64,000 bases of DNA from Sideroxydans sp. (GTDB taxonomy: Bacteria; Pseudomonadota; Gammaproteobacteria; Burkholderiales; Gallionellaceae), in the NCBI GenBank assembly GCA_016124455.1, contig WGNQ01000006.1, positions 48,490 to 112,489 on the forward strand. The letters run 5' to 3'. A model generated the notes under the pieces. The model worked only from the letters and a program-made list of their open reading frames with translations, had not been told where the DNA came from and did no database searches. A program made the position numbers and the translations under genes. Positions 1-64,000 of this stretch are shown in pieces. Position 1 is the first letter of the stretch, and each line of letters starts with the position of its first letter.

Positions 1-492
1 TTGCGGAAAGATCATTGCCCAGGGTACGTCGGTTGGGCGTCCCCACAGCTCACCGTTGATGAAATTCCCGATGCGTCCGGCACCCAGGCCGAGCGGCACC
101 AGGGGGGCGATAAAGTCCATCAGTTGCAGCCAGTGGAATTTCTGTTTGCGGGCGAACCATGCCATCGCCAGCATCACCCCGATAAAGCCGCCATGAAACG
201 ACATGCCGCCTTCCCACACAGCGAAAATTTTCAGCGGGTGGCTGAAATAATAGCCGGGTTCGTAAAACAGCACTTCGCCCAGTCTGCCGCCCAGCACCAC
301 GCCGAGTACGCCATAGAACAGCAGGTCATCCAGCATTTTGGCATCCCAGCCGGGGCGGTTGAGCGCGCGCAAGCGCTTCCTGCCAAGCAGCAGGAATAGT
401 GTGAAACCCAGCAGGTACATCAGCCCATACCAGTGCACGGCAATCGGGCCGAGATGGATGGCGACGGGATCGAATTGTGGGTGGATAAACAT
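1..492 (-). CDS. lgt: Prolipoprotein diacylglyceryl transferase, C-terminus cut by window edge
   Basis: Reading the minus strand from the ATG at 492 gives 164 codons open to the window edge. The enzyme transfers diacylglycerol from phosphatidylglycerol to the lipobox cysteine of prolipoproteins at the inner membrane. Visible are the N-terminal [16 protein letters not shown] segment, the essential HGG motif in the stretch [10 protein letters not shown] (about residue 105) and the Lgt signature [16 protein letters not shown] (about residue 142). Several hydrophobic helices separate them. The gene diverges from ilvD across an 82-bp gap. The C-terminal part, roughly 100 residues by family length, lies outside the window. 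Confidence 0.95.
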
Positions 493-574
493 TCGGGTAA
501 TCCTAAATCGGGTAGAATTTGCGCAGGATTATACGTTGGTGCGATGCTGCGCCTTTAATTTTCGAGAGAACAAG

Positions 575-2425
575 ATGCCTGTTTATCGTTCCCGTACTAC
601 CACCCACGGTCGCAACATGGCTGGCGCACGCGCTTTGTGGCGCGCCACCGGCATGAAGGACGGCGACTTCGACAAGCCGATCATCGCCGTGGTCAATTCG
701 TTCACCCAGTTCGTGCCGGGGCATGTGCACCTGAAGGACATGGGGCAGCTGGTGGCACGCGAAATCGAGAAGGCGGGCGGTATCGCCAAGGAATTCAACA
801 CCATTGCAGTGGATGACGGCATTGCCATGGGGCACAGTGGCATGCTGTATTCGCTGCCTAGCCGCGACCTGATTGCGGACAGTGTGGAATACATGGTGAA
901 TGCGCATTGCGCCGATGCCATGGTGTGTATCTCCAATTGCGACAAGATTACGCCGGGCATGCTGATGGCTGCGTTGCGCCTGAACATTCCGGTGATATTC
1001 GTGTCGGGCGGGCCGATGGAAGCAGGCAAGGTGAACTGGCAGGGCGAGGCGCTCAAGCTGGATCTGGTCGATGCCATGGTGGCTGCTGCCGACGACAAGG
1101 TGTCGGACGAAAAATCGGAAGCCATTGAGCGCTCCGCCTGCCCGACTTGCGGTTCCTGTTCCGGCATGTTTACGGCGAATTCGATGAACTGCCTGACCGA
1201 GGCGTTGGGGCTGTCGTTGCCGGGCAACGGCTCCATCGTGGCAACGCATGCCGACAGGAAACAGCTGTTCCTGCGTGCCGGCCGCACCATAGTCGAGCTC
1301 GCCAAACGCTATTACGAGCAGGATGATGCCAGTGCGTTGCCGCGCAATATCGCTACTTTCGAAGCATTCCAGAACGCGATGAGCCTCGATGTGGCGATGG
1401 GCGGCTCGACCAATACCGTGCTGCACCTGCTGGCTGCCGCACACGAAGCGGGCGTGGATTTCACCATGTCCGATATCGATGCGATTTCGCGCCGGGTGCC
1501 GTGCCTGTCCAAGGTTGCGCCGGCGACACAGAAATATCACATGGAGGATGTGCACCGTGCCGGCGGTGTGATGGCCATTCTGGGCGAACTGGATCGTGCC
1601 GGCTTGCTGGCGCGTGAAATTCCTACCGTGCATACGGCCACGATGGGTGAGGCGCTAGAACAATGGGATATCCGGCGCACGCAGGATGAAAATGTGAAGA
1701 CGTTCTTCCGTGCGGCACCTGGCGGCGTGCCCACGACCATCGCCTTCTCGCAGTCGATGCATTACCCCACGCTGGACGATGATCGTGTCGGAGGGTGCAT
1801 TCGCGACAAGGCGCATGCCTATTCGCAGGACGGCGGCCTGGCTGTGCTGCATGGCAACATTGCGCTGGACGGCTGCATCGTGAAGACCGCCGGGGTGGAT
1901 GACAGCATCCTGAAATTCACCGGGCGCGCACGTATTTTCGAAAGCCAGGACAGTGCGGTGGAGGCAATACTCGCCGACCACATTGTCGCAGGCGATGTGG
2001 TGGTGATCCGTTACGAGGGGCCGCGTGGCGGGCCGGGCATGCAGGAAATGCTGTATCCGACCAGCTACCTCAAGTCGAAGGGGCTGGGCAAGGCATGTGC
2101 GTTGCTCACCGACGGGCGTTTCTCGGGCGGTACGTCGGGCCTGTCCATTGGCCATGTCTCGCCGGAGGCGGCGGAAGGCGGCGCCATCGGCTTGGTGGAA
2201 GAGGGCGACACCATTGAGATCGACATTCCCAATCGCCGTATCCATCTGGCCGTTTCGGTGGAGGGACTCGAGCAGCGGCGCGAGGCGATGGCGGCGAAGG
2301 GCGTGCGGGCATGGAAGCCGGCCAGTCGCGAGCGTCATGTTTCTGCCGCACTCAGGGCCTATGCGGCAATGACGACCAGTGCCGCGAAAGGTGCGGTGCG
2401 CGATGTGTCGCAGGTGGAAAAATAA
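575..2425 (+). CDS. ilvD: Dihydroxy-acid dehydratase
   Basis: This 616-residue protein, the usual length for the long IlvD class, dehydrates 2,3-dihydroxy-3-methylbutanoate and the 3-methylpentanoate homologue in valine/isoleucine synthesis. Cysteine motifs for the Fe-S cluster are visible ([12 protein letters not shown] and the [11 protein letters not shown] block), as is the C-terminal GRFSGGTSG motif. An upstream in-frame extension exists, but the ATG at 575 follows a GAGAG ribosome-binding site and begins [22 protein letters not shown], the canonical N-terminus. lgt lies divergently upstream, and a ParA-like gene follows after 21 bp. Confidence 0.97.
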
Positions 2426-2446
2426 TCATCACATGGGAGCGCCCAT

Positions 2447-3070
2447 ATGAAAGCCATCCTGATCGCCAACCCCAAGGGCGGGAGCGGTAAGACCACGCTC
2501 TCGACCAATATCGCGGGATATCTGGCATCGCGTGGGCAGCATGTGGCGGTGCTCGATCTCGACCGGCAGAAATCTGCCACGTTGTGGCTGGCGCAGCGTC
2601 CCGGGGAGTTGCCGGTAATCTGGCCGCTGCAGAACGGGGAAGGCAAGCGCGCGGAAGCGGCAGACTGGCTGGTCATCGATTCGCCGGCCGGCCTGCATGG
2701 CAAGAACCTGGAGCATGCGCTGAAGCTGGTGCATCGCGTCGTGGTGCCGATAGCGCCTTCGCTGTATGACATCCAGGCCAGCTATGATTTCCTGCAGGCG
2801 CTGGGCGAGATGAAGGCCGCGCGCAAGGGGCGCGTGCAGATCGGCGTGGTCGGTATGCGCATGGCGCCGCGCACCCGTGCTGCGGTTACGCTGGAACAGT
2901 TTCTGCGGCAACTCGACATGCCGGTGCTGGCCTACCTGCGTGAGGCGCAGCTGTATGTGAATGCGGCGTTCGAGGGCAAAAGTATTTTTGATCTGCCGTC
3001 CTACCAGGCCGAGCATGACGTGGCGCAGTGGGCGACGTTGCTGGGCTGGCTGGAAGCCGGAACCGACTAG
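2447..3070 (+). CDS. ParA/MinD-family ATPase
   Basis: A 207-residue P-loop ATPase with the deviant Walker A motif KGGSGKTT (about residues 10-17), the LDLDRQKSA switch region and VIDSPAG as Walker B. It is at the short end for ParA proteins and has no N-terminal DNA-binding domain. No parB gene or parS-like cluster is adjacent, so plasmid-style partition is not supported. Orphan ParA-like proteins of this size position various cellular cargos; the cargo here is unknown. It lies 21 bp after ilvD and may be cotranscribed with it. Confidence 0.85.
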   Translation: MKAILIANPKGGSGKTTLSTNIAGYLASRGQHVAVLDLDRQKSATLWLAQRPGELPVIWPLQNGEGKRAEAADWLVIDSPAGLHGKNLEHALKLVHRVVVPIAPSLYDIQASYDFLQALGEMKAARKGRVQIGVVGMRMAPRTRAAVTLEQFLRQLDMPVLAYLREAQLYVNAAFEGKSIFDLPSYQAEHDVAQWATLLGWLEAGTD

Positions 3071-3301
3071 TGTGTCTTTTGCCTGCGCGCAATTTCCCTG
3101 CTTGCAGCAGGGATGTCTGTGCGAATCTGCTGCCAATGGGCCTGCTGAATATGCAATGTGTCAACGTATCCAGATTGCTGGCGTTAATTACCTTAACTGG
3201 CAAAGTGTGGCTGTTCGGGCTGGGCGGCGTTGGTTGCGTAAACAGGGGGTGAGCAATATTCCTACCCTTTAGGTTGTAAATTCTAAAAATGGAGAGTGAA
3301 T

Positions 3302-3667
3302 ATGAAGTCTGTCATCGTAAGCATGGCCGCAGCAGCGGGCCTGGTGGTTGCAGGTAGTGCACTGGCGGTTGACATGCCGCCTTTGGCTCATAAACTCAAC
3401 TGCGTAGCCTGTCACGCAATTGACCATAAAGTGGTTGGCCCGGCATGGAAAGATGTGGCGGAAAAATATACCGGCCATGGCGTCAAGACTTTTACCTACA
3501 ACGGTAAGGAGTATCCGCTGATCGAAGGCCTGGTGATGAAAGTGTCCCATGGCGGTTCCGGCAACTGGGGTTCGATGCCCATGCCCGCCAATGACCCGAG
3601 CGGTGCTCATAAGGCCGAGATCACCGAGCTGGTCAAGTTTGAGCAGAGCTTGGCCACCAAGAAGTAA
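3302..3667 (+). CDS. Periplasmic monohaem cytochrome c, tandem copy 1
   Basis: A 121-residue precursor with a Sec signal peptide (cleavage likely after Ala22, SALA|VD), a haem c site CVACH at residues 34-38, and a methionine-rich WGSMPMP segment that probably gives the axial Met. This is the class I cytochrome c551/c8 layout used for soluble electron transfer between membrane complexes. The ATG at 3302 was preferred to the GTG at 3296 because the GGAGAG site is better spaced. Copy 2 has an almost identical signal peptide, haem region and C-terminal half. A terminator follows directly, so it is probably monocistronic. Confidence 0.93.
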   Translation: MKSVIVSMAAAAGLVVAGSALAVDMPPLAHKLNCVACHAIDHKVVGPAWKDVAEKYTGHGVKTFTYNGKEYPLIEGLVMKVSHGGSGNWGSMPMPANDPSGAHKAEITELVKFEQSLATKK

Positions 3668-3693
3668 GTTCGTTACGACGTAATGCTTCATGC

Positions 3694-3725
3694 AGAAAGC
3701 TGGCGCAAGCCAGCTTTCTTGTTTT
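3694..3725 (+). terminator. Rho-independent terminator after cytochrome copy 1
   Basis: A perfect 11-bp stem (3694-3704 with 3709-3719) closed by a GCAA tetraloop, followed by a T-rich tract. Confidence 0.9.
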
Positions 3726-3827
3726 CTGCTGCGGGTTTGCAAACGGGATGGAGTTGTTTAGAATAAGCCAAGAGGGTTATTTTACCTTCTGGTAGCAAGT
3801 TTAAATGCCTAAGCAAATGGAGAAATT

Positions 3828-4181
3828 ATGAAGTCTATCGTTATAAGCATGGCCGCAGCGGCGGGTCTGGTGGTTGCAGGTAATGCCTTGGCTGCGGATA
3901 TGCCGCCTTTGGCCAAGGAACTCAATTGTACTGCCTGCCATGCGATTGACCACAAGGTGGTCGGCCCGGCATGGGCAGATGTGTCAGCCAAGTACAAGGG
4001 CGCAAAGACATTCAATTACAACGGCAAGGATTATCCGCTGGTCGATGGTCTGATCATGAAGGTATCGAAGGGTGGTTCCGGCCACTGGGGTTCCATGCCC
4101 ATGCCTGCCAACGACCCGAGCGGCGCCAAGAAGGACAAGATCACCCAGCTGGTCAAGTTCGTACTGGGGTTGGCCAAGTAA
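3828..4181 (+). CDS. Periplasmic monohaem cytochrome c, tandem copy 2
   Basis: A 117-residue precursor and a close paralogue of the preceding gene. It has the same signal peptide pattern (NALA|AD), haem motif CTACH at residues 34-38, and the conserved GPAW, NYNGKDYPLVDGL and GSMPMPANDPSG segments. A small soluble electron carrier of the c551/c8 type is the likely role. It has its own AATGGAGAAATT leader and its own terminator. The partner could be the divergent oxidase at 43-46 kb or another complex outside this window; the sequence does not decide. Confidence 0.93.
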   Translation: MKSIVISMAAAAGLVVAGNALAADMPPLAKELNCTACHAIDHKVVGPAWADVSAKYKGAKTFNYNGKDYPLVDGLIMKVSKGGSGHWGSMPMPANDPSGAKKDKITQLVKFVLGLAK

Positions 4182-4205
4182 GTTATTGGTTCAGGCTTTC
4201 GGAGA

Positions 4206-4230
4206 GGCCGGCGTAAGCCGGTTTTTTCGT
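4206..4230 (+). terminator. Rho-independent terminator after cytochrome copy 2
   Basis: A short GC stem (CCGGC paired with GCCGG, extended by a G-T pair) around a GTAA loop, followed by six T residues. Confidence 0.82.
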
Positions 4231-4363
4231 TTCCGGTTCAGGCATGTCGGATGAGCAACGGTTGATTTGCAAATATGTTTGCAAACAGGGATGATAGGAT
4301 TAAAATATATAAGCAATTGCTAATTTATAGTTTTTATCGTTGACTACTGAAATGGAGAGAGCC

Positions 4364-4684
4364 ATGAAAAACATCATCACGAGTCTGCTGGTTGTTACGG
4401 GTCTGTTGGTTACCGGCAATGCGCTGGCTGTTGATATGCCACAACTGGCTAAAGATAATCGCTGCACTGCCTGTCATGCCATTGACAGGAAAATATTGGG
4501 GCCGGCATGGATGGATGTATCGAAAAAGTACAAGGGCGACAAGAAAGCTGCGGCGATGCTGGTTGCCAAGGTACAGAAAGGTGGTAGTGGTGTCTGGGGG
4601 CCGATGGCAATGCCGCCGCAGTCCGCTGCAAAAGAAGCTGATATCAAGGCGCTGGTCAAATTTATTCTGGGATTGGCCAAGTAG
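4364..4684 (+). CDS. Periplasmic monohaem cytochrome c, tandem copy 3 (shorter)
   Basis: A 106-residue precursor. The signal peptide (NALA|VD) and haem motif CTACH at residues 34-38 match copies 1 and 2. The segment corresponding to YNGKDYPLVDGL is missing, and the Met region reads WGPMAMPPQS. It is therefore an older or faster-diverged member of the array with a shortened loop. The ATG at 4364 follows GGAGAGAGCC; an upstream in-frame start would spoil the signal peptide. It is probably a soluble electron carrier. The leader contains an AT-rich stretch (about 4300-4340) that may hold its promoter. Confidence 0.92.
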   Translation: MKNIITSLLVVTGLLVTGNALAVDMPQLAKDNRCTACHAIDRKILGPAWMDVSKKYKGDKKAAAMLVAKVQKGGSGVWGPMAMPPQSAAKEADIKALVKFILGLAK

Positions 4685-4703
4685 TCGAAGACAAGCAGTT
4701 ACC

Positions 4704-4735
4704 AAAAAGCCGACGCAAGTCGGCTTTTTGTTTTT
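4704..4735 (+). terminator. Rho-independent terminator after cytochrome copy 3
   Basis: A perfect 11-bp stem (4704-4714 with 4719-4729), GCAA loop and T-rich tail. It is the same design as the terminator after copy 1. Confidence 0.92.
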
Positions 4736-4807
4736 GGCGGGCAGGTAAATTGACAAGCACGGAGGGGCTACGGATAATTCAAGCGTTTATCTCTGCCTGG
4801 ATTGATC

Positions 4808-6001
4808 ATGCCGCGTAACCCAATGCCCATGCTGCTTGCAGCGTTGCTGACTATTGCACTTGCTGCCTGTGGAAAAACTGAAGCGCCTGCCGTCCAGGCC
4901 GACGGCACAACTGAACTGGTGGTGAAGATCGGTGCGGCGGCTCCGCTTACCGGCCCGCAGGCACATCTTGGCAAGGATAATGAGAACGGCACGCGCATGG
5001 CAATCGATGATGCCAATGCCAAGGGCCTGACCATCGGCGGGCGCAAGGCCCACTTTGAATTGTTCAGCGAAGATGACCAGTCCGATCCGAAGACCGCCAC
5101 CATCGTGGCGCAGAAACTGGTCGATGAAAAGGTAAATGGCGTAATCGGCCACATGAATTCCGGCACCAGCATTCCGGCCTCCAGGGTTTACAGCGACAAC
5201 GGCATCGTGCAGATTTCCCCTTCTGCTACTGCCGTGGCTTATACCGCACAGGGATTCGGGACGGCGTTTCGCGTAATGGCCAACGACGGCCAGCAGGGCA
5301 GGGTGCTGGGCGAATTTGCGGCAGTGAATCTCGGTGCGAAGAAAATTGCGGTTATCGATGACCGCACTGCCTATGGACAGGGGCTGGCCGACGAGTTCAT
5401 CAAGTCGGCGCAGGCGCATGGTGCGGAAATCGTTGCGCACGAATATACCAGCGATCACGCGGTGGATTTCACGGCAGTATTGACTTCCATCAAGGGCAAG
5501 CAGCCTGACCTGCTGTTCTTCGGCGGCATGGATCCGCAAGGCGTGCCGATGCTCAAGCAGCTGCGTGCGCTGGGTGTACAGGCTAAATTCATGATGGGCG
5601 ACGGCGGCTATACGCCCGAGCTTATCCGGCTCGCCGGAACCGCTGCGGAGGGTGCCTACGCATCGTTGCCGGGCGTACCATTGGCGCAAATGCCGGGCGG
5701 CAAGGAGTTTGCGCAACGCTATCAGGCCGGGTTCAAGCAGCCGATCCAGCTGTATGCGCCGTACTGCTACGATGCGGTGAACGTGATGATCGCCGCGATG
5801 CAGAAGGCCGGCTCTGCCGATCCGGCGAAATACCTGCCAGCGCTGACCAAGAGTGACTATGATGGCGTAACGGCGAAGATTGCGTTCGATGAAAAGGGTG
5901 ACCTCAAGGGCGGCGCAATCACTTTATATCAGGTACAGCACGGCAAGTGGCAGCCGCTGCAGACTATGGGGGGGGCAAGTGCGCCTGCGGCTGCTCATTG
6001 A
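4808..6001 (+). CDS. livK: Branched-chain amino-acid-type ABC transporter, substrate-binding lipoprotein
   Basis: A 397-residue periplasmic binding protein of the Leu/Ile/Val (type I fold) family. The N-terminus is a lipoprotein signal ending in the lipobox LAAC at about residue 20, so it is anchored rather than freely periplasmic. The mature part opens with VKIGAAAPLTGPQAHLGKD, typical of LivK, and carries the family's GHMNSGTSIPASRVY segment. It heads livHMGF, 66 bp before livH. A TTG at 4802 is an alternative start. Specificity for branched-chain amino acids is assumed from family; amide or urea ligands cannot be excluded. Confidence 0.9.
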   Translation: MPRNPMPMLLAALLTIALAACGKTEAPAVQADGTTELVVKIGAAAPLTGPQAHLGKDNENGTRMAIDDANAKGLTIGGRKAHFELFSEDDQSDPKTATIVAQKLVDEKVNGVIGHMNSGTSIPASRVYSDNGIVQISPSATAVAYTAQGFGTAFRVMANDGQQGRVLGEFAAVNLGAKKIAVIDDRTAYGQGLADEFIKSAQAHGAEIVAHEYTSDHAVDFTAVLTSIKGKQPDLLFFGGMDPQGVPMLKQLRALGVQAKFMMGDGGYTPELIRLAGTAAEGAYASLPGVPLAQMPGGKEFAQRYQAGFKQPIQLYAPYCYDAVNVMIAAMQKAGSADPAKYLPALTKSDYDGVTAKIAFDEKGDLKGGAITLYQVQHGKWQPLQTMGGASAPAAAH

Positions 6002-6067
6002 TGACGGGACACTGAAAACCGGAGCGACACTTGGTGTCGCTTTTTTATTTTTCCGGGGAGCTGCGCA

Positions 6068-6991
6068 TTGAGCATTCTGCTGCAGCAGATCGTGAACGGG
6101 CTGGTGCAGGGCAGCGTTTACGCACTGGTTGCGCTTGGCTATACCATGGTCTACGGCATTCTCGGCCTGATCAATTTTGCGCACGGCGAAGTGGTGATGG
6201 TCGGTGCAATGGTCGCGCTGATGGTAGTCCAGCTGCTGATCACGTCCGCGCTGGCACCTGTGCTGGTGCTGCTGATTGCCTTGCTGGTCGCTGCCATGGC
6301 CTGCATGGCGCTGGGTTATGGCATCGAGCGTATCGCTTACCGTCCGCTGCGCAATGCCCCGCGGCTGGCGCCGCTGATTACCGCCATCGGCATGTCCATC
6401 GTGCTGCAGAACCTGGCAATGATGATCTGGGGGCGCGAATATCATCCGTTTCCCGCGCTGTTGCCGCACAGCCCCCATCTGCTGTTCGGCGCAATCATCA
6501 ACGACGTGCAGATCATTATCGTGCTGGTGGCGCTGGCGGTGATGGCGGGATTGCTGCTGCTGGTACATCGCACCCGTCTGGGGCGGGCGATGCGTGCGGT
6601 GGCCGAGAACCCCGGTGCCGCTATGCTGATGGGGGTGGATGTCAATCGCGTGATTTCCGCCACTTTCATGCTGGGCTCGGCACTGGCGGCGGTAGCGGGC
6701 ATCATGGTGAGCGTGAATTACGGCATCGTGCATTACTACATGGGCTTCATGCTTGGTCTCAAAGCCTTCACCGCTGCCGTGCTGGGCGGCATCGGCAACC
6801 TGCGCGGCGCCATGCTGGGCGGCTTGCTGCTGGGGCTGATCGAAAGCCTGGGTGCCGGCTATATCGGTGATTTGTCCGGTGGAATCTTCGGCAGCAACTA
6901 TCAGGATGTGTTCGCATTCTTCGTACTGATTGCGGTGCTGGTGTTCCGTCCATCCGGGCTGCTGGGAGAGCGTGTTGCGGAACGTGCTTAA
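6068..6991 (+). CDS. livH: Branched-chain amino-acid-type ABC transporter permease
   Basis: A 307-residue inner-membrane permease with eight or more hydrophobic helices. It carries the LivH signature at the N-terminus (VNGLVQGSVYALVALGYTMV, then LINFAHGE) and the EAA-like ABC contact loop VAENPGAAMLMGVD at about residues 178-191. The start is a TTG at 6068 preceded by GGGGAGCTGCGCA. It ends inside the first codons of livM. Confidence 0.94.
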   Translation: MSILLQQIVNGLVQGSVYALVALGYTMVYGILGLINFAHGEVVMVGAMVALMVVQLLITSALAPVLVLLIALLVAAMACMALGYGIERIAYRPLRNAPRLAPLITAIGMSIVLQNLAMMIWGREYHPFPALLPHSPHLLFGAIINDVQIIIVLVALAVMAGLLLLVHRTRLGRAMRAVAENPGAAMLMGVDVNRVISATFMLGSALAAVAGIMVSVNYGIVHYYMGFMLGLKAFTAAVLGGIGNLRGAMLGGLLLGLIESLGAGYIGDLSGGIFGSNYQDVFAFFVLIAVLVFRPSGLLGERVAERA

Positions 6992-8105
6992 TCACCTGTT
7001 GCGTCACGAGCGACGCAATGCGTGGGCTGCCTTCCTGCTGGCCGGTATTGTGCTGCTGGTATTGCCGTTTGCCACCGATGCGCTGCTCGGTCGCGGCTGG
7101 GTGCGCATCATGGATTTTGCCCTGCTGTACATGATGCTGGCGCTCGGACTGAACATAGTGGTCGGTTATGCCGGCCTGCTGGACCTGGGTTACGTCGCCT
7201 TCTTCGCGGTGGGAGCATACACCTACGCACTGTTCGGTTCGCCGCAGTTCGGATTGCACTGGCCGTTCTGGGCAGTCTTGCCGATGGGGGCGCTGTTCGC
7301 CTGCATTTTCGGTGTGCTGCTCGGTGCGCCCACCCTGCGCCTGCGCGGTGACTACCTGGCCATCGTTACGCTGGGTTTCGGCGAGATTATCCGCATCTTC
7401 CTCAATAACCTGAATGCACCCGTAAACATTACCAACGGTCCGCAGGGTATCAGCCAGATCGATCCAGTCCGCTTCGGCAGTTTTTCACTGGGCAGCAGCC
7501 ATAGCCTGGCGGGAATCGTGTTCTCCCCGGTGCACCTGTATTACTACCTGTTCCTGCTGTTCACGCTGCTGGTGATTTTTGTTTCCATGCGCCTGGAAAA
7601 GTCGCGCATCGGCCGTGCCTGGATGGCGATTCGTGAGGATGAGGTGGCGGCAGAAGCCATGGGCATCAATACGCGCAATATCAAGTTGCTGGCCTTTGCC
7701 ATGGGCGCCAGTTTCGGTGGTATTTCCGGGGGGCTGTTTGCGGGGTTCCAGGGTTTCGTCAGCCCGGAAAGCTTCAGCCTGATGGAGTCGATCATGATCC
7801 TGTGCATGGTGGTGCTGGGCGGCATGGGCAACATCGGCGGAGTCATTCTCGGCAGCGTGTTGCTGGTGCTGCTGCCCGAGGCATTGCGCAACGGCGCGGG
7901 GCCGGTGCAGCAGGCCCTGTTCGGCAAGGTCGTGGTCGATCCCGAAGCGTTGCGCATGCTGTTGTTCGGTGTGGCGTTGATCGCGGTGATGGTGCTGCGT
8001 CCTGCGGGCTTGTGGCCTTCCGCCCAGCGTCGCCGCGAACTGGTGGTGGACGACGCAGCAATCGCAGAGCAGGAACAGGAGACAGTGTATGACGCAGCAA
8101 AATAG
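6975..8105 (+). CDS. livM: Branched-chain amino-acid-type ABC transporter permease
   Basis: The second permease subunit, about 376 residues. It has the LivM hallmark LALGLNIVVGYAGLLDLGYVAFFAVGAY (cited in part), the GDYLAIVTLGFGEIIR segment and the contact loop AIREDEVAAEAMGIN. The start is uncertain: GTG 6972, TTG 6975 and GTG 6984 are in frame behind the GGGAGAG site at about 6964-6970. TTG 6975 gives the most workable spacing. All overlap the livH stop. The 3' end overlaps livG by 17 bp, consistent with translational coupling. Confidence 0.92.
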   Translation: MRNVLNHLLRHERRNAWAAFLLAGIVLLVLPFATDALLGRGWVRIMDFALLYMMLALGLNIVVGYAGLLDLGYVAFFAVGAYTYALFGSPQFGLHWPFWAVLPMGALFACIFGVLLGAPTLRLRGDYLAIVTLGFGEIIRIFLNNLNAPVNITNGPQGISQIDPVRFGSFSLGSSHSLAGIVFSPVHLYYYLFLLFTLLVIFVSMRLEKSRIGRAWMAIREDEVAAEAMGINTRNIKLLAFAMGASFGGISGGLFAGFQGFVSPESFSLMESIMILCMVVLGGMGNIGGVILGSVLLVLLPEALRNGAGPVQQALFGKVVVDPEALRMLLFGVALIAVMVLRPAGLWPSAQRRRELVVDDAAIAEQEQETVYDAAK

Positions 8106-8880
8106 CGTGCTGCTCGACCTGTCCGGTGTCGGCAAGCATTTTGGCGGGCTGGCTGCATTGAGCGAGGTGTCGCTGCACATCAGGCGTGGCGAAATCTATG
8201 GCCTGATAGGTCCCAACGGGGCGGGCAAGACTACGTTGTTCAACGTCATTACCGGGCTGTACCAGCTCGATGCGGGAAACTTCACATTTGACGGCGCCCG
8301 CTATGTGCGTTGCAAGCCTCATGTCCTGGCTGAGGCCGGCATTGCGCGCACCTTCCAGAACATTCGCCTGTTTGCCAACATGACGGCGCTGGAAAACGTG
8401 ATGGTTGGACGACACGTGTGCAGCAGCAGCGGTATCTGGGGGGCGCTGTTGCGGAATGCTGCCGCACGCGCCGAGGAGCATGCCATTGCCGAACGCGCGC
8501 GTGAGCTGCTGAGCTATGTTGGCATTGACCGGCCGCACCAGACGCTGGCCAAACACCTGTCCTATGGCGAACAGCGGCGCCTCGAGATCGCACGCGCACT
8601 GGCTACCGATCCGAAACTGCTCGCGCTGGACGAACCGGCGGCAGGCATGAACGCCACGGAAACAGCGAGCCTCAAGGAGTTGTTGCAGACCATCCGCGGC
8701 AGCGGCATTACGGTGTTGCTGATCGAGCATGATGTGAAGCTGGTACTCGGCCTGTGCGACCGTGTAGCCGTGCTGGACTACGGTAAAAAGATCGCCGAAG
8801 GCGTGCCGGAAGAAGTGCGCCGCAACCCGGCAGTGATTGTGGCCTATCTCGGCGGAGATGCAGGCGAGGCGGCAGCATGA
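8089..8880 (+). CDS. livG: Branched-chain amino-acid-type ABC transporter ATP-binding protein
   Basis: A 263-residue cytoplasmic ATPase. Walker A is GPNGAGKTT (about residues 42-50). The LivG-specific GIARTFQNIRLF motif follows, then the signature LSYGEQRRLEIARAL, Walker B LLALDEPAAGMN and switch histidine in LIEHD. It forms the ATPase pair with LivF that energises the LivH/LivM channel. It overlaps both livM and livF (ATGA at 8877), so the operon is tightly coupled. Confidence 0.95.
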   Translation: MTQQNSVLLDLSGVGKHFGGLAALSEVSLHIRRGEIYGLIGPNGAGKTTLFNVITGLYQLDAGNFTFDGARYVRCKPHVLAEAGIARTFQNIRLFANMTALENVMVGRHVCSSSGIWGALLRNAAARAEEHAIAERARELLSYVGIDRPHQTLAKHLSYGEQRRLEIARALATDPKLLALDEPAAGMNATETASLKELLQTIRGSGITVLLIEHDVKLVLGLCDRVAVLDYGKKIAEGVPEEVRRNPAVIVAYLGGDAGEAAA

Positions 8881-9590
8881 GTCAGTTGCTTGAAGTACGC
8901 GGACTGAAGGTGGCTTACGGCGGGATCAAGGCGGTGAAAGGCATTGATTTCGACATTGCGGCGGGCGAACTGGTCGCGTTGATCGGCAGCAACGGCGCAG
9001 GCAAGACCACTACGCTCAAGGCACTGGCCGGCTTGTTGCACCCGACAGCGGGCAGATTGCATTACGATGGCAAATCGCTGCACAGTGTTGCCGCGCATCA
9101 GCGTGTGTACCGTGGCATGGCGCTGGTGCCGGAAGGGCGCGGCATTTTCGCCCGGCTCAGCGTGGAAGAAAACCTGCAGATGGGCGCGTATTGCCGAAAC
9201 GACAAGGCCGAAATTGACCAGGATATGCAGCGCATCTACCAGCTGTTCCCTCGCCTCGCGGAGCGCCGCATGCAACTTGCCGGTACGCTGTCCGGTGGCG
9301 AGCAGCAAATGGTGGCAATGGGCCGTGCCATGATGTCGCGCCCGAAACTGCTGATGCTGGACGAACCCAGCATGGGGCTCGCCCCGATGATGGTGGAGAA
9401 AATCTTCGAGACCATACGCGACATTTCTGCCCAAGGCGTTGCCATTTTGCTGGTCGAACAGAATGCCAGGCTTGCACTCGAGGTTGCGCAGCGCGGTTAT
9501 GTGCTGGAAGGCGGAGTGGTCGGTTTGTCGGACAGTGCGGCCAACCTGCTGGGCAGCGACGACGTAAGACGTGCTTATCTTGGTGCCTGA
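8877..9590 (+). CDS. livF: Branched-chain amino-acid-type ABC transporter ATP-binding protein
   Basis: A 237-residue ATPase with Walker A GSNGAGKTTTLKAL, the LivF motif LVPEGRGIFARLSVEENL, signature LSGGEQQMVAMGRAMMS and Walker B LLMLDEPSMGLAP. It is the last gene of livKHMGF. It converges with the TSUP gene on the other strand, with only 4 bp between stops and no room for a dedicated terminator. Confidence 0.95.
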   Translation: MSQLLEVRGLKVAYGGIKAVKGIDFDIAAGELVALIGSNGAGKTTTLKALAGLLHPTAGRLHYDGKSLHSVAAHQRVYRGMALVPEGRGIFARLSVEENLQMGAYCRNDKAEIDQDMQRIYQLFPRLAERRMQLAGTLSGGEQQMVAMGRAMMSRPKLLMLDEPSMGLAPMMVEKIFETIRDISAQGVAILLVEQNARLALEVAQRGYVLEGGVVGLSDSAANLLGSDDVRRAYLGA

Positions 9591-9594
9591 ACGG

Positions 9595-10389
9595 CTATAA
9601 CACTTTCAACAGCAGCTTCGTCGCCAGTATCAGCAGCAGCACGGCAAACAGCTTGCGCAGCAATCCCACTTTCATGCGATGTGCGGCCTTTGCTCCCAGC
9701 GGTGCAGTGACCAGGCTGGCCAGTGCGACCCACAGCAGCGCGGGCAGATAAACGAAGCCCAGGTTTGGGGACGGCAGTGAGTGAGTGCTCATGCCGGTGA
9801 CGATGTAGCCGATGCTGCCGCCCACTGCGACCGGAAAACCGACCGCGGCCGAGGTGCCGATCGCGTTGCGCAGCGACAGGTTGCACCAGACCAGGAACGG
9901 CACGACCACGGTGCCGCCACCGATCGAGACCAGGCTGCTGATCCAGCCGGTGAAGGTGCCGACGGCGCTCATGCCGGCGATGCCCGGCAACTGGCGTGAC
10001 GGCTTGGGGCGCACGTCGAGCAGGATCTGTGCGGCGGCGAAGTAGACGAACAGCGCGAAGAAAATACCCAGGCCCAGTGGCGAGATCGCTGCGGCGGACA
10101 GTGCGCCCAGCGCGGCACCGAGCAGGATGCCGGGAGTGATGCCGCGCACCACTTGCCAGTTTACTGCGCCATGCTGATGGTGTTTGCGCGCACTGGCGAT
10201 CGAGGTGAACAGGATGGTGGCCATCGAAGTGCCGAGCGCCATGTGCATCAAGTGTGTGGCAGGAAAGTGCTGGGCGTCGAACAGCAACAGCAGCATGGGT
10301 ACCAGCACCAGGCCGCCGCCGACACCGAACAGCCCGGCGAGGAAGCCCGTGATGGCGCCCAGCAGCAAATAGGCGAGCGCCCACTCCAT
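9595..10389 (-). CDS. TSUP (TauE/SafE) family membrane exporter
   Basis: A 264-residue membrane protein with about eight hydrophobic helices. It shows the internal duplication of TauE/SafE proteins: GFLAGLFGVGGGLVLVPML in the first half and GWISSLVSIGGGTVVVPFL in the second. Family members export sulfite, sulfoacetate or related organosulfur anions; the substrate here is not visible. The start at 10389 (MEWALAYLLLG) is preferred to longer frames because it sits 1 bp after the EVE-domain gene and begins just before helix 1. The two genes probably share a transcript. Confidence 0.86.
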   Translation of the reverse strand: MEWALAYLLLGAITGFLAGLFGVGGGLVLVPMLLLLFDAQHFPATHLMHMALGTSMATILFTSIASARKHHQHGAVNWQVVRGITPGILLGAALGALSAAAISPLGLGIFFALFVYFAAAQILLDVRPKPSRQLPGIAGMSAVGTFTGWISSLVSIGGGTVVVPFLVWCNLSLRNAIGTSAAVGFPVAVGGSIGYIVTGMSTHSLPSPNLGFVYLPALLWVALASLVTAPLGAKAAHRMKVGLLRKLFAVLLLILATKLLLKVL

Positions 10390-10390
10390 C

Positions 10391-10855
10391 TCAGTTGTGG
10401 GCCAGCCTGGTGGTGATGAATTTCCACTCGGCAGGATCAAGCGGAGTGATCGACAGGCGATTGCCGCGTTGCAGGGTACGCATGTGCTCTAGCTCGGGGT
10501 GGCTGCGCAATTCGGCCAGTGGGATCAGGTCGATTCTCCTGACCAGCTGTACGTCGACGTTGAACCAGCGCGGTGTTTCCTGCGTGGCTTTGGGGTCGAA
10601 ATATTTGCTGTCGCGCTTGAACTGGGTGGCATCGGGATACGCGGTGCTGCTCACGCGCGCGATGCCGGCGATGCCGGGTTCCTTGCAGTTGGAGTGGTAG
10701 AACAGCACGCCATCGCCGACCTGCATCTGGTCGCGCATGAAATTGCGGGCCTGGTAGTTGCGCACGCCGTACCAGGCAACAGTCTGGTTGGGCAGCGCGG
10801 CCAGATCGTCGATGCTGACGTCGGCGGGTTCGGATTTCATCAGCCAGTAACGCAT
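10391..10855 (-). CDS. EVE-domain protein (thymocyte nuclear protein 1 family)
   Basis: A 154-residue single-domain protein that opens with the EVE hallmark MRYWLMKSEPADVSIDDL. It continues through WYGVRNYQARNFMRDQMQVGD and FYHSNCKEPGIAGIARV. EVE domains fold like PUA/YTH domains and are thought to read modified bases in nucleic acid. Stand-alone bacterial members next to zapA and 6S RNA are common in Betaproteobacteria, but their role is not settled. It is followed by the TSUP gene with 1 bp spacing. Confidence 0.88.
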   Translation of the reverse strand: MRYWLMKSEPADVSIDDLAALPNQTVAWYGVRNYQARNFMRDQMQVGDGVLFYHSNCKEPGIAGIARVSSTAYPDATQFKRDSKYFDPKATQETPRWFNVDVQLVRRIDLIPLAELRSHPELEHMRTLQRGNRLSITPLDPAEWKFITTRLAHN

Positions 10856-10880
10856 GGTGAGAGTCTTTGGAAATTTGGCA

Positions 10881-10908
10881 GAAAAAATAATGCGGCTTGC
10901 GCCGCATT
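10881..10908 (-). terminator. Rho-independent terminator downstream of 6S RNA
   Basis: An 8-bp GC-rich stem (10889-10896 with 10901-10908) with a four-base loop, followed on the minus strand by a T run (10881-10887). It ends the 6S RNA transcript just before the EVE gene. Confidence 0.85.
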
Positions 10909-10916
10909 AAAAATAA

Positions 10917-11101
10917 AAGTCCCCCACCTGTGCCGTTTTGGTTCAGCATCTTGAACCTGAAGTTCAAGAAGGCCATTCGCCAGTCGCATCAGGTACATCC
11001 GCAAAGGGACGCGCACAACAGCAACATTCGGGTCACGACCGTACGCAATGCGTATTGGTTCTAAGAGTATATGAACCTTGCGAACACCGCAGGGGACAAC
11101 T
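10917..11101 (-). ncRNA. ssrS: 6S RNA, regulator of sigma70 RNA polymerase
   Basis: About 185 nt downstream of zapA on the same strand, the classical position. The closing stem pairs GTCCCC near 11092-11097 with GGGGAC near 10919-10924. On the minus strand it contains the conserved TGTTCGCAAG segment and the CTTGAAC...GGTTCAAG hairpin seen in E. coli 6S RNA. A large central bubble, which mimics an open promoter for sigma70 polymerase, fits between these arms. Ends are estimated from the closing stem; the intrinsic terminator at 10881-10908 gives the 3' side. No convincing protein is encoded here. Confidence 0.88.
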
Positions 11102-11113
11102 CCTGACAACCAT

Positions 11114-11428
11114 CTAGAACAACTCGTCCTGTTCGGCGAGCGTTGTGTCGATGACTGTCTCCATGGCATTCATTCTACGCTTAAACTCGGCCAAGTCAAA
11201 ACCGCCGCCAAGGCGCATGGTCAGTAGTTCGTGGGCAATGTTGAGGGCAGCCATGATGGCGATGCGTTCGACTGATGCGACTTTGCCGCTATCGCGAATC
11301 TCGCGCATCTTCTTGTCGAGATAGGCGACCGCATCGAGCAATTCCGCCCGCTCGTCTTCCGGACAGGCAACGCGCAGGTCGCGATCCAGGATCTTGATAT
11401 CCAGTGTTTTGACTTTATCGTTGCTCAT
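11114..11428 (-). CDS. zapA: Cell division protein ZapA
   Basis: A 104-residue FtsZ-ring stabiliser. The N-terminal beta domain (LDIKILDRDLRVACPEDERAEL) and the C-terminal coiled coil (from about residue 35, KVASVERIAIMAALNIAHELL) match ZapA in order and length. It overlaps the upstream zapB-like gene by 4 bp and is followed by 6S RNA, the usual zapA-ssrS arrangement. Confidence 0.95.
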   Translation of the reverse strand: MSNDKVKTLDIKILDRDLRVACPEDERAELLDAVAYLDKKMREIRDSGKVASVERIAIMAALNIAHELLTMRLGGGFDLAEFKRRMNAMETVIDTTLAEQDELF

Positions 11429-11622
11429 GCGTCTTCGGGTAATTGTGCAAGCAGTTTTTCCAGCCGGGCCTTGGCGTGGTCAATTTTGTCGCTGCACTGG
11501 CGCTGGTGGCTCTGGCTGTCCGCCAGTGCTTGCCGCAATTCGTGGTTCTCCGCGCGCAAGCGCTGGCTCAACTGCACGAGCTGCGCCAGTTTATGTTCCA
11601 AAGTGTCGAATTCGCTTTTCAC
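11425..11622 (-). CDS. ZapB-like small coiled-coil protein (TIGR02449-type)
   Basis: About 65 residues, almost entirely coiled coil with leucine heptads (LEHKLAQLVQLSQRLRAENHELRQAL), directly upstream of zapA. This matches the short proteins paired with ZapA in many Beta- and Gammaproteobacteria, thought to take part in Z-ring assembly. All possible starts are non-ATG: GTG 11622, TTG 11628 and TTG 11658. GTG 11622 gives the family-typical N-terminus MKSEFDTLE. The ATGA overlap with zapA suggests coupling. Confidence 0.8.
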   Translation of the reverse strand: MKSEFDTLEHKLAQLVQLSQRLRAENHELRQALADSQSHQRQCSDKIDHAKARLEKLLAQLPEDA

Positions 11623-11732
11623 TTTCAAACTATAGTTCAGAAAAACCTGATGAGTCAAACGGTAACGAGAATTTCTGAAAGTTGTTTGCGATGAAGGGTG
11701 GCTGGCCGCATAGTTTGTTACAATAGCGGCGC

Positions 11733-11910
11733 TTCAAGGTGCCGGGCAAATTATTTGCCCGGTTAAACGGGAAACAGGTGCGAAACCTGTGCTGCCCCCG
11801 CAACGGTAAGCAGGTGCGGGCGTGTCATCAAGCCACTGTGAGTGATCATGGGAAGGCGATGCGCCCCGATCTTTCGGATCAACCCTGCGAGCCCGGATAC
11901 CGGCCTTGGC
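11733..11910 (+). promoter_or_regulatory. Cobalamin (adenosylcobalamin-type) riboswitch upstream of btuB
   Basis: The leader carries the core in order: AAACGGGAAACAGGTGCGAA, the CTGCCCCCGCAACGGTAA B12 box region, GCCACTG, GGGAAGGCG, and the closing GCGAGCCCGGATACCGGCC segment. These are the diagnostic conserved stretches of the cobalamin riboswitch. A further 190 nt of leader follows before btuB. It includes a hairpin (ATTCCAACG...CGTTTGGAAT, about 12056-12080) right in front of the ribosome-binding site, a candidate expression platform. A -10-like TACAAT lies at 11719-11724. Confidence 0.95.
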
Positions 11911-12096
11911 GCGGGATTGTTGAATGGCCGGCTGGCCGCTCAGCAGTCCACAGGTCGGGAAATGCTGCGGGCGGCGCATGGACGGCAGGCAAATGCGCCG
12001 TGATGGCGTCCGCCTTCCGTTTCTGTCACCCTCCGCGGTATTTCCTGTGTTTGAACATTCCAACGGGGACGTTTGGAATTCGCTCAGGAAAATCTC

Positions 12097-13974
12097 ATGA
12101 AACATACCAGGTTGTTTGCCGCCATTTTATGTGCGGCGCCCCCATTCGCCTACGCGGCAACAGGCGATACATCCGATGAAATTGTAGTGACCGCCACACG
12201 CATCGCACAACCCTTGAACCAGACGCTGGCGCATACCTCGGTGATCAGCCGGCAGGACATCAGGAATGCGCAGGCCGTGGACGTGCCGTCCGTGCTGAGG
12301 GATCTGGCCGGCGTCGAGTTTTACCAGTCCGGAGGTATTGGCAAGCAAAGCAGCCTGTTCCTGCGCGGCGCCAATTCCAGCCATGTGCTGATCCTGCTGG
12401 ACGGGGTGCGTATCAATTCCGCGACGACAGGCAGCACGGAACTCGATCAGCTGATGCTGGACCAGGTCGAACGTATCGAGGTGGTGCGCGGCAATGCCAG
12501 CAGCCTGTATGGTTCCGAGGCCATCGGCGGTGTTATCCAGATTTTTACCCGGCATGGCGGGGGCGCGCCCTGTTTCAATGCCAGCGCAGGTATTGGCACG
12601 CATAATACCCGGCATGTCTCCGCAGGGTTCAGCGGGCAGAGCGGTGATGCAGACTTCAGTGTGCAGGCTTCACATTACAAGACTGCCGGCGTGTCGGCCA
12701 TCAAGCCCAGCATCGTACCCACGGTGAACCCGGATCGGGACGGCTACGACAACACCAGCTTGTCGGCCAGCCTGCATTACGCACTGGATATGGACAACGG
12801 CCTGGCGGTTTCCCTGCTCGACAGCCAGGGTAGCAGCCAGAACGACAATTCCTTTGGCCTGCCCACCGATGTGAACACCAGTAAATCGCATATCCAGAAA
12901 TTGTCGCTGCTGTCGGACAACCGGATCAACGCAACATGGCACAGCAAGCTGCAACTGGCGCAAGGCGTGGACGATACCCGGAATTTTCTGAATGGGATGC
13001 CCGATATAGCGCTGGGCGCGCTGTTCAAGACAGTCAACAACCAGGTGACCTGGCAGAATGCGTTGCAGTTCGATGAAAACAGCATCTTGAACCTTGGTGC
13101 GGAAGGTCTTACGCAGCAGGTGGCAAGCGACACTGCCTATACCCGCAACAAGCGTACTGCGCACAGCCTGTTCGCCGGCTATACCGGAAACTTTGGCGCG
13201 CATCAGCTGCAGGCCAACCTGCGCGAGGATCGCTATTCCGATTTTGGTGTGGCGGATACCGGATTGCTGGGCTACGGTTATGCCATCAACGAGAAGTGGC
13301 GTGCCACGGCTGTGGCAAGTACTGCATTCAAGGCGCCAACGTTGAATGACTTGTACTACCCCCTGATAAATTATGGCACTTTCGGCGGAGTGACCTATTC
13401 ATACCAGGGCAATCCGAATCTGAAGCCCGAGCGTTCGCGCAATGCAGAGCTGGGCATGCACTATACGGCCGGCGGACAGCAGGTGGATGTTGCATATTTC
13501 GACAGTCGCATCCGAGACCTGATTGCCAGCAACGGTTTGGCCGCAGGATCGGTAATCAACCTGAGCCAGGCACGCAACGAAGGCTGGGAATTCAGTTATG
13601 ACGGACAGTTCGGCGATACCGGCGTCAAGGCGGCATTGACGTTGCAGAATCCGCGTGATGGCCAGACCGGCCAGTTGCTGGTGCGTCGTGCCAGGTCGTA
13701 TGGCAGCATCGGGATAACGCAGCGACTGGGACTCTGGAAGGTCGGTGGAGAGTGCCAGTTCAGCGGCCCGCGTGTGGATTACGATATCAACACCTTTGCG
13801 CGTACCACGCTGTCCGGATACCAGGTGGTCAACCTGACTGCGAACTATGCGCTCGACAAGCATCTCAACCTGTCGCTGCGTGCCGACAATGTGTTCAACA
13901 GGGACTACATGCTGGCCCATGGTTATAACACTCTGGGGCGCACCGTGTTCGTTGCCGTGAACTATCAGCAATAA
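12097..13974 (+). CDS. btuB: TonB-dependent vitamin B12 outer-membrane receptor
   Basis: A 625-residue receptor. It has a signal peptide (about residues 1-20), a TonB box DEIVVTATR just after it, a plug domain with FLRGANSSHVLILLDGVRIN and IEVVRGNASSLYGSEAIGGVI, and a beta barrel ending in an aromatic-rich strand (RTVFVAVNYQQ). Length and the upstream cobalamin riboswitch both point to BtuB. The ATG at 12097 follows an AGGA site. Cobalamin import at the inner membrane (btuCDF) is not encoded in this window. Confidence 0.94.
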   Translation: MKHTRLFAAILCAAPPFAYAATGDTSDEIVVTATRIAQPLNQTLAHTSVISRQDIRNAQAVDVPSVLRDLAGVEFYQSGGIGKQSSLFLRGANSSHVLILLDGVRINSATTGSTELDQLMLDQVERIEVVRGNASSLYGSEAIGGVIQIFTRHGGGAPCFNASAGIGTHNTRHVSAGFSGQSGDADFSVQASHYKTAGVSAIKPSIVPTVNPDRDGYDNTSLSASLHYALDMDNGLAVSLLDSQGSSQNDNSFGLPTDVNTSKSHIQKLSLLSDNRINATWHSKLQLAQGVDDTRNFLNGMPDIALGALFKTVNNQVTWQNALQFDENSILNLGAEGLTQQVASDTAYTRNKRTAHSLFAGYTGNFGAHQLQANLREDRYSDFGVADTGLLGYGYAINEKWRATAVASTAFKAPTLNDLYYPLINYGTFGGVTYSYQGNPNLKPERSRNAELGMHYTAGGQQVDVAYFDSRIRDLIASNGLAAGSVINLSQARNEGWEFSYDGQFGDTGVKAALTLQNPRDGQTGQLLVRRARSYGSIGITQRLGLWKVGGECQFSGPRVDYDINTFARTTLSGYQVVNLTANYALDKHLNLSLRADNVFNRDYMLAHGYNTLGRTVFVAVNYQQ

Positions 13975-13998
13975 GCGCCAGAATCGGCGTAAAACAAG

Positions 13999-14024
13999 AG
14001 GCGGCAGCGATGCCGCCTTTTTGT
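13999..14024 (+). terminator. Rho-independent terminator after btuB
   Basis: An 8-bp GC-rich stem (13999-14006 with 14011-14018), GCGA loop and a run of T. Confidence 0.9.
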
Positions 14025-14055
14025 TTCCGGTAGGATTTCTGCTAGAGTGCGCGCC

Positions 14056-15816
14056 ATGGATATGACTAGTTCCCAGCTTTATCTGCGTCTGTTAGGTTAC
14101 GTCAAACGTTACTGGCGCGTATTTGCGGCATCGATAGGCGGCATGATGGTGGCGGCAGCGACCGAGCCGTTGATCCCGGCCCTGCTCAAGCCGATGCTGG
14201 ACGGGACATTCGTGCACAAGGACCAGACGGTCATCGATCTGGCACCGATCTTTATCTTGGGGATTTTTTTCGTGCGTGGCGTGTCGACTTTCATTGCGAC
14301 CTACGCCATCAACTGGGTCGGCAACAAGGTGGTCATGGATCTGCGCGACGAAATGTTCCGCAAGCTGATTTCCCTGCCGACGAATTTTTACGACGACCAT
14401 GCTACCGGCAACCTGATTTCCAAGCTGACTTTCGATGTCACGCAGGTAACCGCCGCCGCGACCAATGTGGTTACCATTTCCATCCGCGATTCCATCATCA
14501 TCGCCGGTTTGCTGGGCTGGCTGCTTTACCTTAACTGGAAACTGACGCTGCTTACGCTGGTGATGGCGCCGGTGATCGCGCTCATTATCCGTACCGTCAA
14601 CCGCCGCCTGCGCACCGCCAGTCGTGATTCGCAGCGCGCGATGGGTGACATCACGCAGGTGATAGAGGAAAGTGTTACCGCACACAAGGTGGTGAAGCTG
14701 TTCGGCGGACAGCAGTATGAGAGCGGGCGCTTCAACGAGCAGGCCAATTGGGTGCGTCGCCATACCATGAAGCAGGCCGCGGCCGCCGCAGCCAACGTGC
14801 CCATCGTGCAGATGGTGGCGGCGCTGGCGCTGGCCGTTATCGTCTATCTGGCGACGGCACAATCGAAAGCGGATGAAACCACGGTAGGCGGTTTTCTTTC
14901 CTTCATCGCCGCGATGCTGATGCTGACTGCGCCACTCAAGCGCCTGACCAGCGTCAGCGAGTTCCTGCAACGCGGGCTGGCCGCATCGGAAAGCGTATTT
15001 GAGCTGATCGATACCCCCGGCGAGGTGGATGGTGGCAGTACCGTAATCGGGCGCGCTGCCGGCAAGCTCACGTTCGAGCATGTGACCTTTGCTTACCAGG
15101 CGGATGGCCGGAATGCGCTGCACGACATCGACCTTGATATCCCCGCCGGGCAGACCGTGGCACTGGTCGGCGCCTCCGGCAGTGGTAAAAGCACGCTGGC
15201 CAATCTGGTGCCGCGGTTCTATTTGCCGAGCAGCGGGCGTATCACGCTGGATGGCCATGACCTGGCCGACCTGACGCTGGACAGCCTGCGTACCAATATC
15301 GCACTGGTCAGCCAGGAGGTGGTGCTGTTCAACGACACGGTTGCCGCGAATATTGCCTATGGCCAGATGCGCGCAGTACCGGAGGCGGAAATTATCGCTG
15401 CAGCCGAGGCGGCGCATGCGCTGGAATTCATCCGCGACATGCCGCAGGGCATGAATACACTGATCGGCGAGAAAGGGGTGCGCCTGTCCGGTGGGCAGCG
15501 TCAGCGCATCGCCATCGCGCGTGCCATCCTGAAGAATGCGCCGCTGCTGATTCTGGACGAGGCAACTTCGGCGCTGGACAGCGAATCCGAGCGCCATGTG
15601 CAGGCCGCGCTGGAGACGCTGATGCAGGGGCGCACCACGCTGGTCATTGCGCACCGCCTGTCCACCATTGAAAAGGCAGACCGTATTGTCGTGCTGCAGA
15701 AGGGGCGTATCGTCGAGACCGGTACGCATGCCGAATTACTGGCGCAGGGCGGCGTGTATGCCCAGTTGCACCGTATCCAGTTTGAATGGAACGAGACGGT
15801 CAGCGAGAATGGTTGA
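14056..15816 (+). CDS. msbA: Lipid A export permease/ATP-binding protein
   Basis: A half-size ABC exporter of 586 residues: six N-terminal membrane helices (about residues 15-310) then an ATPase domain. Walker A is VGASGSGKST, the signature LSGGQRQRIAIARAIL, Walker B LLILDEATSALD and the H-loop in VIAHRLST. The order and length match MsbA, which flips core-lipid A to the outer leaflet of the inner membrane. GTG 14047 and ATG 14062 are alternative starts. It appears monocistronic after the btuB terminator. Confidence 0.92.
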   Translation: MDMTSSQLYLRLLGYVKRYWRVFAASIGGMMVAAATEPLIPALLKPMLDGTFVHKDQTVIDLAPIFILGIFFVRGVSTFIATYAINWVGNKVVMDLRDEMFRKLISLPTNFYDDHATGNLISKLTFDVTQVTAAATNVVTISIRDSIIIAGLLGWLLYLNWKLTLLTLVMAPVIALIIRTVNRRLRTASRDSQRAMGDITQVIEESVTAHKVVKLFGGQQYESGRFNEQANWVRRHTMKQAAAAAANVPIVQMVAALALAVIVYLATAQSKADETTVGGFLSFIAAMLMLTAPLKRLTSVSEFLQRGLAASESVFELIDTPGEVDGGSTVIGRAAGKLTFEHVTFAYQADGRNALHDIDLDIPAGQTVALVGASGSGKSTLANLVPRFYLPSSGRITLDGHDLADLTLDSLRTNIALVSQEVVLFNDTVAANIAYGQMRAVPEAEIIAAAEAAHALEFIRDMPQGMNTLIGEKGVRLSGGQRQRIAIARAILKNAPLLILDEATSALDSESERHVQAALETLMQGRTTLVIAHRLSTIEKADRIVVLQKGRIVETGTHAELLAQGGVYAQLHRIQFEWNETVSENG

Positions 15817-15904
15817 ACACTATATTCCCCGTCAAGGTTGACAGTCGAGTGTCCGCTGGTTAAATTGCATAGTTCAGTAATTCACTCAACATAAGGAGCA
15901 AACC

Positions 15905-16507
15905 ATGGCTGTTCTCGTCGGTAAAGACGCACCCGATTTCAATGCTGTTGCCGTAATGGGCAATAACGATATCAATGAAAACTTCAATCTGAAAAAGCAG
16001 ATCAACGGCAAGTACGCCGTGGTTTTCTTCTATCCGCTGGACTTTACGTTCGTCTGTCCCTCTGAAATCATTGCGTTCGACCACCGCCTGGACGAATTCA
16101 AGAAGCGCAATGTGGAAGTGATCGGCGTATCCATCGACTCTCATTTCACCCACCTGGCCTGGAAGAATACGCCGGTGGACAAAGGCGGCATCGGCCAGGT
16201 GCGCTACCCGCTGGTGGCAGACATCAAGCATGAAGTCTGCAAGGCCTACGACGTTGAGGCCGACGGTGGCGTGGCTTATCGCGGTTCGTTCCTGATCGAC
16301 CGTGCCGGCGTAGTGCGTCACCAGGTGGTGAACGATCTGCCGCTGGGCCGCAATATCGACGAGATGCTGCGTATGGTTGATTCCCTGCAGTTCACCGAAG
16401 AGCATGGCGAAGTCTGCCCGGCCGGGTGGAGCAAGGGCAAGGCAGGCATGAATGCTTCGCCGGATGGTGTGGCAAGCTATCTTGCCAGCCACGCCAAGGA
16501 ACTGTAA
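15905..16507 (+). CDS. 2-Cys peroxiredoxin (AhpC/Prx1 type)
   Basis: A 200-residue typical 2-Cys peroxiredoxin. The peroxidatic Cys51 lies in DFTFVCPSE and the resolving Cys171 in GEVCPAGW. The C-terminal tail that locks the decamer is present. It reduces peroxides in the cytoplasm. No ahpF-like reductase is adjacent, so the electron donor (thioredoxin or another) is unknown. The ATG follows AAGGAGCAAACC. A strong terminator follows. Confidence 0.94.
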   Translation: MAVLVGKDAPDFNAVAVMGNNDINENFNLKKQINGKYAVVFFYPLDFTFVCPSEIIAFDHRLDEFKKRNVEVIGVSIDSHFTHLAWKNTPVDKGGIGQVRYPLVADIKHEVCKAYDVEADGGVAYRGSFLIDRAGVVRHQVVNDLPLGRNIDEMLRMVDSLQFTEEHGEVCPAGWSKGKAGMNASPDGVASYLASHAKEL

Positions 16508-16523
16508 TTCTGTGATGTTCCGG

Positions 16524-16556
16524 ACAAGGGCTCCTGCGGGAGCCCTTGTTGTTTTC
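16524..16556 (+). terminator. Rho-independent terminator after peroxiredoxin gene
   Basis: A perfect 11-bp stem (16524-16534 with 16539-16549), TGCG loop and TTGTTTT tail. Confidence 0.92.
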
Positions 16557-16630
16557 ACGGGATATTTTCCACTGCGCAGGCGGCGTGACATACATTACAA
16601 TCGCCGTTATTTTTTACGGTTGCCTGAGTC

Positions 16631-18151
16631 ATGTTGATCTCGTTCGTCATTCTGTATCTGCTGGTTTCGGTCGGCATCGGCTTGTATGCCTCGACCCGTG
16701 TCCACAATGCCAAGGATTTCGTCGTGGCGGGGCGCAATCTGCCATTGCCGGTGGTTACAGCCACGGTGTTTGCCACCTGGTTCGGTGCCGAGACCGTGCT
16801 CGGTATTTCCGCAACCTTTGTGCAGGAGGGGCTGGGCGGTGTGGTGGCCGATCCGTTTGGCGCTTCGCTGTGCCTGATCATTGCCGGCCTGTTCTTCGCG
16901 CCGCGGCTGTACCGCATGAACCTGCTGACCATCGGCGATTACTACCGGGTGCGCTACAATCGCGGGGTCGAGCTGGTGATGTCGTTATGCATCATAATTT
17001 CCTACCTCGGCTGGGTATCGGCACAGGTCACCGCGCTTGGGCTGGTGTTCAACATCATTACCGGCGGTGCGGTAACGCAGGAAGCCGGCATGGTGATCGG
17101 CATTTCCATCGTGCTTGCCTACACCCTGTTCGGCGGCATGTGGTCAGTGGCGCTGCTCGATTTCGTACAGATGACGGTGATCATGGCCGCGCTGCTGCTG
17201 ATCGCGGTGCTGGTCTCGGGCGATGCCGGCGGCGTCGGCCACGTGGTCGGACAGGCAGAGGCTGCGGGCCGGCTGAAGTTTTTCCCGGACGGGGGGGCGG
17301 ATGCATGGATAGCGTTTGTCGGCGCGGGTGTGACCATGATGCTGGGCTCGATTCCGCAGCAGGACGTGTTCCAGCGCATGACCTCGGCGAAGGACGAGAA
17401 GACCTCGGTGCGCGGCTCGGTACTCGGCGGCGTGTTGTATTTCTGCTTTGCCATGATCCCGATGTTCCTGGCCTATGCGGCAACCCTGATCGATCCTGCC
17501 TTTTTCAACGGGTTGGTCAAGAACGATTCGCAGATGGTGCTGCCGCAGCTGATCCTCAAGCATACGCCGCTGGTGGCGCAGGTGCTGTTCTTCGGTGCAC
17601 TGCTGTCGGCCATCATGAGTACGGCCTCGGCCACGCTGCTGGCGCCTTCGGTGATGGTCAGCGAAAACATCCTCAAGCATTTCGTGTCCAGGCATACCAG
17701 CGACCGCCAGCTGCTGCGCAACACGCGGCTGATCCTGCTGGCGTTCGCCGGCGTGGTGTTGTGGTTTGCGCTGCATTCGGAATCAAGCATCTTCCAGATG
17801 GTTGAGGAGGCTTATGAGGTTACGCTGGCGGGTGCGTTTGTGCCGCTTGCATTCGGCCTCTACTGGAAGCGCGCCAACAACCAGGGAGCGGCCGTGTCCA
17901 TCGTGCTCGGCATCAGCTCGTGGTTGCTGATGAAAAATTTTCAGCCCGATAGCGTCTGGCCGCCGCAATTGATAGGCCTGCTGGCGAGTGCGGCCGGCAT
18001 GATCGGGGGTTCACTGCTGCCGAACCGGATGGGCAAGTCGCTGCCGCAGGAATCTGAGCATGCCACGCTGCACCACCATGCTGCCAGCCATACCGGGCAT
18101 GTCGCGGAACATGCGCACAATCCCTCGTCGGAGCAGCATCCCGGAACCTGA
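16631..18151 (+). CDS. Sodium:solute symporter (SSS family)
   Basis: A 506-residue protein with about 13 hydrophobic helices. It shows the SSS opening (ARNAKDF-like VHNAKDFVVAGRNLPLP), ATWFGAETVLGISA, and the family signature near GVTMMLGSIPQQDVFQRM. A His-rich soluble tail (about residues 475-506) follows the last helix. The substrate could be a carboxylic acid, proline or a similar solute; no catabolic neighbour helps. It lies just upstream of phoB, whose Pho box starts 23 bp after this stop. Confidence 0.85.
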   Translation: MLISFVILYLLVSVGIGLYASTRVHNAKDFVVAGRNLPLPVVTATVFATWFGAETVLGISATFVQEGLGGVVADPFGASLCLIIAGLFFAPRLYRMNLLTIGDYYRVRYNRGVELVMSLCIIISYLGWVSAQVTALGLVFNIITGGAVTQEAGMVIGISIVLAYTLFGGMWSVALLDFVQMTVIMAALLLIAVLVSGDAGGVGHVVGQAEAAGRLKFFPDGGADAWIAFVGAGVTMMLGSIPQQDVFQRMTSAKDEKTSVRGSVLGGVLYFCFAMIPMFLAYAATLIDPAFFNGLVKNDSQMVLPQLILKHTPLVAQVLFFGALLSAIMSTASATLLAPSVMVSENILKHFVSRHTSDRQLLRNTRLILLAFAGVVLWFALHSESSIFQMVEEAYEVTLAGAFVPLAFGLYWKRANNQGAAVSIVLGISSWLLMKNFQPDSVWPPQLIGLLASAAGMIGGSLLPNRMGKSLPQESEHATLHHHAASHTGHVAEHAHNPSSEQHPGT

Positions 18152-18173
18152 GCTGGATGGCTTGCTATGCAGG

Positions 18174-18191
18174 CTGTCATGCAACTGTCAC
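18174..18191 (+). promoter_or_regulatory. Pho box upstream of phoB
   Basis: CTGTCATGCAACTGTCAC consists of two 7-bp CTGTCAT/CTGTCAC half-sites in direct repeat, 11 bp apart, as in the PhoB binding consensus. A -10-like CATACC follows at about 18200-18205, the spacing expected when the Pho box replaces the -35. It predicts phosphate-starvation autoregulation of phoBR. Confidence 0.9.
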
Positions 18192-18244
18192 AATTCTTTC
18201 ATACCATCGCAAGCTGGCTGCAACACGAACGACGGAGATTGGGT

Positions 18245-18931
18245 ATGAGCGCGAAAATTTTGCTGGTGGAAGACGAGCCTGCGATTCAGGAATTGCTGGC
18301 TTTCAATGTGGTGCAATGCGGTTTCCAGGCCATTCAGGCGAGCGATGCCAACAGCGCGCTGGCGCATATCAGCCGCGAATTGCCGGACATGATCCTGCTC
18401 GACTGGATGCTGCCCGGTACCAGCGGCATTGAGTTGGCGCGTCGCCTGCGTGCCGACCAGCGCACGCGCAATATTCCGATCATCATGCTGACCGCGCGTA
18501 CTGACGAGCGCGACAAGGTGCTGGGGCTGGAATCCGGTGCCGATGATTACATCACCAAGCCATTCTCGCCGCGCGAACTGATGGCGCGCATCCGTGCAGT
18601 ATTGCGTCGCCGCGCACCGGAGATGAGCGATGAAACGGTCAGCGTGGATGAGCTTGAGCTATCGCCCAGCACGCATCGTGTTATTGCCAAGGGCGAACAG
18701 GTGGAACTGGGGCCGACCGAGTTTCGCCTGCTGCATTTCTTCATGACGCATCCCGAGCGTGTCTACAGCCGCTCACAACTGCTCGATCAGGTATGGGGTG
18801 ACCACGTGTTCGTCGAGGAGCGTACGGTGGACGTGCATATCCGCCGCCTGCGCCAGGTGCTGGAACCATCCGGGCTGGACGGGCTGGTGCAAACCGTGCG
18901 CGGCAGCGGTTACCGGTTCTCGCGCAATTGA
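18245..18931 (+). CDS. phoB: Phosphate regulon response regulator
   Basis: A 228-residue OmpR-type regulator. The receiver domain has acidic residues near the N-terminus (VEDEP), phospho-acceptor Asp53 (LLDWMLPG) and Lys in [14 protein letters not shown]. The winged-helix domain carries [27 protein letters not shown] and [12 protein letters not shown], as in PhoB. The ATG at 18245 follows GGAGATTGGGT and gives the normal length. The Pho box upstream and phoR downstream fix the assignment. Confidence 0.96.
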
Positions 18932-19009
18932 ATTCCAAGTTGTTCGCTCCGGTTGTTCGCCGGGGTAGACGCCGTATAATGCTCGGCATGCCTTGCTGAG
19001 GGAGATACC

Positions 19010-20326
19010 GTGTCAGCTTTCTGGTGGCGAGCGCTTGTTCCTCCGTTCTTTATTGCGCTGATTGCCTTGCTGTTGTGGGGGGTGTCCGGGCCATTGCCTG
19101 CGGCAATCTTTCTCGCGCTGGGATTCCTGGCGCGGGTCATCCTGCATTTACGGCGGCTGGCGGCCCTCGATAGCTGGCTGGACGACCCGGCGACACGTTC
19201 GGTGCCGGAGGGGTCCGGCGTGTGGGGCGAAGTATTCGTGCGACTGAACCGCATGGTGCGCCAGCAGCGCAAGGAGCGCGAACAGCGTATTGCCGCGCTG
19301 CACGATATGGAACAGGCGACCTCGGCATTGCCCGAAGGTGTGGTCATTCTCGGCGATGCCGACCGTATCGAATGGTGCAACCCGCTCGCTGAGCTCCATT
19401 TCGGGCTGGATGCCAAGCGTGACACCGGCCAGCAGATTACCTACCTGGCACGCCAGCCGGAGTTCGTGCAGTACCTCAACATGCATCATTTCAGCGAGCC
19501 GCTGATACTGCGCGGTACGCGCCAGGAGGATCTGGTGCTGTCGGTCAAGCTGATCTCCTATGGTGACAACAAGAAACTGCTGATCAGCCGCGATATCACC
19601 CATATGGAACGCATCGAAACCATGCGTCGCGATTTTGTGGCGAATGTGTCGCACGAGTTGCGTACACCGCTGACCGTGGTAAATGGTTTTGTCGAGACGC
19701 TGAACGACATGCCCAGCCTGGAAAATGATATGGCACGCCGTGCATTGCAGTTGATGGCGGAGCAGACCTATCGCATGGATCATCTGGTGAACGATCTGCT
19801 GACCCTGTCCAGGCTCGAAAATTCTTTCAATACCCTGCAGGAAGATACCGTTGATGTGTGTGGCATGCTGCGTTCGTTGCAGCGCGAGGGGGAGTCGCTG
19901 AGCGGGGGACGGCATAACATCCGGCTGGAACTGGAGAGCGACAGCAGTCTGTGCGGCAATGCCGATGAATTGCGTAGCGCGTTCGCCAACCTGGTTACCA
20001 ATGCCGTGCGTTATACGCCGCCTGGCGGCGAGATCGTGATGCGCTGGCAGGAGCTGGACGGGCAGCCGGTGTTCAGCGTGCAGGATAGCGGTATCGGCAT
20101 CGCGCCCCAGCATATCCCGCGCCTGACGGAACGTTTCTACCGCGTTGACCGCAGCCGTTCACGCGAAACCGGCGGTACCGGCCTCGGGCTGGCTATCGTC
20201 AAGCATGTGGTCAACCGGCATCAGGCGCGACTGGAGGTTACCAGCGAAGAAGGTCGCGGCAGTACATTCAGCATCGTCTTTCCGGACAAGCGGCGCTGCC
20301 CGCTGGCGCAGGAGCAGGTAGCCTAA
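19010..20326 (+). CDS. phoR: Phosphate regulon sensor histidine kinase
   Basis: A 438-residue membrane kinase. Two N-terminal hydrophobic helices (about residues 7-45) are followed by a PAS domain, then the H-box RDFVANVSHELRTPL, N-box LVTNAVRYTPPGG, and G-boxes DSGIGIAPQHIPRLTERFYR and GGTGLGLAIVKHV. It phosphorylates PhoB under phosphate limitation. The start is a GTG with GGGAGA upstream, 78 bp after phoB. The 3' end overlaps the convergent gene on the minus strand by 4 bp. Confidence 0.95.
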   Translation: MSAFWWRALVPPFFIALIALLLWGVSGPLPAAIFLALGFLARVILHLRRLAALDSWLDDPATRSVPEGSGVWGEVFVRLNRMVRQQRKEREQRIAALHDMEQATSALPEGVVILGDADRIEWCNPLAELHFGLDAKRDTGQQITYLARQPEFVQYLNMHHFSEPLILRGTRQEDLVLSVKLISYGDNKKLLISRDITHMERIETMRRDFVANVSHELRTPLTVVNGFVETLNDMPSLENDMARRALQLMAEQTYRMDHLVNDLLTLSRLENSFNTLQEDTVDVCGMLRSLQREGESLSGGRHNIRLELESDSSLCGNADELRSAFANLVTNAVRYTPPGGEIVMRWQELDGQPVFSVQDSGIGIAPQHIPRLTERFYRVDRSRSRETGGTGLGLAIVKHVVNRHQARLEVTSEEGRGSTFSIVFPDKRRCPLAQEQVA

Positions 20327-21954
20327 GCCTTGGCGTCAGTAAAGCTGATGCGTTCGTAGTCCAGCCCCTGCGCGACGCTGATTCCCATGGTGACGCTCTT
20401 TTTCTCGCCGCCACTGAAAGTAATTTCAAGCTTGTGTCCCGCCTGGAACAGATTGCGCGGGATGACCAGACTGGCCGGAATTCTCAGTTCGGGCATGGCA
20501 GGCAGCAGCAGTGCTGCGGCGCTGCCCCCCGAGGCGGGATTGATGCCGGTCGTTTTTACCGCAATCGCCTGCGGCATGCCGGGCAGGTAATGGATGCCGG
20601 CCTGTAGTTGCCCGCTGCACGTGACGGTCAGCCAGGTAATGACGCCGAGCATGCAGGCTGCAGCCTCTTCGTTGCTGCGGATGGCGATGATCTGTTTCGG
20701 GTTGAGTCGCATCCCGTCGGTTTCATGTCGCAGCATTCTGGCGCCGAGTACGCTTTCGTCCTCGACCAGCCAGCCTTCCCGGATGTAGCCCAGCGTTGCC
20801 AGGTCATGGCGGTTGGTGTCGGACAGCACGCGGCCGAAGGTGGCAATCTGGTTGCGCGCCTCGTCGCTGATGCTGCTGCCCTTGCTTTTCGCCCGGAACG
20901 GTTTGTTTGCCACATGTGCATAGATGGCTTCGAGCCCGTAACACATCTGCACTTCCTGCGTTGTGTTGTGCCGTTCCGCCATGCGCTGCGGGTGGTCTTC
21001 GCACCAGTGCTGGTGCAGGTACTTGAGGAATTCGGCACAGTCGGCGGCATTGATGCTACTGCCCAGTTCCAGTTGCTGCGGCGATTGTCCCTGTTGCAGC
21101 AGAATGGTCTTGACGCGCAGCAGCTTGCTCATCGGCACCATTGCCAGATAGCGCAGGTTGCCGCTTTGCTGCTTGACCTGGTGCAGCGGTTGCAGCCCCA
21201 GGGTGCTGTCGAGATCCAGTGCCAGCGGTGGCGAATCGCCCTTGCTCTTGGTGTAACGCTGCTCCAGCGTGAGCGTAGCACCCCACTGCGACAGCCAGCG
21301 TTCGAGCAGTTGCAGCTGGCCGCGCGACAGTTCTGCCGGGTGGGCGTGGGAGATCAGCAGTATCTTGATGTAGACGGTGCGGCAGGAAGATTTCAGCTCA
21401 TGCGCGCTCAGTTCGTCCTCGACTTCCGTCAGCTGCAGATTCTGCTCTTCGGCGAAAAGGTACAGCGCATGGAGCTGTTGCCACAGCTGGCCGTCGATTT
21501 CGTAGCCGGCGCGCAGCTGCTCGAGAATCTGCTGGCCGCTGTAGCCGAGACAGCGGTGACACAGCAGCGCACCGTATGCGGCGAGTTGCTGGTCGCCCGC
21601 AATATAGGCCTGCAGGCAGCGCTGGTAGCCGGTGACCATGCCTTGCCACAGCCCGCTGATGGCCGTGAGTACGGCCAGTTCGCCATCGCTTAGCGGGAGC
21701 GCCTTGGCCAGCAGCTTTTTGGCGTAATCCGTTTGCACATGGCTCACGGTCTCGCGCAGGAGTTCCAGCGTGTGCAGGCGTTCCAGCCCGCGCATCGGAT
21801 AGCGGTTGAGTTCGTCCAGCTGCTTGTGTAATTTGGCTTGCGCCTGCTGCAGGTTGGTGAGTTGCAGCTGTCCCAGCCATGCCTTGCAGGCGGCAGCATC
21901 CTTGAACGCTGGTGCAGCGCGGTCATCGGTGGGTTCTAGCGGCAGGGTCAGCAT
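20323..21954 (-). CDS. Unknown protein, possibly a betaproteobacterial FimW/c-di-GMP-effector-like protein
   Basis: A soluble protein of about 543 residues. The N-terminus LTLPLEPTDDRAAPAFKDAAACKAWL is followed by a helix-rich, Gln/Leu-rich region (about residues 30-240). The C-terminal third contains EEAAACMLGVITWLTVTCSGQLQAGIHYLPGMPQAIAV and ends in beta-rich sequence. I recall similar proteins annotated as PilZ-like or FimW-like, but no RxxxR/DxSxxG motif is evident, so the call is weak. It may instead start at ATG 21996. Neither start has a clear ribosome-binding site; a TATACT element between them suggests a short or absent leader. Confidence 0.6.
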   Translation of the reverse strand: MLTLPLEPTDDRAAPAFKDAAACKAWLGQLQLTNLQQAQAKLHKQLDELNRYPMRGLERLHTLELLRETVSHVQTDYAKKLLAKALPLSDGELAVLTAISGLWQGMVTGYQRCLQAYIAGDQQLAAYGALLCHRCLGYSGQQILEQLRAGYEIDGQLWQQLHALYLFAEEQNLQLTEVEDELSAHELKSSCRTVYIKILLISHAHPAELSRGQLQLLERWLSQWGATLTLEQRYTKSKGDSPPLALDLDSTLGLQPLHQVKQQSGNLRYLAMVPMSKLLRVKTILLQQGQSPQQLELGSSINAADCAEFLKYLHQHWCEDHPQRMAERHNTTQEVQMCYGLEAIYAHVANKPFRAKSKGSSISDEARNQIATFGRVLSDTNRHDLATLGYIREGWLVEDESVLGARMLRHETDGMRLNPKQIIAIRSNEEAAACMLGVITWLTVTCSGQLQAGIHYLPGMPQAIAVKTTGINPASGGSAAALLLPAMPELRIPASLVIPRNLFQAGHKLEITFSGGEKKSVTMGISVAQGLDYERISFTDAKA

Positions 21955-22087
21955 GTCAGTGGCAGTATATAGGCAGCGCAGGTTAAACGCTTGCATGGCT
22001 GCGATGGTTTACACGCAGCATGGGGCACCGGTGTGCGCCAATGCCGTCTTGTCTCCAGCCAGTAAGCGGGTTTACGTGACATGGTTG

Positions 22088-25000
22088 CTATAGTAATACT
22101 CTTTCGATGCCTCCGTTATTGACCTGGGTGACGTAAGCGGACATCCAGTCTTCGCCCAGCAGGAGTCTGGCCATTTCCACCACGATGTAATCGGCACTGG
22201 TGCCGGCATCGTCATTGTAGCGGGCGAGCCCCTGCAGGCAGGACGGGCAGGAAGTGAGTATCTTGAGTTCTCCTTCGAAACCATCGTTGCGCAATGCATC
22301 GGCACCCTGACGGATTTCCTCCTCTTTGCGGAACCGTATCTGGGTCGATACGTCGGGACGGGTCGCCGCCAGCGTGCCAGACTCGCCGCAGCAGCGGTCG
22401 CTCAACGGTACCGGCGCACCGACCAGCTGGTTGACCACTTTCAGCGGCTGGTAAGTCTTCATCGGGGTGTGGCACGGGTCGTGGTACATGTAGCGGGTGC
22501 CACTCACACCGTCCAGTCTGACCCCTTTCTCGAGCAGGTATTCGTGGATGTCGAGCAGCCGGCAGCCGGGGAAAATCTTGTCGAACTGATATTGCAACAA
22601 CTGGTCCATGCAGGTGCCGCATGATACCACCACGGTCTTGATGTCGAGATAGTTCAGCGTATTTGCCACGCGATGGAACAGTACGCGGTTCTGGGTGGTG
22701 ATCGCTTCGCCGCGGTCGGCCTGCCCGGACGAGGTTTGCGGATAGCCGCAGCACAGATAGCCCGGTGGTAGTACGGTGATGGCGCCGGTTTCATACAGCA
22801 TGGCCTGCGTCGCCAGGCCGACCTGGCCAAACAGCCGTTCCGAGCCGCAGCCGGGGAAGTAGAACACCGCTTCGGAATCCTCGTTCACTTTTCGCGGGTT
22901 GCGGATCACCGGCACGATGCTGTCGTCCTCGATGTCGAGCAATGCGCGTGATGTTCTTTTCGGCAGATTGCCCGGCATCGGCTTGTTGATGAAATGGATT
23001 ACCTGCGCTTTTAGCGACGGGCTTCCCAGGGTAGCGGGCGGATGTGCCGTCTGCGCGCGTGCCAGCCCGAGGCGTCGGGCAAACTGGTAGCCGAAGCGTT
23101 GCGCGCGGTAGCCCCATTCGATCATTACCTTGCGCACGAGCTTGATGGTGGTGGGATCGGTGGCATTGAGGAACAGCATGGCCGCCGTTGTGCCCAGGCT
23201 GAATTTCTTTTTGCCCTGCTTGCGCAGGAAATTGCGCATGGCAATCGATACGTCACCGAAGTCGATGTCGACCGGGCACGGGTTTTCGCACTTGTGGCAT
23301 ACCGTACAGTGGTCGGCAACATCGCTGAATTCGTCGAAGTGCGCGATGGAAATCCCGCGCCGTGTCTGCTCTTCGTACAGGAATGCCTCAATCAGCAGCG
23401 AGGTGCCGAGGATCTTGTTGCGCGGCGAGTACAGCAGGTTGGCGCGCGGGATATGGGTGTTGCACACCGGCTTGCATTTGCCGCAGCGCAGGCAGTCCTT
23501 GATCGAGTCGGAAATTTCGGACAGCTCGCTTTGCTCCAGGATCAGGCTTTCCAGTTCCATCAGGTTGAAGCTGGGCGTATAGGCACGTTCCAGGTTTGAG
23601 CCGGCGAGCAGTTTGCCGCGGTTGAAACGGCCGTCGGGGTCGACACGCTGCTTGTAGGCGGTGAACTCGGCCAGTTCCTGCGGTTCGAGGAAGTCGAACT
23701 TGGTAATGCCGATGCCGTGCTCGCCGGAAATAACGCCGCCCAGGTCTTTCGCCAGCTGCATGATGCGGTCTACCGCGCCATTGGCCTGCTGCAGCATGGC
23801 GTAGTCGTCGGAATTGACCGGGATATTGGTGTGTACGTTGCCGTCACCGGCATGCATGTGCAATGCCACGAATACGCGACTCTTCAGTACGCGCGCATGA
23901 GTCGAGTCGCATTGCTCGAGGATGGTCTGGTAGGTGCGCCCGCTGAACAGCTGGCGCAGCGGCTCGCGCACTTCGAGTTTCCATGAGGCGCGCAGCAGGT
24001 GGCGCTGCACGGCATCGAATACGGTGCGCGCATCCTGTGTGTCGACCGGCGCGAACGGGCAGCTGCCGAGCGGGGCATCGAGATTGCCCTGCAGCCATTG
24101 CCAGCGGTCACGTACCTGCGCCAGCAGCTCGCGCGCTTGCTGCGGCCGGTTGCCGAGCAACTCGCTGTCGCCCAGGTGTTCGTCATCCTGGTAATACAGC
24201 GGCAGGTCGCCGCTGAAGAATTCAGCCAGCCCGTCCAGCAGTTCCAGCTTGTTGTGCAGCGACAGTTCAATGTTGATGCGTTCGATGCCGTCGCAATAAT
24301 CGCCCATGCGCGGCAACGGGATCACCACGTCTTCGTTGATCTTGAACGCATTGGTATGCTTGGCGATGGCCGCAGTACGTGCGCGGTCGAGCCAGAATTT
24401 CTTGCGCGCGTCGGCGGCGACTGCGATGAAGCCTTCGCCGTGGCGCAGGTTGGCAAGACGCACGATTTCCGAGGCGGCTTCGCCTGCGGCTCGCTCATCG
24501 TCGCTGACCACGTCGGCGATCAATACCATCTTCGGGCGGGTGTTGCGCCGGGCCTTGGTTGCGTAGCCGACCGCCTTCAGGTAGCGCTCGTCCAGATGTT
24601 CGAGGCCGGCGAGTTCGACCAGCGGATGGGCATCGAGATAATCCTTGATCTCCACGATGGCAGGCACTGCTTCGCGCACCTGGCCGAAAAATTCCAGACA
24701 CACCGTGCGGGTATGGGCATGGGCGCGGTGCAGGATGAAGCGTGCCGAGGTGATGATGCCGTCGCAGCCTTCCTTCTGGATGCCGGGCAGGCCGGACAGG
24801 AATTTGTCGGTGACGTCCTTGCCCAGCCCGGTCTTGCGGAATTTGTTGCCGGGAATTTCGAGTATTTCCGGTGTGCCGTGCGGTTTCCTGCCATTGGCAT
24901 CGAAGCGGCTGATACGGAAGCGCGCCACGTCCACGTCATGGATCTTGCCAAGGTTGTGGTCCAGACGTTCCACCTCTATCCACAGGCCGTCCGGGGTAAC

Positions 25001-25900
25001 CATGCGCCACGAGGCCAGGTTGTCCAGTGCAGTGCCCCATAGCACCGCCTTCTTGCCACCTGCGTTCATCGACACGTTGCCGCCGATACAGGAGGCGTCG
25101 GCAGAGGTCGGGTCGACCGCAAACACAAGGTTGGCGGCTTCCGCGGCTTCCATCACACGTCGCGTTACCACGCCGGCACCGCAGTGGATGGTGGGGGTCG
25201 GCTGGTCCAGGCCCGGCAGCTGGAGCAGCTCGACCCCGGATTGCGCGTCGAGCTTCTCGGTATTGATGACGGCAGAGAATTTGTCCAGCGGCACCGCGCC
25301 GCCGGTATAGCCGGTGCCGCCGCCCCGCGGAATGATGGTGAGGCCGAGTTCGACGCAGTCGCGCACCAGCAGTGCGATTTCATGCTCGGTATCCGGCGTC
25401 AGTACCAGGAAGGGATATTCCACGCGCCAGTCGGTTGCGTCGGTGACGTGCGATACGCGCGCCAGCCCGTCAAAGGCGATGTTGTCGCGACGGGTATGGC
25501 GCGACAGTACACGCAAGGCACGGCGACGCAGTTGCTGCATGGCTTCGCAGTCGGCGGCGAAATCGTCCACTGCGCGGTGTGCGAGCGCCAGCAGCCGGCG
25601 TACCGGTTCGTTGTCCTGGCGGCGTTCTTCAATTGCGTTCAGGCGGTGGCGCAGCGCGCTGATCAGCGCCCGGCGGCGGCCGTTGTTGGCGAGCAGGTCG
25701 TCCTGCAGGTAGGGGTTGCGCTGCACTACCCAGATGTCGCCCAGCACTTCGTACAGCATGCGCGCGGAGCGTCCGGTGCGCCGTTCCGTACGCAGGCCGT
25801 TGATGATGTCCCACCCCTCGTGGCCGAGGATGCGAATGACGATTTCGCGGTCAGACAGCGAAGTGTAGTTGTAGGGAATCTCGCGCAGTCGGGCAGTCAT
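22088..25900 (-). CDS. Giant FAD/FMN- and Fe-S-binding oxidoreductase (D-lactate/glycolate dehydrogenase-like, DUF3683)
   Basis: A 1270-residue fusion. An N-terminal region (about 1-150, DUF3683-like) precedes a PCMH-type FAD-binding domain with [13 protein letters not shown] near residue 188 and an FAD-oxidase C domain to about residue 780. Two 4Fe-4S motifs follow ([11 protein letters not shown] near 802 and [12 protein letters not shown] near 865). Two CCG domains close the protein ([12 protein letters not shown] near 1015, [10 protein letters not shown] near 1140, and [10 protein letters not shown]). This architecture matches GlcD/Dld plus GlpC/LutA in one chain. It probably oxidises a 2-hydroxyacid and passes electrons to quinone or another carrier; the substrate is unknown. 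Confidence 0.9.
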
Positions 25901-26037
25901 GTTTCTAGCTAGTGCAGCAAAGCGCGCATTTTACCGTAATGCGGCGCAACACTCATCCTTTAACTCTAAAAGGGGGCAGGTATATTCCGGCAAGTGGCGA
26001 CGAGACAAATTGCCGTGCCGGGATTAATCTACCGCTT

Positions 26038-26604
26038 ATGACGAACAGGCAGGAAGATAAAAGTGCACGCGTATTTTTCGCGTTGTGGCCCGGCAAGGCC
26101 CAGCAAACCGCCTTGGCCGCATGGCAGCCGCCACTGAAGAAACTGTGTGGCGGCAAGGCGATGCGCGCCGAAACCCTGCATACCACGCTGGTATTCCTCG
26201 GCAATGTGGCGCAGCATCGTCTGGAAGCACTCAAGCTCGCGGCTCAGGAAGTCAGCGGGGCGCCATTCGAGCTGTGCCTGGATGAGGTGCGTTACTGGGG
26301 GCATAACCACATTGCATACGCTGCGCCAGCCGGGGTGCCGGCGCAGCTGGCGCGGCTGGTACAGCAACTGGAGCAGCGCTTGCACCAGCACCGGTTTCGT
26401 TTCGACCCGCGCAGCTATAAGCCGCACCTCACGTTATTGCGTCATGCCAAGTGGGACGATACCCCGTTACCGGCGCCCCCTGCGGTGGCATGGCCGGTAC
26501 ATGAGTTCGTGCTGGCGCAGTCGCTGCGCGATGAACGGGGCGCGTATTACCGCATGCTGGCGTACTTTCCTCTGGTGGATGTGAAGGCGAACGGCTTGCC
26601 ATGA
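26038..26604 (+). CDS. thpR: RNA 2',3'-cyclic phosphodiesterase (2H family)
   Basis: A 188-residue 2H phosphoesterase with both catalytic HxT-type motifs: HTTLVFLG and HLTLLRH. It starts RVFFALWP, typical of the LigT/ThpR group, which opens 2',3'-cyclic phosphates on RNA ends. The ATG at 26038 was chosen because upstream in-frame sequence lacks homology to the family. It is followed 61 bp later by cytochrome b561. Confidence 0.9.
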   Translation: MTNRQEDKSARVFFALWPGKAQQTALAAWQPPLKKLCGGKAMRAETLHTTLVFLGNVAQHRLEALKLAAQEVSGAPFELCLDEVRYWGHNHIAYAAPAGVPAQLARLVQQLEQRLHQHRFRFDPRSYKPHLTLLRHAKWDDTPLPAPPAVAWPVHEFVLAQSLRDERGAYYRMLAYFPLVDVKANGLP

Positions 26605-26665
26605 CGCGAGCTTTCCGCTACTTTGCGCGGCGCGATTCATTACAACCTGCACACGAGGAATTCCC

Positions 26666-27205
26666 ATGTCTTCTGACGTTAAACGCTACCACTCCGCATT
26701 GATCGGCCTGCACTGGTTCCTGGCCCTGGCCATCCTGGGTATGTATGTATTTGGCAGTTTCGTGCTCGATGACATGCATAACGATGCACCGGGCAAGCCC
26801 GCATTGCTGGGCTGGCACCTGATTGTCGGCGTTGCCATCCTGCTGCTGACCGTGCTTCGCCTGGTGGTGCGTGTGCGTACGCCGAGGCCGGCGCCGCTGG
26901 TAACCGGCAAGACGGTTGCCGACAAGCTGGCGGTCGGTATGCAACACCTGATGTATACGCTGACGGTGCTGATCGTGCTGTCCGGCCTGGCGCTGGCATA
27001 TTCGGCGGATTTGTTCTCCATCCTGTTCGGTCACGTCGGCAGCTTGCCCAAGGACTTCGAAGATTATGCCGCGCACGATGTGCACGGCCTGCTGGTCAAC
27101 GCGCTGCTCGTCGTGGTGGCACTGCATGTAGCGGCTGCGCTGCAGCACCAGTTTATCCTGAAGGACGGCATTTTCTCGCGCATGTCCTTCCTGTCCAGGG
27201 ACTGA
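26666..27205 (+). CDS. Cytochrome b561
   Basis: A 179-residue four-helix membrane cytochrome b. It opens RYHSALIGLHWFLALAILGMY (cited in part), giving the first haem His, with further conserved His in GWHLIVG, VGMQHLMYT, AHDVHGLL and ALHVAAALQHQF. Bacterial b561 proteins transfer electrons between quinol and periplasmic acceptors or superoxide. The ATG has an AGGAATTCCC leader. The next gene starts 18 bp downstream and may be cotranscribed. Confidence 0.92.
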   Translation: MSSDVKRYHSALIGLHWFLALAILGMYVFGSFVLDDMHNDAPGKPALLGWHLIVGVAILLLTVLRLVVRVRTPRPAPLVTGKTVADKLAVGMQHLMYTLTVLIVLSGLALAYSADLFSILFGHVGSLPKDFEDYAAHDVHGLLVNALLVVVALHVAAALQHQFILKDGIFSRMSFLSRD

Positions 27206-27223
27206 CGGAGTAGCGCAGACGCC

Positions 27224-27646
27224 ATGCGCCTGTGGTCGTTGCATCCGCGGTATCTGGATGCCAGAGGGCTGGTCGCATTGTGGCGTGAAGCGCTGCTGGC
27301 GCAGAAGGTGCTCGCCGGCCACACCCGCGGTTACCGCAACCATCCGCAGCTGAACCGCTTCAGGCAGCAGGCTGAGCCGCAGGCTGCGATCGCCGCTTAC
27401 CTGAGCGCAGTGCAGCAGGAAGCCGTCCGGCGCGGCTACAACTTTGATGCCGGCAAGATTGCGGCACATGGAAAAGTAGCGCCGATCACGGTCAACGATG
27501 GGCAGCTTGCCTATGAGTTGGCACATCTGCAGGCGAAGCTGGCAGTACGCGACCCGGTTGCCGGGGCCAGGTTGCCGGCCGAGCCCGAGGCGCATCCCCT
27601 GTTCAGGGTGGTTCCCGGCGGAATCGAGGAGTGGGAAGTCGTGTAA
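27224..27646 (+). CDS. Pyrimidine dimer DNA glycosylase/endonuclease V-like protein
   Basis: A 140-residue protein of the T4 endonuclease V (Pyr_excise) family: MRLWSLHPRYLDARGLVALWRE, HTRGYRNHPQLNRF and RGYNFDAGKI match the family in order. T4 enzyme uses Thr2 as catalytic N-terminal residue; here residue 2 is Arg, so the chemistry may differ or the catalytic end may be organised differently. The start is well placed by family and lies 18 bp after the b561 gene. Confidence 0.82.
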   Translation: MRLWSLHPRYLDARGLVALWREALLAQKVLAGHTRGYRNHPQLNRFRQQAEPQAAIAAYLSAVQQEAVRRGYNFDAGKIAAHGKVAPITVNDGQLAYELAHLQAKLAVRDPVAGARLPAEPEAHPLFRVVPGGIEEWEVV

Positions 27647-27661
27647 TCGCGGCTTGCCGCG

Positions 27662-28435
27662 CTATGTTTTTGCGGGCGCCACAATACTGTCGATGCACAG
27701 CGCAGCGGCAGCGAACCCCATGGGCGCGGTGACGGTTACTGCCGAGCCGTAACCGGCACAACTCAGGTTGTTTGCGGCACAAGCCGTATCCCGCTTGGCG
27801 GGCTCGTCGAGATATACGCAGGCCACGCCGAACTTGCCGTTCTTGCGTGGCCTTATGTTGAATTCCCGGCGCAGCCGCTTCCGCACGCGCGACAACAGGG
27901 CTTCGTGGGTAGTGCGCCCAAGGTCGTCCACACGCAACTGGAGCGGATGGCTCTTCCCGCCTGCAGCACCGCATACCGCGAGAAATATTTCGTGCTGCCG
28001 GGCATGGGCGATCAGCGCAGCCTTGGCCCGCGCGTTGTCGCAGGCGTCGATGACGGCATCGAAGGCGCCTGCCGGGATTAATTGCGGCAGATTGTCCTGA
28101 TCGAGGAAATCCTCGATGGTCGATACCCGGCAATCCGGGTTGATGTCGCGTATCCGTTCCTGCAGCGCCAGCACCTTTGCCTTGCCCAGCGTGCTGTCGA
28201 GCGCCTGGATCTGCCGGTTGACGTTGGACAGCGCGACATGGTCGAGGTCGATCAGCGTAATGTTGCCGATCGCGCTGCGCGCGAGTGCTTCGGCTGCCCA
28301 GGAGCCGACACCGCCGACGCCGATCACCGCCACGCGGCTGCGGTGCAGCGCGATCCGCGCGCCATCGCCATACAGGCGCTCAAGTCCGCCGAAGCGGCGT
28401 TCGTGATCGTCATCGAGCGGGTGGTGCGGGTTCAT
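27662..28435 (-). CDS. tcdA: tRNA threonylcarbamoyladenosine dehydratase
   Basis: A 257-residue E1-like ThiF/MoeB-fold enzyme, formerly CsdL/YgdL. It cyclises t6A37 of tRNA to ct6A. The ATP site GVGGVGSWAAEALARSAIG is at about residues 39-57, followed by LIDLDHVALSNVNRQ and VIDACDNARAKAALI. The C-terminus ends MGFAAAALCIDSIV. Overlaps the upstream tatD by 4 bp (ATGA), indicating a two-gene operon. Confidence 0.93.
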   Translation of the reverse strand: MNPHHPLDDDHERRFGGLERLYGDGARIALHRSRVAVIGVGGVGSWAAEALARSAIGNITLIDLDHVALSNVNRQIQALDSTLGKAKVLALQERIRDINPDCRVSTIEDFLDQDNLPQLIPAGAFDAVIDACDNARAKAALIAHARQHEIFLAVCGAAGGKSHPLQLRVDDLGRTTHEALLSRVRKRLRREFNIRPRKNGKFGVACVYLDEPAKRDTACAANNLSCAGYGSAVTVTAPMGFAAAALCIDSIVAPAKT

Positions 28436-29217
28436 TCTGTTGCCATGATCTGCGAAATTTTCGGGAGCGCGGACAATACATTCTCCGTGGTGATGTGCGC
28501 AATATCTGCCAGCGGGATGTTGCGCAACTCCGCCAGGGTCTGTGCGATGTGCGGCAGGTATTCCGGCTTGTTCGGCTGGCCGCGCTCGAGGAAGGCGGGG
28601 GGGATGTCGGGCGCGTCGGTTTCCAGCACGATGCTGTCCAGCGGCAAGGTGGCGGCCAGTTCGCGCAGCCGGGTGGCGCGGTCATAGGTCATTGCGCCGC
28701 CGAAGCCGAGCTTGAACCCGAGTCTGATGAATTCGTCGGCCTGCTGCCGGCTGCCGTTGAAGGCATGGGCTATGCCGCCACGTACTTTGATGAGGCGCAG
28801 GTGTTTCAGCACGACATCCTGCGCGCGGCGGATGTGCAGCAGCACCGGCAGTTCGAATGCGCGTGCGAGTTTCAGTTGTTCGGAGAAATAGAATTCCTGT
28901 TGCTCGCGGTCGTAATGTTCCACGAAAAAATCCAGCCCGATCTCACCAACCGCCACGGCCGATGGTTGTGCCAGGTAGCCGTGCAGCATGTCTAGATCTG
29001 CAGGATGGGCGTCGCCGACATACATCGGATGGATGCCGTAAGCGGGCAGGCAGCCGGTGTGCTGCGCACAAAGCCGGCTAACCGTCTCGAAGTTGTCGCG
29101 ATCTACCGCTGGCACGACGATGCGTTGCACATCGTTCGCACTCGCTGCGCGTACCAGGTCGGCCTGGGTGCCGCCGAATTCTGCGGCGTCAAGATGGCAA
29201 TGGGTGTCGATCAGCAT
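28432..29217 (-). CDS. tatD: TatD-family metal-dependent deoxyribonuclease
   Basis: A 261-residue TIM-barrel hydrolase opening [14 protein letters not shown], with metal ligands His in THCH, Glu in AVGEIGLDF, His in VLLHIR, His in AHAFNGS and Asp in ETDAPDIPP. It belongs to the YcfH/YjjV side of the TatD family. The ATG at 29217 begins the family-typical N-terminus. The gene diverges from aroC across 69 bp and is coupled to tcdA. Confidence 0.93.
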
Positions 29218-29286
29218 GTGGGGATGCACGTCCTCTGGATGTGTTGCTATGTTAAACTTCCGGCACTGTTTTTGCGAGATAACATC

Positions 29287-30381
29287 ATGTCTGGAAACAC
29301 CTTCGGTACTCTGTTCACGGTCACTTCCTTCGGCGAATCGCACGGTCCGGCCATCGGCTGCATTGTCGATGGCTGTCCGCCGGGAATGGCATTGAGCGCG
29401 GCCGACATCCAGCCCGACCTTGACCGCCGCAAACCGGGCACTTCACGCCATGTTACGCAGCGCCGGGAATCGGATACGGTGGAAATCCTTTCCGGCGTGT
29501 TCGAAGGCAAGACCACGGGGACGCCGATTGCGCTGCTGATCCGCAACGAGGACCAGCGCAGCAAGGATTACGGCAGCATCGCCGAAACTTTCCGCCCCGG
29601 CCATGCCGATTACACTTACTGGCAGAAATACGGCATCCGCGATTATCGCGGCGGTGGCCGTTCTTCGGCGCGCGAAACTGCGGCGCGCGTGGCCGCTGGC
29701 GCAATCGCCAAGAAGTGGCTGCATGAAAAATACGGCGTGACCGTGCGCGGCTATCTCGCGCAGCTCGGCGAGATCGAAATCCCGTTCAGGAGCTGGGACG
29801 ATGTGAGCGCGGAAGGCAACAGTTTCTTCGTGGCCGATGCGAGCTATGTCGGGCGCCTGGAACAGTATATGGACGCATTGCGCAAGTCCGGCGATTCCAT
29901 TGGCGCTAGGCTGGCCGTGGTGGCGCATAACGTGCCGGTGGGCTGGGGCGAGCCGGTGTTCGACCGGCTGGATGCCGACATCGCGCATGCGCTGATGTGC
30001 ATCAACGCGGTTAAAGGCGTGGAAATCGGTGCCGGTTTCGATTGTGTAACGCAGCGCGGCAGCGAACATGGTGACGAACTCACGCCGCAAGGTTTTGCAT
30101 CCAACAATGCAGGCGGCATCCTCGGTGGCATCTCTACCGGGCAGGATGTTGTCGCACATTACGCCGTCAAGCCCACTTCCAGTATCCGCCTGCCACGCCA
30201 TTCCATCGACAAGGTGGGTGCCGCGGTGGATGTATCTACCGAGGGTCGTCACGATCCCTGTGTCGGTATCCGTGCTACGCCGATCGGCGAAGCGATGCTG
30301 GCTTTGGTGCTGATCGACCATGCATTGCGCCATCGCGGGCAGAATGCGGATGTGGTGTGCGGAACGCCTAAACTACATTAG
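29287..30381 (+). CDS. aroC: Chorismate synthase
   Basis: A 364-residue enzyme converting EPSP to chorismate with reduced FMN as cofactor. The three family signatures are visible: [18 protein letters not shown] near the start, [18 protein letters not shown] at about residue 122, and [17 protein letters not shown] at about residue 319. Length and start (ATG 29287, [20 protein letters not shown]) are canonical. It converges with the ArnT-like gene. Confidence 0.97.
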
Positions 30382-30424
30382 TTGAAATGCCGGTGCCGGT
30401 ACCGGGAATTGCATACCTGCACGT

Positions 30425-32065
30425 TTACTTTTTCACCCGGCGATACAGCCGATAGCGCTCAACCTTGTCGCCGGGACGTCCGCCTTCCCAGATTTTCTCC
30501 CATTCGGCATTGCCTGCCAGCGGCTTGATGTTGCGATCGCCCTGCACCAGGGCCAGCTCGCAGCGGTGGCTGGGGTCGTGCCGTGTGGTGATGTTGCCGA
30601 AGTAGTGCAGCATGGCACGCTGGCTATCGCCGAGGTAGAGGCGGCCGATGCAGTTGTAGTGGGCGGGTAGTGCGGACCTGAGTTGCATCACCATGCCGCG
30701 GTAGCTTTTGCCGTTGTCCAGCCACGGCAGCCATAACGTCATTGCCAGCACCCAGATCAGGGTGACGCCGGCAGCCCAGTTGATCACCGAGCGGCGCATC
30801 GAACGCCCGACGCGCCATATCAGGGCAACCCACAGCACGCTGGCCGCGGCGGCAATCCAGAATGGCGTGGCGTGGAAGGCCGGGACAAAACCGGGCTGAT
30901 AGTCTTTCAGCCAGATGGTGATCTTGGCATGGTTGTCGAGCAGCAGGCCGGCCCAGCCCCACCACATCAGGATGCCGACCAGCGCGAAGGTCATGATTCC
31001 GAACCAATCCAGCGCGTTGGCCGCACCGCGCCGCAGGCTGGAGAGGGACGCAGTGGCCAGCAGTGCGAGCGGCAACAGCATGGGCAGCGCAAATACTTCC
31101 TTGATGTTGGGTACAAAGCTTAGCGTAACCAGCATGACACCGAAGCTTACCAGCGGCAACTGGTATTCCGCGTCATAGCGCAGTTTGCCGCGAGCCTGCC
31201 AGGTTGCCCACAGCGCCAGTGGCCAGGCCGGCCAGGCCAGCCATGGCAGTGACTGGACGTAGTACCAGGCGTCGTAGCCGAAATGGTATTCGGCGTAATG
31301 CAGCCAGTGGCCGATGTTGTCGTGCCAGGCCCATTCCATGAACAGGTGCGGCGAGCGCTGGTACAGCAGCCATGGCCAGATGGCGAGCCAGGGCAATGCG
31401 CATAACAGGGCGATGCCGAGTGTGGCGAGGAAATAACGCGTGCGCCAGTAGCGGAACAGCAGCAGCCCGGCGCAGATCAGCAGGAACAGGGCCGGGGCGA
31501 TGAAGCCTTTGGCCATGAATCCGATGCCCAGGCCGGTACCGATCAGGATGCCGGCACGCTGCCGGAAGCGTATGGCCAATGCATAGCCGTAGAGCATGAT
31601 CGCACAACCGGCGAGCAGGGCGAGGTCGGTGATGAGCTGGTGCGCGCGCACCAGGATGCCGAGGCTGCCGATCAGGATGATGGCGGTAGTCCAGCCATGT
31701 CCCTTGCCGAACAGTTCGCGCCCGGTCAGTCCGGCAAACAGCAAGGTCAGCAAGGTATAGAAGCCGCTGGCCAGGCGGGCGCCATCGTGCAGCGGCAGCA
31801 GCGGCGAGAACAATTTGGCGAACAGGGCGGCTGTGATGTAGAACAGCGGCGGCTTGTCCATGTAGGGTTCGCCGGCGAGCGCAGGCACCAGCCAGTCGCC
31901 GCTTTGCAGGATGTGGTAGATCAGGCCGAAGCTGTAGGCTTCGTCAGGTTTCCATGGGTCGTGTCCGATCAGCCCGGTGCCGACCCACACTGCGCAGAGC
32001 AGTGCGAGCAGCCAGGCCTTGGCCGGGGTGATCGCCTGCTCTTTCTCAGTGGCATAGGCAAACAT
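30425..32065 (-). CDS. ArnT-like GT-C glycosyltransferase (PMT/GT39 or GT83 type)
   Basis: A 546-residue protein with about 12 membrane helices. The first loop has DPWKPDEAYSFG with the catalytic-type Asp/Glu, and EPYMDKPPLFY matches the conserved PPL(F/Y) motif. A periplasmic C-terminal domain from about residue 440 follows. These enzymes move sugars from polyprenyl phosphate to lipid A or proteins. The acceptor here is unknown. It lies 9 bp downstream of the M48 protease and ends near convergent aroC. Confidence 0.84.
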   Translation of the reverse strand: MFAYATEKEQAITPAKAWLLALLCAVWVGTGLIGHDPWKPDEAYSFGLIYHILQSGDWLVPALAGEPYMDKPPLFYITAALFAKLFSPLLPLHDGARLASGFYTLLTLLFAGLTGRELFGKGHGWTTAIILIGSLGILVRAHQLITDLALLAGCAIMLYGYALAIRFRQRAGILIGTGLGIGFMAKGFIAPALFLLICAGLLLFRYWRTRYFLATLGIALLCALPWLAIWPWLLYQRSPHLFMEWAWHDNIGHWLHYAEYHFGYDAWYYVQSLPWLAWPAWPLALWATWQARGKLRYDAEYQLPLVSFGVMLVTLSFVPNIKEVFALPMLLPLALLATASLSSLRRGAANALDWFGIMTFALVGILMWWGWAGLLLDNHAKITIWLKDYQPGFVPAFHATPFWIAAAASVLWVALIWRVGRSMRRSVINWAAGVTLIWVLAMTLWLPWLDNGKSYRGMVMQLRSALPAHYNCIGRLYLGDSQRAMLHYFGNITTRHDPSHRCELALVQGDRNIKPLAGNAEWEKIWEGGRPGDKVERYRLYRRVKK

Positions 32066-32074
32066 GGTGTGCGT

Positions 32075-33493
32075 TTATTCCACCGTCTTGATGAGCTGGC
32101 CGGGAACCGGTTCGCCGGTAGGATAGGCGCCATTGATCAGGCGCAGGTAACTTTCTGCATTTTTACCAAGCGGCGAATATTCCGCCAGCCTGGCATAGGT
32201 ATCCCCCGGCCGTGCGGTGATCAGGTTGAGCACCAGCGGCCTGGCTTCCCTGCGCTCGGCTGCGCTCAAGGCATGGAAGCTCCTGATGGCGGCAAGCATC
32301 TCGTTGCGGTTTGCGTCGAACGCAGCACGCGATTTGCCGTGGCCCTGGATGACATAGGCCTTGCTGTTGAGGTAGACCACGCCGGTCATCGATTCGGGCA
32401 GGGTGGCGATGGCTGCAGGCAGGTGATGGATGTCCTGCGTGTCGAGCTGGACGTTTGTGCCGGTCATGCGGCGTACATAATCCGCTGGCGTACCGGTTGG
32501 CTTGTCGTCTGCCTTGAGCTGGATGGCAGCTTCGCCTTGCGGGCTGGTGGCGAGCAACTGGCTGGGCAGATTCTGTACATGCCAGCCTTGCGGGAAGGTC
32601 AATGCCAAGCCGAGTGTCGCGTGCATGAATTTGTTGTTGCGTATCACACCCTCCCCGTCGCTGTCGTTGAACACCAGGCCGACGGTTTGCTGCAGGTAGA
32701 CATTATGCCCTTCGTAAGGGTGGGCGACGGTCAGCTGTTTGGCTTCGCCGACAACCTCCTTCAGGCGCGTATCGTTGTCCGGGTGGCTGGCAAATACGCC
32801 ATGGTAATGGCGTGGCTCGCGGCCTTCCTGCTTGGCGATTTCGGCGTCGAACAACTCCTGGTCTTTCAGTACGCTCAGTACCTTGATCATTGCCTGCGGG
32901 TCGTAGTCGGCGCGTGCCAGGTATTTTGCACCCAGCTTGTCCGCCTCCAGCTCATGTTCGCGCCCGTAGCCGGAGAGCAGCGCGCCGCCGAGCAGGTTGC
33001 TCAGGTTCTGGCCAACGTTGGTATTGATCTCTGGCACGAAAATCGAGGCAACAGTGAGGCCGATATTGGCGGCTTCAGCCGCGCTTTGCTGGCGTACGCC
33101 GTGGCGCGCGGCGACGTGCCCGATTTCATGGCCGAGTACGGCAGCCAGTTCGGCTTCGGAGTTCAGGTAGGCGAGAATGCCGCGGGTGATGTAGACATAG
33201 CCGCCGGGCAGGGCGAAGGCATTGATTTCCGGCGAGTCGAGCACGGTGAAGTGATATTGCAGGTTGGGGCGGTCACTGCTTCTGGCGAGGCGCTGGCCTA
33301 CCCGGTCGACGTAATCCTGTAGCGCCTTGTTTTCGTAAACATGGTACTGCTTGCGCACCTCGGCATCGGCGCGGCGCCCTACGTTGATTTCCTGGGATTC
33401 GGACATCATCACGAAATCCTGCTGGCCGGTGACCGGGTTCTGGGCGCAACCGGCCAGCGACAGCAGGAACAGGCAGGCAAGCAGAATTCTCAT
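32075..33493 (-). CDS. M48-family zinc metalloprotease, lipoprotein
   Basis: A 472-residue periplasmic protease resembling BepA/YfgC. It has a lipoprotein signal (lipobox LAGC at about residue 16), zinc motif LGHEIGHVAARHG and the downstream Glu in YGREHELEADKLGAKYL. The C-terminal region (about residue 400 on, ITARPGDTYARLAEYSPLGKNA) looks like a LysM-type segment. The start at 33493 follows GGAGAA; an upstream ATG at 33508 would displace the signal peptide. It probably takes part in outer-membrane protein quality control. Confidence 0.9.
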   Translation of the reverse strand: MRILLACLFLLSLAGCAQNPVTGQQDFVMMSESQEINVGRRADAEVRKQYHVYENKALQDYVDRVGQRLARSSDRPNLQYHFTVLDSPEINAFALPGGYVYITRGILAYLNSEAELAAVLGHEIGHVAARHGVRQQSAAEAANIGLTVASIFVPEINTNVGQNLSNLLGGALLSGYGREHELEADKLGAKYLARADYDPQAMIKVLSVLKDQELFDAEIAKQEGREPRHYHGVFASHPDNDTRLKEVVGEAKQLTVAHPYEGHNVYLQQTVGLVFNDSDGEGVIRNNKFMHATLGLALTFPQGWHVQNLPSQLLATSPQGEAAIQLKADDKPTGTPADYVRRMTGTNVQLDTQDIHHLPAAIATLPESMTGVVYLNSKAYVIQGHGKSRAAFDANRNEMLAAIRSFHALSAAERREARPLVLNLITARPGDTYARLAEYSPLGKNAESYLRLINGAYPTGEPVPGQLIKTVE

Positions 33494-33535
33494 CGGGTTT
33501 TTCTCCACGGTGTTCGCAATATATTCAGGGTAAAC

Positions 33536-33560
33536 AAAAAAGGCAGCGTGCGCTGCCTTT
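33536..33560 (-). terminator. Rho-independent terminator after rpmE
   Basis: A 9-bp stem (33539-33547 with 33552-33560) with GTGC loop. On the minus strand it is followed by a T run at 33536-33540. Confidence 0.85.
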
Positions 33561-33589
33561 GGTGGTAATTTACCTGCTGCAAAGTTCCA

Positions 33590-33811
33590 TCAGGCGGCAG
33601 CTTTGGCACCTGGCTTGCCATATTTCTGGTTGAACTTCTCAATGCGGCCGGCGGTATCCACGATCTTCTGCGTACCGGTATAAAACGGATGGCATTCCGA
33701 GCAGACTTCCACGTGCAGTGGCTTGCCCATGGTGGACTTGGTCTTGAACGTGTTGCCACAGCTGCAGTTGACAGTGATTTCGTCGTATTGCGGATGGATG
33801 TCGGCTTTCAT
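33590..33811 (-). CDS. rpmE: 50S ribosomal protein bL31 (zinc-binding form)
   Basis: A 73-residue ribosomal protein starting [19 protein letters not shown]. It retains the four zinc-ligand cysteines (CSCG and CSECHP), so it is the C+ form used in zinc-replete cells. Ends [11 protein letters not shown] plus an Ala-rich tail. The ATG at 33811 follows AGGAAGAAAAC. A longer in-frame reading upstream is not part of the family. Confidence 0.97.
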
Positions 33812-33903
33812 GTTTTCTTCCTTGCTAGAGTTTGGGCGCGGCGGTTGTACGCGCACGGATTAAGGGCGCGGATTATCCATGAAAGGCGGATTTTACGCAA
33901 GCC

Positions 33904-34095
33904 CTAGCAGCAGCGCTTGATGCCGTTCCATTTTTGCTGTTGCTGGCGCTGGAAAAATTCCTTGCGGGGCAGCGGGGACGTGTTGGCGTGGTGGGCGGCA
34001 TGATGGGCCAGGTAGCGTTCATAGGCATCGTCGCCCGACAGCTGGCGAAGTACACGCCAGCCGCGCTGCAGCCAGGCATTTAATCGCGTTGCCAT
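33904..34095 (-). CDS. YbdD/YjiX-family small protein (CstA partner)
   Basis: A 63-residue protein of the DUF466 family, with GDDAYERYLAHHAAHH and PLPRKEFFQRQQQQKW as hallmarks. In E. coli the homologues follow cstA and btsT and are needed for pyruvate uptake through them. Here the gene overlaps the 3' end of cstA by 16 bp, supporting the same partnership. The ATG is at 34095. Confidence 0.93.
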   Translation of the reverse strand: MATRLNAWLQRGWRVLRQLSGDDAYERYLAHHAAHHANTSPLPRKEFFQRQQQQKWNGIKRCC

Positions 34096-36152
34096 GCTTC
34101 CTCCAGTTGTGTGGCCTGATGCGGCGTCTCGGACAGGGGGGGCACCGGCTTGCCGTTCAGGTGGCGCGCACAGATGCGCAGCATGTCGAGTACGATCAGC
34201 CATAACAGGCTGACGAAGAACAGTGCCAGGGCGGCATCGAGATGCAGGTTGAAGATCAATGTCGGTGCAACGGCGGCTTTTTCCGGCGGCAGGGTGCCGG
34301 CAGCGAGCTTGCTGGAAAGGTTGTTGGCAGCAGCAAGGAAGCCAACGCGTACATCGTTGCTGGTGAGTTTCTCCCATGCTGCGCTGCTGGTGATGATGAC
34401 CAGCCAGGTGAGCGGCAGGCCGGTAATCCAGGCCTGCTTCAGCTTGCCGGACTTGATCAGGATGCCGGTGGCAACGGACAGCGCGATGGCCGCGAGGATC
34501 TGGTTGGAGATGCCGAACAGTGGCCACAGTATGTTGATGCCGCCGTTGGGGTCGATTACGCCAATGTACAGAAAATAGCCCCAGGCTGCGACGATGATGC
34601 CGCTGGAGAGCAATATCGATGGATACCACGAGGTCTGCCCGAGTTTAGGCCAGATATTGCCCAGCATGTCCTGCAGCATGAAGCGTCCGACGCGCGTTCC
34701 TGCATCAAGGGTGGTGAGAATGAATACGGCCTCGAACATGATGGCGAAGTGATACCACAGCGCAATCAGGTTCTGTCCGAAGGCGCTGCCGAAGATGCTG
34801 GCCATGCCCACCGCCAGCGAGGGTGCGCCGCCAGTGCGCGCAAACAGGGTGGCTTCGCCCATCTGCTGCGCCAGCAGGTTCATCTGTTCGATGGTGACCG
34901 GAAACCCCCAGGAGGAGATCGTCGCGACGGCTGTCGCAGCTTCCTTGCCGACTACACCGGCGGGTGAGTTGATGGCGAAGAATACGCCGGGATCAAGTAC
35001 GGTGGCGGCGATCATGGCCATGATCGCGACAAAGGATTCCAGTGCCATGCCGCCATAACCGATCATGCGGATATCGCGTTCATTGGCGAGCAGCTTGGGC
35101 GTAGTGCCGGAAGAGATCAGTGCGTGGAAGCCGGAAATTGCGCCGCAGGCGATCACGATGAAGGCGAAGGGGAAGAGCTTGCCGCCGAAGATCGGGCCGC
35201 TGCCGTCGATGAACTGGGTTAATGCCGGCATTTTTACCGTCGGCTGCATCAATACGATGGCGAGTGCCAGCAGGATAACGGTGCCGAGTTTCATATAGGT
35301 GGAAAGATAGTCGCGCGGCGCCAGCAGCAGCCATACCGGCAGGATGGCTGCTGCAAAACCGTAGATGATGACCATCCAGGCCAGCGGCAATGCGGGGTGA
35401 TCGAATAGTGCACGCAAACCGGGGTGATGATCTATCCAGCCGCCCCCGGCTACTGCCAGTAACAGCAACACCACGCCGAGCAGCGAGCCCTCGAGTACTC
35501 GTCCCGGGCGGATGTTGCGCATATACAAGCCGACCAGTATGGCTACGGGAATAGTGGCGGCGATGGTGGAGGTGGCCCAGGGGCTGTGCTTCATGGCGTT
35601 GACGACCACCAGTCCGAGCACGGCGATGAGGATGATCATGATAAGCAGTGTGGCGATCAATGCGGCGATACCGCCGATGGCGCCGAGTTCGTCGCGCGCC
35701 ATCTGGCCGAGGCTGCGCCCATTGCGCCGGGTGGAGAAAAACAGCGTAACCATATCCTGTACGCAGCCGCCAAGCACGGCGCCTATCAATATCCACAATG
35801 TGCCGGGCAGATAGCCAAATTGCGCAGCCAGCGTCGGGCCGACCAGCGGCCCGGGACCGGCGATGGCTGCGAAATGGTGGCCAAATACGACCCAGCGATT
35901 GGTCGGGACAAAGTCATGCCCATTGTCCAGGCGTTCTGCGGGTGTGGCGCGGCTGGTGTCAACGCACAGCACCTTGGCGGCGATCCATGCTGCGTAAAAG
36001 CGGTAGGCCAGCGCATAGGTGCAGCCTGCGGCGGCGACAAACCACAACGCGTTGACCGGTTCGCCGCGATTGAGTGCGATGCCCCCCAGTGCGGCTGCAC
36101 CAAGCAGGGAGATTGCAATCCAGAAGAGGGTCGATGACAGCGATTTTTTCAT
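34080..36152 (-). CDS. cstA: Carbon starvation protein A / pyruvate transporter family
   Basis: A 690-residue membrane protein with about 16 to 18 helices. Characteristic segments are NRWVVFGHHFAAIAGPGPLVGP (cited in part), the RNGRSLGQMARDELG loop and ALISSGTTPKLLANERD. CstA and BtsT import pyruvate and perhaps peptides. The gene is divergent from ispB over 119 bp and coupled to the YbdD-like gene. Pyruvate use would be unusual for a strict chemolithoautotroph and hints at some mixotrophy. Confidence 0.93.
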   Translation of the reverse strand: MKKSLSSTLFWIAISLLGAAALGGIALNRGEPVNALWFVAAAGCTYALAYRFYAAWIAAKVLCVDTSRATPAERLDNGHDFVPTNRWVVFGHHFAAIAGPGPLVGPTLAAQFGYLPGTLWILIGAVLGGCVQDMVTLFFSTRRNGRSLGQMARDELGAIGGIAALIATLLIMIILIAVLGLVVVNAMKHSPWATSTIAATIPVAILVGLYMRNIRPGRVLEGSLLGVVLLLLAVAGGGWIDHHPGLRALFDHPALPLAWMVIIYGFAAAILPVWLLLAPRDYLSTYMKLGTVILLALAIVLMQPTVKMPALTQFIDGSGPIFGGKLFPFAFIVIACGAISGFHALISSGTTPKLLANERDIRMIGYGGMALESFVAIMAMIAATVLDPGVFFAINSPAGVVGKEAATAVATISSWGFPVTIEQMNLLAQQMGEATLFARTGGAPSLAVGMASIFGSAFGQNLIALWYHFAIMFEAVFILTTLDAGTRVGRFMLQDMLGNIWPKLGQTSWYPSILLSSGIIVAAWGYFLYIGVIDPNGGINILWPLFGISNQILAAIALSVATGILIKSGKLKQAWITGLPLTWLVIITSSAAWEKLTSNDVRVGFLAAANNLSSKLAAGTLPPEKAAVAPTLIFNLHLDAALALFFVSLLWLIVLDMLRICARHLNGKPVPPLSETPHQATQLEEAWQRD

Positions 36153-36271
36153 GGCAGGATTTTATTGGATTATTTTGTGCAAGAATGGCTCATGAAATTA
36201 TGCTTGCTTGACAGGGTGTCTGTACAGTCCATACCATCGCCGCCTTTCGTTGGGAGTCTCCGGAGCTTGTT

Positions 36272-37240
36272 GTGTCATACGAAGCCATAAAACAGTCGCT
36301 TGCTGCCGACATGTCGGTCGTAGACAAAGTAATTCGCGACCGCCTGCGCTCAGAGGTGGCTCTGGTCAGCCAGGTCGGGGAATATATCGTTGGCAGCGGC
36401 GGCAAGAGATTGCGTCCGGCATTGGTGGTGTTATCCGCCAAGGCATACGGCTATACCGGAAACAAGCACTATGATTTGGCTGCGGTGGTTGAGTTTATCC
36501 ATACGGCCACGCTGTTGCATGATGATGTGGTGGATGAGTCCGAGTTGCGCCGTGGGCGCGCGACGGCGAGTGCGCTGTTTGGTAATGCAGCCAGTGTACT
36601 GGTTGGCGATTTTTTATATTCTCGTGCATTTCAGATGATGGTGGCGGCTGGCAACATGCGCGTGATGGAAACATTGGCGGATGCCACTAACGTTATTGCT
36701 GAAGGGGAAGTGCTGCAGTTGCTGAATTGTCGCAATGCAGATGTGGATATAGATAATTACCTGCGCGTAATTCATTGCAAAACCGCCAAGCTGTTCGAGG
36801 CTGCGATGCGCTTGGGGGCTATTCTGGGCGGAGTGGGCAATACGGGTGAGGTGGCTGCGGCCAAGTATGGCATGCATCTGGGCACGGCATTTCAATTGAT
36901 TGATGATGTACTGGATTACTCCGGCGAAGAACAGGAGACGGGCAAGAACCTGGGGGATGATCTGGCAGAAGGCAAGCCGACGCTGCCTTTGATTTTTGCC
37001 ATGCAGCATGGGGCTGCCGGACAGGCTGCGGTCGTGCGCCAAGCCATTGAGCAGGGTGATATCAACCGCTTTGCCGAAGTGTTGCAGGTGGTCAGGGAAA
37101 CCGGTGCGCTGGACTATACGCGCCAGCAAGCACATCGTGAGGCGGAGGCCGCGTGTGCGGCATTAGTGGATGTGCCATATACGATTCACAAGGATTCTCT
37201 GGTAGAATTGGCAAAATTTGCCGCATCGCGGCAATTTTAA
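36272..37240 (+). CDS. ispB: Octaprenyl/polyprenyl diphosphate synthase
   Basis: A 322-residue trans-prenyltransferase with both Asp-rich motifs: LLHDDVVDESELRRGR (about residue 83) and QLIDDVLDYSG (about residue 210). It makes the isoprenoid tail of ubiquinone. The start is a GTG preceded by CCGGAGCTTGTT. The tRNA-Pro gene begins 3 bp after the stop, so a shared transcript is likely. Confidence 0.94.
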   Translation: MSYEAIKQSLAADMSVVDKVIRDRLRSEVALVSQVGEYIVGSGGKRLRPALVVLSAKAYGYTGNKHYDLAAVVEFIHTATLLHDDVVDESELRRGRATASALFGNAASVLVGDFLYSRAFQMMVAAGNMRVMETLADATNVIAEGEVLQLLNCRNADVDIDNYLRVIHCKTAKLFEAAMRLGAILGGVGNTGEVAAAKYGMHLGTAFQLIDDVLDYSGEEQETGKNLGDDLAEGKPTLPLIFAMQHGAAGQAAVVRQAIEQGDINRFAEVLQVVRETGALDYTRQQAHREAEAACAALVDVPYTIHKDSLVELAKFAASRQF

Positions 37241-37243
37241 ATT

Positions 37244-37321
<78 letters not shown>

Positions 37322-37464
37322 AATTTGGTTTATGTGTCGCAAAATTGGTGTTGCGGCGATGGTTCGCTTGCTGCATGTTAAGGGCGAGCTTCGTTTCAGG
37401 AGGTGGCTGCCGGCCATAAGCTTTAATGGATAGAACTTGACCAAACTGGGGCGGTAAAAAACTA

Positions 37465-37494
37465 TTGCACGGCAAATATTAGCGGTGTTAGAAT
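37465..37494 (+). promoter_or_regulatory. Candidate sigma70 promoter for the cytochrome/half-oxidase genes
   Basis: TTGCAC (37465-37470) and TAGAAT (37489-37494) are separated by 18 bp in an AT-rich gap between tRNA-Pro and the 34-residue ORF. The rest of the 246-bp gap shows no other recognisable feature. Confidence 0.5.
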
Positions 37495-37566
37495 TTGCAA
37501 GATGTAAAAAGAATATAAATATTTTGCTTTTCAATCAGGCAGTTAAATGCGGAGGAGGAATTTGCT

Positions 37567-37671
37567 ATGTTCAGCACTGATGTAACCACAGGCCAGGTTG
37601 TTGTGATGTATGTGATCGCTTTTGGATTCTTTTTCGGTTTGGCTGCAGCGCTGCTCAAAAAGAATTCTTAA
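37567..37671 (+). CDS. Single-helix membrane microprotein (34 aa)
   Basis: A 34-residue ORF preceded by a strong GGAGGAGGAATTTGCT site. It is one hydrophobic helix (VVVMYVIAFGFFFGLAAALL) with a short charged end KKNS. Size and topology resemble CcoQ-like accessory subunits of cbb3 oxidases, but there is no sequence signature. It opens the gene set that includes dihaem and monohaem cytochromes and the first CcoN-fragment protein. Protein expression is inferred from the ribosome-binding site and context. Confidence 0.7.
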   Translation: MFSTDVTTGQVVVMYVIAFGFFFGLAAALLKKNS

Positions 37672-37803
37672 ATAAATCTAATGTTAACAACTCCTAAGTA
37701 AGTCAGCATTAAGTTCCGGAATTTAATTGAGGTTGTGCGACTTGATGTTGCTGGGGATGGTTGTTTAAGGGGTCTTAATTCTAAGAGCAATGGGGGTGAG
37801 GGA

Positions 37804-38577
37804 ATGCGCAAGTCTATAAGCATGTTGTTGTCATGTTTCTTTGGTGCTGCTGCCGTTTTGGTGGCTACCGCAAGTTTTGCAGAAGGTGGCTCTGAAGGGG
37901 GAAACGCTGCGAACGGTAAAGTGATTTTTACTCAGGGCAAGGGTGATGCGGCGCCTTGCATGTCTTGCCATGGAGATAACGGGCAGGGCGATGATGGGAT
38001 GGGTACCCCGAGACTCGCAAATCAGGGGGAGGCTTATATTATTAAGCAGCTGGCTGAGTTTGCCGGCGACAAGCGTGTTCCGACTGGGTTGGGCGCAGTA
38101 ATGAATGGATTTGCCAAGGCGCTGAGCGATCAGGATCGTCGCGATGTGGCGGCCTATCTCAGTTCTATTGATGCGAAACCGCAGTTGTCCGACCTGCAGG
38201 CATTGAAAGAAAGTGGTCAGCAGATTGGCGAGGCCTATCTGGGCAAAGTGCTGGTTGATTATGGTGTGAAAGACAAGGTGCCGGCATGTAAGTCTTGTCA
38301 CCAATATAACGGGCGCGGTGCATTCCCGATGTTCCCGATGATTGGCCAGCAGAGGTATGTATATTTGGTTAACCAGTTGCATAACTGGCGCGCCAATGCT
38401 GCTGATATCGCCAATGGTGCTTACGCACGGACCAACGACCCGGTTGTCGGCGGGGCGGGCATGATGCGCGTGGTGGCTAAGGATCTGACGGATGCGGACA
38501 TCCTGAACGTTGCAGCATTCCTGGCTTCGGCGCCAGCAACAACGGTTGGAAATAGTCGTGTTCCTGAGCAAAAATAA
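37804..38577 (+). CDS. Dihaem cytochrome c, c4-like
   Basis: A 257-residue precursor with a signal peptide (about residues 1-22, ATASFA|EG) and two class I haem domains: CMSCH at residues 52-56 and CKSCH at 162-166. Each domain has a family-like Met region, and YLSSIDAKPQL ends the first. The two-lobed arrangement is that of cytochrome c4, a common donor to cbb3 oxidases. The ATG at 37804 follows GGGGGTGAGGGA. The domains are similar but not recently duplicated. Confidence 0.92.
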   Translation: MRKSISMLLSCFFGAAAVLVATASFAEGGSEGGNAANGKVIFTQGKGDAAPCMSCHGDNGQGDDGMGTPRLANQGEAYIIKQLAEFAGDKRVPTGLGAVMNGFAKALSDQDRRDVAAYLSSIDAKPQLSDLQALKESGQQIGEAYLGKVLVDYGVKDKVPACKSCHQYNGRGAFPMFPMIGQQRYVYLVNQLHNWRANAADIANGAYARTNDPVVGGAGMMRVVAKDLTDADILNVAAFLASAPATTVGNSRVPEQK

Positions 38578-38620
38578 GTCGTTATTCTTGAATGTAGCGA
38601 AGTAGTGGTGTTAATGCGAT

Positions 38621-38649
38621 AAACCCCGCGCCGAGATGGCGTGGGGTTT
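38621..38649 (+). terminator. Hairpin between cytochrome genes, possible terminator or processing site
   Basis: A 12-bp stem (38621-38632 with 38638-38649, one G-T pair) with a five-base loop. It lacks a clear T run, so it may reduce rather than end transcription from the dihaem cytochrome gene into the next one. Confidence 0.5.
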
Positions 38650-38694
38650 ATGGTTTCTGGCAGCAAAAAACGTGGTGTTGGAGGATGTTTCTGC

Positions 38695-39291
38695 ATGGCA
38701 ACTGGTGGTCTCAAGCTGGGCGAAAAGATATTGTTGGGAGTTGTGGCGCTGATTTGCGTGTTTGCTGTGGTGAGTTTCGTCATGCTGGAAGTCTTGCGTG
38801 CGCATTCGGACAAACCTTTGTACCCGGTGACCACACACTTTGATTTTTCTGCTGAAGGTCTGCGTGGTGGCGTAATCTTCCGTAAAATGGAATGCAAGTC
38901 TTGTCACAAAGCCGTGCAAAACGGCACGAATATGGGGCTGGACTTGGATGGTATTGGGTCGAAAAGAAGCTTTAACTATCTCTTCAATTTCTTGAAAAAT
39001 CCAGAGGCGACTTACGCGTCAAAAACCATAGATCATGGTTCGGCACCCAAGGAGGCGGCCTATGTGGCCGAATTGCCTGAGGCTGATTTGCATGCTCTGG
39101 CGACATTCCTTTCCGAATTGCGTGCATCACGGGGGTCGGCTGATGCGCCATTGCCGCCCGGCAAGTCGGGCTTTATTGACGAAATGGTAAAGGTCTGGGC
39201 TCCTGGTAGCTGGAAGTCCGAGTTTCATGATATTCGCCAGGATGAGAAATCAGACAAGAAAGGAGCCGCAAGTGATGCAGCAGGCAAATGA
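38695..39291 (+). CDS. Membrane-anchored monohaem cytochrome c (NorC/CcoO-like)
   Basis: A 198-residue protein with an N-terminal membrane anchor (about residues 11-33, GEKILLGVVALICVFAVV) and a periplasmic cytochrome domain with CKSCH at residues 67-71. The anchor-plus-one-haem layout resembles NorC and CcoO. Its N-terminus (GEKxxLG) recalls the monohaem cytochrome at 46982. The ATG at 38695 follows GGAGGATGTTTCTGC. The 3' end overlaps the CcoN-fragment gene by 17 bp, so the two are likely partners. Confidence 0.88.
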   Translation: MATGGLKLGEKILLGVVALICVFAVVSFVMLEVLRAHSDKPLYPVTTHFDFSAEGLRGGVIFRKMECKSCHKAVQNGTNMGLDLDGIGSKRSFNYLFNFLKNPEATYASKTIDHGSAPKEAAYVAELPEADLHALATFLSELRASRGSADAPLPPGKSGFIDEMVKVWAPGSWKSEFHDIRQDEKSDKKGAASDAAGK

Positions 39292-39787
39292 GCCTTGGGC
39301 TCAGGATAAAGAATATACCAAGTACACATTGTGGTTCATTTACATGTGTATTGTTTACAGCATTATCGGGTTTTCCTGGGGGGCGCTGATGGGAGGTATT
39401 CCGGTGTTCAGGCATTTCGTTGATACGGCACCGCATGGCCGCCTGATTCTGCTGGGGCACGGGCATATAAATTTGCTGGGATGGGTTGAAATGGCCATAT
39501 TTGGCGCGCTCTATTTCGTTATTCCCAGGCTGGTGCGTCGCCCGATATATAGTATGCGTCTGGTTAAGGTGCATTTCTGGACGCACAATTTTGGCCTGCT
39601 GGGGATGGTGACTTTCTTTTGTCTGGCTGGCGCCATCGGCGGCTATGATGTTAGCGATGAAGTGGCGGCGGTGGTTAATCATTTGATGGCGGCTGTGGGA
39701 ATATTCGGCACCTTGGTTTTGTCGGCAAATATTATCTGGGGATACAATCTGTTTCGGACGTGTGCAGGTTGGGAAAAACGGATATGA
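39275..39787 (+). CDS. Four-helix CcoN-fragment-like membrane protein, copy A
   Basis: A 170-residue protein with four hydrophobic helices. The stretch from residue 27 to 85 (IIGFSWGALMGG, then LLGHGHINLLGWVEMAIFGALYFVIPRL, cited in part) aligns by eye with helices I-II of the CcoN-like protein at 43066 (VHVHAVIFGW...YITPAL). His62 would match the low-spin haem ligand of CcoN. Further His residues lie at 64, 100, 104 and 136. The HH copper site and HxH of helix X are absent, so this is not a complete oxidase. A haem b electron-transfer subunit is a reasonable guess. ATG 39275 follows AGGAG. Confidence 0.78.
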   Translation: MQQANEPWAQDKEYTKYTLWFIYMCIVYSIIGFSWGALMGGIPVFRHFVDTAPHGRLILLGHGHINLLGWVEMAIFGALYFVIPRLVRRPIYSMRLVKVHFWTHNFGLLGMVTFFCLAGAIGGYDVSDEVAAVVNHLMAAVGIFGTLVLSANIIWGYNLFRTCAGWEKRI

Positions 39788-40296
39788 ATATAAAGCGCTG
39801 GCCTATTATGCTGGTTTGCTGTGTCGCGATGAGTCTTTATGGTTGCGACGATCGGCTTGCTGGCGGTCTGAAGAAAGGGGAGCTTGCTCCCCGCCTGCAA
39901 ACAAAGACGCTGGCGGATGTGAACGGTGACTTTTCCAGGATTACCACATATCGACAGCCCGATGCGCGCATGTATCAATACTCTCTGGATAAGGCGCTGG
40001 CGCTCGGCAAGCCTATTGTGCTGGAGTTTGCCACTCCTGGACATTGTACGGTCTGTGACGGGCAGTTGCAGATCGTGAAGGCATTGCTGGAAAAGTATCA
40101 ATCGGAAGTGCTGTTTCTGCATATGGATCAATATGAAAATCCGGAGGCATTCAAGGCGTATCGGGTAGAAGGCGATCCTTGGACCTTTATTATTGATAAC
40201 AAGGGTATTGTTCGTTTTCAGCGAGCAGGAAGCATGTTGTATGGCGAGCTTGACCAGGCGATCAAGAACGAATTGATATCAGAGTCCGCGGGTTAG
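39784..40296 (+). CDS. Thioredoxin-like lipoprotein with CTVC active site
   Basis: A 170-residue protein with a lipoprotein signal ending in SLYGC (about residue 20). A thioredoxin fold follows with LEFATPGHCTVCDGQL, redox motif CTVC at residues 88-91, and the cis-Pro region GDPWTFIIDNKG. It is membrane-tethered in the periplasm. It could keep haem-binding or copper-site cysteines reduced during oxidase assembly, the role of SenC/TlpA-like proteins in other oxidase clusters. It overlaps the preceding gene by 4 bp (ATGA), so coupling is likely. Confidence 0.83.
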   Translation: MNIKRWPIMLVCCVAMSLYGCDDRLAGGLKKGELAPRLQTKTLADVNGDFSRITTYRQPDARMYQYSLDKALALGKPIVLEFATPGHCTVCDGQLQIVKALLEKYQSEVLFLHMDQYENPEAFKAYRVEGDPWTFIIDNKGIVRFQRAGSMLYGELDQAIKNELISESAG

Positions 40297-40303
40297 TCAG
40301 ATC

Positions 40304-40756
40304 ATGGTCGGGGATCGCTTCACTCTTGTGCAGGATCGCAAAGGGATGCTGTGGGATTTGTTATTGTACGTCCCCACGGTAACGGCCTTGCTGTCAATGG
40401 CGGCCAAGTTCTGGTATGGCGGCGATGCCAATCTGGCGTACCTGTTGCTCTTTCTGGGCAGTTTCTTCTTCATGACTGGCGCGAATCGTATTCTCAAGAC
40501 GAGATTGATGATATTGCCATCGGCGCCCGTTGCTATCGAGGTAAACGATAAGCACTCGGTCGGTTTGGGCTTGCGCAATGGGGAGAGACTGGACTTGGTG
40601 GCAGATTTGCGCTTTTACCCGGATTACAGTGGCCGCACTTTTGGTATCGCCGGTCTGGATGGGGTGGGGCGGCGGATGCAATTTGTTTTTCACAAGGGGC
40701 AATTCCCCAGCGCCCAAGAATATCAACGCATTGTCGATATATTGGGGAAAGCCTAG
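40304..40756 (+). CDS. Unknown two-helix membrane protein
   Basis: A 150-residue protein with two adjacent hydrophobic helices (about residues 15-32 and 42-60) and a C-terminal soluble beta-rich domain (EVNDKHSVGLGLRNGERLDLV onwards). It resembles the layout of membrane-anchored PH-like domains but no signature is clear. Eight bp after the thioredoxin-like gene, it is the last gene of this set. It converges with the 485-residue membrane protein. Confidence 0.6.
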   Translation: MVGDRFTLVQDRKGMLWDLLLYVPTVTALLSMAAKFWYGGDANLAYLLLFLGSFFFMTGANRILKTRLMILPSAPVAIEVNDKHSVGLGLRNGERLDLVADLRFYPDYSGRTFGIAGLDGVGRRMQFVFHKGQFPSAQEYQRIVDILGKA

Positions 40757-40795
40757 CCCTTCCCTCGACCGTCGCAGGCTGTTTCGTGGCGTTCG

Positions 40796-42253
40796 TTACT
40801 TTTCCGGTGTGCCTGCATTCTCATTGCTGTGCTGGATATGCAAGATTACGCCACCCGGTTGTAATGAGGTGGTTTCCATGGCGTTGCCCAGCAAGGAAAG
40901 ATTGCGCGCGAGCGCGAGGTTTTCTGTCTTCTTGGGATCGAGTAATAAATGAGTGATGCCGTGCAGCATATTGAGTTGTGCTGAGGGATCCTTTGCGGCT
41001 GGAGGTAAGGGCAGGGTGTCGCATTTGCATGCAATCATGGTACGACTTGGCCACTGGCTGGCTACCCGTATGCGTTCGATTTTCCTGTTTCCACCTTCGT
41101 CTTGTGCTGCGCGACGAGCATCCTCCGCCTTTTCTGCCATTGCCTTAATCAGGTCATCTTGGGCGGACAGTGCTCCATTTTTGTGCATTTCATAGTGATT
41201 TCGATCCGCGTGCATAAACAGGGTGGAGAAAACCAGAATGAGAAGCAGGGCTGCTCCGCGTTGTTGCACGAAGCCGGCTGACTGGTTGTTGCGCAACAGT
41301 AGCGGGAGGCCGTAGTACAAAATTATGCAGAGGCCGATTAAACTCCAAGCCTGGTCGCCAAGAAGCAACCCAATGGCCAGGGCGCCCAGAAAGGTGCGAC
41401 CGATGAACTCTGCCAGAATACTCCGCCATTGTTTGATAATTACAAAAGCAAGTAAAAGCAGCATCACTATGCCTGTTGCGATGCGATAGCTGGCGCCGTC
41501 ATCTGCATGTATGGCGTGGTTGGGTAGCAGAATTTCGCCTAGGCTTGCTATCGGATTCTGGAGCCACTCCAGTCCGGCCCAGCCCATGCTGATGATCAGC
41601 ATAAGCAGGACGGTGAAGCTGATGCCTATAAGAAAATATTTCTGCTGTTTGAGGTCCAGCGGCTCGGTGCGCCATGACCACAATAAAATCAGAGGGTAGG
41701 CTAGCCCCGCAGGATGCAGGCTTACGCTGAAGGCACAAATGAACAACTGCGCAAAATACCATCCGCCAAACGATTTGGGATTGGCTCGATAAGTTTTGTC
41801 TATCCATGCGCCAGTTGCAAAGGCGGCGAGCAAGTAGACACCGGGAGCTAGGGCGTCTATCTGGGTGAGCACCGCTGGGGAAATAATCAGCAGGCCGGTG
41901 GCGAGCAGAGCCGATTCTGCGTCGGTACTTTGGCGTTTCCAGCAATATAGTAACCAGGCGGTCATGGCTAATAACAAAATGGTCAGCACTTTTGCGGCAA
42001 AAATATTGCCGGTCCAGAGGAATCCGGTGGGCAGGAAAAGGAGTGTGCGTAAATCGGGGGTGCCAAAAGTCACAACCGAGCTGGCCACTTGGTCTGCAAT
42101 TGACCAGGTCAGCAAAAGAGCTTTGGCTGCGCCTTCGTTCAAGCCATATGGGTCGTGACGCAGCAGAAGGAGGGTTAGGCTTGCCCAGAGAGCCAGGGCG
42201 AAATATCCCCGGTAATGAGTGGGGATGCGCGACATCAGTTTGTTGTTATTCAT
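40796..42253 (-). CDS. Polytopic membrane protein, glycosyltransferase-like, function unknown
   Basis: A 485-residue protein with about ten to eleven helices and a soluble C-terminal domain (about residues 350-485). The general GT-C-like arrangement resembles oligosaccharyl or mannosyl transferase-type proteins, but I see no clear DxD/DE catalytic motif in the first loop (HDPYGLNEGAAKALL). It is the only minus-strand gene between the two oxidase sub-operons. Its promoter region faces that of the oxidase operon across 348 bp. No link to respiration is evident. Confidence 0.55.
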   Translation of the reverse strand: MNNNKLMSRIPTHYRGYFALALWASLTLLLLRHDPYGLNEGAAKALLLTWSIADQVASSVVTFGTPDLRTLLFLPTGFLWTGNIFAAKVLTILLLAMTAWLLYCWKRQSTDAESALLATGLLIISPAVLTQIDALAPGVYLLAAFATGAWIDKTYRANPKSFGGWYFAQLFICAFSVSLHPAGLAYPLILLWSWRTEPLDLKQQKYFLIGISFTVLLMLIISMGWAGLEWLQNPIASLGEILLPNHAIHADDGASYRIATGIVMLLLLAFVIIKQWRSILAEFIGRTFLGALAIGLLLGDQAWSLIGLCIILYYGLPLLLRNNQSAGFVQQRGAALLLILVFSTLFMHADRNHYEMHKNGALSAQDDLIKAMAEKAEDARRAAQDEGGNRKIERIRVASQWPSRTMIACKCDTLPLPPAAKDPSAQLNMLHGITHLLLDPKKTENLALARNLSLLGNAMETTSLQPGGVILHIQHSNENAGTPEK

Positions 42254-42427
42254 GTTTTGGGTAAAGGTATGGTTCGATTGTCGGCCAGATTTGAATAGCT
42301 ACACATATAGTAAAATTATAGCGCGTTTGGTAAATATTTCTTCGACTATGCTTTGAAGAATTTATTGGGCTGCAATTGAAGTTAAAGTGGGTTAAAAAGG
42401 TCGGCTATTCCAATAGGGAATTAATTC

Positions 42428-42457
42428 TTGACAATGCTATATACGCAGTCATATGAT
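42428..42457 (+). promoter_or_regulatory. Strong candidate sigma70 promoter of the oxidase operon
   Basis: A perfect -35 TTGACA (42428-42433) and TATGAT -10 (42452-42457) with an 18-bp spacer, in the 348-bp divergent gap 42254-42601. The rest of the gap is AT-rich. I saw no clear FNR-type palindrome or other gene in it. The leader to the first oxidase gene would be about 140 nt. Confidence 0.75.
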
Positions 42458-42601
42458 ACCGCGAGTTTCGCTCCAGCGACGTATTTTGGCGTGATGCCGG
42501 GGTATGTGGAGGTCGTTGTTGCTGAATAAGAAATTAGATTTATTCGTAGATTTGGCAAGTGGGGTCTGTTTCCAATTTGGTTTAAAACGGAGGGGGGGGA
42601 A

Positions 42602-42880
42602 ATGCAAAAAAAATCGTTAACGTCGCGTGCTTTCTGGGTGACGATAATTGCAGGGATGGTCACCGGCATGGGTAATGGTAGCGTGTTTGGTGCGGCGCTG
42701 ATGTGTCTGCTGGGGCGTGGGGAATTCAATGACTGGGGTGGTTGGTTCGGTGCTGCTTATGATCCGTCAACCTTCACTGGTTTCATCGATGCATGCATGA
42801 TTTTGTTTGGTCTCATGTATGTCGTAATTATGGTGGTTGGCTTGAAGCGCCATGACGCGCTTGAAAAAGCCGCTGCATAA
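42602..42880 (+). CDS. Small two-helix membrane protein, first gene of oxidase operon
   Basis: A 92-residue protein with two hydrophobic helices (about residues 9-32 and 60-82) separated by a polar loop GRGEFNDWGGWFGAAYDPSTF. The start follows CGGAGGGGGGGAA. It is encoded first after the strong promoter. No family is recognised. Position and size suggest a structural or assembly subunit of the oxidase. Confidence 0.68.
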   Translation: MQKKSLTSRAFWVTIIAGMVTGMGNGSVFGAALMCLLGRGEFNDWGGWFGAAYDPSTFTGFIDACMILFGLMYVVIMVVGLKRHDALEKAAA

Positions 42881-42905
42881 AATTCAATTTCAGGAGGAAT
42901 GAATT

Positions 42906-42995
42906 ATGGCAACTATAGCGGGATTGCTGGGAATGCTGTTGGCGTTTTCTAGTATGGTGCTTTCGTGGTACCTGTTTACGCCAAAGAAAAAATAA
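42906..42995 (+). CDS. Single-helix microprotein (29 aa)
   Basis: A 29-residue ORF with an excellent AGGAGGAATGAATT site. It is one membrane helix (AGLLGMLLAFSSMVLSWYLF) with a basic end TPKKK, giving a cytoplasmic C-terminus by the positive-inside rule. CcoQ- or CcoM-like stabilising subunits of cbb3 oxidases have this form. It lies 70 bp upstream of the catalytic subunit gene. Too short for homology; the case rests on the ribosome-binding site and context. Confidence 0.68.
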   Translation: MATIAGLLGMLLAFSSMVLSWYLFTPKKK

Positions 42996-43065
42996 TTCCC
43001 AATTGAAATGCGCTAATTGCGGTAGTTATTAAGCCTGTTCAGGGCCTAAATGAGGAGATTTTAGA

Positions 43066-44472
43066 ATGCTCAAGTATTTATTTGCCAAAAATGAGGATAT
43101 CCCGGCCGGGTCGGCGGCGGTGTATTGGGGGTTCTCCGCCATTGTCTGGTTTGTAATTGGAACCGGGTTGGGGTCTTTTAATGCGGCTAAACTCGCTTTC
43201 CCGGATTTCGTGACGGGGAGTGAGTTTTTTGCATTTGGTCATATGCGTCAGGTGCATGTCCATGCGGTAATTTTTGGCTGGATTTCGATGGCGTTTGGTA
43301 TGGCCATGATGTACATCACGCCGGCGTTGGGTAACACCAGGCTGTGGTCCGAGAAGCTGGGTGTGTGGAACGCGTTCCTGTGGAACGTTGGTCTGTCGCT
43401 GGGGCTGACCCTGCTTTGGGCTGGTTTGACATCTGGTCGGGAATATTCGGACTTTATCTGGCCGATCGATCTGTTTATCGCCGTCTTCATGGCGCTGCCG
43501 CTGGCGATCAACGTGTGGATGACTATCCTGACCCGTCGTACGCAAGGTATTTATACGACCAACTGGTTCTTTGCGGCGGCCACCTTTATGGTGATCATCG
43601 TTTTCCTGACAGGCAATCTGCCGGAATTCTTCCACCTTACCGGGTTGACTGAGGCATATCTGACTTGGTGGTTTGCGCACAATGTGCTCGGTCTGTGGAT
43701 TACTCCTGTGGCCGCAGCGATTGCGTATTACACCATTCCGAAGGTGACGGGCAATCCGTTGTATTCGCACCGTATTGGTCACTTGCATTTCTGGTCCGTG
43801 GTTGTGTTTTACTCCACACCTGCGGCGCACCATCTGATGTCGGCTCCGTTGCCCGAGTGGCTGAAGTCCTTCGCCTCGGTGGAGGGTGTGCTGATTCTGG
43901 TTCCGGCCATTGCCTTCGTGTCCAACATTCTGCTGACCATGCAGGGCAAGTGGAACATGTTTGTTGAGAACCTGGAAATTCGTTTCACTGTAACCGGTGT
44001 GTTACTGGCGATTCCGCTGAACATGCAGGGTGGTTTCCAGCAAACTCGTGCGATTAACTGGTACATCCATGGTACAGGCTGGATTGTGGCGCACGCCCAC
44101 TTGGCGCTGTTGGGTTTCTCGACATTCCTGGAAGCTGCCGCGGTTTATCTTGGTCTGCAAAGCCTGATGAAGCGGAAACTGTATTCCTTGACGCTGGGTA
44201 ATATGCATTTCTGGTTGTTGTTGATTGGTTTCAGTATTTACTGGATTTCCATGACGATTGCTGGCCTCATCCAGGGGGCCGGTAAGATCTATGAGGTGCC
44301 GTACATTGATGTTGTGATCGCTGAGCACCCCTATATGATCGCTCGTTGGATTGGCGGAACCTTGGTGTTCATCTCGAACATTATCTGGCTCTATAACATG
44401 TGGATGACTGCCCGCGTTGGAACGATTGTTCCGGTTGGTCGTATGCCGCATGAAATGGCTTACGAGCGCTAA
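43066..44472 (+). CDS. cbb3-like (C-family) haem-copper oxidase catalytic subunit I, CcoN-like
   Basis: A 468-residue protein, about 12 helices. Ligand set by comparison with P. stutzeri CcoN: His64 (low-spin haem), CuB ligands His205 (WWFAHNVLGLW), His255 and His256 (PAAHHLM), cross-link Tyr249, haem b3 His343 and haem b His345 (VAHAHLALLG). Spacings H205-Y249 (44) and Y249-H255 (6) equal those of CcoN. The Tyr argues for O2 reduction, not a NorB-type NO reductase. Residue 321 is Gln (MQGG) where CcoN has conserved Glu323 (FEGP). It precedes the CcoO-like gene by 29 bp. Confidence 0.92.
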   Translation: MLKYLFAKNEDIPAGSAAVYWGFSAIVWFVIGTGLGSFNAAKLAFPDFVTGSEFFAFGHMRQVHVHAVIFGWISMAFGMAMMYITPALGNTRLWSEKLGVWNAFLWNVGLSLGLTLLWAGLTSGREYSDFIWPIDLFIAVFMALPLAINVWMTILTRRTQGIYTTNWFFAAATFMVIIVFLTGNLPEFFHLTGLTEAYLTWWFAHNVLGLWITPVAAAIAYYTIPKVTGNPLYSHRIGHLHFWSVVVFYSTPAAHHLMSAPLPEWLKSFASVEGVLILVPAIAFVSNILLTMQGKWNMFVENLEIRFTVTGVLLAIPLNMQGGFQQTRAINWYIHGTGWIVAHAHLALLGFSTFLEAAAVYLGLQSLMKRKLYSLTLGNMHFWLLLIGFSIYWISMTIAGLIQGAGKIYEVPYIDVVIAEHPYMIARWIGGTLVFISNIIWLYNMWMTARVGTIVPVGRMPHEMAYER

Positions 44473-44501
44473 TCTAACAGCAGCGGAATGGGAGAATAAT
44501 T

Positions 44502-45440
44502 ATGAATTTTAGAGAGTATAAAATTGGTGCCAGGATGTTTGGCTTTGCTCTTGGCGGATCGATGTGTATTACTCTGTTCCTGCCCAGCTTCGATTTCAGG
44601 TCTGCGGTTTCGACAGAGACTGCACTGGACAAGCAGCTTACGGCAGGCTGGGAAACCGGCTGGAACGTATATGATCCGCTCATGCTGGGTCATAACAAAC
44701 CGCTGAAGGTGTTGGTCAAGACCGATCCTAAAAGTGGCCAGCCGCTGGCAGAGGCAACATATGCTTATGTTTACAATGTTGGCACGCCTTTGCCGAATGG
44801 TATTGACCATCCTGACAACTTGGGTGAGTCGGTTGAAAAGCTGAGCGAGACAAAAGGGCAGATCGGTCAGAAGACTGCTAATGGTACGGTTTATCTGATC
44901 AAGCATGAAGGTAACGTTCCTTATATCGAGAATGCCACGGCAACGATGGGTTGGACTCCCGATATGGTGATGAAGGGCGCTTCCGACAGTGACATTTCCC
45001 ACGCGGGGGCAGGTAAGACGCTGTTTGTTCGTGAGGGTTGCTGGTGGTGTCATACACTGTTGCCGGAGCAGACGCAGGACTGGCAGGTGTTTGGTGCTCC
45101 GCCGATGCTGGGTGACTTCAACGGCGAATCGCCAACGGCTTTCGGTTCCGACCGGAAAGCCCCTGACTTGCTGCACGTTGGTTCACGCAACTCGTCTAGG
45201 GAGTGGATGATGCTCCACTTCTTCAACCCGCGTCTGGTGCAGCCGCATTCCATCATGCCTCGTTTTGACTATCTGTGGGGTAAAGTGGATGCCAATGGTC
45301 AGAAAATCGATTATGCGAAATGGCGTACTGAGTATGACGAATATCATGCCGGCAAGCGCATCGATCCGCCAGATGTGCCTATGTACGCGAAGAATAGTGA
45401 GATTCGCGACTTGATCGATTTCATGTTAAGTCTTAAATAA
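44502..45440 (+). CDS. CcoO-like monohaem cytochrome c subunit II
   Basis: A 312-residue protein, much longer than typical CcoO (about 200). It has one N-terminal membrane helix (about residues 10-28) and an extra periplasmic stretch (about residues 35-165). The CcoO-like core follows: REGCWWCHTLLPE with haem site CWWCH at residues 180-184, SDRKAPDLLHVGSRNSSREWMMLHFFNPR and SIMPRFDYLW, which matches CcoO's GPDLARVG...PRSVMP region. The Met in SIMP is the probable axial ligand. It would pass electrons to the CcoN-like haems. ATG follows GGAGAATAATT. Confidence 0.9.
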   Translation: MNFREYKIGARMFGFALGGSMCITLFLPSFDFRSAVSTETALDKQLTAGWETGWNVYDPLMLGHNKPLKVLVKTDPKSGQPLAEATYAYVYNVGTPLPNGIDHPDNLGESVEKLSETKGQIGQKTANGTVYLIKHEGNVPYIENATATMGWTPDMVMKGASDSDISHAGAGKTLFVREGCWWCHTLLPEQTQDWQVFGAPPMLGDFNGESPTAFGSDRKAPDLLHVGSRNSSREWMMLHFFNPRLVQPHSIMPRFDYLWGKVDANGQKIDYAKWRTEYDEYHAGKRIDPPDVPMYAKNSEIRDLIDFMLSLK

Positions 45441-45456
45441 TTAGGGGGACGATACA

Positions 45457-46083
45457 ATGGCTTGGGTAATGGATCAGCCGCTGGTCACTTTGAGTGATAC
45501 AGCTAAAGTTGAAAAAGATAAAGTGCTGTGGGAAGCCGAAGACTTGGGCGGAATTACTGAGGACAACAATCGCGTCCCGGTGCCTATCGTCTGGCTCTTG
45601 TTGTTGACAGTGTTGACTGCGTTTGCGATTACTTTCCCGCTGTGGGGGCAGCGCCCAAATGCGGCGATCTATGTCGACTACGTTAAGGCCATGGATGAGC
45701 CGGATGTCAAGGCTGCCAAGAATGATGCGGATGCAATGGCACGGATTGTGGCCAAGTATCGAAGCGGCCCGAATCAGGCTTTGCTTGAACGCCATCCGCT
45801 GACCATGGATGATCTGCGTCAGATTGCGCCACAGATTAAGGCACTGGAAAAAGAGGGTGTTGATTTGCGCGAATACAACGTTGTCGGCCCGGATGTGGTG
45901 CTGGCCAACTTTGAAGGTAATTACCGTGCTGACGGTACCCGTATTCGCCTGCAGCCATGGTGGGATAAAGGCTACACAATCGACATTTTCTATGTGATCG
46001 CCTTCTTTCTTGGTGTGACCATGACGATTAAGCGTCTGCCGCCATCCACATGGCAGCCGGTACACGGGCACGAGCATAAATAA
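45457..46083 (+). CDS. Two-helix oxidase-operon membrane protein with long periplasmic insert (FPxWGxRP family, long form)
   Basis: A 208-residue protein with helix 1 at about residues 45-66 and helix 2 near residues 176-193. Between them lies a soluble segment of about 105 residues. The motif FPLWGQRPN closes helix 1. A shorter relative at 53763 has FPFWGNRPG at the same place and a similar second helix but almost no insert. No CxxCH is present, so it is not a CcoP. It occupies the position where ccoQ/ccoP would follow ccoO. A structural subunit is likely. Confidence 0.72.
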   Translation: MAWVMDQPLVTLSDTAKVEKDKVLWEAEDLGGITEDNNRVPVPIVWLLLLTVLTAFAITFPLWGQRPNAAIYVDYVKAMDEPDVKAAKNDADAMARIVAKYRSGPNQALLERHPLTMDDLRQIAPQIKALEKEGVDLREYNVVGPDVVLANFEGNYRADGTRIRLQPWWDKGYTIDIFYVIAFFLGVTMTIKRLPPSTWQPVHGHEHK

Positions 46084-46119
46084 GTAACTGGTTGCAGTTA
46101 TTAGCTAAAGGAGTTAAGC

Positions 46120-46254
46120 ATGATTGATCTTGATTACGGTCCGTACGCGGTTGCAATTACCATTGGGCTCGCATTTGTTGTGCCTTTTGTATATGGCATT
46201 TTTGTGGATCACTATGATAAACGGACCCCGCAAATTCGAAGCAAGCATCAGTAA
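46120..46254 (+). CDS. Single-helix microprotein (44 aa)
   Basis: A 44-residue ORF with an AAAGGAGTTAAGC site. One helix (YAVAITIGLAFVVPFVYGIFV) then a charged cytoplasmic tail DHYDKRTPQIRSKHQ. It is the last gene before a clear terminator, so it closes the oxidase core operon (42602-46254). It could correspond functionally to CcoQ. Sequence alone gives no family. Confidence 0.68.
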   Translation: MIDLDYGPYAVAITIGLAFVVPFVYGIFVDHYDKRTPQIRSKHQ

Positions 46255-46280
46255 GCTGCAGATTTTGTTGGCTAAATAAA

Positions 46281-46317
46281 GCATGCCGCGCCGCTCAAGT
46301 GCGGCATGCTTTTTTTA
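46281..46317 (+). terminator. Rho-independent terminator closing the oxidase core operon
   Basis: A perfect 9-bp stem (46281-46289 with 46301-46309), an 11-base loop and seven or more T residues. Confidence 0.9.
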
Positions 46318-46335
46318 TAAGGAACAAGTTTCAAG

Positions 46336-46665
46336 ATGAATGGCAGCAATATTGATTCGCTCCTCCAGCACATAGAGGCGGCAAGTAGTTTCCATATGAT
46401 GGTAAATGCGGCAACTGGTTATTCCCCTGGATTGGATCTCAGCATTGAAGGTATGCGCAGCCAGCAGTTCAGCGTTGGAGTTTTCATCTTCATGCTGCTG
46501 GGGGTGTTGGTTTTTGTCGGAATAATTTATGCATTTGCCTTCGGGAAAGCTGCGCCGAAGAAAATGAAAACGGGCGAAAAAGTACTATTTATCGCGATTG
46601 CAATGGGAACCATGTTTGCCGTTGGTATGGGCGCCGTGCAAATGCTTTCCGGGTATCTTTTCTGA
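46336..46665 (+). CDS. Small two-helix membrane protein of oxidase cluster
   Basis: A 109-residue protein: about 45 polar N-terminal residues (probably periplasmic), then helix 1 (about 49-69), a basic loop GKAAPKKMKTGEKV, and helix 2 (about 84-105). The loop implies a cytoplasmic turn. No family recognised. It starts the second oxidase sub-operon, 19 bp after the terminator's T run, so its own promoter would have to lie within or before the terminator, or it depends on read-through. Confidence 0.65.
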   Translation: MNGSNIDSLLQHIEAASSFHMMVNAATGYSPGLDLSIEGMRSQQFSVGVFIFMLLGVLVFVGIIYAFAFGKAAPKKMKTGEKVLFIAIAMGTMFAVGMGAVQMLSGYLF

Positions 46666-46681
46666 AAATTAGGAGGAAATT

Positions 46682-46972
46682 ATGAGTGGGATCAATACAT
46701 TCTTGGATTCGCTGGGCGATGGCTGGTCAATATATCTTTGGCTGGTTGCTGGCGGCATGATTATCCTTGCGAGCATATACATGATACGTTGGGCGGCAAA
46801 AAACGAACAATTTGACGAAGACATCAAATACTTGGTGTTTACCGAAAGCGATAAGGAGAAAATGTCGCCGGAAGAGTATGCCAAGAGTCGCGAAGTACTG
46901 GCAGCGCAGGAAAAGAGCCGAGAGCGTGTGCTCAAGACACAGGAAGTGGAGCGGCATCAGGCTGCGGAGTGA
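46682..46972 (+). CDS. CcoS/FixS-like assembly protein with charged C-terminal extension
   Basis: A 96-residue protein. One helix (about residues 15-35) is followed by RWAAKNEQFDEDIKYLVF, which resembles the CcoS pattern WAxxxxQFDD. After it lies a highly charged, probably helical tail (SDKEKMSPEEYAKSREVLAAQ, cited in part) absent in normal CcoS. CcoS is needed for cofactor insertion in cbb3 oxidases. The AGGAGGAAATT site is strong. Confidence in the CcoS link is moderate because the helix itself is not diagnostic. Confidence 0.72.
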   Translation: MSGINTFLDSLGDGWSIYLWLVAGGMIILASIYMIRWAAKNEQFDEDIKYLVFTESDKEKMSPEEYAKSREVLAAQEKSRERVLKTQEVERHQAAE

Positions 46973-46981
46973 CCTGAAAAG

Positions 46982-47470
46982 ATGAAGCGAGGTGAAAAGG
47001 TAGTACTGGGCATTATTGCCGTCGTTGTCCTGATCCTGATGGCCCGGAATTTCTGGAGCATAGAAACGACAAAGGTGAAAGACAGGGGCATTCCATATTA
47101 CAGCACGGCTACTCCTGAACAGGCACGCGATGCAATGGTCATTTATGACCAAAATAACTGCAAGAAATGCCATTCGCTATGGACGGTGAAGGATCTGATG
47201 GAAAGTGTACCGGCCCCAATTCTGGACGGCATCGGTTCGTTACATGACGAAGAGTGGTTTTACCGATACTTTTCGGCAGCAGATCCGCAATCAATTGTTC
47301 CTTCACGTCTCAAAAAAGAATGGCGCATGCCGTCATACCAGCAGTTGCCGGAGCATGACCGCCATGTGCTGGCCAGTTACATGGCGAGTCTGAAGGTGAA
47401 AGACTGGTACCTTGAAGAAACACGCAAGGCCGAGTACGAAAAGCTAACAGGTAAGGCATATAAACCATGA
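46982..47470 (+). CDS. Membrane-anchored monohaem cytochrome c
   Basis: A 162-residue protein with an N-terminal anchor (MKRGEKVVLGIIAVVVLILM) and one haem site CKKCH at residues 60-64. A possible axial Met lies in EWRMPSYQQLP. The opening xxGEKxxLG is shared with the cytochrome at 38695, suggesting paralogy. It may take the electron-entry role normally played by CcoP. It overlaps the next gene by 4 bp. Confidence 0.88.
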   Translation: MKRGEKVVLGIIAVVVLILMARNFWSIETTKVKDRGIPYYSTATPEQARDAMVIYDQNNCKKCHSLWTVKDLMESVPAPILDGIGSLHDEEWFYRYFSAADPQSIVPSRLKKEWRMPSYQQLPEHDRHVLASYMASLKVKDWYLEETRKAEYEKLTGKAYKP

Positions 47471-47934
47471 CGACTCCTCCGGCAACAACCAGGGCACGTT
47501 TTAACAAAGGCGTGGCTGCCATCCTGGTGGGATGCGCGGTCAACCATTTCGGTGATCGGTTGCTGGGGGTCAGGATCGAGCTGTTTCATGGGATACAAAC
47601 GTTCAGTTTCTTGTGGATGCTGGATATGTTTGTGCTGCCATTCATCGTGGGAATCCTTGTTGCTGTCATGTTCGGGCTCGGGGGAAAGTGGCTGTGTTAT
47701 TTCCCTCCGCTGATAGTGCGGGCAATCAGTTATTTTGAAATTTCACATCTGACCGGAGTGCCTGATGGTTCATCACTCCTGCCTTTGGGGTGGTGGGGTT
47801 TTTTTGTGATTCTGGTGATAGAGGCTTCGGCCTTTGGCGGGGTCATAGGAGAAATCATGGTTAAAGGAACTTACGGCCGACGCCCGCGCCAAATGGTCTA
47901 TAAAGATTCATTTACCGAGGCTGACGAAGAATAA
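47467..47934 (+). CDS. Unknown membrane protein (155 aa)
   Basis: A 155-residue protein with three to four hydrophobic segments (about residues 15-30, 47-68, 72-92, 105-128) and conserved-looking His and Cys residues (NHFGDRLLG, ELFHGIQTF, KWLCYFPP). It overlaps the monohaem cytochrome gene (ATGA) and abuts the FGE-fold gene (2 bp), so it is translationally tied to both. No family recognised. Could be a membrane partner for the cytochrome. Confidence 0.65.
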   Translation: MTTPPATTRARFNKGVAAILVGCAVNHFGDRLLGVRIELFHGIQTFSFLWMLDMFVLPFIVGILVAVMFGLGGKWLCYFPPLIVRAISYFEISHLTGVPDGSSLLPLGWWGFFVILVIEASAFGGVIGEIMVKGTYGRRPRQMVYKDSFTEADEE

Positions 47935-47936
47935 AG

Positions 47937-49016
47937 ATGACGGTATCTCCTGCAAAAAATCGACCCCATCCAGATACTGATGGGCGCGCGAAACGAAAAC
48001 GCTATCTGTCTGCCACCATCGTTACCTGCATTGTTCTGCTTATGATTGGCGGGACATTGCATGTGGTAAAAATCGGCGCCGGACGGATGGAGGATATGCG
48101 CAAGCTGGCCAGCTATGACCTGCATGACGAGAACAAGCGTGTCCGTGCAGCAGGTGAAGACATCATGCTGCATTACGAACATGAGGAAGGCATTAATCGG
48201 GTGGTCGGCTATACCGTTGCCGAAGCCGAGAATTTGTTGCCAAAAGCCAAGTGGAAAGAGCTGGACACGACAATACTGATTCCTGCCGGCAGCTTTCTTA
48301 TGGGAACCAATATCGAGCGTGCGGATGCACAGAACCACCCGCAGCATACCGTCACGTTGCCCGCTTACAGGATAGACAAATATCCCGTAACCAATGCGCA
48401 ATATGCAAGATTTGTTGCTGCAACATCGCATCGTCCGCCGTCGAGCTGGAAAAACGGCAGGATTCCTGAAGGAGAAATCCTGCGTCCAGTGACGCTGGTG
48501 GACTGGTACGATGCTGCGGCCTATGCCAAGTGGGCAGGGAAGCGCTTGCCTACCGAAGCTGAGTATGAAAAAGCCGGGAGATCGACAGATGGCCGGACTT
48601 GGCCGTGGGGCAACAAAATGGATCCGACGCGGCTGAACACTTATTACAATGTGGGCTCGTCAACCAACGTTGATGCATATCCCAAAGGCGCAAGCCCCTA
48701 TGGCGTGATGGACTTGTCCGGCAATGTCAACGAGTGGGTTGCAGATGATTTTCTTCCTTATCCGGGAACTGATGCTCCGAAGGAGTTGTTCCAGGGGAAA
48801 ATCGGCCGTGCTACAAGCGAAAAAGACCAGGCAATGAAAGTGGTGGATTTGGTGCCAATCAGTATACGTTACAAGGCGCTGCGTGGGGGATCGTGGAAGA
48901 GCGACCCATTCTCGACGGCGCTGTATCACCGCAATTTTGCGCTTCCGAACATGGCTTCCGACTTTTTCGGTTTCCGTTGTGCGGAAGACGTGAAGAAACA
49001 GGCTAAAGGGAAGTAA
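47937..49016 (+). CDS. Membrane-anchored formylglycine-generating-enzyme-fold protein, catalytic Cys missing
   Basis: A 359-residue protein. One N-terminal helix (about residues 22-43) is followed by a linker and an FGE-sulfatase (SUMF1) domain from about residue 110: IPAGSFLMGTN, DKYPVTNAQYARFVAAT, PVTLVDWYDAAAYAKWAGKRLPTEAEYEKA (cited in part), YGVMDLSGNVNEWVAD, RGGSW and GFRCAED. True FGEs carry a Cys pair after RGGSW; here that stretch is KSDPFSTALYHRN with no Cys. It is probably structural or binding, like NirV-type members near respiratory genes. Confidence 0.87.
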   Translation: MTVSPAKNRPHPDTDGRAKRKRYLSATIVTCIVLLMIGGTLHVVKIGAGRMEDMRKLASYDLHDENKRVRAAGEDIMLHYEHEEGINRVVGYTVAEAENLLPKAKWKELDTTILIPAGSFLMGTNIERADAQNHPQHTVTLPAYRIDKYPVTNAQYARFVAATSHRPPSSWKNGRIPEGEILRPVTLVDWYDAAAYAKWAGKRLPTEAEYEKAGRSTDGRTWPWGNKMDPTRLNTYYNVGSSTNVDAYPKGASPYGVMDLSGNVNEWVADDFLPYPGTDAPKELFQGKIGRATSEKDQAMKVVDLVPISIRYKALRGGSWKSDPFSTALYHRNFALPNMASDFFGFRCAEDVKKQAKGK

Positions 49017-49018
49017 TT

Positions 49019-49249
49019 ATGCGAAGAGGGCTGGTACGTTTTTCGGTGACTCTGTTTTTGACGTTGTTTTGGGCAAGTGAGAGTTATGCCGCTGTAGACA
49101 GTTACCGTTATTTGCATGTGACTGTGGAAACCCCGTGGACCATTTTCCTGTTTCTGTTGGTGGGGGTGATGGCGCCTTTTGTGTTGATGGGTTTGCTGGT
49201 ATGGCGTTTTGCCGGACGCAAGAGCAAGCCGGAAGAGGGAAAAGAATGA
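49019..49249 (+). CDS. Small protein with signal peptide and one membrane helix (76 aa)
   Basis: A 76-residue protein. An N-terminal signal-like helix (to ESYA|AV, about residue 24), a short periplasmic segment (VDSYRYLHVTVETPW), then one helix (about residues 41-64) and a basic tail. No family recognised. It starts 2 bp after the FGE-fold gene and overlaps the next gene by 4 bp, so it belongs to the same operon. Confidence 0.68.
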   Translation: MRRGLVRFSVTLFLTLFWASESYAAVDSYRYLHVTVETPWTIFLFLLVGVMAPFVLMGLLVWRFAGRKSKPEEGKE

Positions 49250-49644
49250 TGCTGGTCGCAACAAATAGTTCGCGTATAAGCTGGATAATGGCCAGCTGTG
49301 TGATGCTGCTGGCCGCGATGCTGATATTTGCAGCCCCGATGGCGCATGCTGCTGATGCCGCGAAAGGAAGCAGCAGCACACAAATACTTGAGGCCTTTGA
49401 CCAGCAACAGGTGCAGCGCGTAAACGATGGCAGCACGCTGAGCAACCACAAGAAGCAGGTCATCATGTTTTCTCTAGGCGTCCCATTGCTTATCCTGTTG
49501 CTGATTACCGGCGGCCTGGGGATAGCCATGGGGGTATATGGCAAGCAGCACCTGTTCGTTACCCATATGCTGTTTGCCGGACTGACCGTTTCGCTCGCAG
49601 TGGTTCATGTGGTCGTTGGTCTGGTCTGGTTTTTCCCATTTTAA
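49246..49644 (+). CDS. Small membrane protein with signal peptide (132 aa)
   Basis: A 132-residue protein: signal peptide to about residue 35 (MAHA|AD), a periplasmic helix (ILEAFDQQQVQRVNDGSTLSN, cited in part) then two membrane helices near residues 70-92 and 100-130 with GKQHLFVTHMLFAGL and VVHVVVGLVW. Conserved-looking His in TH and VVHV could bind haem but this is not shown. It ends the second sub-operon. A 7-bp GC hairpin (49655-49672) follows but lacks a T tail. Confidence 0.65.
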   Translation: MMLVATNSSRISWIMASCVMLLAAMLIFAAPMAHAADAAKGSSSTQILEAFDQQQVQRVNDGSTLSNHKKQVIMFSLGVPLLILLLITGGLGIAMGVYGKQHLFVTHMLFAGLTVSLAVVHVVVGLVWFFPF

Positions 49645-49734
49645 TTGCTCCCGAGTGGCGCGCTTGCGCCACCGGCGGCAATTTGCCGTTCCCCTCCCGG
49701 GCTGACCGTGGCTGCATAAATCAGGACTTAATCC

Positions 49735-52371
49735 GTGCTTAAGGAAGAAATTCGACCATTGATCGCTAGCTGCCGATATTGGCTGTCCGGATATGGGTTG
49801 CTGGTAATGCTTTATGGTTTGTCGGGTCTGACCAGCGTGGCGTATGAGGTGCTGTGGGTACGTATGCTGTCGCTGCAATTTGGCGTCAGTGTATTTGCGG
49901 TTGTGGTAACGGTTGCGGCTTTCATGGCGGGGCTGGGGGGGGGCAGTTTATTGGCGGCACGCAAAATTGCGCAGATCAGCAGGCCACTCTTGTTGCTCGC
50001 GTTGCTGGAGGGTGGTATTGCGCTGTATGCGTTGCTGTTGCCATTGCTGCTGCAAGTCACCTCGGGATGGATTGAACATGTCGCGTCACAGCTCTCCCTG
50101 TTCCAATGGTATGGTTTGCTGGCAGGTGCCGCACTGATTTTGCTGATGTTGCCTGCTTTTGCCATGGGGGCAGGTTTCCCGCTGATACTCGCCGCATTGG
50201 AAGGTAAAGCTGCCCGTCTCGGGCGAATATATGGATTAAATACGCTGGGTGCGGCATGCGGCGCATTGCTTCCGCTCTGGTTATTGCCGACACTGGGATG
50301 GGATGGGGCGATCAGGGTGGTTGCCGGATTGGGTGTGCTGGTGGCTTTTGCATTCCTGCTGCTTGCATTGCGACGGAACACTAAACCAGCCATTGCGGCC
50401 GAGCGGGTAGTGGCACAGCGCCCGCCGTGGTCGGCGCTGCTGGCTTATGGCGGAATCGGCGCAGCGAGTCTGATTCTGGAAATTGGCTGGACACGACTGT
50501 TCGGCATGGTCATGCTGCGCACCGAGTATGTGCTGGCGGTGATTCTGGCGGCATTCCTGCTGGGTATCGGGGCGGGCAGCCTGCTCGCCCCGCGCCAGCA
50601 TCGGCAGAGCTGGTTCGTGGCGCTACCTCTCCTTGCATGTGGTTTTGCCTTGCTGAGTTTATGGTTGCTGCCGGAACTGTCGGCATGGGTGGAACGCGCC
50701 GAGTTCGCATCGTTATTCAGCGCGCTTGCAACGCAAGGCATGATGCTTCTGCTGCTGACGCTGCCGGTCACACTGGTGTTGGGAGCATGGCTGCCGTTGC
50801 TGCACAGCCGTTTCGGCGGTGGCGGCATGTGGCTGTATGGTGCGAATTCTCTGGGAGCTGCGCTCGGTGCGGTACTTGCCGGCGTATTGCTGATTCCAGT
50901 ATGGGGCAGTGCTGCGACGATCATCGTGGCGGCATTGCTGTTGCTGGTGCTGGGGCTTAGCTGGTCCCGGCGGCGTGCAGCATGGTTGGCGCTGCCGGTA
51001 TTCATTATTGCGGCATGGCCAGTGAGGCAATTGCCGCCGGTCAGCGCCCTGCTGCCGCAGATACTGGCCAATAGCAAAACCCTGTATCTGTATGAAGATG
51101 CGGTTTCGATCACGCATGTGGTGGAGCAGCCGGATGGGCAGCGTTTGCTGCTGACTGACCTGCAGCGCATGGATGCCTCGACCGATCCGACCGCGGTGTT
51201 TGTGCAGTCCAATCAGGCACGGCTCCCGCTGTTGCTGCATGAGCAACCACACTCGGTATTGTTCCTGGGGCTGGGGACGGGCATTTCGGTTTCCGGTTCG
51301 CTGCCGTTTCCTGATTTGCAGCGCAACGCCGTCGAGTTGTCACAAGGTGCGATTGTCGCAGCGGATCGCTGGTTTGCCCCGGTGAATCATGATGTAATGC
51401 GGCAGACCAAGGTGCAACGCGACGATGCGCGGCACTTTCTGAGCGCTTCGCGTAACCAGTACGATGTCATTATCGGCGATGTTTTTCACCCTGACCTGGC
51501 AGGCTACAGCTCACTCCTGTCGTTGCAGCAATTTCAGCGTGCACGCGATCATTTAAGCACGCATGGCGTATTCGTACAGTGGTTGGCGCTGAATCAGTTC
51601 GACGCCGAATCGCTACGTGTGGTTTTCCGGACGTTCCGCCGGGTTTTTCCGGATGCGCAATTGTTTCTTGACGGCATGCATTTGGCACTAGTCGGCCCGA
51701 AGCAGGGGTTTACCGGTGCGACAGGCTTGTGGCATAACCTGCAACGACTGTCGGCTGTACAGCAGAATGAGGCAACGGCAGGAGAAGGTGGCTGGACATG
51801 GCTGGGGCGCTACTGGGGACCGATTCCGGACAGCCCGGGGGTGGAGCAGGATGAGTGGTCGCCGGTGCTTGAGTATCGTTTGCCGCGGGCCCGCTATGCG
51901 GGCGGACTGGATGTAATGTCGTCGCTGCAAACCTTGTTGCAGTTGCGGCCTGGCATGCGCAGTGCGGAAGCATCGCTGGGGATACGCGATGTCGACCGGG
52001 AAGCTTTTGAACGCGCATATGCCGCGACCGAGCTAATGGTGCGCAGCTGGCTTGCGGATATGCAGGGAGCAACTCCGCAGGCAAACCGGCTGATACGGCT
52101 CGCTTACCAGGCGAACCCGCAAGATCGCTGGGTGGCTTACGCACTGGCGGACAGCATGTTTGCATCGTTGGGGCAGGCGCGCGCGCATGGCCTGGATGAG
52201 CAACAGGCATTGCAAGCAATCCTCCGGGTCTGTCCGCAACATGTGGAGGCATTGCGTGCGCTGTGGAGGCTGCAGCGTGCTGAGGGCGATATGCGGACGG
52301 CGTCCCTTACCTGGGCGCGCTTGCTGGCGTTGAGCCCGCTGGACCGCGAGGCGCGTGCGGCAGCGAATTAG
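49735..52371 (+). CDS. Fused polytopic membrane / spermidine-synthase-like protein
   Basis: An 878-residue protein. Residues 1 to about 440 form about 12 to 13 helices (YGLSGLTSVAYEVLWVRML, cited in part, is the typical opening). Residues 505-660 form a spermidine-synthase-like Rossmann domain (HSVLFLGLGTGISVSGSL, DDARHFL, YDVIIGDVFHP). The end (from about 750) is helical repeat-like. Family members are widespread but mostly uncharacterised; no aminopropyl acceptor is implied. The GTG start follows AGGACTTAATCC. It separates the oxidase genes from ccoG. Confidence 0.85.
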   Translation: MLKEEIRPLIASCRYWLSGYGLLVMLYGLSGLTSVAYEVLWVRMLSLQFGVSVFAVVVTVAAFMAGLGGGSLLAARKIAQISRPLLLLALLEGGIALYALLLPLLLQVTSGWIEHVASQLSLFQWYGLLAGAALILLMLPAFAMGAGFPLILAALEGKAARLGRIYGLNTLGAACGALLPLWLLPTLGWDGAIRVVAGLGVLVAFAFLLLALRRNTKPAIAAERVVAQRPPWSALLAYGGIGAASLILEIGWTRLFGMVMLRTEYVLAVILAAFLLGIGAGSLLAPRQHRQSWFVALPLLACGFALLSLWLLPELSAWVERAEFASLFSALATQGMMLLLLTLPVTLVLGAWLPLLHSRFGGGGMWLYGANSLGAALGAVLAGVLLIPVWGSAATIIVAALLLLVLGLSWSRRRAAWLALPVFIIAAWPVRQLPPVSALLPQILANSKTLYLYEDAVSITHVVEQPDGQRLLLTDLQRMDASTDPTAVFVQSNQARLPLLLHEQPHSVLFLGLGTGISVSGSLPFPDLQRNAVELSQGAIVAADRWFAPVNHDVMRQTKVQRDDARHFLSASRNQYDVIIGDVFHPDLAGYSSLLSLQQFQRARDHLSTHGVFVQWLALNQFDAESLRVVFRTFRRVFPDAQLFLDGMHLALVGPKQGFTGATGLWHNLQRLSAVQQNEATAGEGGWTWLGRYWGPIPDSPGVEQDEWSPVLEYRLPRARYAGGLDVMSSLQTLLQLRPGMRSAEASLGIRDVDREAFERAYAATELMVRSWLADMQGATPQANRLIRLAYQANPQDRWVAYALADSMFASLGQARAHGLDEQQALQAILRVCPQHVEALRALWRLQRAEGDMRTASLTWARLLALSPLDREARAAAN

Positions 52372-52438
52372 TTTATTATGACGAGTCTTCGGTGGCCGCC
52401 GGAACTTATGCGGCAACCTCCCAATCGAGTTGACTATT

Positions 52439-53758
52439 ATGCCTAGCGGAACCAATCACAAATCCATTGCCGGGATACCAATCAAGGTCATTGGCAAACC
52501 TGGTGTGCGCCAGGGTTTTCACTGGAAACGCCGGTCGGTACAGATACTGGCTGTCGTATTGGCCATCCTGATCCCGGCCAGCGGCCTGTTCCGCATAGAT
52601 CCTGAAGTAGGCGCTTTCGTTGTGGTCAACCGGCAGATCTGGTTTTCCGATTTCTTCCTGATAGCCGGGACCTGGGTATTCCTGGCCAGTTGCTTGGTGT
52701 TGTTGTATTCGACTGCGGGAACTGTGTTCTGCGGCTGGGTTTGTCCGCAGAACACCTTGGCAGAGTGGGCCAATAACCTGACGCGCAAGTTGCTGGGCAA
52801 GCGTGCCGAGGTGAGTTTGACCGGCGAGGCACCAAAAGTCGCGGCGGCAAAGAACAAGCTCGTAAATTGGCTGCTGCTGGGATTGATCCTGCTGGGAACG
52901 GCGATGGTCTTTGCGCTTATCCCGTTGTTCTACTTTTATCCGCCGCAACTGGTCTGGGCTTTTGTAACCTTCCAGCCGGATGCGCAGCTAGCCAGATCGC
53001 TGCACTGGATTTATACGGTAAGTGTGCTGGTGATTTTCTTGGATATCGCCGTGATCCGTCATTTCTGGTGCCGCTTTTCGTGTATCTACCGGGTATGGCA
53101 GCATTCGTTCAAGACCAAGCAGACGCTGCATATTAAATATGATGACAGCCGTGCTGACGAATGCGCCAAGTGCAATTATTGTGTCACTGCCTGCTTTATC
53201 GACCTCGATCCGCGTAAAACTGCGATCTATGACAGCTGCATCAATTGTGGGGAATGTATCGATGCCTGTGACCGGCTGCACGCCAAGCAGGGCGTCCCGG
53301 GTCTGTTGCGCTTTGAAATAGGGGAGCGCGAGCAGAAAGGTGGCGGGAAATTCCGTACCGCGGCAGTATCCCTGTTTGCCCGGACCAAGTGGGCGACGCT
53401 GTTCGGGGGGCTGGGGGCGGTAATGTTCGTCTGGGGCCTGTGGACTTACCAACCTTATCATGTCGTGGTTTACCGCGCGGAAACGCAGCATGCGCAGACT
53501 ATCCAGGACTACCGTATTGCGGTTTCCAACAAGCTGTATCGTCCGGCGGAACTGAGTGTGCATGTGCAGGGGTTGCCGCAGGGCAGCTACCACCTGAGTG
53601 CCGGAGATATCAAGCTGTTGCCGGCCGGGCATGGCTCTCTGACCCTGTCCATTGCGCGAAGCTTGCCGCGGGGCTTATATTCAATCATGGTGGACGTGTC
53701 GGCAGCGGATGGCTGGGCAGGGCATTTCCATATACAGCATTATTCTGAACAGGAGTGA
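52439..53758 (+). CDS. ccoG: cbb3 oxidase accessory Fe-S protein CcoG/FixG
   Basis: A 439-residue membrane protein with about five helices. Cysteine motifs include FCGWVCPQNTLAEW near residue 100, CAKCNYCVTACF and CINCGECIDACD at about residues 243 and 265, enough for two 4Fe-4S clusters. The first cluster's usual CP is CF here. A C-terminal immunoglobulin-like domain follows. CcoG reduces copper for cbb3 assembly in other bacteria. ATG 52439 gives the normal start. Its presence supports the C-family assignment of the neighbouring oxidase. Confidence 0.94.
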   Translation: MPSGTNHKSIAGIPIKVIGKPGVRQGFHWKRRSVQILAVVLAILIPASGLFRIDPEVGAFVVVNRQIWFSDFFLIAGTWVFLASCLVLLYSTAGTVFCGWVCPQNTLAEWANNLTRKLLGKRAEVSLTGEAPKVAAAKNKLVNWLLLGLILLGTAMVFALIPLFYFYPPQLVWAFVTFQPDAQLARSLHWIYTVSVLVIFLDIAVIRHFWCRFSCIYRVWQHSFKTKQTLHIKYDDSRADECAKCNYCVTACFIDLDPRKTAIYDSCINCGECIDACDRLHAKQGVPGLLRFEIGEREQKGGGKFRTAAVSLFARTKWATLFGGLGAVMFVWGLWTYQPYHVVVYRAETQHAQTIQDYRIAVSNKLYRPAELSVHVQGLPQGSYHLSAGDIKLLPAGHGSLTLSIARSLPRGLYSIMVDVSAADGWAGHFHIQHYSEQE

Positions 53759-53762
53759 AATG

Positions 53763-54167
53763 ATGACTGCAGATAATGAAAAAGTACCCTTGTCAAAGGT
53801 AACGTCGAACTGGGGTGAACAGCCGGAAGACCACTTTGGCTATAGTTCAGACGAAGAGCGTCTGGCGAAGCGGGGTCTCGAGGATTGGGAGCTGGTGAAC
53901 AAGATACCGGAGTCGCAAAAAGGCATTCCATACTGGTTTGTAGCCGTGATCGTTGTTGTGCTGCTGGTGGCGGTGGGGTTGAGTTTCCCGTTCTGGGGGA
54001 ATCGTCCGGGTCAAGTGCGTGAATGGTTCGACTGGGGGTTTGTGGCCGCACTGTTTTATATCGCGGTAGCCGCCACGTTGGTTTACTTTATGGTGCAGCT
54101 TTATGGTTCGTCTACCGGCGGCAGGCTGGATTCGGATGAGACTGAGAAATCGTCGGATGATGAATAA
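53763..54167 (+). CDS. Two-helix membrane protein (FPxWGxRP family, short form)
   Basis: A 134-residue protein. An acidic N-terminus (about 60 residues) precedes helix 1 (about 61-80), the FPFWGNRPG motif, a 13-residue loop and helix 2 (about 98-118). The tail is acidic. It matches the 208-residue protein at 45457 in the EDW/EDLG...helix...FPxWGxRP...helix order but lacks the long periplasmic insert. The second of two ATGs (53763) has ideal spacing from AGGAG. It overlaps the next gene by 8 bp. Confidence 0.72.
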   Translation: MTADNEKVPLSKVTSNWGEQPEDHFGYSSDEERLAKRGLEDWELVNKIPESQKGIPYWFVAVIVVVLLVAVGLSFPFWGNRPGQVREWFDWGFVAALFYIAVAATLVYFMVQLYGSSTGGRLDSDETEKSSDDE

Positions 54168-54558
54168 ACGGGTGAGCGTAAATACTGCGAAAGCTGTCGG
54201 CGCGGCCTTGTTGGCCGTGCTGTTGTCCGCATGTAGCGGGGCGGCCGATAATATACCGCCCCAGAAGTGGCAGAACCTGGATGTACGCGTGGAAACCAGA
54301 CCCAGTCCGCCGCGTACGGGGATGAATGAAATTCTGGTGATGGTGACAGATGAACGCGGCCGGCCGGGCTACAACTTGCTGGTGTCGTTACGTGGCAGCG
54401 ATGAAGATCGGTGGGTACAGGCAATTGAAGATGGGCAGGTGGGGGTGTACCGCAGGGCGGTAGCTTTCCCCCCGGGAGCCAAGGCTGTACTGCAGATCCA
54501 GATCAAACGCGGCAATGAGGAAAGCGAATTACGTTTTCCGCTGCAGATGCAGCCTTAG
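54160..54558 (+). CDS. FixH/YtkA-like lipoprotein
   Basis: A 132-residue lipoprotein with lipobox LLSAC at about residue 23. The mature part, NEILVMVTDERGRPGYNLLVSLRG and VGVYRRAVAFPPGAKAVLQIQI, fits the Ig-like FixH/YtkA fold. FixH-like proteins help copper or haem insertion into oxidases. Here the FixH domain is tethered by lipid instead of a membrane helix. It overlaps the upstream gene, and its stop overlaps the convergent CcoN-fragment gene by 4 bp. Confidence 0.75.
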   Translation: MNKRVSVNTAKAVGAALLAVLLSACSGAADNIPPQKWQNLDVRVETRPSPPRTGMNEILVMVTDERGRPGYNLLVSLRGSDEDRWVQAIEDGQVGVYRRAVAFPPGAKAVLQIQIKRGNEESELRFPLQMQP

Positions 54559-55067
54559 GTGCTGCGTGGCTTGGAGGCCACCGTCAGCAGGATATTGACG
54601 AGATAGATGCAAAATCCCGTAGCCATGATGATGCCGGAACTGGCAACGATCGGGCCATAGTAGTGGTGGATATGCGGCATCATTTGCGGGTCATTGAGTA
54701 ATGCATTCCCCTCCCAAACGCCGAATACGATTTGTGTGATGTAAAAATAGAATTGGCCGGTTGCCGTCCACCACAATGAGTGATTGACCAGTCGCAATGA
54801 GTAAATCGACTTGCCGCTGAATATGGGCAGCAAATAATATGAGGTGCCCATGGCAAGTATTACCACGCCGCCAACCAGATTCATGTGGGCATGAGCCAGT
54901 GGGTCGATCATGTGTCCGGGGCCGCCGTATGGGCTGCCGATAGAGTCCAGCCAGGCGCGGATGGGCGGCAATACTTGCAACATGCCGTGTATGGCGCCAA
55001 TGAAAAAAGAAACGGCGGAAACCAGCAAGAATTTAACTAGATGGGGATGTTCGGTATTTAAGCTCAT
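54555..55067 (-). CDS. Four-helix CcoN-fragment-like membrane protein, copy B
   Basis: A 170-residue protein, exactly the length of copy A (39275). Four helices; the segment DPLAHAHMNLVGGVVILAMG (residues 56-75) corresponds to CcoN helix II, with His59 matching the low-spin haem ligand, and SIYSLRLVNHSLWW resembles copy A's IYSMRLVKVHFW. More His lie at 61, 96, 132, 134 and 135. There is no CuB HH site. It is possibly a haem b subunit or a partner for a monohaem cytochrome. The 3' end overlaps the convergent FixH-like gene. Confidence 0.78.
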   Translation of the reverse strand: MSLNTEHPHLVKFLLVSAVSFFIGAIHGMLQVLPPIRAWLDSIGSPYGGPGHMIDPLAHAHMNLVGGVVILAMGTSYYLLPIFSGKSIYSLRLVNHSLWWTATGQFYFYITQIVFGVWEGNALLNDPQMMPHIHHYYGPIVASSGIIMATGFCIYLVNILLTVASKPRST

Positions 55068-55096
55068 TGCTGGAAGGACTGGGATGCGGGAATAAT

Positions 55097-55126
55097 AAAA
55101 GCACGGCCGCGAGGACCGTGCTTTTT
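55097..55126. terminator. Hairpin with flanking A/T tracts, possible bidirectional terminator
   Basis: A 10-bp stem (55097-55106 with 55116-55125) with AAAA/TTTT ends. On the minus strand it lies between the 59-residue ORF and copy B, so it may attenuate read-through. Confidence 0.75.
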
Positions 55127-55156
55127 GAATACATCAATGACAGACTGGCGCGCAGA

Positions 55157-55336
55157 TCAACCGTGGATCGAGTCGCTATCTGTTCGGAACGGTGCTTCGT
55201 AAGTAGATGTACGGCTAAGGTCTTCACCAGCCATTTTTTGTGCTTCGCGAAGCCGTTGTATACCCAAGCTGCCACCTGAAAGGGAAACGATAATGCCAAC
55301 GACGAAAATTCCGATGGGAACCAGCATATCCAGCAT
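55157..55336 (-). CDS. Single-helix microprotein (59 aa)
   Basis: A 59-residue ORF on the minus strand with a strong AAGGAGAGAATCTT site. One helix (MLVPIGIFVVGIIVSLSGGSL, cited in part) then a charged tail REAQKMAGEDLSRTS. It lies 89 bp upstream of copy B, with a hairpin between. No family recognised. It is the fourth microprotein of the region; its dedicated ribosome-binding site supports it being real. Confidence 0.7.
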   Translation of the reverse strand: MLDMLVPIGIFVVGIIVSLSGGSLGIQRLREAQKMAGEDLSRTSTYEAPFRTDSDSIHG

Positions 55337-55421
55337 AAGATTCTCTCCTTGATAATATTTTTCATTTTAAACAGTGTGTTGCCGACCATCGCCACTTGCA
55401 GCTTTGTCAGTGTAGCCAATT

Positions 55422-55438
55422 GTTGCACATTGTGCAAC
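55422..55438. promoter_or_regulatory. Perfect 17-bp palindrome between the oxidase cluster and PP0621-pilSR
   Basis: GTTGCACATTGTGCAAC is a perfect inverted repeat around a central T, in the 292-bp divergent gap 55337-55628. It could be an operator for either side. It does not match the FNR/ANR consensus TTGAT-N4-ATCAA. The remainder of the gap shows no gene. Confidence 0.5.
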
Positions 55439-55628
55439 TATCGCCACAAGGGGCGGGAATCGCGCTATCTCCCTTTCTGGCGTGGCTATGGCACAATTCT
55501 TCTGTGGCGGCTCCAGTCGCCGGACGGGCTTTAAAGTAACTCCTTGCGGAGATGGTGAAGAATGTGGGTGCTATGCCTCTATTTGAATTGTTGTGCGTTG
55601 TCGGTGGCGTGTTCCGCGGGGTAAGGCA

Positions 55629-55859
55629 ATGAGTCGCTTGCTGTTCCTTATTGCGGTGGCTGTGGTTGTTTACTGGTTGCTTAAATCCTACCGTGAGCGG
55701 TTGCCTGAAGATAAGGCTGTCGACGGGGTCGAGGACATGGTGCGCTGCGCCTATTGCGGTGTGCATTTGCCCAAGAGCGAAGGTATTCTGGCGGATGGGC
55801 GGCATTATTGTAGCGAGGCGCACCGCCGTGCTTCTGTTTTTCCGCCTCCTGGGGCCTGA
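55629..55859 (+). CDS. PP0621-family small zinc-ribbon membrane protein
   Basis: A 76-residue protein with one N-terminal helix (about residues 3-17) and a C-terminal treble-clef-like zinc motif CAYCGVHLPKSEG...YCSEAHRR. It is the PP0621 family gene commonly found directly before pilS in Beta- and Gammaproteobacteria. Function is unknown. The stop overlaps the pilS start (TGATG). ATG 55629 was chosen over upstream in-frame codons. Confidence 0.88.
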   Translation: MSRLLFLIAVAVVVYWLLKSYRERLPEDKAVDGVEDMVRCAYCGVHLPKSEGILADGRHYCSEAHRRASVFPPPGA

Positions 55860-57487
55860 TGCGAGATAACCTGCTTTCCCCGGCTTGGGAGCGGTTGCGC
55901 TCGCGTACTTATGTCGCCCCGACCCAGGAGGCGCTGTGGCAATCAATCTACTACTTCAATTTGTACCGCTTGATACTGGGCGGAATGTTTGTTTTCCTGT
56001 CTGGGACGTTCGGTAGCTCGCTATCGTTGGGTGCCCGCAACCTGGCGCTGTTCTATAACATCAGTTTCATCTATGTGTTGTTTGCCTTGGCATCGCAACT
56101 GGCGATCAGATTGCGCAAGCCGAGATTTGCGTTCCAGCTTTCATTCCAGGTGGGGACGGATATCGTATGTGTAACATTGTTGTCGCATGCCAGTGGGGGT
56201 ATTCAGAGTAGTCTGGGGATGTTGCTGCTGGTATCGCTGGCTGCCGCGGGGTTAATCAGCCGCGGCCGGATTACGTTATTTTTTGCCGCACTGGCGAGCA
56301 TCGCGGTTTTGCTGGAGCACTCCTACTCCGTGCTGGCCGAGGAGGCGGAGGTAGCGCAGTATTTGCATGCCGGCTTGCTGAGCGTGGCGTATTTTGCGGT
56401 GGCCTGGGTGGCGCATACTCTGGCAAAGTATGCCGTTGCCAGCGAGAAGCTGGCGGCGCAGCGTGGTGTGGATCTGGCCAATATGGCGGAGGCTAATCGC
56501 CTGGTGATTCAAGGGATGCTGGATGGCGTTCTGGTAGTGGACGAGCGGGGTGTGGTCCGGCAGTTCAACCCCAGTGCCGAACGCCTGCTGGGGTACCAGT
56601 TCCCGGTGGCGGGCGGGGTCACGCTGGAACGGTGTGCGCCATTGCTGGCAGGTTTGTTTGCTGTGTGGCGGCAGGATCGGGGGCGAGGTGCGGAGGTGGT
56701 GCAATTCCCGGCTTCAGGCGGGCAGGCTCGAGTGAGTTTTCTGCCGGTACAGCGCGAAGGTTTCTGGGGGGCGCTGGTGTTTCTTGAGGATATGCGGCGC
56801 ATTCAGGCGCAGGCGCAGCAAATCAAGCTGGCTGCCCTTGGGCGACTGACTGCCAATATCGCACATGAGGTGCGCAATCCCTTGTCGGCCATCAGCTATG
56901 CTACCGAGCTGTTGCATGAGGAAAAACCGGATCCGGCACACGAAAGGCTGGTGCGGATCATTCTCGATAATACCGCACGACTGAACCGCATTGTGCAGGA
57001 TGTCATGCAGTTGAACCGGCGAGACCGGGCGCAGGCAGAACTATTGCGACTGGACTATGTGCTGCCCAGACTGGTTAGCGAAGTATGCGAGGCAGAGCAT
57101 GTGGATGCAGGTATTTTCAATTTGAATATCGAGGCGAATTGTGAGGTTGAGTTCGATCGTGGGCATTTTGACCAAGTATTATGGAACCTGTGTGGCAATG
57201 CTTTGCGCTACTGTCAGAAACGAGCCGGGAGCGTGCAATTACGCGTGTCATCTGCGGACAGTCACGCCGTGATGCTGGAAATCTCGGATGATGGCTCCGG
57301 GGTTGCGCTTGCGGCTGAGCCGCAATTGTTTGAGCCATTTTTTACCACGGAAGCAAGCGGTACGGGACTGGGGCTGTATATCGCACGCGAGTTATGTGAG
57401 GCCAATGGGGCTATGCTGGAATATGTGCGGCGAACGCTGGGCGGCGCATGTTTCCGTATTGTTTTTGGAGGAAGAATTGGGGACTGA
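55859..57487 (+). CDS. pilS: Sensor histidine kinase PilS
   Basis: A 542-residue kinase with six predicted helices (about residues 28-205), a PAS domain (LVIQGMLDGVLVVDERGVV), H-box NIAHEVRNPLSAISYA, N-box LWNLCGNALRYC, and G-boxes EISDDGSGV and SGTGLGLYIARELCEANGA. Domain order and partner gene match PilS, which controls type IV pilin transcription. pilR overlaps its end. The rest of the pilus genes are outside the window. Confidence 0.94.
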   Translation: MRDNLLSPAWERLRSRTYVAPTQEALWQSIYYFNLYRLILGGMFVFLSGTFGSSLSLGARNLALFYNISFIYVLFALASQLAIRLRKPRFAFQLSFQVGTDIVCVTLLSHASGGIQSSLGMLLLVSLAAAGLISRGRITLFFAALASIAVLLEHSYSVLAEEAEVAQYLHAGLLSVAYFAVAWVAHTLAKYAVASEKLAAQRGVDLANMAEANRLVIQGMLDGVLVVDERGVVRQFNPSAERLLGYQFPVAGGVTLERCAPLLAGLFAVWRQDRGRGAEVVQFPASGGQARVSFLPVQREGFWGALVFLEDMRRIQAQAQQIKLAALGRLTANIAHEVRNPLSAISYATELLHEEKPDPAHERLVRIILDNTARLNRIVQDVMQLNRRDRAQAELLRLDYVLPRLVSEVCEAEHVDAGIFNLNIEANCEVEFDRGHFDQVLWNLCGNALRYCQKRAGSVQLRVSSADSHAVMLEISDDGSGVALAAEPQLFEPFFTTEASGTGLGLYIARELCEANGAMLEYVRRTLGGACFRIVFGGRIGD

Positions 57488-58850
57488 TCGGCAATCTGGT
57501 GTTTCTGCTGCGGGTGCGCCGCGCGTACTGGTGGTAGATGACGAACCCGATATTCTGGAACTGCTGGAGCTTGCGTTGCTGCGGATGGGGCTGGAGGTGG
57601 ATCGCGCCGCTAATGTGCGCGAAGCGCTGCAGCAGTTAAAGGAGCATGCATATGACCTGTGCCTGACCGATATGCGCTTGCCGGATGGGGACGGCTTGGC
57701 GGTGGTGCGTTATATCACCGAGCATTGCACCGATGTGCCGGTGGCTGTGATTACCGCACACGGCAACATGGAAAATGCAATTTCGGTGCTCAAGGCCGGT
57801 GCTTTTGATTACCTTTCCAAGCCGGTTGCGCTGGAGCAATTGCGTGCGCTGGTCAAGGCGGCGCTCAAATTGCCGCATCATTCGGCTGGGGCCCCGGATG
57901 GCGCGCACACGCTGCTGGGGACATCTCCGGCAATGGAGCGGGTGCGCGGCCTGATTGAGCGTGTGGCGCGCAGCCAGGCGCCGGTGCATATCAGTGGCGA
58001 ATCCGGCAGCGGCAAGGAGCTTGCGGCACGACTGATCGTGGAAAAGAGTGCGCGGAGCGACCAGCCTTTTGTCGCGGTGAACTGCGGCGCGATTCCGGAG
58101 AACCTGATGGAAAGCGAATTCTTTGGGTATCGCAAAGGGGCATTTACCGGCGCGGAGCGGGATCGTGACGGTTTTTTCCAGGCGGCGAATGGCGGCACAC
58201 TGTTTCTTGATGAAGTTGCCGATTTGCCACTGACCATGCAGGTCAAGTTATTGCGCGCTATTCAGGAGAAGAGGGTGCGCAAGGTGGGCGATACGCAGGA
58301 AGAGCCGGTCGATGTGCGCATCATCAGCGCTACCCATCGTGCGTTGGGGGATCTGGTGTTGCAGGGGAGGTTTCGTCAGGACTTGTATTACCGCTTGAAC
58401 GTGATTGCCTTGCAAATGCCTTCATTGCGCGAAATGCGCGATGATATTGCCGATATTGCGCGCCAGTTGCTGCATCGTTTGCGCGGGGATGTGGCTATCG
58501 AGTTTGCACCGGAAGCGCTGCAGGCTTTGCGCCAGTACGACTTCCCGGGCAATGTTCGTGAGCTGGAAAACCTGATTGAGCGTGCGTTGGCGTTGTGCGA
58601 GGGCGGAGTTATTCGGTCTGCCGATTTGCATCTGTTGCCGGTGCAGAGGGAGGGGCAAGCTGAGGACGGTGGCGGAGCCAGGTTTCCGTTGCCGGATTAC
58701 CTTGATCGCGTTGAGCGTGAAGCAATCCTGGAAGCCCTGCGTCAGACCAACTTTAATCGTACGGCTGCAGCCAAGGTGCTCGGGGTTACCTTTCGCGCAT
58801 TGCGTTACCGCATGGAACGGCTGGGTGTCACCGGCAGGGAAGAAGGGTAG
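57477..58850 (+). CDS. pilR: Sigma54-dependent response regulator PilR
   Basis: A 457-residue NtrC-type activator. Receiver domain (VLVVDDEPDILELL, acceptor Asp in LTDMRLPDGDG), AAA+ domain with GESGSGKELAARLI, the sigma54-contact loop GAFTGA (RKGAFTGAERDRDG) and GGTLFLDEVADLPL, and a C-terminal Fis-type HTH (NRTAAAKVLGVTFRALRYRM). The TTG at 57477 behind GGAGGA gives the expected length and overlaps pilS by 11 bp. It probably drives pilA with RpoN. Confidence 0.94.
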   Translation: MGTDRQSGVSAAGAPRVLVVDDEPDILELLELALLRMGLEVDRAANVREALQQLKEHAYDLCLTDMRLPDGDGLAVVRYITEHCTDVPVAVITAHGNMENAISVLKAGAFDYLSKPVALEQLRALVKAALKLPHHSAGAPDGAHTLLGTSPAMERVRGLIERVARSQAPVHISGESGSGKELAARLIVEKSARSDQPFVAVNCGAIPENLMESEFFGYRKGAFTGAERDRDGFFQAANGGTLFLDEVADLPLTMQVKLLRAIQEKRVRKVGDTQEEPVDVRIISATHRALGDLVLQGRFRQDLYYRLNVIALQMPSLREMRDDIADIARQLLHRLRGDVAIEFAPEALQALRQYDFPGNVRELENLIERALALCEGGVIRSADLHLLPVQREGQAEDGGGARFPLPDYLDRVEREAILEALRQTNFNRTAAAKVLGVTFRALRYRMERLGVTGREEG

Positions 58851-58853
58851 GGT

Positions 58854-59390
58854 GTGAGGGTCGATGCGAAGGGGTGGATGAGCGGGGTGCGGCGTATATA
58901 TTCGCCAAACTGTGATGCGCGTCCCAGTGCTACCGTCATTGACCTGCTGGTCATACATAACATCAGTCTGCCGCCAGGCGAGTTTGGTGGCGATGCTGTT
59001 ATCGCACTATTTGGTAATGCACTGGATATCGATGCTCACCCCTACTATGCCCAGCTTCGTGATTTAAGGGTTTCGGCGCATTTCTTCATTCGGCGACACG
59101 GCGAGATTATCCAGTTTGTGCCATGCGGCAAGCGAGCCTGGCATGCGGGCGTTTCACAATGGCGCGGACGGGAACGCTGCAATGATTTTTCCATTGGTAT
59201 TGAGCTGGAGGGGGCGGACACCGAACAATATACCGCAGCGCAATATGCTTCCCTAGTCAGGCTTACGCGCAGACTGCGGCGCGCCTACCCGATTCGCGAC
59301 ATTGTCGGGCACTCCGATATTGCGCCGGGGCGCAAGACGGATCCCGGACCTCACTTCGATTGGTCCCGCTACCTTGGGGCGCTCAGATAA
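58854..59390 (+). CDS. ampD: 1,6-anhydro-N-acetylmuramyl-L-alanine amidase AmpD
   Basis: A 178-residue zinc amidase of the amidase_2 family: LLVIHNISLPPGEFGG with the first zinc His, VSAHFFIRRHGEIIQFV, then WHAGVSQWRGRERCNDFSIGIELEG and GHSDIAPGRKTDPGPHFDW with the last His and Lys/Asp. It recycles anhydromuropeptides in the cytoplasm. The GTG start is 4 bp after the pilR stop. The pilR-ampD-nrdA order is usual in this group. Confidence 0.94.
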   Translation: MRVDAKGWMSGVRRIYSPNCDARPSATVIDLLVIHNISLPPGEFGGDAVIALFGNALDIDAHPYYAQLRDLRVSAHFFIRRHGEIIQFVPCGKRAWHAGVSQWRGRERCNDFSIGIELEGADTEQYTAAQYASLVRLTRRLRRAYPIRDIVGHSDIAPGRKTDPGPHFDWSRYLGALR

Positions 59391-59441
59391 CCTGTCTTTG
59401 GGAGATTCGTGCCTTGCTGTGCAATTAAGCCAAAATTCCGC

Positions 59442-59506
59442 TTGCATAAATTCTTCGATGTACTAGAATTAGCGAAAATAAGGTAAAAAAACACTAGATA
59501 TAGTGG
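59442..59506 (+). promoter_or_regulatory. nrdA promoter with two NrdR-like boxes
   Basis: ACACTAGATATAGTGG (59491-59506) fits the NrdR box. A second, weaker copy GTACTAGAATTAGCGA lies at 59460-59475, 31 bp upstream, the usual NrdR pair spacing. TTGCAT (59442) and TAGAAT (59464), 16 bp apart, form a promoter overlapping the weak box. Repression by ATP/dATP-loaded NrdR is inferred; nrdR itself is not in the window. Confidence 0.8.
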
Positions 59507-59560
59507 TTTTGGTTTTTTTTTTGGGGCTGACTCAGTCCGGGCGATCAAAGGGAGGGTTGT

Positions 59561-62416
59561 ATGTTGCTTGCTAGTGACGGTGTTTATTCCTCGGCAGTTC
59601 CTATTCATAACGTTCCAAACGACCCGGTTTCATCCGGCAGGCCATTCGATCAATACAAAATAATCCGCCGCAACGGTTCCGTTGTGCCATTCGAGCCGGC
59701 AAAGATCACAATCGCCATGACCAAGGCATTTATTGCCGTGAATGGTGGGCAGGGTGCGGCTTCTGCGCGCGTGCGCGAACAGGTTGAGCGGCTGACAGAG
59801 AATGTTGTTGCCGCATTGTTGCGCCGCCAGCCGCATGGCGGCACGTTGCATATCGAGGATATTCAGGATCAGGTTGAGCTGTCCATGATGCGTTCCGGTG
59901 AGCATGATGTGGCACGTTCCTATGTGCTGTATCGCGAGGCGCGCGCGAAAGAGCGTTCCAAGGCCAAAAAGGACGCGCAGGAGCCTGCCCATGTAATCAA
60001 TGTGCTGGACAAGGACGGCAAGCGCCCGCTGGATGTTGCCGGATTGCTGGAGTTGGTGGAGTCGTCGTGCGTTGGTCTGGGCGACGGGGTGGATGCCGGG
60101 CAGATTTTGCAGCTTACCCTGAAAGACCTGTATGACGGCGTGCCCGTGGAAGAGGTGCGCAAATGCGTCATCCTGTCGGCGCGCTCGCTTATCGAGCAGG
60201 ATCCGGCCTATGGTTTCGTTACTGCCCGCTTGTTGCTGAACAATATTCGTTGTGAGGTGCTGGGCGAGGAGGTTGGCCATGCCGAGATGGCAACGCGCTA
60301 TGCCGAGTATTTTCCGCAATTCATCAAGCGCGGGATTGAAGCGGAATTGCTGGATGAAGAGTTGGCGCATTTTGATCTGCCGCGTCTGGCCAGGGAGCTG
60401 GATGCGAGTCGCGATCTGCAGTTTGGTTATCTTGGCCTGCAAACATTGTATGACCGTTATTTCCTGCACGTTGAAGATGCGCGTATCGAATTGCCGCAGG
60501 CTTTCTTCATGCGCGTAGCAATGGGATTGGCACTGAACGAAATTGATCGCGAGGCGCGTGCCATTGAATTCTATCGGCTGTTGTCCAGCTTCGATTTCAT
60601 GAGTTCTACGCCGACGTTGTTTAACTCGGGGACGCGTCGTTCACAGTTGTCCTCCTGTTACCTCACTACTGTCCCCGATGATCTGGATGGCATCTATGAG
60701 GCGCTGAAAGAGAATGCGCTGTTGTCCAAGTTTGCCGGCGGGCTGGGTAATGACTGGACCAATGTTCGTGCCTTGGGTAGTCATATCAAGGGGACCAATG
60801 GCAAGTCTCAGGGGGTGGTGCCATTCCTCAAGGTGGTAAACGATACGGCCGTTGCGGTCAATCAGGGGGGCAAGCGCAAGGGTGCGGTATGTGCGTATCT
60901 GGAAACCTGGCATTTGGACATCGAGGAATTCCTTGAGCTGCGCAAGAATACCGGTGATGACCGTCGTCGCACGCATGATATGAATACCGCGAACTGGATT
61001 CCGGATTTGTTCATGAAGCGCGTAATGGAGGGCGGCGAATGGACGCTGTTCTCGCCGGCAACCTGCCCGGATTTGCATGACAAGTTTGGCGCTGAATTTG
61101 AGCAGGCCTATTTGGCTTATGAAGCCAAGGTCGCAAGCGGTGAGCTCAAACTGTTCAAGAAGGTGCCTGCGCAGACGCTGTGGCGCAAGATGCTGACCAT
61201 GCTGTTCGAGACCGGACACCCCTGGATTACCTTCAAGGACCCGTGCAATGTGCGCTCCCCGCAGCAGCATGTGGGCGTCGTCCACAGTTCCAATCTGTGT
61301 ACGGAAATTACGTTGAACACTTCGGATTCTGAAATTGCCGTATGCAACCTGGGTTCGGTGAATCTGGCTGCACACCTGTATCCGAAGGGGCACGAGAAAT
61401 TTGGGCAGATCGACCACGACAAGCTCAAGCGCACGGTTGGCACGGCCATGCGTATGCTGGACAACGTGATCGACATCAACTATTACGCAGTCGGCAAGGC
61501 GCGCAATTCCAATCTCAAGCACCGTCCGGTCGGGATGGGCATCATGGGTTTCCAGGATAGCCTGCTCGAGTTGCGCATTCCCTATGCCAGCCAGGAGGCG
61601 GTGGAGTTTGCTGACCGTTCGATGGAGGCGGTGTGTTACTACGCCTATTGGGCTTCTACCGAGTTGGCCGAGGAGCGCGGCCGCTACGCGACCTATCGTG
61701 GCAGCCTGTGGGATCGAGGCATCCTGCCGCAGGATACGGTGGAGCTGCTGCGTCAGTCACGCGGTGGCTACGTCGAGGTTGATGACTCCGTTACCATGGA
61801 GTGGGACGCGTTGCGCGCACGCATTCGTCAGCATGGCATGCGCAATTCGAACTGTATTGCCATTGCACCAACGGCGACCATCTCCAATATTGTCGGCGTG
61901 GCGGCAAGTATCGAGCCGACTTATCAGAATATTTTCGTCAAATCGAATCTGTCGGGGGAGTTCACCGTGATCAATGATCATCTGGTGAATGACCTGAAGC
62001 AACTCGGGCTGTGGGATGAGGTGATGATCTCGGATCTGAAGTATTTTGACGGCAGTCTCGCCAAGATCGACCGCATTCCTGCCGAGTTGCGCAATCTCTA
62101 CACTACGGCCTTCGAGGTCGAGCCGCAGTGGCTGATCGAGGCGGCAGCGCGCCGCCAGAAGTGGATCGATCAGGCGCAATCGCTGAATATCTATATGGCA
62201 GGGGTGTCTGGTCGCAAGCTTGATGAGACTTACCGGCTGGCTTGGCTGCGAGGTCTGAAGACCACTTATTACTTGCGTACGCTGGGTGCAACCTCGGCGG
62301 AAAAATCGACATCACGCACTGGTGCGCTGAACGCGGTATCGACTGGCGAGGGTTCGGGGGGCGAAGAGACTAAGTTCTGTTCGATCGATAATCCGGAATG
62401 CGAGGCCTGCCAGTAA
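59561..62416 (+). CDS. nrdA: Class Ia ribonucleoside-diphosphate reductase, alpha subunit
   Basis: A 951-residue catalytic subunit. An N-terminal ATP-cone (IIRRNGSVVPFEPAKITIAM, about residues 32-51 on) gives overall activity regulation. Catalytic residues are in SSCYLTTV, SNLCTEITL (Asn, Cys, Glu) and EIAVCNLGSV, with the reducing pair near the end ECEACQ. It converts NDPs to dNDPs with the beta subunit's tyrosyl radical. It is preceded by NrdR boxes and followed by nrdB after 116 bp. Confidence 0.96.
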   Translation: MLLASDGVYSSAVPIHNVPNDPVSSGRPFDQYKIIRRNGSVVPFEPAKITIAMTKAFIAVNGGQGAASARVREQVERLTENVVAALLRRQPHGGTLHIEDIQDQVELSMMRSGEHDVARSYVLYREARAKERSKAKKDAQEPAHVINVLDKDGKRPLDVAGLLELVESSCVGLGDGVDAGQILQLTLKDLYDGVPVEEVRKCVILSARSLIEQDPAYGFVTARLLLNNIRCEVLGEEVGHAEMATRYAEYFPQFIKRGIEAELLDEELAHFDLPRLARELDASRDLQFGYLGLQTLYDRYFLHVEDARIELPQAFFMRVAMGLALNEIDREARAIEFYRLLSSFDFMSSTPTLFNSGTRRSQLSSCYLTTVPDDLDGIYEALKENALLSKFAGGLGNDWTNVRALGSHIKGTNGKSQGVVPFLKVVNDTAVAVNQGGKRKGAVCAYLETWHLDIEEFLELRKNTGDDRRRTHDMNTANWIPDLFMKRVMEGGEWTLFSPATCPDLHDKFGAEFEQAYLAYEAKVASGELKLFKKVPAQTLWRKMLTMLFETGHPWITFKDPCNVRSPQQHVGVVHSSNLCTEITLNTSDSEIAVCNLGSVNLAAHLYPKGHEKFGQIDHDKLKRTVGTAMRMLDNVIDINYYAVGKARNSNLKHRPVGMGIMGFQDSLLELRIPYASQEAVEFADRSMEAVCYYAYWASTELAEERGRYATYRGSLWDRGILPQDTVELLRQSRGGYVEVDDSVTMEWDALRARIRQHGMRNSNCIAIAPTATISNIVGVAASIEPTYQNIFVKSNLSGEFTVINDHLVNDLKQLGLWDEVMISDLKYFDGSLAKIDRIPAELRNLYTTAFEVEPQWLIEAAARRQKWIDQAQSLNIYMAGVSGRKLDETYRLAWLRGLKTTYYLRTLGATSAEKSTSRTGALNAVSTGEGSGGEETKFCSIDNPECEACQ

Positions 62417-62532
62417 GCGGCGGCAGATATCTGTGCTGCGGCCAGGCTGCTTCCCGGCAGGGAAGAGTGAGGCTGCTCCGAAAATAATTAATTCGTTTGC
62501 GGGCAGGGCGAATAAACAGAAGGTGGAAAACT

Positions 62533-63672
62533 ATGCTGACATTTGAAGATGGAGTAATTCCCGATACGGCGGCCGTGGGCGCGCGCATGGCTTCGATGGG
62601 TGCAGCAGGGGCGATGCAGGCTGAAGAACGTGGGTACACCATTGCTGCAGCAGGCAGTGGCCGCATTCGCGTGGAAGACAAGCGCATCATCAATTGCAAT
62701 GCCGACGTGAATCAGCTGGTGCCATTCAAGTACAAATGGGCGTGGGAGAAATATCTTTCTGCCTGTGCCAATCACTGGATGCCGCAAGAGGTGAATATGT
62801 CCGCCGACATCGCGCTATGGAAGAGTGGTGGGCTGACCGAAGATGAACGACGCCTGGTGAAGCGCAATCTGGGCTTTTTCACCACTGCGGACAGTCTGGC
62901 TGCGAATAATATCGTGCTTGGTACATACCGCCATATCACCAATCCGGAATGCCGACAGTTCCTGTTGCGCCAGGCCTTTGAGGAGGCCATCCATACTCAT
63001 GCTTACCAGTACATTGTGGAAAGCCTGGGACTGGACGATGGCGAGATTTTCAACATGTACCACGAAGTGTCCAGTATTCGTGACAAGGATGAGTTTCTGC
63101 TGCCGTTTATCGATACGCTGACCAATCCGGAATTCAAGACCGGCACGCTGGAAAATGACCAGAAGCTGCTGAAGAGCCTGATCGTGTTCGCCTGCATTAT
63201 GGAAGGGCTGTTTTTCTACGTTGGCTTTGTGCAGATTCTTGCGCTGGGGCGCCAGAACAAGATGACTGGCGCGGCGGAGCAGTATCAATACATCATGCGC
63301 GATGAGTCCATGCACCTGAATTTCGGTGTCGACGTGATCAACCAGATCAAGCTGGAAAACCCGAATTTGTGGACAACAGAGTTTCGTGCGGAAATTCGCG
63401 GGCTGATGCAGAAAGGCGTAGAGCTGGAGTATCGTTATGCCGAGGACACCATGCCGCGCGGTATTCTTGGCCTGAACGCCGGGATGTTCAAAGAATATTT
63501 GCGCTTTATTGCAAATCGCCGTTGCCAGCAAATTGGTCTGGATATATTGTACGCTGGTGCGACCAACCCATTCCCGTGGATGGCGGAAATGATCGATCTC
63601 AAGAAAGAGAAAAATTTCTTTGAGACGCGCGTAACCGAATATCAAAGTGGTGGCGCTCTGTCTTGGGATTAA
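62533..63672 (+). CDS. nrdB: Class Ia ribonucleoside-diphosphate reductase, beta subunit
   Basis: A 379-residue ferritin-like subunit. Iron-ligand Glu and His are in [13 protein letters not shown], where Tyr158 corresponds to the radical Tyr122 of E. coli NrdB (E-x2-H-x3-Y spacing kept). A second ligand set is in [14 protein letters not shown] 62533 follows AAGGTGGAAAACT; an upstream in-frame extension is not family sequence. It ends [13 protein letters not shown], the C-terminal tail that docks into NrdA. Confidence 0.95.
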
Positions 63673-63820
63673 TATTGCATGGCCGGATCGTGCCGCAGGC
63701 TGCGCAGCAGCCTGCCGACGCCGGTCAAAGGGCTTCGGCCACACTGCTGGGCGGTGTGCTGGAGGTGTAGTCGTTGTTCGTGTTGTTCTTTTTTAACTTT
63801 CATTTTTGAAGGAGGTTGAG

Positions 63821-64000
63821 ATGGTAGTAGCAAAAAAAGCTAAACCAGCAGCAAGGAAGGCGACTGCGGCTAAAAAGCCCGCCGCCAAGAAGCCCGTAGC
63901 TAAAAAGGCAGTGGCCGCCAAGAAGCCGGTAGCCAAGAAGCCCGTAGCTAAAAAGGCAGTGGCCGCCAAGAAGCCGGTAGCCAAGAAGCCCGTAGCTAAA
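63821..64000 (+). CDS. Histone H1-like lysine/alanine-rich DNA-binding protein, C-terminus cut by window edge
   Basis: The first 60 codons of a protein made of KKPVAKKAVAAK-type repeats, with a GGAGG site before ATG 63821. Lysine/alanine/proline-rich tails like this occur in bacterial histone H1-like proteins (HctB, AlgP) that compact DNA or control genes. The 16-residue unit repeats perfectly, so copy number may vary. The right end is outside the window. Confidence 0.88.
   Translation, partial: MVVAKKAKPAARKATAAKKPAAKKPVAKKAVAAKKPVAKKPVAKKAVAAKKPVAKKPVAK
63893..64000 (+). repeat. 48-bp tandem direct repeat in the histone-like gene
   Basis: The sequence recurs with a period of 48 bp (unit starts at 63893, 63941 and 63989, the last one cut by the edge). 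It encodes the 16-residue KPVAKKAVAAKKPVAK-type unit. Two full units and the start of a third are visible. Confidence 0.92.

Follow-up and report, generated by a model that had tools for sequence, protein, structure and literature searches.

A "distal" form of cbb3 oxidase (CcoNO) has been reported for iron-oxidizing bacteria, under a name that follows Ducluzeau et al. 2008 (via PMC8788666, PMC7029218, and PMC10734462). According to PMC8788666, Sideroxydans lithotrophicus has two cbb3 clusters, one proximal and one distal, which are unlike in subunit composition, and the distal one is highly expressed. The genome of that organism contains two full CcoN genes: one is 89% identical to the CcoN considered here and lies in the same cassette of genes, while the other is 32% identical and adjoins ccoP. 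Because of the match to S. lithotrophicus, the locus described here very probably corresponds to the distal cbb3 known from the iron-oxidizer literature (the cluster that PMC8788666 calls distal being identified here by way of ccoP). The passages of PMC8788666, PMC7029218, and PMC10734462 considered here do not describe a composition of twenty genes, haem-free CcoP-like proteins, CcoN fragments, or changes to the channel.

The locus occupies positions 37804-55336 of the window (the whole stretch of 64,000 nucleotides of Sideroxydans sp. DNA that was analyzed). It has in common with canonical (proximal) CcoNOQP the fold of CcoN, the haem and CuB ligands, the tyrosine, a monohaem CcoO, and a CcoG-like neighbor. 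It differs in that the cassette is without dihaem CcoP, no CcoI or CcoH was found with it, its CcoN is only about 30-35% identical to canonical CcoN and carries the changes Y237H, S240G, I241H, and E323Q, and more than 12 extra genes are present. A conserved redox gene cluster of Zetaproteobacteria was reportedly described by Field et al. 2015. Such a cluster, with cyc1, PC2, and PC3, appears in PMC7029218, and it probably overlaps the present cassette, judging from the loci outside the window's family described below.

A cassette conserved among relatives

Every gene of the initial annotation corresponds to an open frame close to where it had been placed, and one further gene, absent from that list, lies inside the locus on the minus strand (40796-42253). 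As had been described, about twenty genes surround those for the CcoN-like (complete) and CcoO-like subunits. Besides a dihaem c4-like cytochrome, they encode two monohaem cytochromes anchored in the membrane, a pair of CcoN-fragment proteins, two FPxWGxRP proteins (both haem-free), a CcoG-like protein, an FGE-fold protein, and several small membrane proteins. Four pairs of adjacent genes overlap by 4 to 8 bases. The strong ribosome-binding sites claimed throughout are found for most of the genes, but not for all.

Related loci (the best 80 of 200 relatives were studied) number 102 and span Gallionellaceae, Nitrotoga, Ferrovum, gammaproteobacteria, and Mariprofundia. Positions were compared by stop codons, and a gene was counted as in place relative to those loci with room for it. 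By this measure, most core genes are in place wherever room exists; the exceptions in gene order are L033, L040, L045, L187, L083, L081, L027, L184, and L186. The row is split in three genomes, and in all three g15 onward stays together as its own cluster. A gene order repeated across 102 loci, with so few departures, is far beyond chance, and the cassette is a conserved unit, as proposed initially. The fragment, FPxWGxRP, and microprotein genes accompany CcoN in the relatives. Twelve canonical cco loci, by contrast, have none of the accessory genes; 10 of them include a P1B ATPase, which in 9 begins with a CcoI-like Cys-rich stretch. Outside the window's family, 43 genomes have a match to g10, and the 14 loci fetched from them all contain CcoN, CcoO, g10, and g11; 12 of the 14 have g12 to g18 in the same order, and 6 have a match to g01.

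Cytochromes, anchor-like proteins, and accessory genes

The genes described below lie on the plus strand unless otherwise noted. Counts of CxxCH-type haem motifs agree with the set of cytochromes originally suggested: two motifs in the c4-like protein, one in each of the anchored cytochromes and in CcoO, and none in the two FPxWGxRP proteins. The dihaem cytochrome (g01, 37804-38577; Cytochrom_C, 2.9e-20) is periplasmic and is likely the "Cyc1" of iron oxidizers; 66 of 68 sequences have both CxxCH motifs, and Met100 and Met221 are conserved. The first anchored cytochrome (g02, 38698-39291, start codon uncertain; Cytochrom_C, 4.6e-7) has CxxCH in 66 of 68 sequences, and the second (g14, 46982-47470) has it in 94 of 94, with Met116 conserved, and is in place in 90/94 loci.

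One of the FPxWGxRP proteins, g10 (45457-46083; FPLWGQRP), weakly resembles the membrane anchor of CcoP. It is in place in 100/100 loci, and E35 is kept in 97/100. FixP_N gives the g10 of the window 15.2 bits (cut-off 24.9) and matches 14 of 18 members at E<=1, the best at 0.002, which is below the cut-off; among the g10 homologues listed, precomputed PF14715 appears in 4/120 in one listing and 0/120 in another. No relevant match came from PDB sequence searches with g10, and when g10 and g21 were compared by hhalign with 30 CcoP of Gallionellaceae, no match was found. The second haem-free protein (g21, 53760-54167; FPFWGNRP; in place in 69/72) is a homologue of g10 by hhalign (probability 89%, E 2e-6), with 1 of 21 members matched by FixP_N. 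An acidic residue six positions before the anchor proline, in CcoP presumably the proton-entry glutamate, is found in 97/100 sequences of g10, 60/70 of g21 (the other 10 have a non-acidic residue, 7 of them Leu), and 30/30 of CcoP. Also, of 398 Pseudomonadota genomes, 39 hold both g10 and this CcoN; counted separately, g10 is found in 44 and the CcoN in 41.

Both CcoN-fragment proteins are there. The first (g03, 39275-39787; COX1, 3.4e-14) is a four-helix protein with a conserved HxH, in which H62, H64, H100, and H104 are conserved, and its predicted structure (pLDDT 91.7) matches CcoN of cbb3 structures (TMq 0.78-0.80). The second (g23, 54555-55067, minus strand; HAHxN) is the genome's third COX1 match, at 28.4 bits below the cut-off of 34.8, and H59 and H61 are conserved among 18 sequences.

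Many of the remaining proteins are small and lie in the membrane. The main row begins with g07 (42602-42880; 92 aa), present in 101/102 loci. It continues beyond g10 with the single-helix, CcoQ-sized g11 (46120-46254; 44 aa; in place in 96/96), g12 (46336-46665; 109 aa; 90/95), g15 (47467-47934; 155 aa; 86/92), whose predicted structure (pLDDT 83.4) has no fold match in PDB at E<=0.001, g17 (49019-49249; 76 aa; 84/88), and g18 (49246-49644; 81/85), with H107 and H121 conserved. Upstream, the membrane protein g05 (40304-40756) has no Pfam match; 77 loci contain at least one of g02 to g05, and g05 is present in 66 of these. At the far end, the 59-aa g24 (55157-55336, minus strand) has a match in 10/102 loci. 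Two labels need revision. The gene for the CcoS-like protein with a tail is present (g13, 46682-46972; in place in 90/94), but its likeness to CcoS is weak (FixS, E 0.012, below the cut-off, with no NCBIfam match), and the lipoprotein that had been called FixH-like (g22, 54160-54558; lipobox C25 conserved) has no FixH match.

The set may, as first suggested, form a single respiratory complex or supercomplex; four other proteins may be assembly factors. The thioredoxin-like lipoprotein (g04, 39784-40296; AhpC-TSA, 1.2e-5, just below the cut-off; Thioredoxin, 5.9e-5) has a CxxC, with C21, C88, and C91 conserved. The CcoG-like membrane protein (g20, 52442-53758; in place in 75/77) contains the expected 4Fe-4S domains and scores 119 bits against TIGR02745 (cut-off 317). 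A fused MFS/spermidine-synthase-like protein (g19, 49735-52371; in place in 79/80) reaches 76.3 bits against NF037959 (cut-off 40). The fourth, g16 (47937-49016), is membrane-anchored and has the FGE fold attributed to it (FGE-sulfatase, 4.3e-52). Formylglycine-generating enzymes use a catalytic cysteine pair, and since that pair is not conserved in g16 (C31, in the N-terminal helix, and C348 are conserved, and a Cys is found at 197 in 34/88), we reject the idea that g16 is an active enzyme of this kind.

Perhaps only CcoN, CcoO, and a small subunit or two make up the functional core, and the bulk of the cassette encodes proteins for assembly or cofactor insertion that stand in for CcoI, CcoH, and CcoS. 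In keeping with this, a P1B ATPase frame is found in 0/102 loci of the CcoP-less type, the genome is without FixH and offers only a partial match to CcoI, and the CcoG-like, CcoS-like, thioredoxin-like, and FGE-fold proteins resemble maturation proteins. However, the conserved haem motifs of g14, g02, and g01 fit electron carriers, and g10, never missing where there is room for it, resembles the anchor of CcoP. We consider so small a core doubtful.

The CcoN and CcoO subunits

The CcoN-like catalytic subunit (g08, 43066-44472; COX1, 1.7e-76) matches the cbb3 structure 3mk7 (E 5e-60), and it falls short of the NCBIfam ccoN cut-off (227 bits versus 583). Its partner, the CcoO-like monohaem subunit (g09, 44502-45440; FixO, 4.2e-17; CWWCH, M252), is in place in 101/101 loci with room and likewise stays below the ccoO cut-off (64 bits versus 201). 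In CcoN, H60, H207, Y251, H257, H258, H345, and H347 are present in 102/102 loci, which provides the bis-His ligands of haem b, the His of haem b3, the three CuB histidines, and the active-site tyrosine. That these ligands and the tyrosine are kept in all 102 argues for an O2-reducing enzyme.

The channel residues, on the other hand, differ from canonical CcoN in 102/102: besides the four changes given above (P. stutzeri numbers), T321 is N. Residues Y237 and S240 we take to serve the K-channel (a literature search on K-channel residues found nothing usable). One could see in the altered channel, with E323 as Q and T321 as N, a nitric oxide (NO) reductase of C-family descent, the more so as NorB (4xyd) is a distant match of CcoN; a literature search on relatives of NO reductase yielded nothing usable. 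The NO reductases of the haem-copper superfamily, however, are as a rule marked by loss of the active-site tyrosine, and here Y251, together with all the CuB histidines, is kept in 102/102. Also, Nitrotoga respires O2, yet, in a search for CcoN and ccoP, 0 of the 15 Nitrotoga genomes with this CcoN showed a canonical CcoN. An NO reductase is therefore highly improbable, and we reject it.

CcoP and electron entry

The initial annotation had seen no CcoP, CcoI, or CcoH at the locus, and the rest of the genome, which is 89% complete, contains no ccoP over the cut-off (best 31.9 bits versus 180), no ccoH (no FixH match), and nothing close to ccoI: a single copper P1B ATPase exceeds the cut-off, and it shares 41% identity with a CcoI from Gallionellaceae, in an alignment that runs only from residue 100 on. 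A COX1 search of the same genome finds a single full haem-copper oxidase subunit I, that of this locus, and two fragments (the second below the cut-off), all within the window; a bd oxidase is also encoded. Among 120 Gallionellaceae genomes, 38 have this CcoN, and 25 of the 38, including the single-contig genomes G057 and G066, have neither canonical CcoN nor ccoP over the cut-off (the remaining 13 have both). Hence, judging from gene content, the enzyme should function without CcoP. Within Nitrotoga, 15 of 19 genomes have this CcoN, and none of the 15 has a ccoP over the cut-off. A canonical cbb3 oxidase, with ccoP, ccoI, and ccoH encoded at another place or within the 11% of the genome that is missing, is the least probable explanation, largely refuted by the 25 relatives without ccoP and by CcoN, CcoO, and CcoG scores far under the NCBIfam cut-offs.

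The reading that we prefer, with a probability of roughly two in three, is a CcoP-less cbb3-type oxidase of the C family, in which the cassette's own cytochromes and the two haem-free proteins likely replace CcoP (a literature search for a CcoP-less C-family oxidase found nothing usable). The enzyme likely reduces O2 with electrons that enter through the other cytochromes of the cassette. Electrons would pass from Fe(II), nitrite, or compounds of sulfur to the dihaem g01, from there to one of the anchored monohaem cytochromes (g14 or g02), and then by way of the CcoO haem and haem b to haem b3-CuB, where O2 would be converted to water. In this process, g10 (and perhaps g21) would keep the transmembrane anchor of CcoP and the acidic residue at the proton-entry side, and the proton channel within CcoN may have been rebuilt through Y237H, S240G, and I241H. 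The CcoN-fragment proteins might carry haem b and serve either as additional subunits or as donors of haem, and the CcoG-like, thioredoxin-like, and FGE-fold proteins could act in assembly or in the insertion of copper or haem.

A bolder and more tentative proposal is that the cassette represents a second cbb3 architecture. CcoP would have been dismantled, its anchor and proton-entry acid surviving as two haem-free proteins, with electron entry given over to separate cytochromes and the proton channel of CcoN rebuilt with histidines. The addition of CcoN-derived four-helix haem b proteins and unknown membrane proteins might then have produced a large respiratory complex dedicated to lithotrophy.

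The composition had been thought novel. That holds for the fixed cassette and its unstudied parts, most neighbors of the oxidase genes having no known function, but not for the oxidase itself, which was already known (very likely as the distal cbb3). About 12 uncharacterized proteins gain a strong functional link from the cassette. The cassette also provides a natural test of what CcoP does and a pointer to which proton-channel residues may be replaceable. Cyc1, used as an iron-oxidation gene, possibly has its place in this oxidase cassette and not in iron oxidation proper. Finally, since the Nitrotoga genomes that hold this CcoN are without canonical CcoN or ccoP, and since the cassette is present in Sideroxydans and Mariprofundus, the enzyme would in these groups be an O2-reducing terminus for the oxidation of nitrite and iron.

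Genes of the cassette and the active site of its CcoN

The cassette genes (g01-g05 and g07-g24, 37804-55336) are a conserved, CcoP-independent cbb3 gene unit, whose products may belong to a single complex. Each gene listed in the initial annotation proved to be an open frame at about the position assigned to it. Pfam finds COX1 in the 468-aa CcoN-like g08 (E 1.7e-76), FixO in the 312-aa CcoO-like g09 (E 4e-17), cytochrome c in g01, g02, and g14, a COX1 fragment in g03, FGE-sulfatase in g16, and 4Fe-4S domains in the CcoG-like g20. Against the NCBIfam cut-offs, CcoN scores 227 bits (583 required), CcoO 64 (201), and CcoG 119 (317); judged by sequence, all three are related to the canonical proteins yet lie well beyond the curated families. 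Intergenic gaps from g08 to g18 are at most 81 bases, and g14-g15 and g17-g18 overlap by 4 bases.

Numbered on P. stutzeri CcoN (3mk7), residues H60, E122, H207, H243, Y251, H257, H258, H345, and H347 are kept in all 102 cassette-type CcoN compared. Five substitutions are likewise shared by all 102: Y237H, S240G, I241H, T321N, and E323Q. The 12 canonical CcoN of the family, by contrast, all keep Y237, S240, and T321; position 241 is V in 11 and I in one, and position 323 is E in 10 and D in two. In cbb3 oxidases, Y237 and S240 are part of the proton channel, the analogue of the K-channel. The residues for oxygen reduction are thus intact, and the lining of the channel is different.

Between g05 and g07 lies a reverse-strand gene (40796-42253) for a 485-aa multi-helix membrane protein without a Pfam match; it has relatives in 46 of the 102 loci, at differing positions. 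After the cassette, translations of 55859-58850 read as a PilS/PilR-like sensor kinase and a sigma-54-type response regulator. The PilS-like protein has a counterpart by sequence match next to the cassette of Sideroxydans lithotrophicus, of Sideroxyarcus emersonii, and of Sideroxydans sp. CL21, and it might therefore regulate the cassette.

Conservation of the cassette and comparison with canonical loci

The 102 loci comprise the best 80 of 200 relatives of the window CcoN (among them Gallionella, Nitrotoga, Ferrovum, Sideroxydans, and Chromatiaceae), 8 more from Gallionellaceae, and 14 found through g10. Where a locus has room for the gene in question, g09 occupies its expected position in 101/101, g10 in 100/100, g11 in 96/96, g12 in 90/95, g13 and g14 each in 90/94, g15 in 86/92, g16 in 88/92, g17 in 84/88, g18 in 81/85, g19 in 79/80, g20 in 75/77, and g21 in 69/72. 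The exceptions to the order are few: L033, L040, and L045 are rearranged; L187 departs from the order from g12 on; L083 and L081 are without g15, L184 without g12, and L186 without g21; and in L027, g20 and g21 are located elsewhere. The module g01-g05 varies in position, with any of g02-g05 present in 77 of the 102 loci (g03 in 65 of those 77). The genes g23 and g24 occur in 18 and 10 of the 102, many loci stopping short of their position.

The split cassettes of L033, L040, and L045 amount to a natural recombination experiment. Genes g12, g13, and g14 remain near CcoN, and the second half forms a separate collinear cluster, extending over g15-g22, over g15-g24, or over g15-g20 to the contig end. 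In these split cassettes, g13 and the cytochrome gene g14 lie on the opposite strand.

CcoN itself (43066-44472, +) is 82-93% identical across the best 80 of 200 relatives, and the other cassette proteins have median identities of 43-69%, reflecting either unusually strong constraint on CcoN or a separate history of its gene.

The canonical enzyme is CcoNOQP, with a dihaem CcoP. The 12 canonical cco loci of the family match only CcoN, CcoO, and CcoG, plus a c-type cytochrome in 11; none holds a best match to g02-g07, g10-g19, or g21-g24. The accessory genes thus largely follow the cassette-type CcoN (102 loci) and are without counterparts in the 12 canonical loci, which bears out the earlier proposal as far as a unit of genes is concerned. 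A P1B ATPase frame occurs in 10 of the 12 canonical loci, nine with a CcoI-like CxHCG start and one (L144) with another start, and in none of the 102 cassette-type loci.

The initial annotation had also seen no dihaem CcoP and no ccoI/ccoH-type gene in the locus, and the source genome (2.23 Mb in 23 contigs, 89% complete) agrees with it. COX1 is matched there once in full and twice in fragments, all within the window. No ccoP passes its cut-off of 180 bits, the best match, 31.9 bits, being the c4-like cytochrome g01; FixH was not found either. A single copper P1B ATPase passes the cut-off of its family; it has 41% identity to a Gallionellaceae CcoI, aligns with that CcoI only from residue 100 on, and bears a GMHCASC motif at its own N-terminus. 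The genome also encodes subunit I of a cytochrome bd oxidase (G000:C12:44876-46360, L188), and therefore the cassette enzyme need not be the organism's only oxidase.

Candidates for the role of CcoP and other cassette proteins

The FPxWGxRP proteins g10 and g21 are homologous (hhalign probability 89%, E 2e-6), and none of 100 g10 or 70 g21 sequences has a haem motif. Among 18 members of g10, 14 match FixP_N, the anchor of CcoP, at E <= 1 (at best 0.002, below cut-off), whereas the next-best family is matched by 2; of 21 g21 members only 1 matches FixP_N. Precomputed PF14715 assignments appear on 4 of 120 g10 homologues listed in one search and on 0 of 120 in another listing. Speaking against the resemblance, hhalign of g10 and g21 with 30 canonical CcoP gave no match. 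An acid six residues before the helix-opening proline is found in all 30 canonical CcoP, in 97 of 100 g10, and in 60 of 70 g21; in CcoP, a glutamate near that position is the residue of proton entry. Electron entry would fall to the membrane-anchored cytochromes g14 and g02, with one haem each, and to g01, with two haems and conserved Met100 and Met221.

The model of g03 (pLDDT 91.7) finds its best fold match in the CcoN of cbb3 structures (TMq 0.78-0.80), and H62, H64, H100, and H104 are kept in all 25 aligned copies. Its HxH pair resembles the haem-ligand pair of CcoN, so g03 is predicted to bind haem b. The CxxC thioredoxin-like lipoprotein g04 may stand in for the absent CcoI and CcoH by helping to insert copper or haem. 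A search with the model of the 155-aa membrane protein g15 gave no fold match in PDB. Near the end of g18 (49246-49644, +) are conserved H107 and H121, 14 residues apart, a spacing close to that of helices holding two b haems. The FGE fold of g16 comes without a conserved cysteine pair, and therefore it is unlikely to be a formylglycine-forming enzyme.

The oxidase in iron and nitrite oxidisers

Among 398 evenly drawn genomes of Pseudomonadota (E <= 1e-150 for cassette-type CcoN), g10 occurs in 44, CcoN in 41, and both in 39. Two genomes (G279, G373) have CcoN without g10 and five (G247, G267, G322, G328, G382) the reverse, with weak matches in G267, G328, and G382. Matches outside the window's family are confined to three families, and contigs of two of these match proteins of Mariprofundus erugo, Mariprofundus sp. 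EBB-1, Mariprofundaceae, Mariprofundales, and Zetaproteobacteria. The 14 loci fetched outside the family all have CcoN, CcoO, g10, and g11, and 12 have g12-g18 in the same order; of the others, L184 lies on a short contig and L187 ends at g11. Field et al. (2015) reportedly described a conserved redox cluster in Zetaproteobacteria. Since a passage on Mariprofundus ferrooxydans PV-1 annotates ccoNOP (PMC3179512), Mariprofundia may hold ccoP too, or the name may have been given to another cytochrome.

Sideroxydans lithotrophicus (G049, L147) has two full CcoN genes, and passages on strain ES-1 describe two cbb3 clusters, proximal and distal, of different subunit composition (PMC8788666). It is therefore very likely that the window locus represents the distal form. 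According to the same passages, the distal cluster is about threefold more expressed and increases in mid-log cells grown on thiosulfate, and a cyc1 homologue, Slit_2657, is associated with a cbb3 cluster. Cyc1, elsewhere described as encoded by a dihaem cytochrome gene (PMC7029218), is likely g01; excerpts place Slit_2657 above the 95th percentile of the proteome (PMC12016527) and Cyc1 in ES-1, PV-1, M34, and EKF-M39, absent from Ferriphaselus and Gallionella ES-2 (PMC4643136). The distal cbb3 is itself known; the passages found on cbb3 of iron and nitrite oxidisers hold no description of the twenty-gene composition.

Cassette-type CcoN is present in 38 of 120 genomes of the family searched for CcoN and ccoP, 37 (the source genome included) with at least 86% identity and one with a partial copy of 79% identity. 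Thirteen of the 38 also have a ccoP over cut-off and a canonical CcoN (30-33% identity; split in two in G068). In the remaining 25, no ccoP passes the cut-off and no canonical CcoN is among the CcoN matches listed down to E ~1e-8, far weaker than expected for a whole canonical CcoN. In Nitrotoga, 15 of 19 genomes carry the cassette-type CcoN (one partial), that of G017 being locus L016 of Candidatus Nitrotoga fabula, and none of the 15, two of them single-contig (G057, G066), has canonical CcoN or ccoP over cut-off, in a search that covered these two proteins. In Ca. N. fabula, nitrite is reported to donate electrons that end at a cbb3-type oxidase, itself predicted (PMC6050957); of the family's nitrite-oxidiser genomes, just 15.4% reportedly have cydAB (PMC10734462). 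The CcoP-less enzyme should therefore act as terminal oxidase in these organisms.
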